Part shown: positions 1 through 64,000 of the stretch, one piece after another
How positions within the stretch are numbered: the stretch's first letter is position 1
Layout: every line of letters begins with the position of its first letter
NCBI GenBank assembly: GCA_026874595.1
Contig: CM049309.1
Location: 47,104,079 to 47,168,078, forward strand
Length of the DNA stretch: 64,000 nucleotides
Source: Sipunculus nudus
Lineage: Eukaryota; Annelida; Sipuncula; Golfingiida; Sipunculidae
Reading direction: 5' to 3'
Made by a program: the position numbers and the translations under genes
Notes under the pieces: generated by a model
The model's input: only the letters and a program-made list of their open reading frames with translations
Database searches by the model: none
Told to the model about the DNA's origin: nothing

Positions 1-377
1 CACAATGCTCAGCTGATTTATTGAAAATTTAAGCAAATGCAAAATATACTTATTTCTTTTGTTTTTTATAAATATTAACATTTGAAAAGCCTAAAGAGAT
101 AATGGCCCTGCTAAAATGAAATGCCATAAATTATAGAATAATGACTTGAGCCAAAGTATAATAATAAGCATTAATTTATTAACTGAAATGAAATGCTGTA
201 AAAAATTCAAATGAGCACAAACAAAATTTAATAAGCATGTTAAAACAAGCCAGTTAGGTATAAATCACATTCGCACTGTGTAATAAATGAAACTTGTGGC
301 CTGAAACCATTTAATGATGCAATAAGGGAAAATGAGCCCAAGTGTAATATGAAAGGATACATTTCATAAACAAAAAG
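1..377 (-). mobile_element. outer Helitron-like element, first fragment
   Basis: GCTCAGCTGA at 8-17 is the sequence that lies just inside the 3' hairpin in this family (read on the minus strand), so the end of this element is just left of the window. The body matches 390-660 inside the next element. It is interrupted at about 377 and resumes at 2004. Confidence 0.6.
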
Positions 378-2003
378 AGGGACCCATGGGTCATGTCACT
401 CAGCTGAATTTTGGAAAATATTAGTGACTGCAAAATATTTTTATATCTTATGGTTTTTCATGTATATTACCATTTGAAAAGCTAGGAGAAAATGTTCCTA
501 CTAAAATGAACTCTGTAAATGATATAATAATGGACATGAGCTAAAGCATATGGACTGTGTAATATATGAAACCTTTGGCCTGAAACCATTTAGTGATGCA
601 CCTAGGGAAAAAATGGGCCTACGGTAAGTGTTATATAAAAGTTACATTTCATAAACAAATAATGTGTGAAGATAATTGAGTTTTCAAATGTTAAATATAT
701 GGACATATGAGTTGAAAATTAATCCCATAAAGTTTGACCCATATTCCTAATAAACTTAGTTTAACAATGTCATTTATATCAAGGTCTAGCCAACTTTAAG
801 TAATATGAATGAAATGCTACAAAGTATTTATATCTTCTTAAACCTTATCAGTTAGCACTTACATTAGGTCCTAATATTTTATCACATTTTTGTATTATGA
901 TTAAATTCCTGAACTTTTTTTCCTTAAAAAAAATCAAAATGTCCAAGTCTCAACAAAAAGAATTTATTTAACATTAAAATTATAAGATTTGTCTTGTTTA
1001 TTAGTCCTGTGTATTGAAGGGGTCGGTGGGGGCAAGGGGTCTTTGTTGTTACTGCACGTTGCTGAAAAAATGTGAAATTATAAGATTCATCTTGTTTATA
1101 GTACAGGCCTGTCAACAGAATGGGGGGGTGGGGAGATAGACTCCCTGTGGTATTAACTGCATGAGGCCTGATCAAGCTCAACAAGAGAGAGGGCTTGCCC
1201 CAGAGATTGGATTACATAACAACAGCCTGGGGAGCACAGAGAGCTGCACTGAATGACCTACAATGACCAAAGTGGACTGCTTGACAATGTAAGTGAATAC
1301 AACAAGAGCCTCCATAAAGAATCCAATAACTAGCCTAAATTTCAGCTTTAATTTTCAAATTTCAGATTTGAACAGATTAAATCCTTATGTGAACACGCTG
1401 TGAAAATTAAATCCACAGCACTTCCAGGAAAAAAAAACGTGCCATGGTCAAAGTTGGGCAAAAATTTAAGGTACTGATTTTTTATTAATGCTAATAACTT
1501 AAAAAAATTGCAAAATTCAGATCGAAATTTTTGGTATACATTTGAATCTTGATTAAATGAAGTTATATCCCTGAAAGAAAGTCTCCAGCATCAGCAATTC
1601 AATCAGTGAGTAAATATATTTCCTGATTTTTACAAGGTGCATTATGTTTGGGCCCATAACTTCAACAAATTATGCAATACTGACCTAAATTTTGGTATGT
1701 ACATAGGAAATGTACGGAAAAATATGAATATTTACTATGATCAAATTCAGATCAGTGGTTTTGAGATTCGGCAGTCTTGAACTGTAACAATGGGTTTTTA
1801 ATAGAAAAGGTTTTTCCTTAATATCTGGAAGGAACGAAATCTTAGTAACCCAATTTTCAGTATGGTAGGAAATTTTGGGGACATCTAACTGTCTGCAAAA
1901 TTTTGGATTTTTAGGTCCAATGGTTTCAAAACGTGCCCTGTTAACGGACGGACAAATGACCACAACTATAGCTCAAAGGACTTATAGTCAGTTGAGCCAA
2001 AAA
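378..2003 (-). mobile_element. Helitron-like element nested in a copy of its own family
   Basis: Read on the minus strand, the 5' end is the GGCTCAACTGACTATAAGTC hairpin region (about 1970-2003). The 3' end is CAGCTGAGTGACATG followed by the palindrome GACCCATGGGTC at 381. Its internal stretch 645-680 (CATAAACAAATAATGTGTGAA) shows the unfilled version of its own insertion site, since the outer copy reads CATAAACAAA at 365-375 and ATGTGTGAA at 2004-2013. No coding capacity. Confidence 0.7.
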
Positions 2004-2278
2004 TGTGTGAATGTAATTAAGTTTTCAATAGTTGAATATATGGCTGTATAAGCTAAAAATTAATCCCACAAAAAATTTGTCCAATATTCCTAATAAACTA
2101 AGTTTAACAATGTCATTTATATCAAGGTATAGCCAACTTTAAGTGATATGAATGAAATGCTACAAAGTATTTATATCTTATTAAATCTTAAAACATGTCA
2201 ATGAGCACTTACATTAGATCCTAATATTTTATCACATTTGAATATTAGGATTCAAATCCTGAACGTTTTTTGTTAAAA
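2004..2278 (-). mobile_element. outer Helitron-like element, second fragment
   Basis: Continues the fragment 1-377 and is about 85 percent identical by eye to 660-935 of the inner element. It is interrupted at 2279 by another insertion and resumes at 4247. Confidence 0.7.
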
Positions 2279-4246
2279 CTAGACGTGTCCGAACGACACG
2301 AATGCCCCCGCCTGGGCCAAATTAGAAATATTTGTTAAATTCTGTAAAATTTTTTAAGCTCAGGAGGTGTCCTATGGTCAAAAATAGGTCAACAAGGGCA
2401 AAATGCAAACTCAATCTGTAATGGGTCATTATCAAGCAACACACCAAAAATCAGGCCAGTATCTGCAGGCAATGTGAAAAAAGTCCATACATTTGCATTT
2501 TTCATAAAAATTTCTGTCTTTCATGAAATTTTCTATGTTCAGGATCTGTCATATGGTCAAAAATAGGTCAACTGGGACGAAACGCGAACTCAATCTGTAA
2601 ATGGTCATTATACGCCCACAGACCAAACATTAGGCCAGTATCTGTAAGCACTGCACTGCGAAACCAGAATATTGGCAAAAGCTGATAATTAGTTATAAAT
2701 TTAAATTGGAGAGGTATGTACCATGCTTCATAACAATCCACCAAATGCTTCCTGAGAAATAAGCTCCTAAGTTTTTTTCTATACTAAGCTCTGTGACCTT
2801 GAAGAGTAGGTCAAGATCACCCATCTTTGAACTTGACCAAGATTATGTAAATATCATGCAATAGCACTGAAGAAATGAAGTTCCTGTTTTGAATACCTTT
2901 GGAGATATCCTGCACAAAAGGCCAAAATTGAAAAATCCGATAAAAATTCATTAAAAAATCATAAATTGTAGGTGGTGCCACCAAAACTGTGACCATCATT
3001 CCAAATGATCATAGTAAGTTTTGTGAAAATCCAGACAATGGTTCCTGAGATATAAGCTTCTGAGTGTTTTTGTATAATCAGCTCTAACACAAAGAAAATT
3101 AGGTCAAGGTCACCAATATTTGCACTTGACCAAGATTTTGTTAAAATACATCTTCACTGATGAAATAAAATTCCAACGGTGAATCCTTTTAGAGATATCC
3201 CACTCACAAGGCCAAAATTGAAAAATCCGATAAAAATTGATTAAAAAATCAGAAATTGCAGGTGGCTTCAACAAAATTGTGCAGCACATACAGACCATCA
3301 GTCCCAATGATCATAGTAAGTTTTGTGAAAATCCACACAATGGTTCCTGAGATAAGTTTCTGAGTGTTTTTCTATAATCAGCTCTTAAATGTAGAAAAAT
3401 GGGTCAAGGTCACCCATCTTCGAACTTAACTGAGATTTTATTGATATACATCTTCACTGATGAAATGAAATTCCAACAGTGAATCCTTTTAGAGATATCC
3501 CACTCACAAGTTAAAAGTTAACAGACGCGGGACGGACGGACGCCAGACGGACAGACAGACAGACAGCTTGGATGACGACAATAGCCCATCAGCCTATGTG
3601 CTGAGGGCTAAAAACAGCTGTACATGTACATTTGCACTTGTCATGGAAATTTATATTTTTCATGAAATTTTCTCAGTTAAGGAGCCGTAAAATGGTCAAA
3701 AGTAGGTCAACCTGGATGAAACGCAAACTCGTTCTGTAAATGGCCATTATCTACCCACACACCAAAAATCAGGCCAATATCTGCAGGCACTGCGAAAAAA
3801 AGGCCATACATGTGCACTTGTCATGGAAATTTATATTTTTCATGAAATTTTCTAAGTTAAGGAGCCGTTAAACGGACCAAAGTAGGTCAACCGGGACAGA
3901 ACGCAAACTCAATCTGTAACTGGTCATTATCTGCCCACACTCCAAAAATCAGGCCAATATCTGCAGGCATTGCGAAAAAAAGTCCGTACATGTGTATTTG
4001 TCATGAAAATTTCTATTTCTCATGAAATTTTCTAAGTTTAGGAGCCGTAAAACGTTCAAAAGTAGGTCAACCAGGACGAAACGCGAACTCGATCTGTAAC
4101 TGGTCATTATCTGCCCACACACCAAAAATCAGGGCAATTTCTGCAGGCATTGCAAAGAAAAGTCCGTACAACTGTTTGATTTCAGAATGACGGAAGGACA
4201 GACATGGGTAAAACTATATGCCCGGGCCACCTTGTGGCGGGGGCAT
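2279..4246 (-). mobile_element. Helitron-like element ending in hairpin plus CTAG
   Basis: On the minus strand the 3' end is the perfect 6-bp-stem hairpin CGTGTCGTTCGGACACG followed by TCTAG and then the target TTTT. The 5' end is ATGCCCCCGCCACAAGG. These match the known Helitron plan (3' hairpin, CTRR end, insertion before T, no target duplication). The related sequence at 925-960 gives the unfilled site (TTAAAAAAAATC). The body holds tandem units of about 180 bp (starting near 2397, 3711, 3892 and 4074) and about 300 bp (2700-3530) and a GACGGACAGAC minisatellite at 3530-3570. No Rep/helicase is encoded. Confidence 0.78.
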
Positions 4247-4779
4247 AAAAAAATTTCAACTTTGTTCAAGTCTCAACAAAAAATGAATTTAACATTGAAA
4301 CTAGAAAACTGACAGGTCAGGAAGGGCCCTGCAACAGATGCAGTCATTATTAATTGAAGTACTGTGAATTAGGTGTACTTTGGGAGCATAAGCTGATTGA
4401 GTGATATTTGAAAATTAAAGAACCTGTAATGAACAACTGACATGTATAAACTGGAAGAAAAGATATGGTAAAGTGAAAATGTTCAAAGCTATCAAAATAA
4501 TGATATAAAAGAACTGCATGCATTTTTAGTTTCTGTATATGTGTTTTACTTATGCCAATTATTCTTAGTTGAAGTCTTGGCTGGGCTGTGTCAAATATTT
4601 TTCCAGTATTTGTATGTTGAATCGGCTTTATTATATGTGAGGCTTGAGTCTGTACATGAACCTTGTAGTATTAGAGAGAGTCAGCTGCTGGTTAGTAGTG
4701 ATAAAATGGTCATTCTCTTGAACTGAGATTCAGCTGTTCTTGGGCTTGGGTCTACAGATGCGCTGTGTTGTGTAGAATG
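4247..4779. other. tail of outer element and unassigned AT-rich DNA
   Basis: The first 60 bases match 935-990, completing the interrupted outer copy. The rest shows no gene; open frames here are short and unsupported. Confidence 0.5.
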
Positions 4780-6098
4780 GCTACATATAAATATCAATGT
4801 AAATTTGTTGATGGTCACTATAATAGGTCCAAATTCCTTGAGATGTTGGAAGTGGAGATAGATTTGTCCAAACATGGTCTAAATGAGAGCCACTGTGGTG
4901 CGATGGGCCAGTGTATCCTTTTCTGGGGAATCTTCAATTTGTCTGTGCAAAATATGCTGTGAAAATATAATGCCGCTGTACACGAGTGACTCAAAAAAGA
5001 TTCATCCATTTCTGGCCTGCTGAAGGAGACACCAGCAACTGAGCACCAAACTGCATATTACTTTTTTTTTCCTTCTGACCCAAATATCAATAAGCTTCTC
5101 CCTTTGGCCATGGGTGATACATATTATGTTTGAATCCTATCCATCGTATGTTAGGGGAGTTATTATGCAGAAACGAATTTGATTGTTCATCAAATTCTTT
5201 GCGAGTTATTGCATTAACATCATTTGAGAATTATCGCCTCTGTCAAGGTCATCCATCTTCGAACCTGACCTAGCCCTTCATAACAAACATTTCTGGTGCA
5301 AGTTCAGTGAGTGTTAGTCAAATTGTTTGCGAGCTATTTGGTTAACATCATTTTAGCATTATCACCTCTGTGACCTTGAAAATCCATCAAGGTCACCCAT
5401 CTTCAAACATGATGTAGCTCATCAAAAGGTCCATCACTGCCGTGAGTCTGGGGACCTTATATGAAATACTTTTTAAGAGTTATTGTGTTAACAATGTATG
5501 TCCTTTTGCATGCATATTTGCTAAGAGAACACAACCTTACTAGGTGTTCAGTAATGGTTTTTACCGCATAACTTACAGAAAAATGGCTGACTATGACCAT
5601 ATATCATGCCTAGTTACTGTTGACATGAGGACCTGTCCTACTGTTAGGTGGAACAAACAATTATGGTTACAATTATAATTTCTGCCCTGCTGAAAGAGGG
5701 ACCTAAAATTTAACACCAAACTGTGAATAACTTATTTGACCTTTGACCTCTGGATCCTAAAATCAATAGGGATCTTCCATAATTGATGGTTAATACATAT
5801 TTCAGGTTTGAACTCAATCCGTCAATCCTAACTGGAGTTTTCATCCGGAAAAGAATATGTGGATGGACGGACGGACAGACGGACAGACAGGTGGACAGTT
5901 AGACAGACAGACGGACAGGTCGATTACTATAGGGTACCCGCTTTTCAAGCGGGGCCCTAATTACAAGATTCATTGTGCATTGAAGGGGTGGGTACAGGAG
6001 GAGTGGTTACTGCTGGTTGCTGAAAACTAGTGGCCCATGGGCCATGACGCTCAGCTGAATTCAAGGAATGTTGAATAATGAGCAAAATGACATATATG
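4780..6098. repeat. 1.3-kb tandem duplication, copy 1
   Basis: Over 97 percent identical by eye to the next 1.29 kb. It carries a GACGGACAGAC minisatellite near 5870-5925, the string GGTCGATTACTATAGGGTAC at 5919 that is missing from copy 2, and the palindrome TGGCCCATGGGCCA near 6031 preceded by CTAG. Confidence 0.93.
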
Positions 6099-7388
6099 GC
6101 TACATATAAATATCAATGTAAATTTGTTGATGATCACTATAATAGGTCCAAATTCCTTGAGATGTTGGAAGTGGAGATAGATTTGTCCAAACATGGTCTA
6201 AATGAGAGCCACTGTGGTGCGATGGGCCAGTGTATCCTTTTCTGGGGAATCTTCAATTTGTCTGTGCAAAATATGCTGTGAAAATATAATGCTGCTGTAC
6301 ACAAGTGACTCAAAAAAGATTCATCCATTTCTGGCCTGCTGAAGGAGACACCAGCAACTGAGCACCAAACTGCATATTACTTTTTTTTTCCTTCTGACCC
6401 AAATATCAATAAGCTTCTCCCTTTGGCCATGGGTGATACATATTATGTTTGAATCCTATCCATCGTATGTTAGGGGAGTTATTATGCAGAAACGAATTTG
6501 ATTGTTCATCAAATTCTTTGCGAGTTATTGCATTAACATCATTTGAGAATTATCGCCTTTGTCAAGGTCATCCATCTTCGAACCTGACCTAGCCCTTCAT
6601 AACAAACATTTCTGGTGCAAGTTCAGTGAGTGTTAGTCAAATTGTTTGCGAGCTATTTGGTTAACATCATTTTAGCATTATCACCTCTGTGACCTTGAAA
6701 ATCCATCAAGGTCACCCATCTTCAAACATGATGTAGCTCATCAAAAGGTCCATCACTGCCGTGAGTCTGGGGACCTTATATGAAATACTTTTTAAGAGTT
6801 ATTGTGTTAACAATGTATGTCCTTTTGCATGCATATTTGCTAAGAGAACACAACCTTACTAGGTGTTCAGTAATGGTTTTTACCGCATAACTTACAGAAA
6901 AATGGCTGACTATGACCATATATCATGCCTAGTTACTGTTGACATGCGGACCTGTCCTACTGTAAGGTGGAACAAACAATTATGCTTACAATTATAATTT
7001 CTGCCCTGCTGAAAGAGGGACCTAAAATTTAACACCAAACTGTGAATAACTTATTTGACCTTTGACCTCTGGATCCTAAAATCAATAGGGACCTTCCATA
7101 ATTGATGGTTAATACATATTTCAGGTTTGAACTCAATCCGTCAATCCTAACTGGAGTTATCATCCGGAAAAGAATATGTGGATGGACGGACGGACAGACG
7201 GACAGACAGGTGGACAGCAAGACAGACAGACAGACGCTTTTCAAGCGGGGCCCTAATTACAAGATTCATTGTGCATTGAAGGGGTGGGTACAGGAGGAGT
7301 GGTTACTGCTGGTTGCTGAAAACTAGTGTCCCATGGGCCATGACGCTCAGCTGAATTCAAGGAATGTTGAAAAAATGAGCAAAATGAC
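6099..7388. repeat. 1.3-kb tandem duplication, copy 2
   Basis: Second unit of the tandem pair, shorter by about 30 bp in the minisatellite region (7215-7235). The very low divergence points to a recent event or an assembly artefact. Confidence 0.93.
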
Positions 7389-7660
7389 AGCAAGAGTGCA
7401 AAAAATCATGCATTTTGTGAAGAATTCTAAGAATTGGGTTTCAGTGGGCTTTTAGACTGATGACCACTTCATTTGAAGGTCTCATAAATAGAACAAGCAA
7501 ATTCATGGAATTAATCTCCCCCCGCTTTGGGATCTTGTTGTTTTTCATGCTTGATAAAGGGTGGACAGACAGAGTGTGAGACAGACAGACAGAAGCCAGA
7601 GACTCTAAAAACAAATCCCAACCAGGGTATGCATGAGAGCAATCACTGACCAAAATTTGA

Positions 7661-8320
7661 ATGAAATCAGAAAGCTGTCCATGTTGTATACAGATGCAAA
7701 ATTTTAGGCAGATAATTCAAACCACTACTTGTACAAGAGTGATTTTATCCCACAGCAGACAAACAGAAGGAAGCTGTGCAAAAATGGTGGCAGGTGGCGC
7801 CACAGGTTTTGCGTATGATGAAATGCTATGTGAGATCTATACACATGCAAAATTTCAGGGGGATATGTCAAACCAGTCCTGAGATATAAGCCTGAATGTC
7901 TGCAGTGTATACATAAATGTAGGTGGCCATACCTGCCACAAAATCCAGAAAGCTATCTAAGATGTATAAACCTGCAAAATTTAAGGCGGATTTGTCAAAC
8001 CACTGCCGAGATATGAGTGATTTTATCCCAGGGCAAACAAACAGACAGACGCTGTGCAAAAATGGTGGCAGGTGGCGCCACAGGTTTTGCGTATGATAAA
8101 GAGCTATGTGAGATCTATAAACATGCAAACTTTCCCCAATCGGTCAAATGGTTCCTGAGATATGAGCTTGGATGTCTGCAGCTTTAATGTGAATGTAGGT
8201 GGCGCCACCTGTCATAAAATCAAGAAAGCTGTCAAGGATGTATAAACCTGCAAAATTTCAGGTGGATAAGTCAAACCACTGTCAAGATATGAGTAATTTT
8301 ATCCCAAGGCAGATGAAACA
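7661..8320. repeat. tandem array of about 275-bp units with GGTGGCGCCAC palindromes, part 1
   Basis: Units contain AAATCAAGAAAGCTGTC, GATATGAGTGATTTTATCCC, GCTGTGCAAAAATGG and GGTGGCGCCACC (for example about 7793, 8072 and 8201). The same units, in the opposite orientation, fill 49.1-49.9 kb and 54.4-55.5 kb. The array is split at 8321 by an insertion and resumes at 11163. Confidence 0.85.
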
Positions 8321-11162
8321 AGGGACCCATGGGTCACGGCGCTCAGCTGATCGTGATTGGACTATAAATGTTTCATCACTGTGATACTATATCGAGTTGA
8401 TAAAGCTTATGAATATCATGGACATGTTGGGCTATTATAAAGGAATGTAATGTAATATGTGAGTAAATGATAAATGAAATTACCTGACTGATGGATTAAT
8501 AGAGTTAAATATAGTGGTTTATTTTTTTATTTATTTAGGAGGGGTTGAAAATTGTGATATATTTGAGCAAATATGAATTCAATGACAGCAGTAATAAGCA
8601 GTAGTAGAATGATGATAAGGCTATTTGTTGAAGAATCTAAAGTGTATGGAAGTCTGCAAGCTTTCAATTTGACAGATATGATGTTATGATTAACTATGCT
8701 GATGAAGGGATTTATGAATTTGTGACTGTATGACACAATATCTCTTTAGTCTTGACAAGGTACATTATTGTGATGCCCACTATGTCTACATATTACACAA
8801 TATTGACATAATTTCTGGCATGTACATAAGTACCTATGGACGAATAGTTATACAAAATATTAATGTATGAATATATCTGATTCATCTAGTTCTTGTTTAC
8901 TGAGGCTGACTTTGGGATGGGGTTCGGAGAAGGGAAAAGTGAGGGCAGCATGAAGGTGGATGTAGAAATATTCTATTTTAATGTTTTTCATTTATATAAG
9001 AATATGAGAAGCTAAGAGGAAAGGGGCCCTCCTAATTGGTTATAGTAAAGTTCTAAATATATGATTGCAAACTAATACTCTGACAAGACTGTCATGAAGG
9101 AAAAGTTTTGAGATACTGTGATGCATATGAAAATTTACAGATGGACAGGCAAGTGGACAGAATGGACTAATACCTTTATTTCACTTTCAAGGGAATAATG
9201 CATTTAAGTTTATATATAAGCCTACTTTTTAGCATATCCACTTTTTCCATTAAGAAGTTTTTATCTGAATCATTTTTTTTATTTACAAGTTTTTATAAAT
9301 TTTTAATAAAAAAAACTGAAAATATAAGTTAAAATATTAGAATTGTTGCAAAAGTTGCAATCATTATATACAGAGTAAAAAAAACTGAAAATTTAAGTTA
9401 AAATATTAGAATTGTTGCAAAAGTTGCAATCATTATATACAGAGTAAAAAAAAACTGAAAATATAAGTTAAAATATTAGAATTGTTGCAAAAGTTGCAAT
9501 CATTATATATCCAGAGTGTAGCTCATATTGGGTCATATTATGCATACACATATATTTTATTATTTTTAAATCCCAAATGTTTAAACTGAATTTAAAAGAA
9601 AATAATGCCACAACATGGCATCTACAAGATTATTCCTTGAATCACTATTAAAAAGGTTTTGCACATTGGAGTTTTCAGTATATGCTTATATGGTAGAGCT
9701 TCTGCTTATACATATTTATATCTTAAAGTATGATCCTTATTGTGAATGCTAAGGGCTAATTCTCATACTTCATTAGTTTTCTAACTCTATTAACAGTGAT
9801 GCCGTGAACTCAAGCCATATGCCATATGTGTTTGTAACTGGAATCAGTAAATTGTAAATAAAGGATTGTGAAACTACAAGAATGTTCTGTTAAGATCCCG
9901 CGTGACAATACTTAATTTTATTCGCCGAAATAAAATAAAAGATTCAGTAAATTTGATAAAATAAAACATCTTTTCAAATAAAGTATACACACTGTTGGTT
10001 GAATGAGGGACAAACAATATCACTGTGCTAATTACTATCCCAGCTTTAATTTATTACTGGAATTAATAGTCAATTTCACACCTGGTGAAGTTTTAACTCT
10101 TCTGAAGTAAGGAATTACTTATCTGATGAACATCCACACTTTCATAGCAATACACCACTTTGTGGACACAATTAAATGTGCACTTTAATCACTGAAACCC
10201 TGGTGGTACAATACAAAATCTAAATTGTAGCATAGCCTAGAATAAGAATGAATCAAATACAGAAAATAATAAATTTCATCCAGTTTATGCAACATCTGGA
10301 TAGGGGGAGGGGGGAGGGGAGTGCAGGGCAGAGGGGAAGCCTGCTGGTAGTGGCCAAGCTGAGCCAAGGCTAGCTGCCTAGGGTGGGTTACATAATGCAA
10401 GTGAAGGCTGTACTACTAGGTGGGCTAGATGAAAACAACACTTGAAATGGTGTATGAAAACTTGAATAAAAGCTACTCTTTTCAATCAATTCCTTTGAAA
10501 TTTCAGATTTTAAAAGATTAAATCCTTATGTATATATGCTGTGAAAATTAAATCAACAGTGCTTACAGGGAAAAAAAGTGCCATTGCCAAAGTTGGACAA
10601 AATTTAAGGTATTGATTTTTTATTTATGCTAATAACTTGAAAAATTTGCAAAATTCAGATCTAATTTTGGGTAAACAATTAAATCTTGATTAAATAAAGT
10701 TATATTCCTGAAAAAAAGTCTCTAGCTTCAGCAATTCTCATGTTAGGTGAGTAAACATATTTCCTGATTTTTTTTTAAATTGCATTATATTTTTGCCCAT
10801 AACTTCAAAATAATACCCAACACTAACCTAATTTTTTGTGTGTTCATAGAAAATGTATGAAAGAATGTGAATACTAAATATGATCAAAAACAGATCAGTG
10901 GTTTTGATATTAGGCAGCCTTGAAATGTAACAATGGCTTTTATTTATGGAAAATGGAGGTTTTCCTTAATATCTCAAAGGAACGAAGTCCTAATGACCCA
11001 ATTTTTGGTATGGTAGGAGATTTTGGGGACATCTAATGGTATGCAAAATTTTGGAATAGTTGATCCAACGGTTTCAAAACGTGCCCTGTTAACGGCCGGA
11101 CGGCCGACGGACAAAGGACCACGACTATAGCTCAGATGACTTATAGTCAGCTGAGCTAAAAC
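8321..11162 (-). mobile_element. Helitron-like element inserted in the 275-bp array
   Basis: On the minus strand the 5' end is AGCTCAGCTGACTATAAGTC (11125-11160) and the 3' end is CAGCTGAGCGCCGTGACC with the palindrome GACCCATGGGTC, then CTTG before TTT. The array reads CAGATGAAACA at 8310-8320 and GGACGCTGTGC from 11164, whereas the intact unit at about 11425 reads CAGATGAACAGATGGACGCTG, so the insertion point is visible. The 10460-11160 part matches 1330-2003. Confidence 0.78.
9306..9516. repeat. three tandem copies of a 69-70-bp unit
   Basis: Each unit is AAAAAACTGAAAATATAAG followed by TTAAAATATTAGAATTGTTG and GCAATCATTATATACAGAG. The copies start at about 9306, 9375 and 9445 and differ at only one or two bases. 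Confidence 0.93.
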
Positions 11163-11580
11163 TGGACGCTGTGCAAAAGTGGTTGCAGGTGGCGCCACCA
11201 GTTTGCCTATGATGAAGAGCGATGTGAGATCTATAGACGTGCAAAATTTTGGCCCAATCGGTCAAACGGTTCCCGAGATATGAGCTTGGATGTCTGCAGA
11301 GTAAATGTGAATGTAGGTGGCACCACCTGTCATAAAATCAAGAAAGCTGTCCACGATGTATAAACCTGCAAAATTTCAGGTGGATAAGTCAAACCACTGC
11401 CGAGATATGAGTGATATTATCCCAGGGCAGATGAACAGATGGACGCTGTGCAAAAATGGTTGCAGGTGGCGCCATATGTTATATATGTTATAAAGCTATC
11501 AAAGGTCTATATTTGTGCAAAATTTTAAGCCTGATTGGTTAAATGGTTCCCAAGATATATTGGTTTATATGTGGATACAG
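11163..11580. repeat. tandem array of about 275-bp units, part 2
   Basis: Continues the array split by the insertion at 8321-11162; contains GGTGGCGCCACC at about 11190 and CGAGATATGAGTGATATTATC. Confidence 0.82.
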
Positions 11581-11739
11581 ATGCACAAATGGATGCTGGG
11601 CATCGAGGAAAGGTCAGGGTCAACCAAAAATGAGGGCGCAGTAGTTCACATGTGACCTGATGGTAAACCTGATTCGCTTAAAATGTAAACCAAGTTTTTT
11701 CAAACAGTTGAAAGATATAGTTCCAATAATCTGGGAAAT

Positions 11740-11812
11740 CTGAATCTAGACATTGTGTCTAGACGCTGTGTCTAGACGTCTAGACACATGGTCTAGACAC
11801 CAGTTAGAGCCA
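11740..11812. repeat. cluster of TCTAGAC palindromic motifs
   Basis: Five TCTAGAC units within about 65 bp in both orientations, including GACGTCTAGACACATGGTCT, able to fold on itself. No known function seen. Confidence 0.75.
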
Positions 11813-13369
11813 GGTCAGTTGCCATGGTGATGTCTGGACCCAACCTGGTTGTACTGAGTGACCTCTTGAATTGGCTGCTGAAACTCAGCAAGTTGTCAAA
11901 TCGGTTTTCAAACACAGAAAGCCTTTTTCAATTGGCTACACTGCTTTTTTAAAGCTGCATTTACCCAATCTATTCTTGTAAAACTGACAGAACCCTACCA
12001 TAGAATAATTCTTGTAAAGTTTAAACCAATTAGCTTAACAGTTTCATCATAAAACAGTGCATAAGCTAGAAGCATATAAAATTACATTTTCGCTTGTAAT
12101 AACCACATCAATGTAGGTGCCTCAACCAATACCTCAGATATGACATATGTGACAAACATTGGTATAAAATTTGCTGATGATAGCTCTAGCCGTTTCTGAG
12201 ATTTTAATTTTAGTGTGCTTTTTTGGACAGATGACTAAGTTCAACCATCTGTAACTCGGCCAAAAATCTCCGAACTGGAACCATTCGAACAAACTTGAGG
12301 AAGATTGTTCGAGGGATCATTTCTGTGAAATATTTGACAATTTGGCTGGACAGTTTCAGAGAAGAAGATTTTTAAAGCTTTTTCCCTATTAAAAGTTTTT
12401 CAGATGAATGTTTATTCGCAAAAAATTTGGTGATGCTAGCTCCTGCCGTTTTTGAGATAGCTATGGTTAATGTACAGACGACACACGACGCAGCACCATC
12501 GCATAAGCTCCCAGGTTCGCTAACAAAAGGTAATCCTGCTAAGGCTGCCCAGCATAATGGCAGGCGCCATCCGAGTTACAGTCGATGGTCATTTGGTCTG
12601 TTGATGCCTGCCAGACACCCGGGCAATGCCTGGGTGGGCTCCACTCAACATCCTGCCTGACGTCGTCTGAAGTCCGTGCCTTGAGTATACATATGACATG
12701 TAAAAAGTTTGTCACATCAAATTTCTCAAGTCTGACAGAGTGAAGAGCACTGCACAGCTACTAATTTTATGTAAAATAGGGGCCAGCTAAGATTCCGCCA
12801 AAGAAGACCAAGTGAACAAAGAAACTCTCCCTTAGAAGGAGGTGACATGACAGCCTGAGTCTGCTTCATCAGAGCATAAACTGGAAGCCAAGTTGACAGG
12901 AGGAGCCCTAGCCCAGGGCTGAAGTAGCCGCCTGACTGTTGCCTGACATCAGCACGGAGTGGGCTCGCAGCATGTTTGACTTTATACAAGTTGGATGGGA
13001 TATGGTAGGGGGGCCCTTTGAGTATTGTAGGAAGTCTATGCGGCCGCTGCGAAGGTCTGTAGAGCTCTGTCCAAATTTTAAAGTAAAAATTGACAAACAG
13101 AATAATTTAAAATCGATGGATTACTGCCCGAATATTGATCACATGTTGGCCGCTGCCCAAACGATCTACAGGTGACCTTATTATGAGCTCTGCGACCTTA
13201 AAAACCGCCATTGGTAAATTGCTGAATTAAGAACAGGTTTTGGTGCCCTGCGATCATTGGCCACCCCTAAAAATGGTGCAGAGCCAACGGTGATCGAGCA
13301 AACACCCGCCATATTCCTGCTTAAAATGCTCTTTTCAGATCATGGAGAGGTCTAACAGGCTCCGTTTTG
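11813..13369. other. gene-free DNA left of RAD23 exon 5
   Basis: It contains scattered repeat fragments (12060-12480 resembles other bivalve-like 'cagtttctgag' repeats) and moderately GC-rich unique-looking DNA (12500-13340). Open frames up to 87 codons show no protein-like features. The missing RAD23 exons were looked for here and not found. Confidence 0.4.
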
Positions 13370-13615
13370 GATATGTGACGGCCCCTGAATGGAAAATTGA
13401 ATTTTTTTCCTAAATATCTAAAAAATGAAGTTGTAGTGACCAAATTTTGAAATGATAGGAGATTTTTGGGACATCTAACTGTATGCGAAATTTCGGATTT
13501 GTATGTCCAATAGTTTCGAACTGTGCCCTGTTAACGGACGGACATCCAGACAGCCAACAAACAAAGGACCATCGTTATAGCTCAAGATCAGATGACATAG
13601 TCAGCTGAGCAAAAA
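13370..13615 (-). mobile_element. 5' fragment of a Helitron-like element
   Basis: About 245 bp matching the minus-strand 5' part seen at 1790-2003 and 10940-11160, with GTGCCCTGTTAACGGACGG and the ATAGTCAGCTGAGC end. RAD23 intron 5. Confidence 0.7.
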
Positions 13616-13859
13616 ATGCACAACTTGTGAAATTTTTCCCAAAGTAGCTCTGTTAGCTATTATCAGCAAACATGAGCAGTATAAAATAACAGGCTAATCA
13701 AATTTACATGCCATACTGTTAAATAGTTTATATGATTTTACTGTTATAAATTTACTTATTTTACATATATTCAAGATCAGATTTCACAAAAACTTACACA
13801 AAACTGTACTACCAACACTGGTTTAAATGTAGAAACTGACTATTATATACAATGCTTAC

Positions 13860-14091
13860 CTCCAGTGCCTCCAGATGGTGGTGCCTGTTGGGCAGCAGGA
13901 GCAGGGGCAGGAGCAGCTGCTGGAGCCGGGGCAGCTGCTGGAGTCGGTGCTGGAGCAGCTGGCTGGGCCTGCTGTGGTTGTGCTGGTGGGGGCTGTTGGG
14001 CTGGGGGTGACTGGACTGGGGGTTGTGCAGCTGGGGGTGGCATGGGTTCCTGTAGTGGGGCAGCAGGAGGCCCGGCATCCTCAGGTATACC
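13860..14091 (-). CDS. RAD23: RAD23 exon 5 (Pro/Ala/Gln-rich linker)
   Basis: It begins GIPEDAGPP directly after the UBA1 ending LFN, which resembles the GIP start seen in RAD23 proteins. It continues as about 70 residues of Pro/Ala/Gln repeats and leaves in phase 1 at a gtaagc donor. This linker precedes the XPC-binding domain in the family; that domain is not in the window as far as I can see. Confidence 0.88.
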
Positions 14092-17000
14092 CTGTAATAC
14101 AACACTGACACTGTTTGGAACTGCTAATCTGACAGTGATAGCTGTTAAGAGCATTTACACATAAAAAACTGTCAAAGTAAGGCTGGCTGAGAGGGTTGGG
14201 ATTCTCTGGATCCTTAGCACATTTTAGTTTTTTTATACATTGTCCTAAGAACAAGCAAAAGACTGTAAACTGTCCTGTCAAGACAGAGCAAATCTCTTAA
14301 GTCCCATCAAAACTTCGAAATGAAGCTTTTGAGGCACTCAAGGGGGACAAGCTGGTGACCTTCTCTAAATCCTATGCCTTAACCAACAAGCATATTTTAC
14401 CGAATTTATGTTCCCCACTTCGACCTCTTGTTGTCCTTCATACTTGCCCTATCACTGTTTTGGTTTTTATTTTCGCCTGAAGATGTCTCCACATGTCATA
14501 ATTTTTGGTTGTCAATTTGGAACAAAATTGTATATTTTGTTTTTGAGCTGGTGAGAATAAATTTTCAGACAGACACTCCAAAATCAATCAAAACCAAAGT
14601 ATGCATGAAAGCAATCATTGACCTGATTTTGAATGAAATCGGATAATAATTAGGAAAGTTATTGCACAGAAACAAAACCTGACGGACGGACAGACAGACA
14701 AACATAAATCCACGTCCCCACGTTTCGAGGAAGCGGGGGACAATAAGCAACATCCTACCCAACAAAAAACAACCAGTACTTACATTAAACAAATATTCCA
14801 CTGCCCTGTCAGGATTGTTGAAACTTGCTCTAAGTGCTCTGACCACTTGGTCTCTCTCAAATCCCATGGCCACAATCTCACTCACAATTCTTTCATACTC
14901 AGATCCAGTGACGAGAGTGCTCTCCGCTGATGACAATCCTCCTGTAGCAGCTGGGACTGTTGCAGAGGCTGAACTTGTTGTGGTGGTGGCAGTCGTGGCT
15001 GCCGCTGGGGCACTGGTTGTGGCGGCCGCAGCTGGAGTGCTGGTGGCACCGGCAGCTGTTGTTGCTGGTGTAGATTCCTCCATCTTCTCAGCTGGGGCCT
15101 CTTTTTTCTCTTCTTCTGGTTTCTGTTCGGGTTTAGGGGGTTCAGCAGCCTTCTTAGTAGTTTTAGGCTGTAATGTTAACAGAACCATAAAGTAATGACA
15201 ATAGTTTAAGTGACATAAAACTATCATAATGATGTTTAAGATAAAAAAAGAAAACATTCACTGTTAGCAAGCAATGACTTTTCATTGAAGATCCCTTTAA
15301 CTAGACAACCAGAGTTCGAGCACTTGCCGGAAATGACGTGGAAATAGACAAATGAATCAGCAATGATGAAGAAGAAGAAAATGGGCCATAGTTTGTAACA
15401 AGTGACCCATGGGTCATGACGCTCAGCTGCCAAGGATGACCTGCGACATCATGGGCTGCAATTCACAACTTCTAGTAAAATTGTTGCAGAACCTATATGC
15501 CAATTTTGTTTAAACTTCCTACATTGCCATAAATTCTTATCATATGTCTGGTTAAAATATAGTGAATGATGGTCTGAGGCAAAATGTATGGTTGTTGAGC
15601 TATCAGGAACTAATCCCACAGCTTGCTCGATACCTGTCAAGTCTCAAATGGAATATCACACAGGCCACATATAAGATCAAAATATAGCAAAAGATCAAGG
15701 AAATCCATGCAAGAATTATTGTGAAAGGGTGCTTCCATATTAATTTTTATTCAATACAAGCCAACTGTACTGAGCTTTCATAAATGATGGTCATATTTAT
15801 TAAGAAATCTTTGACCCAATGGAAGATTACATTAATATACATCCCACTGCATTCACTTTAATAGTTCTTGAGATAATATGTTCTACAGGAATTTAAAGAT
15901 GGCGTCCTGGTGGCCATATTGGATTTCTGACAGGTCAGAAATTGAACAACAAACATCCTCTAAAAGGGACCAAACATCATAAAAAAATCACAGAAACTGT
16001 CCTGGCAAAAGCATTTCTAAAATGGCTACATGGCAGACATAATGGTTTTCTGACAAGTCATACATCCTCCAATAAGACACTAAACTTGTAGCAATTGCTT
16101 CAAAGAATGTAACAGTTATGAATGTCCAAAACAATTCAAAAGGCATGATCAGGCATGATCAAATGTAAAAAGTGCAAGTCCAATTTGTTTTAATTATCAG
16201 CTTGCTATTCAATGGGGTCAGCAGGGTAGGTAAACTGCAAAACCTAAAAGAAAAGAAATGCAGAAAGCATCACTAAGAGTCTTGTAATCAAATAAAGCCA
16301 TCCTAAATCCAGGTACAGACCCACATATTATCAGAACAAACACTTGCTGGTATATCTGATGATTTGTATAATAATATTCAGATATCTAGAAAACTAAGTT
16401 TATTGCTATGATTCCATGATATAAACTGCAAAATGTTCCCATCATTTTATAAATCAGTAGCTAAACTTAACACTTAACTCTCATAGTCTTAATGCCTGGC
16501 CAAAGCATTCTGGCAAAAGTGTTTTTGTTATGCACTAATGATATATCCTTATCAATCCATGAGCTGATACAAGTTGTGAGTGCCATATGGTTATATATAC
16601 AAGAAAACAAGAAAAATAGAGATGGTCTACAAAATAAGTTATTGTGAACATCCCTGACCTATGACCTTGGCCTTTTGCCCACATATCAACTGGATTCTTT
16701 CTAAATGATGGGTAACTACTAACCACTTACATCTGGCCGGGTGTAATTACTTGGCAACCAATGAGTGAATAACTTAGACCTGCAACCTTTAACCTCCTGA
16801 CCAGCTGACCTCAAAATCAATTAGTTATTTCTTCATGCAAAAAGACCCATAAATATGAAGTTTGAATCAAATTCATCAAATTCAGTGATGCATAGATGTG
16901 GCATATGTGAAAGACTGAAGGTTTGGGTTGAACAGTTTCACTTGAAATATGTTCACAAGCATTTAGAACAATATTGTGACCTTGACCTTTGACCTTTTGA

Positions 17001-20000
17001 ACTCAACATCAATAGGCTTCTTCTCCTATTGGTAGGTAAGCCATATATGACAGATGGAAAGTAAAGATTGAAAAGTTTGCTGAAAATGACTCCACGCAAG
17101 AAGAGGGTGCTGTGAACTTGACCTTTGACCTCAAAATCAACAGGTCTTTTCCCCTGTTGGCAGAGAAGCGATATCAGTGCTGAAAGGTTTGGAATGAAAG
17201 GTCTAGCTTGAAATGTGTCCACAACCTTTTCAAAAGAGTGGATCCTGTGACCCTGACCTTTGACCTTGGGACCTCAACATCTATAGGATTCTTCTCCCAC
17301 TTAGTAGGTGAGCTATATGTGAAAGATCTAAGAACTGGGATGAAAGGTTTGGCTTAAAATGCATCCTGAGGCATTTCAAAGAAGTTGGTTCTGTGACCTT
17401 GACCTTTGACCTTGTGACCTCAAAATAATTATGGTTCTTTCCCTGTTGGTAGGTGAGCTGTATGTGAAAGATGGCAGGTTTGGGATGAAAATTTTGGCTA
17501 AAAGAATGATTTCTCGGGGGTGCAAACACACCCCATAACTTCGAGAATATAGGTCGCAGTGACCTTATTTCAGGTTTGCAAGGAGATCTTTTTAGAACCT
17601 CTAAGACTGCATAGGGTTCATGGCCCTAGCCCCTATGGTTACGACTTGTGCCCTGCTAACATCCGGCCGGCCGGCCGGACGGACGGACAGACGGAAGGAC
17701 GCCGGACAACGACCCATCGCTTTAGCCCAGCATGACTGAAAGTCAGCTGAGCTAAAAATAGGACCAATATTAACGAAGATATGACAAAAATAAAATATTG
17801 ATGTTTTTGATGACCTTGACCTTTGTTCTATATTGACCAAAAACAATAGGCTCCTGTATCTTTTCATTGTAAATCAACTGAGTAAGTCTGAATGCCATTC
17901 CTGCAAAATTTCAATCTGTAGAGTGGGCACAGACAAAGAGTCCTACTAAACTGACCAACATGCTTCTATTTCCAGCACGCAAAAAAATTGTATGCATTTA
18001 TTCAATGAATGGAACCTGGTAGTATTTTGTTACTGCATTTATAATGGTTTCCAAAGCATTCCCTCCCCCTGCCCAATTCTACATCATCAAGTATAACTTT
18101 TGCACTTACCTTTGTCACCATAATGACTACAAAATTCTTCTCTTCAATCTTATAATCAGAAAGAGGTTTTTCATCTTCAAGGATTTTACCTGAAAATAAT
18201 ATTTAACAGTATACATCATAAAACTTTCTGATAATTGAATAAGAGCACTTCAAAAGGTGCTTATTTTGTGAACTCATTATATATGCCTGGATTTTGCTGA
18301 GAATTTAACTGAGGTAAATAACTCTTCTGGTAAATATGTAATAATGAGTTTCATGAAAATCCATAGGATTTTTGGTAAGTCACCACAGTGCCTTCAAAGT
18401 GCGGTCACCTCTGACCTCATTAAAAAAGCATGGATTTTGCTGGAAATTGAACTGAGGCAAGATATTTTATTGATTAACATTTCTATTGACTTTTATCAAA
18501 ATCCATCATATTCATTGTAGGTTATCGCTGCAACATCGCAGCATGGCCTAGTGACCTCTGACCTTAATAAATATGCATGAATTTCGCCCATGTTCAAACC
18601 CAGCTGAGATAATCCATGGGTAAGTAGTTTTGGTGAGTTTCATGAAAATCTATCAATGGCCGCGGTGAGTTATTGCGGCTACACTACAAGTTAATGGACA
18701 GCAGTGGGTATACAATAACACCTCCTGTCATAGACGGGAGTATAATAAAAAAGTGACCCACGGCACATTGACTATCAGCTGACTTGCATGATGGCCGAAC
18801 ATTGATTTTATTAGTAACATTAGATCTTGATTACCAATTTTGCTCACACTTTGCCAGAGGGCAAGCATATTAGTCTGTATAATACTATAAAGCACATTAC
18901 TTGAAAGTCAAGGGCAAAACAAATGACTGATGAGTCTATGGTAACATGGCTGATTATTGCTTATCTTGAAATAATCCTTCAGTTAGTGAAAAATGATAAG
19001 TAAAGTGGCGGTACCACCACTGGTGACCCGTATTCTCCACCATTAATGATACAAAGATGGGGTTAGGGATGTCCCCACCTGTATCACATAAAGTTACTGA
19101 TGAGTGTTGCTGACAATGTTCCAAGACCAGGTTGATGACAGAAGTCTTTATTCAATGGCAAAAGGTCCCGGCCAGTCTCTCTTTGAGAGACCCGCCCAGT
19201 TTCCTCGGACATGCACAATACAGGAGTTTTGATACAGAGCTGTCACATGACATATGATACATACATATCCATATTTTTGCATTTCGTCATAAAAGCTTGA
19301 CCTTATTGAGGACTTTCTAACTTTCCTGTGATCAAATTGAACCAAAGTTCTCTGGAAAATCCCATGTGTGACTCCATATGAAATTATATATATGAAGCTA
19401 ATATCCTTGCCCATGATGTCACTGAAATTATCAATTTGTATGAACTCTCAATTTAGCTGTACTGGCAGATCTGGGTAAGCAGTAATTGTTGTTATAAGTA
19501 ATTACTCTTTTTCTAACTCACAAAGCAATGTACAGTGAGCAATCAATAATCCTGGCTGTGAATCCCTAAACCAGAACACAGAAACTGTACTGAGAAATCT
19601 GTACAGAATCATTTATGCCTACTGTATTTATGATGCACTAGCAATTCTGGGCGAGCATTTAGTTCTGATTTCAAATAGTCTGTCATAGTTTTATGTTTTG
19701 GGTGTACAATGTTACTGTCTCTTTGAATCCAACATTTGGTATAAGTGTTCTGTCTCTGAGTTAACCTTGTCGGAGTCTGAATGACCTGGACGAATACGTT
19801 CTTGTCCGAATGGTGGAATGTCTTCGGACAAACACGGAGCATATGTATGTAAAAAAATCATGGCAAACCGTAGTGTCAGAGGAGACATGTAAATTCACAC
19901 AAATCGCGTTACGCTGTTAACATATAGATCCATTATATGCATGGTGTTATGCATAAAACTCCAATTGAAGCCGAGAGGTTGGCAGGAGAATTTTCAAAGA

Positions 20001-21367
20001 ATTTGATATGTTTAATAAAATCATTTTTATATGAAAATATATATTATGCTGAACATTGCCATTTAAAGTTGCCCTCCGCGCCCGTGAATCCGCCAGTAAA
20101 GGAACCTGTTATCTTGCGTGGTGGTACAGTACAGCGCTGAGACATGATCTCGATAATTGCATTCCGGTTATAACGCACAAAAACTGAGCACTCAGTTCGT
20201 GGTAGCATTATATTATGTGGTACATTTAATGGCTGTATATATTTTTAAATATCACGCACTCTTTTCTGTTTGAAAGCTGAGCCAATGTTTTCCAGTGAGA
20301 CAGTCACTGCGTTCAGGCAGTGTGTTAAACCCGGATCCCACTCCGGATCCCGGAACCCAAGAAAAATTTGTAATTCTTAAACTCTCATGGTAATTTGTCG
20401 AGATATTTTAGCATAATCGTATCTAAAGACAAATTTTATATTATGTTTGGTTAAAACATAAAAAAAGTCTGTTTAGCAACAAAATTTGATAAAAAAAACC
20501 ACTTCCGGACCCTGGGGCACAGACCTCACGGATTACACGGACCCCGTTTTCTTGTTGTTTTACCATTTCTTTAGTACATACATGTATTTGACATCACATT
20601 TAGCCAAGACACATTTGTGATTTATTATTGTGTTTTTATCTGTATTTTAACATTTCTGTCTCAGTTTTTATTCATAATTTTTTATTTGCTATTTATTTCA
20701 TTTGTGTAGCGTTTTAAAAAGTATTATAATTTAAAACATTTACAAAATCATTATTTTTGAACCTGTAGTTGCTTGAAATGCAAGTAATCAACAATTCCTT
20801 TCGGTATTTATATTATTGCCAACTTTAAAATTGCATGGTTGTTTTGAAGAATACAGGACACTTCGCCGGAACTCCATTTCGCCGAGCTTTGCAGGACGTT
20901 TCGCCGGAACTATGGTTTGCCGGCGATTCGTCCAACCGATGCAGTGGGATCCTATTGACCTTGACTAACATTAATCAAGTACCTTTTAAATACTTAGTGT
21001 TTTTTTTAAGAAGCTTGCCTAAAAAGTTTATATTTATGCAACACAGCCGCTGATTTATTTGAAATGAGCTATTTTCATTCATGTCACCGTGTCTGATATG
21101 GCCGAATTTGACTCGTTAGTTACAAATTCGACCACCAGGTAGCATGACAGCGCATACCTGCGGACTCATCAGCACCGTGAAAATTATTATAATCCTACAT
21201 ATTAAGATTAAAATACTGAATGCTCATTAATTAAATTGTCACGTTTCGGGTTATATTTACAAGTGTTAAAATAAAATCGGTATGGATAAAGTTATTTGCA
21301 GAACTGTCTACAGAAAAGGCCTACAGGCACCAACCCTGCGATATAATATTTGTATATAATAAAATGA

Positions 21368-21405
<38 letters not shown>

Positions 21406-22927
21406 TTATATATGTGTGTGTGAAGAAAGTGATTTTTTACCGCTATACTGTTTATTGTAATAAAGGAAATTCGTTCAAATCATTTACATAATCATTATTT
21501 ATCAATGCATTTACATGTTTACATTTATTAATGCTAATAAATGAAAAAAAAACTTCAAACACAATTTGAATTTTATTTTATTATATACATAATTAACATA
21601 AATAGTGCATAAAGTGATATTAGAATATTCCTGATATTCATAAAAATGAATCACGTCAAATGTTGCTTTATACAGAAAAAAATCATTTTATACACTGATA
21701 CAAGCAAATCTATAAATCAATAATAAAATACCTATATTGAATATCGAAATCTTTAAGTTTAACTTCTCTAACATCAAAACATTAACCAAATAACCAAACC
21801 CGAGCAATGTTTGATTTCAAGTTAATTATCCCGTGAAATTGCGCTCAGTACTTTTTAAACTTTGTTCAACATGCACATAGTAAACTTAGAGTATATTATT
21901 AAGTATATCAAGCGTAAAAGCCAACTTAAACTCAACGTGAAACTGAAGTTTATATAGAACGGGAAACTCAACGTAAACTTAGAGTTTAAGGAAACCTAAA
22001 CCAATCATATAGCTGTAGTTACAGGTAATGAAATCAGAAGAAAACTATGAGTTTCAGGTAACGTAAACGCAAGGTAAATTAAACGTAAATAAGGCATAAA
22101 CTTTAAGATTCGGGTACAGTAAACGCAAAGTATATTTGTAAACATGTATAGACTTATTAAAGCTAACGTAAACTGGGCTTAACCAGTATTAAATTTCTCT
22201 GTTTAATTATAATTTAATACACATTTACTTTAACTAAACATGGATTAGAAGTAAACACGACGTAAACTTGGCAGAAATCTTTTCATTTAATCCCTCTGAA
22301 ACGTACAGTAAATAGGAAATTTAATTAAAAAATTATTAGAGTATATTGTGAGTTTCAGGAAATGTAAAGGTTACTGAAATTATGCTTAAATCGCTCAGTA
22401 CACGCCAAGTAAATTTAAAATATCAATATCCATTTATGTATGATTAAATCATATTAACGTGCGATTTAATTTCATATATATATACTCTAAATTTAATAAA
22501 ACATTAAAGCCCTTTTTACATGCAGTGTTGCATCATCAAAAAAATCATCAATTGGTTATTTGTAAGAAGAAAATGATGTATACAAGATAAGATTAGAAAA
22601 CATTTATTAGCGTCCAGTTCCAGGAATTTGTTGTTGACTTGCAATAAAATTGATAAAAATAAGTAAATACATAAAAATAACACAGAACGTATTTGACTAA
22701 ATGCAAGTAAAGGTAAGCATGTAAAAAATGATGAAGGTAAAACACAAATTAAAAAAAAATAAATAATTAGAGGCCATAAGAGGGTTATGAGCAAAAAAGT
22801 TTAATACTTTATAACACAAGAGATTTTTTAAAGCGAGTAGTTCTGCAGAATGTTACATCTAAGCATCATCTTATCAGAAAGGTTCTGATTGTAAAAAAAA
22901 CCGATAGCTAATTTGGCTATATCCTGG

Positions 22928-22964
<37 letters not shown>

Positions 22965-25900
22965 TAGCATATTTTTTTTTCAAGATAAATCCTTGATATT
23001 GATACATCATTTTTGTGCAATATGCATTTTGTGCATTATGGCGAACTCGTTATATGATTGCTCGGTTGTATCTAAATACTTGATACCTCCGTCCCCCTGT
23101 ATTGACGCATGCACCTGGTAATAATAGCTAGAAACCAGAACCATGTGTATGAGTTATCGCATTTTTAAGATGGATGGCAGGGTTGTATTTTAAACAAAAT
23201 ATATTGAATGAATGAATGAATATTTTATTCAGAAATATAAGGCCTTCGGCCCATAGTTCCATATATGCATATATCACATGCATGTAGTAAAACAAAATAT
23301 ACAACGTTTTCAAACTTGGAAAAAAACATCACAAAAAAAAACCGGAAAAATGATATAGTAAACAAATGATAATATATGATAAAGCATTCCAAAATATTAA
23401 CAAAGAAAATCATGTAGAGGTAATTTCAACCATATATATAAATATACAATACACATAAGATTAATAAATATACAAGTTAATGAATATGTATATATGCATG
23501 TGCTTACACATATTCTCAATAAATATACATACAGACATATGTAATCATAAAAAAATTATAAATACAAATATAACTATATTAATATAATTTTAAGTGAAGT
23601 TTTACATATTTAACTCTCTTTATGTGCATAATTTACTAAAATTTGATATGCATATATAATATTATTAGAAAAATTTTCTACTCAGCAACCCAAGGACTCG
23701 CATTTAACGCAGCTTCCCGCAGATGGTCCGCGTGGTAAGCTTGCGAGGCGGGTCCAAGTAGTGCCAAATAGCATTGTTACCTCATTGGTATGACAAAGAC
23801 CTTAATAGAATAATATTAATATAATAGAAATATAATATTTCTCTGTAATAAAACTCACATAAATATAATATTTAAAAAATAAAACAATAATTATAACATT
23901 CAATTGAAATTAATTTAGACAAATGGAACAATACTCAAGGGAATAGTGACTGGATCTTAATGACTAGATCTTAATATCGCGGTTGGAGTAATTGTTGGAG
24001 CCATATATTGGACACTTCGTCGAGCATAATTGGACACTTCGCCGAGCATACTTGGACACTTCGCCGAGATTGCCGATTGGTCGCTTCGCCGAAGTCGGCG
24101 AAATGGAGTTCCGGCGAAGTGACCTGTTACCGTTTTGAACGGAGCACGAAACATGTTGTTATGTGGAAGTGCTCTGATATATCAGTCTCAGGTCCGCTCA
24201 ACTGTTAGTGCACTTCAAATTAAATCTCCCCCACTGTGTCCGCACTATTATATTTTCATTTGAAATAACAAATATTATATTTAGTGTGTGACATGAGTGC
24301 TAGTTTTGTCCTCTTTTAGTCATGAATAAAAATATTAGCGGTGGTTACTGGGGTCCGTCAAAATTTAACAGTCGGCAAATTCAAGTAAATGAGGTCCGTC
24401 TTCATCTAAATATTTTTGTAATTATAAATCTTTCAGTGAATGGGTCATTTAACATTTAGGGACTTTGCTCTGTCCTTACAAAGTTACATCATCAATAGTG
24501 GTGTTTTTATCGGTATAAATAATGGAAAATGAGGAAATAGGTTTATGGGGTCCGGGGACTGTGGGGTTCGGGTTTTACACACTACCCTGCATTCACTATT
24601 GCTCGGAAAATTTTCATTCTTTGAAAGATCCCCCTTTTAAGCATTTTCCTCATGCGAGATCTCCTTGTGCACAATAGACCTTTTCGCTGCGCGGAGGTTG
24701 CCTTTTGAGAAGGGATCACCAATGGGGATTAATTCAGGTCGGTCACCGCAAATTTAAGAAAAGCCCAGATAGGGCCCCCGGAGAAAAACTCTGTCCCGCT
24801 ATCAAACACTCTGTGGCCATTGTGTTACCAGGCCCGAAGGCACAAAGAAAAGAGGTGCCCGCGGGGGAGCAAATATTAAAATTATTAATTATGCACGTAA
24901 TACACAAATATTGCAAATAAAAATGGGTGGAATCTCTTCGGACAAACCCTGAGCATATGTATATCAGAAATCATGGCAAACTGTACGGTAGTATCAGAGG
25001 AGATATGGAAAATCACAAAAATCGCCTTACGCTATTAATATATAGATTTTAAGTTTTAATTTGATTACCAATATATAAAATGTTACCACTCCATAAACAC
25101 TACAACGAAAAAGGCCAAGATAAAAATATATATAGTATTTTTTTTTATAATCCTTGTGAGATTTATTGAGAAATTGGATGCTTCTGATGGAATTTTAACT
25201 CATTCTTTAACATTTTTGAAAGACCAAATGCACTAAAATTCCATGAATATTCTGTAGTCCAATACTTTTCTGGATTACAAGAATATGTCTGATTATAGTA
25301 CATATTAATTGGATGATTAATCTCAGAAATCCGACAGCTCTGCTTATACTCTTGATATGATAATTTTTTGTCATTCTCAAAATAGCCATTAGGCTTGAGT
25401 ACAATATGCAAAAGTTTACCCGGTGGTACTCCAAGTCCATTCAAATATATCTAATATCTAAAATATCCAAGAATAGGGTTTGGGTGTGCAGGGTTCAGGT
25501 CAGCTGACCTGTTACCAGACAGGAGAGATGATGATATCAAGTATCCAGGTGCCCAATATTAATATATACAGAAGTTAGAATGCAACTACATTATAGCTAG
25601 GGTGCTTAATAGTACTGTTATATGACCACAAATAAAAGAATTAATATGATTAAATTTCATGTTTATAATAAATTTATAATAATATTATAATAAATTTATT
25701 AGCACTTTTTGGAAAATTGGGTGCCTAGGTGCACCCAATGAATCACTACCAGGCACACAGTGTGCACCCAGGGTCAATCACTAAGACAGATCTGCAAGAC
25801 TGTCAGGCACATGAACGTCATCTATCAGTCCACATGATTTAACACTGACAAAAAGACAAAGTATATGACATCACTCCAAACACTAAATGTCCAAGTGTAA

Positions 25901-28900
25901 TACAAAAATGTGGTTGTCTGCAGCTATGTCCAACTTGTCCAAATAAAACAACTTTTAATTCAAAGTTATTAATGACACAAACTTTAATTGATATGCCTGT
26001 TTAATATGCCTGTACCAATACCAGGCTGCAAATAAACTTTGCAGGGTTTCTTTTATATAAGAAGTGCATGGGTGCGCAACCAATAGTGAATCTGACATCA
26101 CTGTTGTGAATATGCTATCATTATTTACTGCCCTTGTAACAAAAGTAACCCCAATAAATGAATGATCACCATGTGTTGTTGCAAAATTAGGGTTAACCCT
26201 TTTGTTAAATGACCAGCAAAGGTTCATTTTTTTTAGTCCTGCCCGCCCTGGAATGTTGGTCCAGGTGACAGAAAAAATACAGAGTACACATGTACCCGAA
26301 TCAATTGGTGACCATGTCATTGGTTACACTCCTGAGGCAGCGGAAATCTTGCGCTTCTAGAGAAGCAACTGATTTTCACGCTGCCAGCTTTGACCTTTTA
26401 TGATATATTAAGACACCAGATGGCGGTTCGTTGTCCGCTGAAATAAACGTGCGTATGATGTGACAAGCAGCCAATCAGATGCCAATAAACAAACACTCGA
26501 CAGGCATCCTGGCTCCGCCTATTGCTGCGCTTCAAGCGCCACTTGATGAGTTTCCGGTAGAATTTAAATTACTCCCTCTGCATTCTTGCATCGTCGACCG
26601 ATTCGATTATTACATTATGACTGTGTTAGCGTAGCCATGTATCTGTTGTCTGCAGAACTGAAACAAGCCGGCGAGGTGTGCACGCAGCCTTTGTTGTTAC
26701 CTTTGTTTGAATTACAGCTCACCGGCCGAGCATCCTTTGTGCCCAAGGCCCTAAGCAAACCACGTCAGGGGCAATTCTCTCTGAGCCTGTGGCCTGTTGA
26801 GACGGTTACGCGGGGCTATGAGCTGTCACTCAAAAGGAAATAAACATGATTGGCTCTGTGTATTCCTCGCTTGGCTTTGTCTTCAAGCACAAGGTCTCAT
26901 CTGATTGGACAAAAATACAGTGCTCCCCTCTGGTGTAGCAATTCAGGATACGAGGTCATAACAAACAGCGCCTTACTATATAGATATAGTAGCCCTATAG
27001 GTAAAGCGCTGTGTAAAGAGCGTAGTCATTGGTTCATTTCAACTCATTTGCACAGCCCAAGATGGCACTTCTTATGAATATTGCCGACTAGGTACCATGC
27101 ATACAAGCGGGCCATTAATGAAGCATTACAGAAAATCCAAATTTCCTGGGCTTATGGTAGTTTAAAACGATCTTGATCAAATCAGTTCTTAGAAGAGTTA
27201 GGCCTACAGCTGTCCATAAAGGATCTGTTTATTTCTCTAGTGAGATATTTTTAATATTCATGTGTTTTCTTTAAATTCTAAACCCAGGTAAAACCCTGCC
27301 AAAAAAAAAGCCATTGTGCAGAACTGACAGGCATGCACAAGAGTTGTGTTGCTTTGTTACATAAATCCTGGATAAATGTGGTTGAGCTCTTTAAACACTT
27401 CCTCCACACAGTTGGTTCTGTCTTTGTGATGGCAGCCTCATGCAACTGCAACTTTGGAACATTGATTGAGTGTGCACTGAAGTTTAGAAAGTCCGGGAGG
27501 AGATCAAGGTAGGATTAACTGATTTGATCTGGAAGAAATTTCGTTCCTCTGTAGGCTGGATGGTCCATGTTTGCCAGAAAGTGATTACTGGTCATTCCTG
27601 GGTAAATCTTTTGTTAACTTTGTCCTTGTGGGGTTCAAGCTCGGGTTCACAAAGCACGTCAAGCCATGCTTCACAGGCATCAACAATTGTAGCACTGTCA
27701 GAATGAAGTTTGTCCAGTGCAATTGAGACTGGCCTTAAATGTTGATAGAGATGAGAGTAATATAATATATTGTATGAATGATTTTTCAGATGACCAGTGC
27801 ATTGGCCAGTATTAGGTGACTTAGGCATAGGAATTACGCACCCCTGGCCATGCTGGGTTCCATTTAAACTATAAGCCTGTAACTAATGTTTCATTTCCTT
27901 GTGTATAATTTAGTATTTATATAATTCGGTAGTTGTAGGATGTTACCATATTATTGCTCCTTAAAATAATTTTGTGTTCCAGTTGTAGAAGGTTGGGTGC
28001 ACCTTACCATGAAGAAGTATTCTGCACAATTTAATAGTCACAGTGTAAACTGGTTCAAATGGTTTTGTTCACATATTCAATGGAGAAATAGCCCAAAAAT
28101 TTTGTCAGGACTATTTTAGGTTTAAGATATAAGAGATGTATATGAAAGGCGCAGAGTGAAAAATGATTATCAGTTTTCTGTCTAAAATATCAGTACTGAA
28201 CCTGCATAACATGATTAAAAAGTGCAACCTTACCTGCATATATCAGTTTCTGTTGCCCAGCAGGATAATCTTGCCCCTTCTCTGCTTCTACCTTTTGCTT
28301 CAGAACTTTCACCTGGAAGAAAGCATATTTGCACTTGCCTTATCATGGGTCCAAAAAATGCAGACTTTGGATAATTGGTTTAAGTTGTCACATTATAAAA
28401 CAGTTTGAACGTTCTATTATCATAAATAATTTGGGAGGGTTGTTTTAATCAAAGTTAAACTGCCAACTGCAAGTTCCTACATAGTTCATGACTTGGTACA
28501 AAAAATCACTGATAAAGAATTCCACAAGAAAACTTGTATTAATCCTTTACTGTAACTTTAATACATTACATTGTAACAAAACACCCCTTTGAAGGGACCT
28601 ATTCTGATAGCTGATGTCCAATAAATAACTTTTATAAAAATAAGCTACAAAATGTCGATCAAATCACACACAGGCTGTTCATTTTATTTATATTTACGTT
28701 TATACCATGGGGGTGGGGAGGCCCTGTCAAAATAACACAAACACATCAAACAAGGTGATCTAATGGCGAATCAGACAAACTAGAGTTTGCATTTTGAAAG
28801 AAGTGACCTTTCAGCCTCAGCACATACTGTGGTTGCCTTTTTATTTGTGAGGGTTTTAATTTTGCAATATTTGTGAATGTGAAATATTCGCAAAGGTGAA

Positions 28901-31900
28901 ATAATTGCGAATATGAAACCCTCAGGAATGAGATGCCCCATCAACTAAGATGACCTCTGAAAACAATCTCATCAACATTCAACAACCTAAGTTGTGCCTG
29001 CTTTTGAAACTTTCCCATCCATTAGCCTGTACACACAGCCTGTGATACATACTGACTGTGATACAAGTCCTTATTTAATAACTGAACCAGAAATTAGTTA
29101 GGTATTGTAGGATTTTTTTTTTCTAAACTTTAAAATCAATACAGATCCTGCTATAATTAAATTTTAGATGTTCTGGTACAATCGCAAAAATGAAACCCAC
29201 GCGAAACGTGCGAATTGAAGAAATTGCAAAATTTCAGCCACACAAAAATTAGGCCAACCCCAGTATATGCAACCAGTTATCTCCAGTTAGGTGTTTTTCT
29301 CTGTTTGTCAACATTGGTGCATATACCTCATTTACTAACACTAAACATCCTATGGATAAACAAGCTCCTACATCTGTACCCAGACATGGGGTAATAGTAA
29401 TAAGTAATAGTAATAGACTATTACAGCTTTTTCCATGTAATAGTAACAGTAATAGTAATAGACTCAAAAATGTGTGCTGTAATAGTAATAGAAATAGAAG
29501 GCAAAGTAACAGAGTAATACATATTACTTTCTATTACTTCCTGTGAGCCCCTTGATCATGAAGCATATAAGCAAATAATGCTGAACAGACTCAGTTCTTG
29601 TCCAGTAATTGCCCAGGATGTGCCTATTGTTGAGGCAAGCATGGGCCAGCTGCCACATTACTGGTGACACTACATAAGAGTACTGGACAGAGTAGGTCAC
29701 AGCCAAATAAGTTACCTGGCACAATCTGACCTTTGATTAGTAAACCATGGATAAACAGAGGCATGTTTGATGTTTAGAGACAGATAAATAGTGTATTATT
29801 ATTGTGACATGTACATCTTATCTCACATCCATCAATCAGTATGCATATTCTGAAATGTACCTAGATTTGTTTTCACAAGCCAGTTTGCATTTTATTCATA
29901 CAGATTACAATAACACACAATCAAGAAGAATAAAATATGGAACCAGATACAGTGCACACCCAAATGTTCATGATAACCTTGTGGTGTTTTCACTACCCAT
30001 AACCTATTGAAGCCTTAAATGCTATAAACTCATACCAGTACTACAATCACTTGGATAAAGTCATACTGCAGGCACATGTATTATCTAGTTAATTTATATA
30101 CATATTCTTTTAAAACTATTCTTTTAATACTTGTCTGTCATTTCATAGTACCAATTTTGAAGACCTTCATTCAGTATCTAAAATTATATTAATTTATATT
30201 TTGAAAATTAAATGAACCATTTTCTTCACAATATAAATTTATTTGATTATATAATATAAGAATATAAGTAACTGTTAATATTTTATTATTTAATATCTGA
30301 AATTTTGATATCAAATAATTAGATCCTGTTATGTACAAGTTATTTAAAGTACAAGACTGATTAAAACCAAATTTACTGTGAAAGTGATTTAAATAATATT
30401 TTATTTGTTTTGTAAAATTGATGTAAGTTCAAATCACTGTCCAAATTTCTAAATTATCCTATGCTGAATTTGCTGCAGTGAAGAAGGGCATGCCTGAAGA
30501 ATAAAAGCCATGCATGCTACCATTATTGTAAAGTTTACCACCTCTCTGTTCACTCTCAAGATGTTCTATATGTGATGGAATAAAACATGGCATCATATAC
30601 AGATGAACATATACACCTGAGAAGATGGTGTACTTTTGTCTCCAGTTTGGTTCTGTCCAGAATCTTGACGTAAACAGTATTTTTATTGGATATATTTATA
30701 AGGATTGGGAAACACAACACAGCCCTACATAAATTCCTCTCCTGATACATACATAAAGGACTGAATTGTCAGCTTTGATACTAAATAATAATATGCAAAT
30801 CATGAATAATTCCTATGAAGACAATTTTTAGTTCGGTGAAAATCTTAATTTATTAACTATGAGTAAAAAGATTAAATCTAAACGGAAGGATGTACTATTA
30901 AATAATTAGGCAAAAAAAAATTAAAGGTATGGTTCTCAGGCACCGCCTGCATCAATTTTAAACCCCCGCATCAAAAATTTTTATTTTAATTTTCAATAAA
31001 AACTTTCCAATTTTGAGCTGCTGCCTCTCGGACATTTCTTTCAAGAAGATAAAACCATACAATTTTCTTTTTTTTGTAGTGCTTTTACTTATTTAGTCAA
31101 ATAAAACTGTTATTTTCATGCTTTTCCCTTATCATTTGACATTTTTATCGAAACATACCAAAAAAAATTAAAATAAAAAAAGCGCCCGCCCGCATTGATT
31201 TCTGAAAAAAAGTGCCTGAGAACCATACTTTTTTTTTATTTTGGCCTTATATGTGAAATATATATGAAAATAATATTAAATGTACAAGTATGCATATAAT
31301 TATAAATCAATATTTTACATATGCCAGGGCCTTTACAATGGGTTGCTTTTAAATTACATGTATTCAAGAGTTCATACAATTATCTTTTCTTTTCGACTTG
31401 AAATGCCCCAATAACGATCAATGAGGTTTCAAAATATAAAAAAAAAAATGAATAAAAGAAGCTGAAATAATTAAGATCTCCAGTATCATTAGGCTTCTTG
31501 TAAATCACAGACACAGTATAAGAAAATTGTCTAAGTAACTGGATGATAAAGGTGCTTGTAATATTATTTAAACATGTGATGGTAGTGCTAGTTTAGGCCT
31601 GTAGCACTCATGCCTGCGCAAGTTCTGGAATCCTCCCATCAGTTTAAGTAATAGTAATAGTAATAGGAGATAAAATGTGGTAATAGTAATAGTAATAGTT
31701 ATATCAGAAATTGAAAGTAATAGTAATAGTAATAGAACAACTGTAATAGACCCCATGTCTGTCTGTACCAGAGCACAAAGTGTTATAAGAACTTTTCTGA
31801 ACAGGAATTACCTACAGTTTATTAATATGCAAGCAGAAAAAAACCCAGAAATTGCATAAATAAAAGGCAGGTGAATGACTGGCCTTAATTTTGTTTTCTG

Positions 31901-34900
31901 ACTTCCTGAATTTCGACACTGATTACATGCAGAGACAAAGGGAACTGATCGAAAACAATATTTAAATATTTGAACCAAGCTGTTTTTGAATCAGCTATAA
32001 ATATTGACCATGACTAGTTTTTGTCAGTTCCTGTACAGAGGTGGCGCCACCAGTTTTTTTGTTTTTTAAGGAATATTTTTTCTATTTTTTTAAACTATAA
32101 AATGACAACAATCATGTCAGTTTCTCAGCTGTAATTACATCAAGTGCCCTAAAACTTGGGTGAGTTAATTGATCACAAGTGGATGCCATACAGTTATCAC
32201 CCTGTCTGTCTTGTTTGTTTGTCTGTCCATCCACACAAATTTGTTTCCAGAAAATAACTCCAGGTTGTATTGACACATGGATTTCAAACTTGACTCAAGT
32301 ATGGCCCACTACTAAAGCAAGAACCTATATAATTTTGGGGTCAGGAGGTCACAGCTATCACTTGTATAAACAGGTTATGGCTGCATTTTAAGCCAAGCTT
32401 TTCATCCCAAACTTTCCATTTTTGGCATTTAGCCGACTTGCCAGTATGGGGTCACATGGGCAAAGGTCAAGGTCACAGGGGCCATCTGTTCACAAATTAG
32501 TTTCCAGATGATAACTCCAGTTTAGTTTGACATTGGTTTTTAAAATTGCACTTATATATGACTCGCAACTAAAGTAAGAACCATGTCCATTTGGGGGTCC
32601 AACAGTCGAAGGTCAAGGTCACAGGACTCATTTCTTAAAAAGAATGCATATGCATTTGAAGCCAAACTTTTCATAGCAAACCTTCCATCTTCAAGATATT
32701 GCTAACCTGCCAATAGGGGAAGATTCTGTTCAATTTTGGGGTCATGAGGTTGAAGGTCTACGTCACAGTACCCACTTATTTAGAAAAGATTGTAGATGCA
32801 TTTTAAGCCCAACTTTTCATCCAAAACCTTCCATCTTGCACATATAGCTGAGCTGCCAATAGGGGAAGAATCTGATTGATTTGAGGGTAACAAGGTCAAA
32901 GGTCATGGTCACAGGGGCTCATCTGTCCACATTTTTGTTTCTGGATGATAACTCCAGTTTGGATTGACATATTAGTTTCAATTTTGACTTATATATGACC
33001 CAGCAATAATGTAAGAACCCTTTTAATTTTGGGGTCATAAGACCAAAGGTCAAGGTCACAGGACCCACTTCTTTGTTGAAAAGATTGTTGATGAAATTTT
33101 AGCCAAACGTTTCATCTCAATCCTTCTATCATCTACATGTGGTACACCTGCCAACAGGGGAAGTTTCCTTTTGATTTTTGGGTCACAAGGTAAAAGGTTA
33201 AGGTCACAGGGCCCATCATTCACAAATCAGTTTATGGATAATAACTCGTTTGGGAAGACAGGTTGCCTTCAAACTGATCACAGAACCAATATTTTGGAAA
33301 ACCTCATAAACATATATATTTATAGACAAATGCAGCTGAGCGTCGAGACCCATGGGTCTTTAGTTTTTAAAGATATGGGTCCTGTGACCTTGGATCTCAT
33401 GACCCGAAAGTCAGTATGGTTCTTTCTTTTAGTGGTTGGCCATATAAGTCAAGTTTGACATCCAAATGTCAAATCAAACTGGAGTTATCATCTGAAAACA
33501 AATGTTTGGATTGCTCCTGTGAACTTGTCACTTTGACCTCTGATGTTGTGGCCCAAAAATCAAAAAGGATCTTCCCCCAATGGTAGGTGAGCTATTTATG
33601 CAAGATGAAAGGTCTGGGATGAGAAGTTTGACTTAAAATACATCTACAAACCCTTTAAAGATGTGGGTCCTGTGGCCTTGACCTTTGACCCAAAACATCA
33701 ATATGGTTCTTTCTTTAGTATAGGGCCAATATTAGTCAAGTTTGAAATCCAGATGTCAATCCAAAACAGGAGTTATCATCCAGAAACGAATTTGCAGATG
33801 GATGGACAGACAGGGTGATTACTATAGGGCACCCACTTAATCAAGCGGGGTCCTAATAAAGCAAACCATCATTGGCTACTGACAGGATTAGTCAAAACCC
33901 ATGTTTAAAGCACAAAAACAAAGTCCAGTGTTTTTTCTGGGTAAACCCTGTTGAATCAATGAATGGGTTTTTACGGACAATATAGTGTCCATTTTAAAAT
34001 TAAATATGTTTATATGCAGTAGCAAATATGATTCTGTGCTTCTATATATTATGTTAATATAGCAATAACAAGAGTTTGTCTGATATATATATAAAATTTA
34101 ACACACATATAAAGCAATTATTATGACAGCTTAAACCCCGAAAAAAAGGGAAATCACAAGTTTTAAGGCACAGTGGAGACCTACAAGACTCATAGCTAAG
34201 CCCATCATTTCACTTTAATTCTGGGTTTTATTTCAATGAGATTGAATTACTTATGGGTGTATACTCAAAAGGATGTAAACTTGCCAGTAAAATCTGTTAA
34301 AAACTGGCTACTGGCTAATCATTTTATTTTGGCATTTTTCAGTATGAATAGTTGCCAACTGAAGCACCATGATTAAAGACATAAGTAAAATAGATTAATG
34401 TAACAATGAGCTCAAATTCCAATAAACAATCTGAAATAGTGAGGAATTCTGTATAAATGGGACAAAGCCTGGTTGTCATGACTGATTTGTTCACGGTATT
34501 TATTACAACAAGACTTAATTAACAGAATTAAAAATTGAATAGGACTATTCCGAATTGGGAAATGAAGCTGACTGGGTCTGGCAAATTGAGCTGGAATGAT
34601 GAATAGAAGGATACAGCTTGCGTGATGGCAGATCTTCAGTTCTGATGTTATAGTATGATAAATATAGATGATATGGAGTAATAAATACAGAAGGAACTGA
34701 ATTATAGCTATTTTAATATTGTCATTTTGAAAGCATCCAAAACATTGCCAATATTTATGATAAAATTTCATCTATCAGCATACTTACAGATAAAATTTTT
34801 TTTTTTATCAAAAGATTTATTTAGACAATTAATTTTGACCTCAATAGAAATTCATATTTTATTTTTCAAAGCACACTGAGCTTAATTAAAACCAATGTCA

Positions 34901-37900
34901 CATTAACATCATTTAGCTGGAATTCAATTAGATTTAAGTCTAAATTAACCTTAACAAGGGCTAGAATCTAATGATTGAATGGACTTTTAAATACAATGCC
35001 CTCACGAGTAGCCCATAAGAATGAACTCCTCAATTGCTTTTTTTTTCAGTGACTGACGCATTGTGGAGTCCATAGATTGCACCTACAGTAAACTGTGATT
35101 ATAACACTCCATACACAACTGTGAGATTTAACATATATCCATTGATTAATGTTCAGTACATCTATGTGTATTGTATATTTGACCACTAGAAAAAATTACT
35201 GTTCTCTTCTCATCCCTAATTTGCACCAAGGAAGTTAAAATATGAACATAATAGTACACAGGCCTAAAGCCTTATACAGGGCAATAAATAAAACTCGGAA
35301 GTCGGAAGCCTTCGGAAGTCGGAAGCCTTTATAATTTTTGATATAATGTTAAAAATAACGATCATACCAACACTTTTTTGTGTTAAAATGGAAGATATAG
35401 ACCCCCTTTGCAAAACCAGAAAGTCGCACAAACGTATATTCCCATATATGAAAATCAAAGCATTTATAATGCGTCGGAAGCCTCTCGGAAGTCATCCTGA
35501 GGTGACAGATGATGTTCAAAATGCATAAAACTCGGAAGTCAAGACCATATAGCACCAACCAAAAATGACACAGAAAAAGTCTTGCATAATTCCAAATTTT
35601 AATTCAGGTAATATTTATGTATTTGAATAAAATCATTATGTATATAACTAACAAAATAATATATGCATTAACCCAAATATTAATTTAGGTAATATTTATG
35701 TATTTGAATAAAATCATATGTATATAACTAACAACATAATATATAAATTCATATTAAAATATAAAACATGAATATAAAATACTATAATTATAAATAAAAA
35801 AAAAACCAGTATAATACAATACAGATTTGTTTTGGTATTCTCTTTTATTTTCATTGAACAAATACATACATGATGCAGAACATAATTACATAATACAAGT
35901 ATAATAAAATGTATACATAATGTGTTAAATAACACAGATGACGATATAATTATATATCATTCAACAGCGATATAATTTGATATTAAATTATATTATATGA
36001 TAAAATATCATATATTATAAAACTACAATATAATCAATATTCCTATATTAAGTAAGACAATAATATATAGGTCAATATAAATTAATATATGAAATGATTA
36101 AATTGTATATAATATGATTATTTATATATCCATTCATGTATGTGATAAATTATCTCCTCCACCTAGGGAGTTATTCTAACAAATAAAAAGGATCACAGAT
36201 GGCAGAAAAGATTTTAGATGGCGATTCCTCCTATTAATTGTAGTAACTGATAATTATCTAAAAATAGTTTATGTCGTTACCTTAAAGGCACACGTTCTTA
36301 TTGCCTGATCCCCAGTTAGCACAAACATTTTATGAAACTGTTCTTAAAATGTTTCCAAAACAGTATGTGGCTTTAAAGTGTAAAATTAAAAAATGATCTC
36401 TTGACTCATATAGTAATGTAATATCCTTCCTACATAAATTATTTTGATTAAGCTAAAATAAAAATATAAAGACACCTTTATAATTTATGTCAATATTTTT
36501 GCAACATCACATGCCTTTTTTTAAATCTTTCACAGTTATGCAGTTTTACATATTTTTAAATTTTCGAAATATTTTGGAAGTGTTTTTATAATGGTTTATG
36601 CAAATTGTCTGTGCAATGTTCTAAAAATGTTTCCTGATACGTTGGGTGATCAGTATTCAACAAGCATTGGAGAGTTATATGCGTTCCATATAAAGCAACC
36701 TAATGCATGGATTAAAATTAGTTTCATTTATACTGTATATAGCACCCTAATGGATAAAAAAGAATAGTTTTATTAATACAAAACTTAATGGACTTTTCTT
36801 ACGGTTTTACCAGTTCCTGCAAGGATGCGACAGTTTGATACTTTGTTTTTTTTACATTAATATACAAATTTATGTATTTTATCAAATATTTGAATAGTAT
36901 GATGTAAAAATATTATAATACAAATTGATGTAGAATACTTAACTTTTTTTTATATGATAAAATATTCTAATCTATTTTGTTATATAAGGAAAAAAAATTA
37001 TCACACCATTTTGATAAAATTACGAAATTTTAAATGCTTTTATATTATATTTATTAGAAATAACATTCCATATTAAAATATTACGTCACGATATGATACA
37101 TAATGTATTACATTTGAATGTATATTTCAACATTTATTTTTTTTATATTTTACATATCATTATGTTTAATTAGTATTATACATTATGGTTTTATTCAAAT
37201 ACATAAATATAACTTAAATTAAAATTTGGAATTATGCAAGACTTTTTCTGTGTCATTTTTGGTTGGTGCTATATGGTCTTGACTTCCGAGTTTTATGCAT
37301 TTTGAACATCATCTGTCACCTCAGGATGACTTCCGAGAGGCTGCCGACGCATTATAAATGCTTTGATTTTCATATATGGGAATATACGTTTGTGCGACTT
37401 TCTGGTTTTGCAAAGGGGGTCTATATCTTCCATTTTAACACGAAAAAGTGTTGGTATGATCGTTATTTTTAACATTATATCAAAAATTATAACGGCTTCC
37501 GACTTCCGAAGGCTTCCGACTTCCGAGTTTTATTTATTGCCCTTATACAGGACTGCCACCAAATGCAAGATGTCTACTGGGGCTGTTAATGCTTCAATTC
37601 TCTCTGGACAAATACTATCAGTTGTTGATGTTACAGGTGCTTCATGCTTTCCAGAATTGTTATTTTTATTACAGGCCTTTCGACATACAACATTATGTGA
37701 ACTTGGTTTGCTAAAACCATAGGAAATATTTTTATTTAATTTTCTCTCTTAGAGTAACAGATCGTATCATGCTATAACCCCAGTTAGCCCTTTGATGGGC
37801 CGGCGACACACCAGAAACCTGAAGCGTCGACGTCAGCGGCTACCTCATGAGGTGCTTGTTGGGTGTCACAAGCTGTGAATGTAATGAATATATATTAAAA

Positions 37901-38422
37901 CTCAAAGACCGGAGTTTAGAAATTCTAAAATATAAAATAAAATTTCAAAATTTGTGATTATGCCCTTTCCCATCTGTAATTATTGCTTTTCATTGTGTGA
38001 TGTCATAAACCAGAGATCTTTAGGTTATTTTTATATTTACTGCTGAACCTTGAGAATAAAGACACTGGGCTTGATGCAAAGTGCAGACGGTCAGCTCTTG
38101 AAATAAGTGTTAAACAGAAAAAAAGTTCATTGCCACACGAATAACCGGTCAATAGCAATGCAATACAAGGGCACAATCGTGCTAATGGAACGAAAAGCAA
38201 GATTAAGAGTCAACCATGTAATGTTGAGTTTCCCCAGCCTGGTTAAAAGGAACTTGTTTCATGTCCACGGGAGACAGGCCGGTTCGTCAACTTCCATGAC
38301 AGCCGGTTTAAATTGGTTTTGACTAGCAATAAAAAGATTCAAAGATGACACTTCACCTGTTCACTTTCATCCACCTCAATCTTAAAGGTCTGCTGCTGAA
38401 GAGTCTTAAGTGTAATAAGCAT
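13860..38422 (-). CDS. RAD23: RAD23 homologue (UV excision repair protein), 5' five exons, 3' end outside window
   Basis: RAD23 binds XPC in nucleotide-excision repair and carries ubiquitinated proteins to the proteasome. Five minus-strand exons join in phase into about 280 residues: a ubiquitin-like domain (1-75), a Lys/Glu/Pro then Thr/Ala-rich linker (76 to about 163), UBA1 (about 164-203, with the MGF loop in [10 protein letters not shown] and the end RAVEYLFN), and a Pro/Ala/Gln-rich linker (204-280). The ATG at 38422 opens directly into the UBL strand [11 protein letters not shown], as in the family. RAD23 proteins are about 350-410 residues, so the XPC-binding domain and UBA2 (about 120 residues) are missing; I could not find them in 1-13859 and expect them beyond the left edge. 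Introns 1 and 2 are about 10 kb each and full of transposons. Whether it is the A or B type cannot be said; many invertebrates have one copy. Confidence 0.93.
14281..14760. repeat. repeat fragment in RAD23 intron 4
   Basis: It has the GACGGACGGACAGACAGACA minisatellite (14683-14702) and TTCGAGGAAGCGGGGGACAA, like the 'AAGCGGGGCCCTAA' ends at about 5945 and 7240. The segment 14575-14650 resembles 7590-7670. No gene. Confidence 0.6.
14784..15167 (-). CDS. RAD23: RAD23 exon 4 (linker and UBA1)
   Basis: The exon has 128 codons. The first part is a Lys/Glu/Pro-rich then Thr/Ala-rich low-complexity linker. The last 40 or so residues are UBA1, with [19 protein letters not shown] and ending RAVEYLFN just before a gtaagt donor. 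Phase is 0 on both sides. Confidence 0.95.
15399..17756 (-). mobile_element. Helitron-like element filling RAD23 intron 3
   Basis: On the minus strand the 5' end is TTTTTAGCTCAGCTGACTTT (from 17756) and the 3' end is CAGCTGAGCGTCATGACCC with GACCCATGGGTC, then CTTG before TT (15402-15399). The interior at 16640-17500 is a degenerate array of TGACCTTGACCTTTGACC blocks, and GCCGGCCGGCCGGACGGACG lies at about 17665. It sits wholly inside the intron. Confidence 0.75.
18110..18189 (-). CDS. RAD23: RAD23 exon 3 (end of UBL domain)
   Basis: It encodes [18 protein letters not shown] then NFVVIMVTK, the C-terminal strand of the UBL. The first glycine codon is split with exon 2. The acceptor is attttcag and the donor gtaagt; it leaves in phase 0. 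Confidence 0.96.
18190..19807. other. RAD23 intron 2, right-hand part
   Basis: 18240-18720 holds a loose tandem array with CATGAAAATCCAT and GTGACCTCTGACCT blocks. GTGACCCACGGCACATTGAC at 18753 looks like a decayed 3' end of the GACCCATGGGTC family. No gene seen at 18780-19807. Confidence 0.45.
19808..19931. repeat. direct repeat, left copy (CTTCGGACAAAC block)
   Basis: This block of about 124 bp, from ATGGTGGAATGTCTTCGGAC to ATATAGATC, recurs in the same orientation at about 24923-25047. Identity is about 80 percent by eye. Confidence 0.7.
21370..21401. repeat. (TA)n microsatellite
   Basis: About 32 bp of AT dinucleotide followed by a short TG run, inside the 3.3-kb element. Confidence 0.95.
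22928..22961. repeat. (TA)n microsatellite
   Basis: About 34 bp of AT dinucleotide inside the 3.3-kb element. Confidence 0.95.
24923..25047. repeat. direct repeat, right copy (CTTCGGACAAAC block)
   Basis: Matches 19808-19931. The two copies bracket the nested inverted repeats of 20300-24600 at a spacing of about 5.1 kb. Confidence 0.7.
25048..26315. other. RAD23 intron 2, gene-free AT-rich DNA
   Basis: Minus-strand frames of 93 codons (25163-25444) and 121 codons (25955-26320) are open but lack splice context or recognisable motifs. They may be decayed transposon protein or chance. Confidence 0.35.
26325..27024. mobile_element. 700-bp MITE copy 1 with 9-bp target duplication
   Basis: The element starts TACACTCCTGAGGCAG and ends AAAGAGCGTA, so its termini form a short inverted repeat (TACGCTC in copy 2). 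It is flanked by a perfect direct repeat GTCATTGGT at 26316-26324 and 27025-27033. It is about 90 percent or more identical by eye to 47770-48486. The interior is unusually CG-rich for this window and holds two CCAAT boxes (CCAATCAG at 26471). No transposase is encoded. A 9-bp duplication suggests mobilisation by a Mutator-like or related transposase. Confidence 0.92.
27285..27828 (-). pseudogene. hAT-family transposase relic (C-terminal part)
   Basis: Reading down the minus strand from 27828, the first frame gives [28 protein letters not shown] and KRFTQE, a pattern common in hAT transposases and their BED-type relatives. A frameshift near 27593 is followed by [20 protein letters not shown], the family's 'FLANxxHPxYRG' motif, then an in-frame TAA (27515-27517). 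Further on come [13 protein letters not shown] and LCMPVSSA, the C-terminal dimerisation domain, which then degenerates. The N-terminal part and terminal repeats are not seen. It lies in RAD23 intron 2 and cannot be active. Confidence 0.8.
28234..28312 (-). CDS. RAD23: RAD23 exon 2 (UBL helix and strand)
   Basis: It encodes [13 protein letters not shown] through QQKLIYAG, the central helix of the UBL and the KLIYAG strand typical of RAD23. The acceptor is tcttccag and the donor gtaagg; it enters in phase 0 and leaves in phase 1. Confidence 0.95.
28313..30925. other. RAD23 intron 1, proximal part
   Basis: Mostly unique AT-rich DNA with no gene seen. The notable item is the TAATAG trinucleotide-type array at 29393-29530. 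Confidence 0.45.
29393..29530. repeat. interrupted (TAATAG)n array 1
   Basis: Runs of AGTAATAGTAATAG broken by unique bases. CAGACATGGGG lies just to the left. The second array (31646-31750) is followed by CCCCATGTCTG, so the two loci have inverted flanks. Confidence 0.8.
30926..31229. mobile_element. 304-bp MITE with terminal inverted repeats
   Basis: The left end GGTATGGTTCTCAGGCAC is matched by GTGCCTGAGAACCATAC at the right end. The interior is AT-rich with GCCCGC/GCGGG-type patches near both ends. Flanks are A- and T-runs, so the target duplication is not readable. RAD23 intron 1. Confidence 0.8.
31646..31750. repeat. interrupted (TAATAG)n array 2
   Basis: Runs of GTAATAGTAATAGTAATAG separated by short AT-rich spacers. 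It creates a spurious minus-strand Leu/Ile/Thr-rich frame. Confidence 0.82.
32160..33363 (+). mobile_element. Helitron-like element with GGTCAAGGTCA array
   Basis: The 3' end is CAGCTGAGCGTCGAGACCC with GACCCATGGGTC, then TTTAG before TTTTT. Inside are about four units of roughly 250 bp with GGGGTCA..GGTCAAGGTCACAGG and GATAACTCCAGTTTGG. The 5' limit is uncertain (near the CACCCTGTCTGTC at about 32200). RAD23 intron 1. Confidence 0.65.
33364..33860 (-). mobile_element. fragment of the same family, opposite orientation
   Basis: TGACCTTTGACC blocks and a GGATGGACAGACAGGGTGAT stretch end in AAGCGGGGTCCTAAT, the complement of the family's 5' end. It abuts the plus-strand element tail to tail. 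Confidence 0.55.
33861..35270. other. RAD23 intron 1, AT-rich DNA without a gene
   Basis: Only short open frames; the 119-codon minus-strand frame at 34412-34771 has no recognisable motif or splice context. Confidence 0.4.
35280..35655. repeat. left inverted arm of the 2.26-kb element
   Basis: Contains repeated CTCGGAAGTCGGAAGCC-type blocks. Its minus-strand 69-codon open frame is matched exactly by the plus-strand frame of the right arm, which shows arm similarity rather than a gene. Confidence 0.88.
37165..37541. repeat. right inverted arm of the 2.26-kb element
   Basis: Reverse complement of 35280-35655 with a handful of substitutions, so the two arms have diverged little. Confidence 0.88.
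37551..38356. other. RAD23 intron 1, exon-1-proximal end
   Basis: Unique-looking DNA with no gene. A moderately GC-rich patch at 37795-37870 (GCGTCGACGTCAGCGGCTAC) stands out but is not explained. Confidence 0.4.
38357..38422 (-). CDS. RAD23: RAD23 exon 1 (start of UBL domain)
   Basis: It encodes 22 residues, [20 protein letters not shown] plus EQ, the first beta hairpin of the ubiquitin-like domain. The exon ends in CAG followed by a gtgaag donor in phase 0. The start is chosen because the ATG begins the UBL fold exactly. Confidence 0.93.
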
Positions 38423-40645
38423 CTTGGTTGTCGTGTGTGAGAGCAACAAGAAAATATTAGTTACGTTGCTCACAATGATGAGCCAAAAGGTAAGCCGCCA
38501 TGAACAGGATGTGACGTCAGGAGGAAGCCGTATTTGAGTTAGACTGATGTATGCTCATAATATGCAGACAATAAAGTCAACTAGACGGAGCAATCCTTTA
38601 TTTAGAGCAATGGTGTATTTCTAGAAACACGGCTATAATAAACATTCTACGGTAATATTGAATAACAATGGAGCCGTCAAGATTTGAAATATTATCAAAT
38701 TCATATCACACGTTGACAGGTTATTTACGGTAAATGAAAGAATATACGCGTTAAACGGTTCATTACGGTAATTGATTATTTTGTTTGCGCCAGTAGCAGA
38801 CGATAAAATCATTGCAGAGCCGCCAACCGTTTATACACAGAGTCAAACTCAGAAAACCATTGCCAGCGAAACGTTTTATTTACATGAGTATTTTGTTTTT
38901 GTTAATATTTAAATCGTGAGCAATTTCTCTAACAAATGCATGCAAATGTCAGTCTGTTTTAAAAGTTATTGTTATCCGAAGCACGTGTTCTTCCACGGGT
39001 TCCAAGTTAAACTCCGTCTACTGACACTTGACAATGCTTGTACTAACTGCATTTAATGCGGCGATATCCAGGAACCTGGATACCGCCGCATGAAATGCTT
39101 CAGAGTAAATTGGAGAACTTAAAACATCGTATAAAATCAAATATTGCGTTTGTGACAAGAAAACTTAAGTAATTAAAGGAAGATATAGTACGTTATTCGA
39201 ATGTCCAAGAAATTCAGCCAAATATTATGTTTTTAACAAGACTCGCTTTTAAAACAACCCTGGAGCTTGAAACTGTCTCAGAATCTGAAACAACGAACTT
39301 TTGTGACTTTGTGACCTTTGCTCGTTACCACTGGTAACACAGGCGGCTGCCGGCCATCAGTGACTGGGGGAAACCCAGAACAGACATCGTTTCCGCGTAT
39401 CACCGTTTATAAGGACAATATATACTTCTAATCATCATTTAAAGTGGACAAACACTGTCTGACTCTGAGTGGTATGTTATATGCGCGTTTGATAAGACTA
39501 TCTTAATTTCAAACCGAATACGATATTTTAAGACAAAATATAAGAATTTAATTGTCATTTGGACAGTCTCCAGTTTTCTCAAATCATCTTCTAAGGCTCT
39601 CGCACAGCGTAGCGTAGTAAGAGAGTACAGAAGCTGGGGCTATGCTGGCACCTGCAATGCATTTAAGATTTAGGATGGAACTTAACTGCCACTGTAAAAT
39701 TTCTAATCATTATGGGAAACGCTAGCTATACCTACCCCCGGTGGCGCAATTTATAATGTTTAATGCTTAGTATGTTTGTCTGCGTGCAATTTTACACAAG
39801 TAAGTTATTAACAATTTTGGTTTAAAACTTAAAATTTTGTTGAGTATAAGGATAATATCAGTTAATTATTGGCATTAAATTGTGGATAAAATCTTGATCA
39901 ATATATGTCTATCCATTCAGAGGCTTCTTTTCCATGGGGAGAAATGGATATTACTTTTGTTTTTGTCCAGGCCCAGAGCCATTGTTATATAGAGCTAACC
40001 AGTAAATTGACTTTTTGAACCATGACAAACATTCTCTGTTTTGCTTTGTAATTTTAGTTTGATAAAGATTCTGGTGGAGGTGTTTGTGGCCCCCTGCTAC
40101 TTTTTTTTCAATACCTTTTGGTTTTTACCAGATTAGAGGGAATAAAAAAATAATATGCATTTATTTTTCCTTCAATATTTAACATTTTCTTTAATTAATT
40201 GAAAGAAAATAAACCAATGACAGCACCAAATTGAACCTCTGAAATTATTTTCACACATACTGCCAGTTTTTTTTTGGAACAAGTTAAGGTGTTGCGGATA
40301 TTCATTGATCATGTGAATAGATGGTGCCTCCTGATAATATTAACCTAAAACCTAAAAACCTTAAAAAAAAGGTCCCCCGGTTAGGAAAAGATGGACCCCC
40401 TGGACCCCTCCTGGATCTTCTTCTGAAATGTACACAATTTCATTCTTGCAAGGGCAGCAAACCAGCACAAAGCTTTGGCATACCAAGTATCAAGACTTTA
40501 TAGTCTTTAGACTTGTGCTGGCCTTACTGTTACATGTATTCATTAATTTTATAAACTGGTTGATTAATTTATATATAATGAACAGGAGTCTATGTTACCC
40601 ACTACCATAATTTACTACTATTTTGGTTTGACACAGGAAAGGAAG
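38423..40645. promoter_or_regulatory. divergent intergenic region between RAD23 and SHOC1
   Basis: The two start codons face away from each other over 2.2 kb, so both promoters and 5' UTRs must lie here unless there are distant first exons. I see no confident TATA box or CpG island. The 38.5-39.7 kb part is free of the repeat families that fill the introns, unlike nearly all other non-coding DNA here, and contains a 50-bp palindrome (39049-39098). Nothing else recognised. Confidence 0.5.
39049..39098. repeat. 50-bp near-perfect palindrome
   Basis: Two 24-nt arms flank a 2-nt AA centre; the left arm begins GCATTTAATGCGGCG and 22 of 24 positions pair. It sits in the RAD23-SHOC1 intergenic interval. 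It could form a cruciform or RNA hairpin, or be a tiny foldback element. Confidence 0.85.
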
Positions 40646-40681
40646 ATGCCTGTTTTCCTTGCAAAGAACTACCATAGAGAA
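40646..40681 (+). CDS. SHOC1: SHOC1 exon 1 (first coding exon)
   Basis: ATG opens [12 protein letters not shown] and runs into a canonical gtgagt donor. An acceptor-like ttgacacag ends at 40636 in the same frame, so there may be a non-coding or short coding exon further upstream. I chose the ATG because the next residues look like an N terminus of the family. Confidence 0.6.
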
Positions 40682-42603
40682 GTGAGTGAATTTGAAACCG
40701 CTGCAGTGTACAGGGTTTTATGTTGATTGGTGATATACACTGAAAAATTATTGTAAATAATTGATTAACTTTTGCCTGAATATAATGTATAGGTAGATAT
40801 GGTCATTATACTAATGGGCATTAGTGTAATTATTAATTATATTTGTAAATTTTTAATCATTATTGACAGTGCTTCTGGAGACTGACAATAACATTTGTTA
40901 GAAGGTGTGAATTTTAAAATGATATTGGATTCTGTCTGGTTATTTAATTAAGGTCATTCAGGAGAGAGCAGCTCTTCTGACAGACATGCTTCTGCCTTAC
41001 ACAGCTGGGTTGCATCACAGCAGTGTCCAAGAACAGGCTTACAGGAAGCCATGGCTCAGAGGTACTGAGTGCAAAATATATCATGGATATTGATAGAAAC
41101 TTTTGTAAAATATGATGACAGAGCAAAAAAATGTTTCAGTTTGTTTTATGTTTTAAGTAATGACTGATCTGGAATGCCACTATTCACATATATCAGCAGT
41201 TATTCATCTCAATCTTTAGAAACAAAAACAAGAAATGCAAGTCAACTCAAATAAAACATACAGTTTTCACATATCCTAATTTACCTGGACATAGTGTCAG
41301 ATACTTTATTTATGAGAGTTGGTTAAAACCATCAACAGGACTCAGAATTAAAAAAAAAGGTTGTGGCACAAAAATCATGACACAAATCAATATTTCTATA
41401 TATAATTGTTTCTTGAAATACTTCCAAACTTTTTATTAACATTTAAAAACTTATTTCATACCATGATATACAGAGAAACCAAGTAAATATTTGAATGTAA
41501 TATTTGAACAATTATTGCTGTTGGTTGATTTGTAGCAATTCACAATCCATCCTGTATCTGGCCTCTGGAAGATGACTCGTTGCAGGAAGCAATGCAAACC
41601 CTTGTGTCAAATACAAAGAAATTAGAGCTGCTTAGTACCACAGAAATATACCTTCAGTAAGTTTAACATTGTTTCCAACTCCATGACATTAAAGGGACAT
41701 AATCAGGAGCAATATTATTCCTATTCTTTTACATTATTAGTTCAGTTTTACCTTATACAAAAGTTTCCCAGCAAAACGATCCAAGCACACAGTCTCATTT
41801 CCTCACATACAACTGTTTAACACCTTGTTATAGCCCTGTGTGTTGGTAAACACAGTCTGTTTACCATAACAAGGCTGCCTGACTGGGGTTCCGATTAAGA
41901 GGGGCAACACGTGGTGTTTCAGCCATCATTATAATTGTATTACATTTTTGGACAAAGTCAGTCAGGGCATCTCCTGATTGGCACGTGTTGTGGCTCCGCG
42001 CAGCACATGGCCAGATGCATTTTGTTTATGTTGACACCTGTGATCGTGCCAGATTCACAGTCTTTAACACTTGGTTTACAGGAGTAAGCAAACGGTTACA
42101 AAGCACTATTTTGGCAGGTACAGTTTTCTTTTAAAGGGAAGAAGCTATTTTTCGTGTTAATTAACTCAACATGCTTATTAGGTGATTGGGCCCCTTTAAA
42201 TTACAACTTCCTTCAGGTGTAGTAACACCAGTGAAAATTTTAACTTGTATTATATATATATATATTTTTGGGAGGGGGGGGATTGTTGTGTAATTTCTGT
42301 TGTCAGCAGTCAGTTAAGTGTGTTCAGCATATCAACAGAGAAGTGCAATTATCTGTCATCAGTCAAACTGTTTGATCAAAACTTTCTTTCAAGGGTAAAT
42401 AAGTGAAAACCATAGCATAGCACAGAATGACTGAACTCACATACCAAGTATTCACTAAATGCTCAGAGTATGCAGATTTTTAGCATCTAGCCTAAAATTT
42501 ACCTGAGATTTGATTTGTGGTAATATTTAGTTTTTCTTTTGGTTTGACCCAATCTAAATCCATAAAATAAATAATTCCATGAACAGCTTTCTGAGCCCCC
42601 CCC

Positions 42604-42672
<69 letters not shown>

Positions 42673-45600
42673 AGAATAGCCCCCACCCTCCTAATTTTTC
42701 AGTGTCAAGGATGTCATTAGAAAAGATGACTATTCTTGTCATGTGTATGTCTGTATGGTATGCCAGTCATTAATCATGCATAGGGCAGTTGTTTTCAATG
42801 AATAATTATGGAATATATTGTAATATTTATTTTAACTGCTTGTCTCCTCGCACTTACTATTCAGTGGAAGGGAAAAAATTCATTGCTGGTAAATATATAG
42901 TAACATTAATATAGATTCATTCACGAATGTGTCTTTTTTTCACAGTATTATGTCACAAGACACATTTTGTTTTTTGCAGCATGGAAATGGATGCTGTTAC
43001 ACACGTCATCTGTGATGTTGTACCCAGTTCTAATCCTGAATCTCAACAGTCCTCATTAGATGACTTCATCCTGGATACCTTGATGAAACAAGTTGAAGAA
43101 TCTCAACCCACTCACTCAAAGGAAAGGTTCTTGAAAGAAGATATTTCTCAGCATTGTGACAGTGGTAATGAGTTATCACAACAAATATATGAAAAGGGTG
43201 GTAAAGGTAAAGGTAGGGGTTTATAGTCTGATATCACCGACAATGCCAGTCTCATCCGACTTTACACTTTCCCTTCCTGGTCTTTCAGGCCTGTTCATTC
43301 TTGTAGCTTTTCTCAGCTCCCTGGGGAGCATACAAAACAAGCAGCCATATCAAGCGCTAGAAGGTTATTCTTTCTACATTTGCCTTCCTCCCATGACCAG
43401 TACCCAGTCACTCCTGGGTCAAGAGAGCGCTACTTGTGGTAAAAACGGTGGTCAGAACTTTGAGGTCACAAGTCAAGCGCCCATATCAACTATGCCACCA
43501 CACTTCCCCACTCCACATATTTTAATGAAAAACTTGCTTTAGAAATGCTTGAAATAAATCCTCAGTATTTGTTTTTAACATATTTATATAACTTTTCATA
43601 TCACTTGTAATCTGACTGTTAGAATTATTGTCTAAGAATGTCTCTGCAGCCTACTGAATTTATAAAACACTTGTGGAAATCACAAAGGTAATCTTGTTTA
43701 TAGCTTAATTGTTCATCTGTGTTCAGTTTGCATTGAAAGTGTAGATATTATCTTATTATTAAAAATAGGGGTATATTGAAATTGTGTACATTGTGTATTT
43801 TAGGTATAAACCAATTAGAGGATGTCCTTAGTGGTTCAGCCAGTGATGCAGACAAGGCCAAGCCAGACATATATAGTTTAGTATCCAGAGCAAGGGGAGT
43901 AAGGAAGCCGGACATATGGGATCAGTTCCTGAAGTGTGCACCTCTCAAAGAAAAAGATGTCTTTGGGTAAGAAAAATGTTCAGTTTAGCAGAGGCATTTG
44001 CAGACATTATAATGTACCTATACAGTTATAACTATACACAATTTAAACCATCTATGGTAACATAAACTTCTTCTTTAATTTCCACTATTCCAGCAGAGAT
44101 ATATTTTTACCAGTGGTATACTTGTTGAATTCTTTACAAATTTAGACAGGTTCTGCTAACAAGTATAACACTTTGTGATTATAATCGACTAATAGGTATG
44201 CAGTGTCTTACCTGAAAATGTGTTTAACATGAGCAGGCCCTATAATTAGTTTATTCTTTTTACATGACTCACTGAACTGGAGCTACAGATTGTTATTACA
44301 CACATTGATTAAAACCTTAGTATTATAGTTTCTCTGTTGTAGTTGCAAGTGTCACAATGTTACCTTCCCTTTTTCTTAATTTAACACTTTCAGGTCTGAT
44401 ATCCGGAGCAAGCATACTCTCAGTGACCAACACAATAATAAAATTGTCTCAGAAACAACAATCAGTGTTTTTCATGAAGAAAATGTCACTGTGAAAGAAT
44501 GTCTCACTCAGGTAATGCACATTTTATATCTACATAAGATCTCTTAATTAGATTAAATATGTCAAGCAAAGGATAGGAATCAAGACAAAGCTAGTTGAAC
44601 AGTGGCAACAAGATTTTGATAGATAAAAAATTGTAAACTCAGACTAGTATAATATGGGAGTGAAATCGTATACAGTTTTATGTACTTTTAAAGTTAGTCA
44701 CTAAGTCAGCTGATTGAATGGGATATAATGCACAGTGATGTAACACTGTGTTCAGTGAATATTGAATTAATAACCCCCATGTCAGAATGAGTCTCAATAA
44801 CTTAATATGATTTTGTGTACATTTAGGTCAATACACATGGACTACTTAACTCTGGGAGAACAAATTATCACTAATATAGAGATGATGCCTATTTGTGTCT
44901 CATAATATATTAACATCCTTGGCACCCTGATGATAATGACAACCTCAGGTACATAGGAAATCAAATTTCAGGAAGGCAAATATTAATAAACCAAAGTTTG
45001 TTTTCCTGTGGTGCACTGAACCCAGCATGAAAATTGTACAATAATTCATGATTGCATTGATCGGCTGATTGTTTTTGGGAAGCCAGCTTAACATTTAACA
45101 AATTTTAGTACCCTAATCCATGGCTTTTTTTTCACAGGACCAAGAGCTTGAAGATGTGTTGATCCTAAGTGAATTTAAGGAAACAAAATCAGCCTGTACA
45201 CCAGCGATATGTGAACTTAAGGCAAAACTTAAACCTATTGATTCCCACAACCAGGAAGATCAAATAACAGGTCAGCCATAGATAATTTAAATTGCATTGT
45301 TAGTTTTACTAAAAAAATGATTTTTCAATAAAGCCAAAGAATATACTATGTAAAAAAACATTTAAAAATTCTTATTTTCTTATGCAGATCTTGAAGATCT
45401 AACAGCCAAAATAAGTTATACAAACTTGTCATCATATGAACAGAGTAGTCGGCCCAGTTACAATTCAAAGGTATTTCCAGAAGAGAGTTCAACAGGTAGG
45501 TTCTTTGTTAAAGGAATGTAGAAGAAATATGTAGAATTTATTTACCTGTAATGAAATTCTCCAAAAAAAACCCTTATCAATTTAATAATGGTTCTTTCCT

Positions 45601-48600
45601 CTAATAGTAAATTGCATCTGATTTGGGGGACCATCCTGAAAGAATTATTTCTACAAAGCACTCTATACAAGCCTTTGGCACACACTGCTGCATACCACGT
45701 ACTGAGGGCTCCAACACAGCAAATATATGTGTAAATAATTTTTAGCTCAGCTGACTGAAAGTCATCTGAGCTATAACAATCACTCTTTGTCCGTGGTCTG
45801 TCTGTCTGTCTGTCCGTCCGTTAACCAGGCACAAATCGTAAAGACTGGACCTAGAATCTTAATTCTTGACACACTGAGAGGTCCATAAAAAATCTCCTTG
45901 GAAACCAGAAATTAGGTCTCTGTTACCCATATCCTTTGAGCTATGGGGCCCCAAAGTAACCCCCAGAATAGTAAAAAATTTCATACAAAAACTTCAATAT
46001 CTCAATAACTAAATCACTGATGGTCATGATTTTTGGCATACAAATTGATCAAGAGATGTTCCATCAGTTCCTGCAGACTGGTGGCGCAACCTGTATTGTT
46101 TAATTTTTTTACGATTTTTTCCTCTTTTTTTGAGACCTTTAAGGATGCTGTCATATGTTAACATGACACAAATTGTAATGACTGGACCTAGAATCTTCAT
46201 TCTCAACACACTGAGAGACCTTTGAAAAGTCTCCATGGAAACCAGAAATTAGGTCTCTTTTACCCATATCCTTCGAGCTATGGGGCCCCAAAGTACCCCC
46301 CAGAAAAGTCAAAAATTTCATACAAAAACTTCAATATCTCATTAACTACTTGACTAATGGTTGTGATTTTTATCATACATATTGATCATGAGATGTTCCA
46401 TCACTTCCTGCAGACTGGTGGTGCCACCTGTAATGTTCGATTTTTTACAAATTTTTTTCTCTATTTTTGAGACCTTTAAAAATGTGAACATCTGTTAACA
46501 AGGCACAAATCGTTAAGACTGGACCTAGAATCTTAATTCTTGACACACTGAGAGGTCCATGAAAAATCTCCTTGGAAACCAGAAATTAGGTCTCTGTTAC
46601 ATATATCCTTTGAGCTATGGGACCCCAAAGTACCCCCCAGAGTAGTCAAAAATTTCATACAAAAACTTTAATATCTCAATAACTACATCACTGATGGTCA
46701 TGATTTTTGGCATACATATTGATCAAGAGATTTTCCATCAGTTCCTGCAGACTGGTGGCGCCACCTGTTTTACGAATTTTTACGAATTGTTTTGTCTATT
46801 TTTGAGACCTTTAAAAATGTGAACATCTGTTAACAGGGCACAAATCATAAAGACTGGACCTAGTAGAATCTTCATATTTGACAGACTGAGAGGTCCATGA
46901 AAAGTCTCCATGGAAACCTGAAATAAGGTCTCTGTTACCCATATCCTTTGAGCTGTGGGGGGCTCCCAATAACCCCCCAGAATAATGGAAAATTTGATAT
47001 AAACAAACTGCAACATCGCAATAACTACAACACTGATGGTCATGATTTTTGGCATACATGTTGATCAAGAGGTGTTCCATCAGTTCCTGCAAACTGGTGG
47101 CACCACCTGTATTTTTCATGCAAATTTTCACAATTTTTTTTCTCTATTTTTGAGACCTTTAAGGATGTAGTTTTCTGTCAACAGGGTACAAATCGTAACA
47201 ACTGGACCTAGAATCTTCATTCTTGACTCACAGGGAGACCCATGATAAGTCTCCATGGAAACCTGAAATTAGGTCTCTGTTACCCATATCCTTTGAGCTA
47301 TGGCACTGCAAAGTACAGCTCAGAATAATGGAAAATTTGATACAGAAGCTGAAGTATCTGAACAGCTAATGCAGAGATCGCCATAATTGTTTGCATGGAT
47401 ATTGATCATGGAGTATTTCTGCAAACTGGTGGCACAACCTGTATTTGTTCTGGTTTTTTTACGAATTTTTTCTCTGTTTTTGAGACCTTTAAAGATATGA
47501 ACATCTGTTAACAGGGCCCAAATCATAAAAACTGGACCTAGAATCTTCATTCTTGACACACAGGGAGACCAATGAAAAGTCTCCATTGAAACCTGAAATT
47601 TGGTCTCTGTTACCCATATTCTTTAAGCTGTATGCCTCCAAAATACCCCCCCAGAATAATGGAAAATTTGATACAAAAACTGCAGTATCTCAATAACTAC
47701 AACACTGATGGTCATGATTTTCGGCATACATATTGATCATGAGCTGTTCCATCAGTTTCTGCAGACTGGTACGCTCCTGAGGCAGCGGAAATCTAGCGCT
47801 TCTAAAGAAGCAACTGATTTTCACGCTGCCAGCTTTGACCGTTTATGATATATTTAGACACCAGATGGCGGTTTGTTGTCCGCTGAAATAAACGTGCGTA
47901 TGATGTGAAAAGCAGCCAATAAGATGCCAATAAGCAAACACTCGACAGGCATCCTGGCTCCGCCCATTGCTGCGCTTCAAGCGCCACTTGATGTGTTTCC
48001 GGTCAAATTTAAATTGCTCCCTTTGCATTCTCGCATTATCGACCGATTCGATTATGACATTATGACTGTGTTAGCGTAGCCATGTATCTATTGTCTGCAG
48101 AACTGAAACAAGCCAACGAGGTGTGCATGCAGCCTTTGTTGTTACGTTTTGTTTGAATTACAGCTCACCGGCTGAGCATCCTATGTGCCCAAGGCCATAA
48201 GCAATTAAACCACTTCAGGGACAATTCTCTCTGAGCCTGTGGTCTGTTCAGAAGGTTACGCGAGGCGATGAGCTGTCACTCAAAACGAAATAAACATGAT
48301 TGGCTACGTGTATTCCTCGCTTGGCTTTGTCTTCCAGCACACGGTGTCCATGTCACAGTCTCATCTGATTGGACAAAAATACAGTGCTCCCCTCTGGTGT
48401 AGCAATTCAGGATACGAGGGCATAACAAACAGTGCCTTATGATATAGGTAGTAGCCCTATAGGTAAAGCGTTGTGTAAAGAGCGTAGCAGACTGGGTGCG
48501 CCACCTCTATTTTTTCTAAATTTTTACGAATTTTTTTTCTCTTTTTTTGAGACCTTTAAAGATGTGGTTATCTGTCAACAGTTTACAAATTGCAACAACT

Positions 48601-51600
48601 GGACCTAGAATCTTCATTCTTGTCATGCAGGGAGGCCCATGAAAAGTGCCTGTGGAAACTTGTAATTAGGTCTCTAGCTGTTACCCATATCCTTCAAGCT
48701 ATAGGACTCTGAAGTATCCCTCAGAATAATGGACAATTTGATACAAAAGCTGAAGTATCTGAACAACTAATGCGGAGATCATCATGATTCTTTGCATGGA
48801 TATTGACCATTAAGTGTTTTTATTAGTTTCTGCAGACTGGTGGAGCCACCTGTATTTTTTGTATCCGCCAAAACTTCATTTTGGCGGATACAATGTTTTT
48901 GACCGGGTTCCTCCGCCGCCCCCATGTTCGTTTCCAGAGAGCTCCTCTGAGAATAATGGACCGATTTTTCCAAAACTTACACCAATTATCAGGTCACATG
49001 TGAACTAGTGCCTAACCAATTTGTGTTGACCTCTGACCTTTCCTGTCTATCCAGCGTCCATTTGTGCGTCTGTTTCCACACATAAACCCTCATATCTTGG
49101 GAACCGTTTGACCGATCAGGAAATAAAATTTATACAAATGTAGCCCTTGGATTGCTTTATAACATACACAAAATATGATGGCGCCACCTGTAACCATGTT
49201 TGCACAGTGTCCATCTGTTCATCTGCCTTGGGTTAAAATCACTCATATCTCTGCAGTGAATTGACTAATTCACCTGAAATTCGTCATGCATATACATCCT
49301 GGATAGCTTTCTTGATTTTATGACAGGTGGCGCCACCTACATTTACGTTCACGTTGATCACATCCAAGCTCATATCTCGGGAACCGTTTGACCGATCAGG
49401 AAATAGATATATACAAATGTAGCCCTTGGATAGCTCTTAATCATACACAAAAAATGGTGGCGCCACCTGTAACCATGTTTGCACAGTGTCCATCTGTACA
49501 TCTGCCTTGGGTTAAAATCAATCATATCTCTGCAGTGAATTGACTAATTCACCAGAAATTAGGCATGCGTATACATCCTGGATAGCTTTCTTGATTTTAT
49601 GACAGATGGCGCCACCTACAATCTAGTTTATGCCGCAGACATCCAAGCTCATATCTCGGGAACTGTTTGAACGATTGGGCCAAAATTTTGCATGTGTATA
49701 GATCTCACATAGGTCTTTATCATACACAAAAACTGGAGGGGCCACCTGCAATCATTTTTGCACAGCGTCTGCCGTGGGCTAAAATCACTCATATACATGT
49801 AGTGGTTTGACTTTTCTGCCTAAAATTTTGCATATGTATACAACTTGGACAGCTTTCTGGATTTGTGGTAGGTGGCACAACCTACATACACATTTAGGCT
49901 GCAGACATCCATGCTAATATACAACATACCTCACTCTATTTCCCCTTGCCACTCAACCCATGCCTCACATCACCCGTTCCACTCTGATTTTCGTGGATAC
50001 ACGTAGTCACTTGTCGGCTACCCATATTCTAGTTTACACATTTTTTCTCTGTTTTAGAGATATATAAATACAGACTAAATCTTGGCCTGTTGGTTAATCT
50101 GTTTGATGCTTCAGTTGAATGGGTATATACTACCATTCTGATGATAAAATTTCCTTTTGCGAATCTCCTCCCAGTCAGCTGAGCGTCATGACCCATGGGT
50201 CACTTGTTTTAATGTAACAAACTTGTTTTGAAACCTTGAACACATCAGATCACTGTTTTGACAATGGAGAATGCTTTGTGACACTTTTTACCTGTAAAAT
50301 CCTTCAGAAAAAATGGCATCAGTTTTCACATTTCCTACTTGTATCCTGTAGAAGCTGAAGACTTGACCATTGAAAGTCCCTTCTCAAGTCTTGGATCCAG
50401 AGATGAGGAGAGCCCCTACAAACACTTGCTTCATAGTCTACACAGTGATATATTAACCCTCAGTCCAGAGTAGGTGGAACACCATAGTTTGGCTATATCT
50501 GTAACAATTATGCCTGTTTGGATAACTCAGATTTTATTTATCATTGTGGTATAGTTTATATGTAAATACAACAAAAAAAATTTGTATTTAAATCCAAGAG
50601 ATCTGCATGCTATTTACATTGTTAATTTCTTTGAGTTTAATGAGTATTTTAATTTCAAAACAATGTTTCATCATGGTTAAGTCACTGTGTAATATTGACC
50701 TGTCAGCATATTAACTTTATAGACTATCAGCTAAAGCCATCAATGCTCATTCTCTCCAGATGGGAACAATGCAAAAGGAAAACCAAGCAATGTTGTCTTT
50801 GATCTGTATGGAACAAAAGGATATATGTTGATTTTTTTCATGTTATTGCATCTCAATTGATAAGAGGTGTTTTCGATTTATATGTGTTGCTTTTATTTTT
50901 TAACATAGAACTCCATTTGAAAGTGTTGATAAATCACATTTGCTCAAACATCTTATCAAAGAAGAGCAAACACCAAATGATATCCAGGCCATGAGATTTC
51001 CAGGTATGTATATATCCAGATCTGTAATTGGGAATTAACAAAATAAGTTCTGAAGTACATTAAATGAGTTTACAAGATAATATTTGAATCATACAATTGT
51101 TTGAACTGTGAATTTGCAAAAAGCATTTGCTTTTATCCTAGCTGCTCTATTTAATTTTATTAATGAGATCTTCAAAATAAGGAATATAATTATTGTTATT
51201 TTGTTCCATAATTTTCACCATCGCATCGCTAAATCTTGCCGTTTATTATATAGTCTTTGTCTTCAAAGGACTACTTTACTATTCAGAAGCATTTGGTTTT
51301 AGGTAAAACCATGTCCCTTAGTAACTTGTATAGAAATGTAAAAATTGCTACATATTTAGTTTCTTTATAATGTTTATTAACAGGTGAAATAAAAAAATAA
51401 GTGATAGCTACATAGGTTTACTGTGTAGGTTGAATAGAACAAGTGAGTTCAATTGTAATATTCATGTGGTTAATTATGTGTATGAAACAGGTCTTGAAAT
51501 CTATACCAGATTTCAAATTAATTAGGTATTATCCTCAGTATATGATATATCTGTTTCCAGAGCCCAGACCTTCACCCTGCCTACATCAAGGTAGTAGCAG

Positions 51601-54600
51601 CCTGACAGACCTTAAACCACCCTCTCTGTCCCAGAGATTGTCCACGGCTTCTGAGGATCTGTCCCTGTGCTGGGATCCATTTGCAACTACCAGCAAGGAA
51701 CCTGGTCTTGAAAGAACCACTTATAATGCTGGTAAATGCTCCATTTTATATTTTTTGTGTCTGTATCATTCAATAGTTAATATATAATGCACAGCCCACA
51801 GTATTTTAATATGCAAAGTAAATTATACAAAAACAGAAAATTTTGTAAACAGTTTGTGTGCAATTTCATTGATCATTCAGATAGCATGGTCACATGATTA
51901 AAGTATCTGTTAAAATCCTAGCTTAGATTCATGCATATATTAAATATGTCAATATGATAACTTTTGCATTTCTGAATAATTATAAAATAATTTTCACAAT
52001 GCATTGAATGGTAAGCAACTCCTGAGACATAATTGTTCAAGTCAGGTTTTGCCATTTGTGAATCAATTCTTAACTGTTGAAGATTTTCTAATTTGTTGCA
52101 TAGTTGAATCTATATTAATAGCATTCACTGTAAAAGTCAAGTAAGAATCAAAATTTAAATGTATGATCTACATTAACAGAGCATTTCTATGGAGAAAATG
52201 AAGAAATGTGCTTTAAAAAACTTGGGCACAAGGAATGGTGCATCCACAATGAAACAAACATCAAGGACAATTTTCAGGATACACATTCTAATAAAATATC
52301 ACATCCAAAAGAAGATCCTTATCCAAAGCAAGGTCCTTATTCCTCAAGTAAAGAGATGCACAAGCAGAATGCTGCAATTTTGTGCAGTGCACCTGAGAAG
52401 ATTAATGGTTTTGATGCAGCAAGATATAATCAGTTGGCACACAGTAATAACCAGAGGGAGCCAGCTGATGTGAGAAATAGGGAATTTATTCCTAGGTTCT
52501 TTCAACAAGGAAATCCTGCTTTACCTGTTGCTACTGTCAGCCCTGTACAGCTAAATGCTAAAGCAAACCAAACGGCTCTTGGAACACAAGATAAATATGG
52601 ACCAAAGGTAACAGTTGGATTGGCCAAAGACACACCAGTATTGAAGTGTAGGAATAGATCTGTCTCAGGTACTGTTCATGCAGAACCTTCCAATGTTGTA
52701 CACATAAATGATGTATCTGAAATGGAAAGTGATAGACCAAATAAAGAGAATGAAGATAGTTCATCAAACAAAATCATCACTGATGAGAGTGTGAATGTCA
52801 GGAGTACAAGAATGATACCACAGACAAAGAAGAATCCCCAAGTAGATGACATGGAATCCTTCCTGTCACTCAGGCAAGTCAAGACTACAAGAAGCAAGAA
52901 AATGGTGGATATTTGTGAGTTTGTAATATATTCATTCATATTTATTAGATTTTTTTCTGTGAGTAATTGCTCAAAAGTAATTTGTAATTACAAAAATAGA
53001 AAAGGGCTAGTGTAACTCTTTATTAGATATTGTTCCATTATAAAAATTTGTATTAAGTATTGACACTCTACTTGAAGTTTATTAAAATGCATTTTATTTA
53101 TTATTTTAGCTGAATGGTATTTGAATAAATTATATTAAAATATTTATCCTCATAAACTGCCTAATCCATATTAAAACTGGTTTATATTTTTAATTAATAT
53201 TGGGAGGATATTTTTTATTAATATGGTGAAGGATTAGAATTGCTCTGTGTATAGTAATCTATGCCAGTACATATAATAACTTACACATAAGCATGCAAGA
53301 AATCTTTGCCTGGATCATAAAAGAAATCTTATCTACTGTTGCTGTACATACATTTACACTGAGCTTATATCACCATAGTATAGTATCCATTTGTGTGCTC
53401 TGTCTTACCTCAGTAGGTCCTGAAGATTATTAAAAATATTGATCCATACTTTTCAGATCCTGATATGTCAAAAACTACAGAATGCGCTGATTTACTGGGC
53501 TACAAATCAGAGATCATGGAAACAACTTGTGCCAGCAATGGTATAAAAATATTTTTAACACATACTGTTGTTTCATTCGTGCAGAATGTGGGCTTTTGTA
53601 AAGTAACCATGGGGATCGAGAATATAAATTCTTGTATCTATTCTGGCTGTTTTATTAATGTTTATGCTCCCCATGTAATAAAACTTAAAAAAATAAGTAA
53701 ACTAGACTTGTATACAATATATAGAGTAAATAATCCAGTGTTCAGCTTTGCTTGTAGTATGAATGTGACTATTTTATTTAAAATTGGTAACGCATTTTCA
53801 ACACAGCAACATCAGATCTGCAAGCTAAGAAAGATTTCCAGCAGCTGACAATCATAGCATCTTCAACGCTGGTGTCAGATTCACAGCTGCTTTACCTAAT
53901 GCAGGCGAGGTATTCATTTTTCTTGCATGTTATATTCCATTTTGTCTTATATCATTTTCTGTTATCAAACATTTGATATGTAACCTATTTAAACTATTTG
54001 CAAACCCTATTTTTAGCTCAGGTGACTGAAAGTCAGCTGAGGTATAGGAATGGCGCTTTGTCAGGGGTGTCTGGCTGTACATTAGCAGGGCACAAATCTA
54101 AACCGCTAAACCTAGAAACTTGTAACTGTCAGCTTTGTCAGTTAAAAAAAACTGGTGGTGCTACCTGTATTTTTTTCTAATTTTTATGATTGTATCCGCC
54201 AAAACAAAGTTTTGCGGATACTATGTTTTTGACCTGGTTCCGCCACCGCTGCTGCCATCGCTGCGTTCGTTTCTGGAGAACTCCTCTGAGACTACCGGAC
54301 GGATTTTTCCGAAACTTACACAAATTATTGGGTCATATGTGAACTTGTGCCTAACCAAGTGACCTTGACCTCTGAGCTTTCCTCTCTGCCCAGCGTCCGT
54401 TTGTGCGTCTGTTTCGACACATAAACCCACATATCTCGGGGAACCGTTTGACCGATCAGGAAAAAAATTTTATGCAAATGTAGCCCTGGGATAGCTTTAT
54501 AACATACTCTAAAAAAGGTGGCGCCACCTGCAACCATAGTTGCACAGTGTCCATCTGTTCATCTGCCTTGGGTTAAAATCACTCATATCTCTGCAGTGGT

Positions 54601-56316
54601 TTAACTAATTCACCTAAAATTCGGCATGTGTATGCATCCTAGATAGCTTTCTTGATTTTATGACAGGTGGCGCCACCTACCTTCATGTTAATGCTGCAGA
54701 CATCCAAGCTCATATCTCGGGAACTGTTTGACCCATCAGGAAAAATTTTTTACACAAATGTAGCCCTTGGATAGCTCTATAACATACACCAAAATGGTGG
54801 CGCCACCTGCAGCCATTTTTGCACAGTGTCCATCTGTTCATCTGCCTTAGGTTTAAATCACTCATATCTCTGCAGTGGTTTGACTAATTCACCTGAAATT
54901 TGGCATGCGTGTACATCCTAGATAGCTTTCTTGATTTTATGACAGGTGGCCCCACCTACCTTCATGTTCACTCTGCAGACATCCAAGCTCATATCTCAGG
55001 AACCGTTCGACCAGTCAGGAAAAAAAAATTACACAAATGTAGCCCTTGGATAGCTTTATAACATACACAAAAACTGTGGCGCCACCTGCAGCCATTTTTG
55101 CACAGCATCCATCTGTTTGTCTGCCTTGGGTTAAAATCACTCATATCTCTGCAGTGGTTTGACCAAATTACCTGAAATTCTGCATGCGTATACATCCCGC
55201 ATAGCTTTCTTGATTTTATGACCGGTGGCGCCACCTACATTCATGTTCACGCTGCAGACAATAATGCTTATATCTCCGGACTCGTTTGACCAATCAAGGA
55301 AAAAAAATTTACACAAATGTAGCCCTTGGATATCATAATAACATACACAAAAATGGTGGCGCCACCTGCAGCCATTTTTGCACAGCGTCCATCTGTTTGT
55401 CTGCTGTGGGATAAAATCACTCCTATCTCTGCAGTGGTTTGACTTTTCCACATTAAATTTTGCATGTTTATACATCTTGGACAGTTTTTCATTAAAAAAA
55501 AAACAGGTGGGGCCACCTACAATCATGTTTATGTGGCAGAGATCCATTCTAATATTTAACATATATCCCCTTGCCACTCAATCCATGCCTCACTTCACCC
55601 GTCCTTCTTTGATTTTGGCGGATACACGTAGTCGCTTGTCGACTACCCGTATTCTAGTTTTTTGTTTTGTTTTTGAGATGGTCAAATGACAAGTTATGCC
55701 AGTTTCTCAGCTTTAGTTTCATCCAGTGTCCTGAATCCCAGTGTTTATTGATTGTGATTGTTTTCTACAGTTCCTGAAGACTGGGGTCCCCACCAGTATT
55801 TTTTCTATTTTGATGCCATTTTACCTTTTTGTTAGACTGACAAATTACATTGACAGTATCAGATTCGCACCTTTGGTTTCATCTTTATCCTGAAACCTTG
55901 TGTGTTTATAAGGGCCCTGTTTGAATAAGCAGATGCCCTATATTTATCACCCTGTCCGTCCATTTGTCCGTTCGTCTTTCTGTATGTCTGTCAGATTTGT
56001 TTCCTGATGATAAATCCAGTTTGCATTGACATATGGATTTCAAACTTGACTATATGGCCAACCTCTAAAGCAAAACCTTGATTTTGGGGTCATGAGGTCA
56101 AAGGTCAAGGTCACTGGAAAGATTGTTGATGCATTTAAGCCAAACATTTCATTTTAAACCTTCCATCTTGCACATATGGCTGAACTGCTAAAAGGGAAAG
56201 AACCTGATTGATTTTGGGAACACAAGAATAAAGGTCAAGGTCAAAGGGGCCATCTGTCCACATATTTGTATCCAGATTATACTTCCAGTTTGGATTGACA
56301 TATTTGTTTCAATCTT

Positions 56317-56374
<58 letters not shown>

Positions 56375-59300
56375 TATATATATATATATATATATGACCC
56401 ACCAGTAATGTAAGAACCCTTTTGATTTTGGGGTCATGTAATCAAAGGTCAAGGTCATAGGACCCACTACTTTAGAAAGACTGGATGCAATTTAAGCCAA
56501 ATTTTTCATTGCAAACCTTCCATCATGTGGCGCACCTGTCAGTTGGGGAAGTTTCCTTTTCATTTTTGGGTCATTAGATCAAAGGTCAAGGTCACAGGGC
56601 CCATCCATTCACAAATTAGTTTGTTGATGATAACTCCAGTTTTGGTAGACAGATTGGTTTCAAACTGATCACAGGACTCATATTTTGAAAAAGCTCACAA
56701 GCATATACTTAAAGACAAATTCAGCTGAGGGTCGAGACCCATGGGTCCCTAATTTGTATAGGGATTCCATTCAGGCTGTCCTTGTACTTATGTTAACCTG
56801 GCCCACCTGACATGTATGTTATCAGAGTACTGGTCATACCATGTTCAGGTGTGGATTGTTGGTTTAATTGCTGTATTCTTGATTTCATATCTTCTAATAT
56901 TTGTCAAAAGAACATTACAAATAAATAACTTCATGCTAGGAATCAATTTTTCCTAAAATTTCACATCTTAATCACTTAATATTTCAGTCATGCATCAAAA
57001 GTGACCATAAAAATGTTTATGTTCAATATAGCAGGGTAAATCATAATCAGAACATAACATAATAGAAATTAATAACCTTGCATATTTTTGGAGGTCGTAT
57101 AAATAGAGGGATCGAACAATTGGATAAAATACGGTACTAGTACATGGTTTCTTAATACCTTAATCAGAGTTTGTTATATGTTATGTCACAATATGTTCAG
57201 GTACAATATATCTGTTGTGGAGAGGTATATGGATGAAGATATCATCATCAATGAGGATACAGTCATTTTGCTCCAGTGTGCAGCCAGTCTTTCAGATGAC
57301 ACAGCAGTAGAGGAACTTCTCAAGTTTCTTGCTCAGCTAAGTCACAAGTACAAGCATTGCTGGGTCTTATTGCATCTAGAGATTCACCCAAGAAAACCAT
57401 GGTATATTATCAAAAAAACACTGAAAATTCATGCAGTTTTCTGAACATGATAAAATACATGAATATGTATAATATAACATATAATAAAATAGATTTAATA
57501 TGATAAGCAATCACCAAATAAGGTTTCTGATTATATTCTTATAAATGAGTGAAAAAAATATGCGATATAAATGAAGCAAAACCTGTGAAATTATGCATCT
57601 CCTGTAATTATTGTTGTCAAGCAACTTCCAACAGTTAAACAATTTTTTTATTTCTGACCAACTTAACACATTTGTATATTGATCTATAATGTTACCCTTC
57701 AGAGGAAATAATATTTTTATTTATTAATGGTATATATTATTCTTGTACATTTATGAGTACATGTTATTGCTTGAATGTAATGCATTTTGTTTGGGAACAT
57801 TTTTTGTGTTCTTAAAGAAGTTCATGAAACAGTTCTCAGGTAGCTTCAAAACGTATTATTAGTTCACTCTGTGAACTTATGCCATGGCGCAGCGTCCGCT
57901 GTCAACTGTCCACTGTCAACTGTCCACCGTTCACCTTCTGTTACCAAATATCTCAACAGCCACAGCAGCTTCCTTCATGAAACTTTGCAGAATTATATAT
58001 CATGGGATGGACATGCAAAAATAAGCTTTTGGTGGCGCCACCTATGTTGACCTACTTTCTGCGGGACAAAATGGTCTTTTCCACTTCTTCCAAGATAAGT
58101 CATAATTAAAGTATTAATATTTTGGCCTTCATATCATAGTCAACAGTTCCTTAGAAGAAGGGGAATAATTTGTGTGTAAATTCAGTCAGGAAATTTCAAG
58201 ATGGCGTCTCTACGGAACTTCAAATCGTGTCGATCGCAAAACATGACAACTTGATGTGTTTCCATACATGATGTATTGTCTGTTACTAAATATCTGAGGA
58301 ACTGCTGCAGCCTTCAATTTCAAATTTCACAGGAATATTGATCATGTGACTGCTGAATGATTTTGACCTGCAGGTGGCGCCACCTGTGTTGACCTACTTT
58401 CTGCGGTATGAAATAGTCTTTTCCACTTCTTCGGAAATAAAGTCATAAAGTATTAATATTTTGGCCTCCATATCATAGTCAACAGTTCCTTAGAAGAAGG
58501 GGAATAATTTGTGTGTAAATTCAGTCAGGTCATTTTCAAGATGGCGTCTCTACGGAACTTCAAATCGTGTCGATTGCAAAACATGACAACTTGATGTGTT
58601 TCCATACATGATGTATTGTCTGTTACCAAATATCTGAGGAACTGCTGCAGCCTTCAGTTTCAAATTTCACAGGAATATTGATCATGTGACTGCTGAATGA
58701 TTTTGACCTGCAGGTGACGCCACCTGAGTTGACCTACTTTCTACAGGCTGTAATGGTCTTTTCTGCTTTTTCCAAGATATGTCATTAAGTATAAATACTT
58801 TGGCTTTCATATCATAGTCAACAATTACTAGGAGGAAGGGAAATAATAATTTGAGTATAAATTCAGTAAAGTCATTTTCAAGATGGCATATCTATGGAAC
58901 TTCAAATTGTGACAGTTGCAAAATTTGACAACTTGATGTGTTTCCATACATGATGTATTGTCTGTTACCAAATATCTTAGGAACTGCTGCAGCCTTCAGT
59001 TTCAAATTTCACGGGAATATTGATCATGTGACTGCTTAATGATTTTGACCTGCAGGTGACGCCACCTTAGTTTAGCTACTTTCAGCAGGCTGTAATGGTC
59101 TTTTCTGCTTTTATCCATAATATGTCATTAAGTATTTATTTGTTATAATCTGCCAAAATAGAGTCTCCTCTGAGACTCTTGGACTGATCTTTCTAAAACA
59201 TTTTTTTTAATCACCTGCCAAAATGCACAGTAATTCACAGAGTGAACATTAGACCCCTCGGTCTCTTGTTAAATATCTCTCAGCATGTAGGTGAAATCAA

Positions 59301-62300
59301 AGAGATTATGATTTATAGTACTATGTTTACTTATGTGAATATGTGGAAATATCATTCCTGCTTATCAGCAAGCCCTGGAATGGAAAAACTTTGGATAGCT
59401 TGGCCAAATTCTTGGCCACATCAAAACAGGGGATTGGAATGAAAATGAAGGTCAGGATGTAATTTTTCATTTCTAATTAACTCTTGCATGTTTTTATGCA
59501 ACTTGTGTCCTGCTTTGATTCAATTTTTTTAGAGTCAGCACCTAAATTTGTGGAGGAAAACAGAGAGCAGAGAGTAGAAGTAACAATATCAAGTTACCAA
59601 TTAATCAATTTGAGAATTTTCATTTTTATATAATTTTAGTGTAATTTTCAAGTGTAATCTCTCATTTTTTTACTTTTTATTTTATTAAAATTAATGTTGT
59701 AGGTAGGATTGATTATAAAGTTTGGTCCTGCCAAAGCTCATTAAAAATTCAAAGAAATTATATTGTAAATGGATGTATACACTCTGCACAGTGTATTTTT
59801 TATATATACTTTAACAAATACATATGGGTACTTTGATGTTATCATCCACTGTAGCTTTAGATGTGTTTTAGCTGTAGAAACTCCTTGCAGGTTCTATATT
59901 CATCAAGTAAAGTTAGCACTGCTGAATTCATAAGAACAGTAGCTGATATGTCCTCATCAAAGTGTTGGCTTCTGGGTACAAATCAAAATAGGCCATGGAT
60001 GCAACCAGAGGAGACCAAGGTATCACTGTTCTAAGATTATTTCTGATGTCTATGTATATAATGTGAATAAGAAAATGTGTATTAGATTTTGTAATATCTT
60101 CTTTACAGAATGTTTATAATCTTTGTCATTCTTAGAATAGTTATATCTAAATGGTGGTTTTATTTAATGTTTTCCTTTTAAATATTAAATATATTATATT
60201 GTTGCTATTCATACAAGCCATGTTTTCTCAAGTTTCACGTTGGTCAACTGCAGCACTGCAGTCGGGATGCAGCTGGCTGATAATTGTTACTACCCTAATA
60301 TATCCAGTGGTCATTGACACATACAGTGCTGGTTGTCTTGCCTTCTGTGCTTTCTTAGAATCTGTACTTTATTTTTACTGGCAGTCTTCATAACGGCTTA
60401 TGATTCAAGTGTAGATCATGTAGAGGGAACATTTGATGTTTGTGTTCCTGCTGTTTATTGACAGGAAAGTACACAACCCTGGGAAATTAAAGGAATAGGG
60501 AGAACATATGGTCTGGCTTTCCATCAGTTCAGTGGGCATCTTGACCTGCCTCATTGATTCAAAAGCAATGTACAACCAAAAATGAAGAATTTCAGCTGGC
60601 AATTGATGTAGTGAAAAGCAAAGAGCTGTACTTTTCCTTCAGTGCTCAGACAAAAAAAAACAAACAATAATTGAAGTGTAATATGATGAGGATTTTGTCA
60701 AGAGGAAAGAGACAATTTAGAAACATTCTGTTTCAGACGGATGCCACAACTTTTATTTGATTACTTCAAATCTGACAATCTTTGCTTGTATAAAGAATCT
60801 TGATGCTGTTGCTATTGTAAATGTATAAGTAACAAATTAATTGCTCCCTACAGATACTCTATCAAGGTGCATGTGTCTGCTCACCAATGCTTGTTTAATT
60901 ATCTAGTAGGTATGCCCACTAGTAATCAAACAGATTACAAGTACCTGTTTTAAAATTTTTCTCAAAGGAAATAAGCATTAGTCCAGTATTATTAAATATG
61001 CTCTTTTATTATAGGTTCTAATTTAGAATGCAGTATTTCTTCCTGAATTACAATAGTTAGGATTATTTAAAAACTATTGGTTGGTTGTTGCAGTATGAAG
61101 AATTCCTGGTTTGTTGTCCAAGTATTAATTCATATAGGTAATGTTTAATCTTCTCTTCCCATCCAATGTTAAGAAATGCCTGGTCTTCCATACATAACAT
61201 GTTTAAAAATAAAATGTGTTAAAATCTACTTCTCCAGATTTCTTTCACTCGAGCTGCAGAGAAAGCTGATTTAAGTCAGTTATCTGTAAATATATTCCTA
61301 CTTAGTCATGGTGAACTTTAAAATGAATTCAATTGACTAAAAAATTTACAAGTGAATTAGAATTTACATTAAACAAATGTCATTGCAATTTGTAGTGTAC
61401 TTCATTTTTCTATGCAAAAAAAAGCAATGCTCCTTGCTGACTGTCATCTGAATGTTGCAAGACAATTGTATACTATAATTTTAGAAGATGTTGTATTTGA
61501 GGAATTTTCATTTCTAATAAATCTACACTGATTGCAATTGCTCCATTAAGTCTGTGTTATATTTTAGTGCCCAGATGATACAACATACTCTACCATGGAA
61601 ATCTTTGCTGCTAACCACAGATGGTGATCTGACAGAGAAATTATCCTTTTTGTCACAAACTGTTATACAGGTGATGTTTAAACAGTAAACTGATTAACAC
61701 TTCCCAGTTCGGTATCATAAGTTCTGTGAGACATCAGTCTCAAAAGACAAATAATAAATAAAGAATGTGCGTTGTCAGCTTTCTGTGACATTTAAGAAAA
61801 AAACGAGAGGTAAAATAATAATGAATTGTATAAATTGGTTTATTATCCAACAGTGACTATGAACTTGGAAAATTAATGAACAAAATAATGTAAAGAAAAC
61901 TGTCGTTTAAAAAAAGGGGGAAAGCTTTTTTTTACAATCATCACTTACAGAAACATTAAAGTGTAAATTGGATCTGTGACTCTTGTGTCAACATATTCCA
62001 TGTAGTTACTGGTTATTTAATTGTCTGTTCTGTATACCTGTACTTTTTGTTACAGGAACTGTACAAGTTTCTGCACAAAGAAGTTGGTCTGAGTTTATTG
62101 GGTGACAGGGAGAAAAATATTCCTCCGTCTCAAGAATTGATGAAACTGACAGATGCCAGAATTCGAGACGAGCAAAACCTGCAAAACCAGGATACACAAG
62201 CATCATTTCAAAGTGAGACAACTTGGCAGGCAGGTCAGCAAAACGAGCCAGACATGTATCAGATGGCAGACGAGAGCAAATCAAATAACACTGTGCACTG

Positions 62301-63872
62301 CTTGGAAAAGAACGACTACGATCTGCCTGCCTCTGAATCATTTACAGCTGATGTGCCGCACGACTTGAACACATATAAAGTGGAACATGAGTATCACCAT
62401 GTCGGCTCTTCACCTGGAGAGACACTGAAATGTTTCTCTGAGTTAGATGGAGATGATAGGTCAGTGAAAACCTTTAACTACCAGTCTCTGTATGAAAGAG
62501 AGGAATCTAGTTTTGAAAGAAAGCAACTGCAGCTCCCTGTTAGAGAACTTCACATCGACAGGAAGAAGTTGGATCATTTAGGAAATCCAGCACTGCGCTG
62601 TACTGAAGGAAATTTCTCTCCCAACCTGTTTCCAGATCCAGAAGAGGGTGGTCATGTAAGAAGTACCAAACACTGTGTATCTTCTACCACAGAAGATCCA
62701 AATGTTCTGTTTGAGAATCTTAACAGGAAGAGAATAATGACCATAGGAACACTGCAGAAAGGACCAATGTGGCCTAAAGCTTCATTAAGCACGACGACAA
62801 CAAGACATACTGTAGATGAAGACCAAATAGAAGCAGGAGACTTAGATCAAACAAATAGAAACCAACAAACAGATAGTTTGCTTAGACCCGAGATGTTTCC
62901 TGGGAGATTCCAGAAAAAAGATTTTCATGATCAGAAGAAGCTATGGACGGAGTTTCATGAAACTTCTGCTTATAAAATGGGGTCTTTGTCTAACTGGATC
63001 AAGCCGTCTGATGGGAGCAGTGGGAATGAAGACTTTCTGAAAATGAACGATCAGGAGGTTCAAACCGTAGCTTATTTGTTTTCTAAAAAGAATACAGCAG
63101 CTGCAGAGAAACATGACAAACTAGAGAGAAACAAGTTTGTCCCTCGGTCTCCTGCTAGTTACAGGCAGCCACTGGAATTATTTGACAACAGTAATAATGG
63201 CATTAATAGACAACGACCTTACGGAATACAGAAACCCCTGATGCCACACACTGATCATCCGGGTATGCCCAGGAATTATCAGATTTCCTATCCAGCTCAC
63301 AGGGTGCATGTTGGTCTGGCTAAACCGCTCACAAGGGTGCAAGCTTTAGGTACATATTTGTCTTTACAAAATGTTTACATTTATGAAGAAAGACAGATAT
63401 TCAACATAATACAATAAGACATAACAAATATATGCCTAGGTGAACATTTGTATTATTAAAATTTTCTTGGAAGATATACACGTTTCATATTCTGAATGTT
63501 AATTAAAGAGCGGGAAGAACAGCAACCGTGGATTATTAAGATCCAGTTTTCCATTTGTTATCAATAAGAAATAAAAACTATTTTCTTCCTTCCAATTGCA
63601 CTGAGCTTAAGAAGGTGCCAGTAGTGTTTGGACCCTTCGAGTATCAAAAGCAAATGCCAAAGGTATCCTGGGCCAAACAAGACTGATGAAAAAACTCCTA
63701 ATTCTTAGAACATTTTTGTTTTGTATTGGTCAGATATAAATACGTTTCTGCCGTTAACATGAACGTTTTGTTTCTTGTAAAAGGTTCAGAAGGGAAATAT
63801 CACATCAAGCAAGACCAGCGAATGCTAGACCCTGAACCAAAATGTGAATACAGAAAGCCACTTGCATGCCAG
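40646..63872 (+). CDS. SHOC1: SHOC1 homologue (Zip2-like meiotic crossover protein), complete 5' end, 3' end outside window
   Basis: SHOC1 (Zip2 in yeast) acts with SPO16 in the ZMM pathway that stabilises recombination intermediates and promotes class I crossovers. Twenty-one exons join in phase to about 1421 residues, close to the human length as I recall it. The N-terminal part has an ARG-Lys-Pro-Trp motif (AYRKPWLRG, near 42-49). Residues about 690-911 form an XPF-like region: a FLSLRQ motif, then [16 protein letters not shown], a CWVLLH strand and [20 protein letters not shown]. Residues about 912-960 form a helix-hairpin-helix (CPSINSYSAQ). The XPF active-site signature is degenerate: Lys of ERKxxxD is Tyr (ERYMDED, 781-787), fitting a non-catalytic DNA-binding role. 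A 431-residue exon follows. The identity rests on family motifs and domain order recalled from memory. Another XPF-family protein is less likely because there is no full nuclease motif and no helicase core. Confidence 0.85.
40953..41061 (+). CDS. SHOC1: SHOC1 exon 2
   Basis: It encodes [19 protein letters not shown] through AYRKPWLRG. The arginine-lysine-proline-tryptophan motif resembles the early conserved motif of animal SHOC1. It enters in phase 0 and leaves in phase 1 at gtactg. Confidence 0.78.
41536..41656 (+). CDS. SHOC1: SHOC1 exon 3
   Basis: The acceptor is tttgtag. It encodes [20 protein letters not shown] and continues to STTEIYLQ. The first alanine codon is split with exon 2; it leaves in phase 2 at gtaagt. 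Confidence 0.8.
41657..42979. other. SHOC1 intron 3
   Basis: Holds a long (TA)n run and a stretch at 41800-42100 with GTTGGTAAACACAGTCTGTTTACC, a small inverted repeat. No gene. Confidence 0.5.
42607..42671. repeat. (TA)n microsatellite, about 65 bp
   Basis: Uninterrupted AT dinucleotide run in SHOC1 intron 3; it gives false Tyr-Ile frames on both strands. Confidence 0.97.
42980..43206 (+). CDS. SHOC1: SHOC1 exon 4
   Basis: A long poly-T tract and ttgcag acceptor are followed by [18 protein letters not shown] and an acidic, Ser-rich stretch ([17 protein letters not shown]). Several GT donors in phase 1 lie close together at the end (43198, 43207, 43213), so the last few residues are uncertain. 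Confidence 0.78.
43804..43966 (+). CDS. SHOC1: SHOC1 exon 5
   Basis: It encodes [20 protein letters not shown] through [15 protein letters not shown]. The first glycine codon is split; it ends in phase 2 at gtaaga. Confidence 0.8.
44394..44511 (+). CDS. SHOC1: SHOC1 exon 6
   Basis: After acactttcag it encodes [16 protein letters not shown] and ends [14 protein letters not shown], in phase 0 at gtaatg. No recognised domain. Confidence 0.78.
45138..45270 (+). CDS. SHOC1: SHOC1 exon 7
   Basis: After tttttttcacag it encodes [20 protein letters not shown] and ends NQEDQITG, in phase 1 at gtcagc. Acidic, without a recognised domain. Confidence 0.78.
45388..45495 (+). CDS. SHOC1: SHOC1 exon 8
   Basis: After ttatgcag it encodes [20 protein letters not shown] and ends PEESSTG, in phase 1 at gtaggt. 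The intron that follows is 4.9 kb and almost all transposon. Confidence 0.78.
47770..48486. mobile_element. 700-bp MITE copy 2 with 9-bp target duplication
   Basis: The same element as at 26325-27024 and in the same orientation, with TACGCTCCTGAGG at the left and GAGCGTA at the right. It is flanked by GCAGACTGG at 47761-47769 and 48487-48495. It has inserted into a unit of the 335-bp tandem repeat of the intron-8 Helitron-like element, so it is younger than that array. Confidence 0.93.
48861..50033 (+). mobile_element. nested Helitron-like element with GTATCCGCC end, copy 1
   Basis: The 5' end GTATCCGCCAAAAC is followed by its complement TTTTGGCGGATAC about 20 bp on. The 3' end has the hairpin GTAGTCACTTGTCGGCTAC, then CTAG before TT. 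The core has about three 275-bp units with GGTGGCGCCACC palindromes. It has inserted in the T-rich tract of a 335-bp unit. Confidence 0.78.
50352..50469 (+). CDS. SHOC1: SHOC1 exon 9
   Basis: It encodes [20 protein letters not shown] and ends SDILTLSPE; the first Glu codon is split with exon 8 in the right phase. The donor is gtaggt in phase 2. Confidence 0.78.
50909..51003 (+). CDS. SHOC1: SHOC1 exon 10
   Basis: After tttaacatag it encodes [20 protein letters not shown] and ends AMRFPG in phase 1 at gtatgt. Confidence 0.78.
51561..51731 (+). CDS. SHOC1: SHOC1 exon 11
   Basis: After tgtttccag it encodes a Ser/Pro-rich stretch starting [19 protein letters not shown] and ending LERTTYNAG, in phase 1 at gtaaat. 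Confidence 0.8.
52180..52914 (+). CDS. SHOC1: SHOC1 exon 12 (large exon, entry to XPF-like part)
   Basis: After cattaacag it encodes 245 residues beginning [16 protein letters not shown]. Most is low-complexity polar sequence. Near the end [11 protein letters not shown] matches the short 'F-x-x-LR' motif that leads into the XPF-like domain of this family. It leaves in phase 1 at gtgagt. Confidence 0.85.
52915..53456. other. SHOC1 intron 12
   Basis: AT-rich intron without recognised repeats or RNA genes. Confidence 0.6.
53457..53540 (+). CDS. SHOC1: SHOC1 exon 13
   Basis: After acttttcag it encodes [20 protein letters not shown] and ends METTCASNG, in phase 1 at gtataa. Confidence 0.7.
53807..53909 (+). 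CDS. SHOC1: SHOC1 exon 14 (start of XPF-like nuclease fold)
   Basis: It encodes [20 protein letters not shown] and ends LLYLMQAR; the hydrophobic QLTIIAS strand corresponds to the first core strand of the XPF-like fold. It ends in phase 2 and the Arg codon is completed by exon 15. Confidence 0.82.
54192..55660 (+). mobile_element. nested Helitron-like element with GTATCCGCC end, copy 2
   Basis: Same family as 48861-50033. It starts GTATCCGCCAAAAC with the complement GTTTTGCGGATAC nearby. It ends with the perfect hairpin GTAGTCGCTTGTCGACTAC (7-bp stem, 5-nt loop), then CCGTATT and CTAG before TTTT. The core has four to five units of about 275 bp with GGTGGCGCCACC, for example 54666-54677. Confidence 0.8.
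56320..56395. repeat. (TA)n microsatellite inside a Helitron-like element
   Basis: About 75 bp of AT dinucleotide with one AAAA interruption, where the related unit at about 32985 has a short TATATATGACC, so the run has expanded from a short seed. Confidence 0.95.
57201..57401 (+). CDS. SHOC1: SHOC1 exon 15 (degenerate ERKxxxD exon)
   Basis: It encodes [18 protein letters not shown], then a helix and the CWVLLH strand. VVER is the remnant of the XPF active-site motif, with Tyr where the catalytic Lys would be. The donor is placed at CCATG|gtatat because this gives the phase (2) needed by exon 16; an earlier donor cannot be excluded. Confidence 0.85.
57861..59268 (+). mobile_element. Helitron-like element in SHOC1 intron 15
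   Basis: The 5' end AGTTCACTCTGTGAAC and the internal TTCACAGAGTGAAC near 59233 are inverted copies. The 3' end is the hairpin AGACCCCTCGGTCT then CTTG before TT. The core has four units of about 341 bp (GTTACCAAATATCTGAGGAA at 57941, 58281, 58622 and 58966), each with ATTTTGACCTGCAGGTGGCG, CCACCT and AAGATGGCGTCTCTACGG. Confidence 0.75.
59369..59450 (+). CDS. SHOC1: SHOC1 exon 16
   Basis: After tgcttatcag it encodes [18 protein letters not shown] and ends GIGMKMK in phase 0 at gtcagg. It reads straight into the KVLYSSS strand of exon 17, as expected for the XPF-like fold. Confidence 0.82.
59891..60019 (+). CDS. SHOC1: SHOC1 exon 17
   Basis: After ctccttgcag it encodes [20 protein letters not shown], then [20 protein letters not shown]. 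The phase is 0 on both sides. Confidence 0.88.
60020..61093. other. SHOC1 intron 17
   Basis: AT-rich intron; no repeats of the families above and no supported gene. Exons 17 and 18 join cleanly in phase 0, so no missing exon is needed here. Confidence 0.6.
61094..61137 (+). CDS. SHOC1: SHOC1 exon 18 (first helix of helix-hairpin-helix)
   Basis: This 44-nt exon encodes [14 protein letters not shown] plus two bases of a Ser codon. It joins to exon 19 to give SINSYSAQ, the hairpin of an HhH domain. The acceptor is ggttgttgcag and the donor gtaatg. Confidence 0.9.
61568..61670 (+). CDS. SHOC1: SHOC1 exon 19 (second helix of HhH)
   Basis: After gttatattttag it encodes [17 protein letters not shown] and ends [10 protein letters not shown]; this is the second half of the HhH, running on to ELYKFL in exon 20. 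Phase 0 at its end. Confidence 0.9.
62056..63349 (+). CDS. SHOC1: SHOC1 exon 20 (large 3' exon)
   Basis: After ttgttacag the open frame runs for 431 codons, starting [17 protein letters not shown], the end of the HhH region. The rest is hydrophilic and low in conservation, as expected for the tail of SHOC1. The donor is taken as GCTTTAG|gtacat in phase 1. Confidence 0.88.
63612..63662 (+). CDS. SHOC1: possible extra SHOC1 exon (51 nt, in phase)
   Basis: An AG at 63611 and a GT at 63663 bracket 51 nt that would fit in phase 1 between exons 20 and 21, adding [17 protein letters not shown]. It could be a skipped exon or chance; no family motif supports it firmly. Confidence 0.25.
63784..63872 (+). 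CDS. SHOC1: SHOC1 exon 21
   Basis: After ttgtaaaag it encodes [16 protein letters not shown] and ends YRKPLACQ in phase 0 at gtattt. Further exons and the stop codon should lie to the right of the window. Confidence 0.65.
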
Positions 63873-64000
63873 GTATTTGTGAATGTGCCATTAAACTTAG
63901 AGAACAGAAAGAATGATTGTTGCAACAATGATTAATTTGTAAAAAGACAGGAGCCATCATGAGTAAATCAGTGATTGATCTTGTATCTTAGGACTCTGTG

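What the first reader, a model, noticed from the sequence alone, without database searches (positions are those of the whole stretch)
26316..48495. A 700-bp MITE family with two copies, each with an exact 9-bp target duplication
The copies at 26325-27024 and 47770-48486 are flanked by GTCATTGGT and GCAGACTGG respectively, and share TACGCTC/GAGCGTA termini. Two independent perfect duplications make the boundaries secure. The interior is CG-rich with CCAAT boxes, so it could bring promoter-like DNA into introns. A 9-bp duplication fits Mutator-like transposases; the family may be undescribed.
Basis: partly seen in the sequence, partly recalled or inferred. Interest (0 to 1): 0.72.

Follow-up and report, generated by a model that had tools for sequence, protein, structure and literature searches.

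The report
Two copies of a miniature transposon
Two related 700-base pieces of DNA without recognisable genes sit as clean insertions at two places in what is probably an animal genome, most likely moved by an enzyme made elsewhere; they look like a new member of an ordinary, well-known kind of mobile element.

Summary
Copies A (26325-27024) and B (47770-48486) are identical at 653 of 698 aligned columns. Each has an exact 9-bp flanking repeat, GTCATTGGT and GCAGACTGG. One detail is off: A's left end reads TACACTC.

Copy B splits a ~337-bp tandem satellite. Six sister units hold the empty site, so B's insertion is shown directly; A has no such control.

The ends are a long, decayed inverted repeat. 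In A the arms match at 54 of 103 positions without gaps. ACACCAGAKGG lies 89 nt from both ends of A, and 89 and 87 nt from those of B. I read it as a transposase-binding site (inferred).

No frame tested looks coding. A 9-bp duplication and long inverted repeats fit Mutator-like transposase best, Merlin being the rival; the TAC end is atypical of both and no transposase was found, so the superfamily is unproven.

The promoter claim is weak: CG count is high, but CCAAT density is ordinary and CpG columns vary most. A CTCF-like match in the arms is the boldest untested idea. No host genome is held.

The parts
26316..26324 (.). left target site duplication of copy A, GTCATTGGT
26325..27024 (+). 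copy A of the element, 700 bp, between RAD23 exon matches on the minus strand (intron 2 as found); the element's own orientation is arbitrary
26325..26427 (+). 5' arm of the decayed long inverted repeat of copy A (54 of 103 gapless matches to the 3' arm)
26413..26423 (+). subterminal motif ACACCAGATGG, 89 nt from the left end
26922..27024 (-). 3' arm of the decayed long inverted repeat of copy A
26926..26936 (-). subterminal motif ACACCAGAGGG, 89 nt from the right end
27025..27033 (.). right target site duplication of copy A, GTCATTGGT
47761..47769 (.). left target site duplication of copy B, GCAGACTGG, inside a satellite unit
47770..48486 (+). copy B of the element, 717 bp, inside the ~337-bp tandem satellite
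47858..47868 (+). subterminal motif ACACCAGATGG of copy B, 89 nt from the left end
48390..48400 (-). subterminal motif ACACCAGAGGG of copy B, 87 nt from the right end
48487..48495 (.). right target site duplication of copy B, GCAGACTGG
45820..48863 (+). tandem satellite (~337-bp unit) split by copy B; TRF reports 45820-47770, blastn extends it to 48863; six sister units show the empty site

Best explanation
A non-autonomous cut-and-paste DNA transposon of MITE size whose ends are a decayed long terminal inverted repeat. A transposase supplied in trans binds both subterminal arms, probably at ACACCAGAKGG about 89 nt from each end, cuts at TACGCTC/GAGCGTA, and inserts the element at a staggered cut that is filled in to give the 9-bp duplication. 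Shown: the empty site of copy B, the exact 9-bp repeats, the shared ends, the inverted symmetry of the arms. Inferred: transposase in trans, the binding site, and a Mutator-like (MULE) enzyme as the most likely source.
For: Exact, different 9-bp flanks on two homologous copies. Empty site in six sister satellite units. Arms of copy A match at 54 of 103 positions without gaps; 1 of 20,000 random inverted pairs from the window and 0 of 9,506 other registers reach that. Local alignment of the 200-nt arms scores 54 in A (0 of 300 shuffles reach it) and 45 in B (1 of 300). Motif at equal depth: 89/89 in A, 89/87 in B. No recognisable gene: nine stop-to-stop frames touching the copies gave no Pfam match above a curated cut-off; the longest frame within A (91 aa) has no PDB match, is broken in copy B, and its substitutions fall 8, 11, 3 on codon positions 1, 2, 3. 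MULE duplications are 8-11 bp and TIRs 14-500 bp or absent (PMC6446971, passages); MULEs are reported in all mollusc genomes analysed in PMC10294476 (passages), which bears on this only if the host is a mollusc.
Against: No autonomous relative and no transposase tied to these ends. Only 18 of the 213 stop-to-stop frames of 60 aa or more in the window, plus two pieces and short element frames, were scanned with Pfam. The TAC end differs from the G/C-conserved ends of most arthropod MULEs. For the 'MULE-Mollusca' group the review table gives no duplication length and no TIR to compare with. Gapless arm identity fails in copy B (36 of 103; 1,254 of 20,000 random pairs and 218 of 9,506 registers reach it); the arm alignment shows a 2-nt gap in its 3' arm. 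The symmetry depends on arm length: 130 nt, 3 of 300 shuffles in A and 0 of 300 in B; 350 nt, 2 of 300 in A and 15 of 300 in B. A 56-aa frame is open in both copies, without a Pfam match. Only two copies were seen.
Confidence: 0.85

Rival explanations
1. The same kind of element, but mobilised by a Merlin-type (IS1016-like) transposase, which also makes 8-9 bp duplications.
For: 8- or 9-bp duplications and TIRs of 24-462 bp, some highly imperfect, are reported for Merlin (PMC8101967, passages). PMC10294476 counts 63 Merlin elements in its ORF survey and three in its curated library (passages).
Against: Merlin ends have a conserved 5'-GG; this element begins TAC. The same survey's automatic libraries found Merlin almost only in cephalopods.
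Confidence: 0.12
2. Besides being a transposon, the element carries a captured promoter or 5' exon of a host gene and spreads promoter activity into introns (not exclusive of the best explanation).
For: 32 CG dinucleotides per copy, reached by 1 of 633 windows of 700 bp (windows overlapping the copies included); that window starts at 38701, near RAD23 exon 1. GC content is reached by 4 (A) and 10 (B) of 633. A 91-aa open frame in copy A.
Against: CCAAT/ATTGG count 4 is reached by 45 of 633 windows, CpG observed/expected by 66 (A) and 56 (B). CpG columns carry 10 transitions in 79 against 15 in 619 elsewhere (biased upward, as CpG columns were chosen from either copy). The 91-aa frame is broken in copy B and has no Pfam or PDB match.
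Confidence: 0.08
3. Two chance repeat-flanked segments, or a segmental duplication rather than transposition.
For: Pairs of 9-bp flank and 7-bp inverted end occur about 5 times per shuffled window, and 23 times in the real one.
Against: Homology stops at the same bases in both copies, and copy B has an empty site in six sister units.
Confidence: 0.01

Closest known systems
Mutator-like elements (MULEs), including Phantom and Rehavkus (PMC6446971, passages)
   Same: 9-bp duplication within the 8-11 bp range; long, variable TIRs
   Different: TAC terminus; only the outer 7 nt are a perfect repeat in copy B, 6 of 7 in copy A; no transposase seen
Tm1 Mutator/Foldback family of root-knot nematodes (PMC3169594, passages)
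   Same: MITE-like members, 8-10 bp and mostly 9-bp duplications, in an invertebrate
   Different: Tm1 TIRs are largely 13-15-bp tandem repeats with asymmetric 7-bp end motifs; the repeat finder showed no such arrays here and the ends are symmetric
Merlin (PMC8101967, passages)
   Same: 8-9 bp duplication, imperfect TIRs possible
   Different: conserved 5'-GG end lacking here

Membership tests
MITE (non-autonomous TIR DNA transposon) | terminal inverted repeats | tested here: met
   TACGCTC/GAGCGTA perfect in B, one mismatch in A; decayed ~100-nt arms
MITE (non-autonomous TIR DNA transposon) | target site duplication and empty site | tested here: met
   9 bp exact in both; empty site for B in six satellite units; none found for A
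MITE (non-autonomous TIR DNA transposon) | short, no transposase | tested here: met
   700 and 717 bp; frames scanned show no Pfam match above cut-off and the 91-aa frame no PDB match
MITE (non-autonomous TIR DNA transposon) | multicopy family in the host | tested here: inconclusive
   two copies in 64 kb; host genome not held
Mutator-like (MULE) | 8-11 bp duplication | tested here: met
   9 bp in 2 of 2 copies
Mutator-like (MULE) | long TIR (variable, may be absent) | tested here: met
   54 of 103 gapless in A; in B only when gaps are allowed
Mutator-like (MULE) | conserved G/C in the first three terminal bases (reported for most arthropod MULEs; not obligatory) | tested here: not met
   both copies begin TAC; rule from PMC13359780
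Mutator-like (MULE) | MULE transposase in an autonomous partner | not testable with these tools
   host genome not held
Merlin | conserved 5'-GG terminus | tested here: not met
   both copies begin TAC; rule from PMC8101967
hAT | 8-bp duplication (recalled) | tested here: not met
   the exact flanking repeat is 9 bp in both copies

The most novel reading that the evidence does not exclude
The subterminal ACACCAGAKGG motif is a working CTCF site, so each insertion brings an inward-facing pair of insulator sites about 510-530 bp apart into host introns, and the family spreads chromatin-boundary elements in an invertebrate. The motif would serve transposase and host factor alike.
Probability: 0.06. 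Interest if true: 0.6.

Novelty: new member of a known kind. Interest (0 to 1): 0.22.

Why it matters
It gives a cleanly delimited element, with a natural empty-site control in a satellite, that can be used to look for its transposase. The decayed long inverted repeat with a motif at equal depth gives a specific, testable binding-site prediction. The general biology is ordinary.

Tried and rejected
Host genome search: not held. Relatives elsewhere: exact 20-32-base patterns from the element gave 0 matches in genome contigs (2 scans) and 0 in viral contigs (4 scans); blastn of copy B against phage records gave no match. These are prokaryote and virus collections, so the blanks say little. Rfam at gathering thresholds gave 0 matches in the window.

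Folding as single-stranded DNA is only modestly better than 20 shuffles (z -1.39, 1 of 20 as good, for A; z -2.17, 0 of 20, for B), so no foldback structure is claimed. Other members by their ends: 3 TACRCTC and 3 GAGYGTA sites in the window; of pairs up to about 8 kb apart only the two known ones have 9-bp flanks within 3 mismatches.

Capture of a gene piece: rejected for the 91-aa frame. Eight further frames touching the copies gave 0 Pfam matches in 7 and one sub-threshold match (PF17586, E 0.044) in the eighth.

Transposase-like remnant beside copy A (about 27264-27882, minus): hAT-like by recall only. Its first frame gave 0 Pfam families and PDB matches no better than E 0.21; of two pieces searched apart one gave 0 and one a sub-threshold match (PF08348, E 0.026). 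Eight other window frames gave only sub-threshold matches or none.

Other 9-bp-duplication element at 35280-37541: no similarity to copy A beyond 10 shuffles (scores 40 and 43 against 36-44).

RAD23: the XPC-binding and second UBA segments gave no convincing match (best E 0.041 and 0.54), and a PDB search with the 25-aa exon-2 piece found nothing.

Literature: seven searches, each with a capped list, showed nothing that I could tie to this element; one search matched 46,532 papers, of which 8 were listed. Repbase and Dfam were not available, so 'undescribed' is untested.

Full report
Observation. Copy A is 26325-27024 (700 bp) with GTCATTGGT on both sides; copy B is 47770-48486 (717 bp) with GCAGACTGG on both sides. 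They align over 698 columns with 653 identities, 25 transitions, 20 transversions and 4 gap events, K2P 0.068. Copy A's left end is TACACTC, so only copy B has the perfect 7-bp terminal repeat. No third copy was found in the window; other blastn hits have E 0.13 or worse.

Is it more than chance? A scan for a 9-bp flank with a 7-bp inverted end (one mismatch allowed, 150-6000 bp apart) gives 23 pairs in the window against 5.3 on average in 60 shuffles, so the signature alone proves little. Copy B's context does. It splits a tandem satellite with a ~337-bp unit. When the flanks are joined and searched against the window, six sister units align across the junction and hold one target 9-mer and no insert: four read GCAGACTGG, two GCAAACTGG. 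One of the six, at 47419, has a 10-nt gap just left of the site; two shorter, more diverged matches (31997-32091, 55768-55807) also run across it. This is a natural empty site. Copy A has none in the window.

A caveat on the length. A T follows the 9-mer on both sides of copy A and in all six empty units, while G follows in copy B's right flank. A 10-bp duplication with one later change in B is therefore not strictly excluded, but it would leave the element ends asymmetric; 9 bp is simpler.

Anatomy. The first and last ~100 nt are inverted copies of each other that have drifted apart. In copy A, 54 of 103 positions match without gaps: 13 of the first 18, 30 of the next 70, 11 of the last 15. 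One of 20,000 random inverted pairs from the window and none of 9,506 other registers within the element reach 54. In copy B the gapless comparison fails (36 of 103; 1,254 of 20,000 and 218 of 9,506 reach it); the four-arm alignment shows a 2-nt gap in its 3' arm. Gapped local alignment of the 200-nt arms is high in both (A 0 of 300 shuffles, B 1 of 300). With 130-nt arms 3 of 300 (A) and 0 of 300 (B) shuffles do as well, with 350-nt arms 2 of 300 (A) and 15 of 300 (B). ACACCAGAKGG lies at nt 89 from both ends of A, and at 89 and 87 in B. A motif kept at equal depth in both arms while the stretch outside it has drifted is what a transposase-binding site would leave (inference).

Coding. The longest frame within copy A, 91 aa, is broken in copy B, has no Pfam or PDB match, and its substitutions fall 8, 11 and 3 on codon positions 1, 2 and 3, not the pattern of a constrained gene. 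A 56-aa frame is open in both copies (26464-26631, 47909-48076); it has no Pfam match, and of eight further frames scanned, these included, one had a sub-threshold match. Only 18 of 213 window frames of 60 aa or more were scanned (count of frames), so a transposase fragment elsewhere in the window could have been missed.

Surroundings. Copy A lies between exon matches of a RAD23 gene on the minus strand: tblastn with recalled human-like segments finds 38422-38351, 28312-28226, 18202-18101 and 14915-14790; the last has a UBA domain by Pfam. The two matches that flank copy A continue one another in the protein, so it sits in one intron, the second as found. The XPC-binding and second UBA segments were not found. 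Copy B lies among open frames of what may be a second gene on the plus strand; the only family hint is 57103-57441 against PF17825 at E 3e-4, below the curated cut-off, so an intron is likely but not shown. I take the host to be an animal, perhaps a mollusc from the look of the satellites; that is recall, not a test. No host genome is held.

Mechanism. Best reading: a non-autonomous cut-and-paste transposon, moved in trans. A 9-bp duplication and long imperfect inverted repeats fit Mutator-like elements: duplications of 8-11 bp, TIRs of 14-500 bp or none (PMC6446971, passages); MULEs are listed in all mollusc genomes analysed in PMC10294476 (passages). Against it, the TAC end departs from the G/C-conserved ends of most arthropod MULEs (PMC13359780, passages), and the MULE-Mollusca row of the PMC6446971 table gives no TIR or duplication length to compare with. 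Merlin has the right duplication but a 5'-GG end (PMC8101967, passages). Given that it is a TIR transposon I put about 0.7 on a MULE source; the overall 0.85 is for the non-autonomous TIR transposon as described.

The promoter claim. Each copy has 32 CG dinucleotides, reached by 1 of 633 windows of 700 bp, which start every 100 bp and include those that overlap the copies. GC content is reached by 4 (A) and 10 (B) of 633, but observed/expected CpG by 66 and 56, and the CCAAT/ATTGG count by 45. CpG columns carry 10 transitions and 6 transversions in 79, against 15 and 14 in 619 elsewhere (Fisher p 1.6e-4 and 0.018). Choosing CpG columns from either copy inflates both; the larger excess of transitions suggests ordinary CpG decay after insertion. 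This is against a protected CpG-island promoter and does not exclude some transcription.

The boldest reading left. With a recalled CTCF core consensus (CASYAGRKGGCRS) the only perfect matches in 64 kb, both strands, are the two 5' arms; the two 3' arms match with one mismatch in the opposite direction, and four other one-mismatch sites lie in satellites. Of 300 shuffles of copy A, 0 have a perfect and 11 a one-mismatch best match. The two copies are not independent, the consensus was chosen after looking, and a transposase-binding site explains the same symmetry. Enrichment of CTCF sites at domain borders is reported for one cephalopod (PMC10658181, passages), so the idea is not absurd; I give it 0.06.

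Novelty. A member, probably unnamed, of a known kind. Whether it is already in Repbase or Dfam was not testable here.

Noticed in passing
35280-37541: A second, different element with an exact 9-bp flanking repeat (CTTATACAG) and inverted repeats of about 377 bp (97% over the 379-nt arms reported, which include 2 nt of flank); ends GGCAATAAAT; between RAD23 exon matches 1 and 2. Its GG end fits a MULE or Merlin better than the finding does. No similarity to copy A above shuffles.
   Followed up: partly
27264-27882 (minus): Broken transposase-like remnant about 240 bp from copy A; looks hAT-like by recall, but no Pfam match above a cut-off.
   Followed up: partly
45820-48863, 49089-49769, 54430-55476, 58031-59136: Several tandem satellites with 279-342-bp units, sharing a GGTGGCGCCACC-like palindrome.
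   Followed up: no
5191-7236: Short repeats recur at a spacing of about 1.32 kb, which suggests a duplicated segment.
   Followed up: no
38351-39400: The 700-bp window with the most CG dinucleotides (33, starting at 38701) lies beside the first RAD23 exon match (38351-38422); possibly that gene's promoter region.
   Followed up: no
23690-24160: CG-rich patches with a 22-bp tandem repeat (TGGACACTTCGCCGAG) in AT-rich DNA.
   Followed up: no
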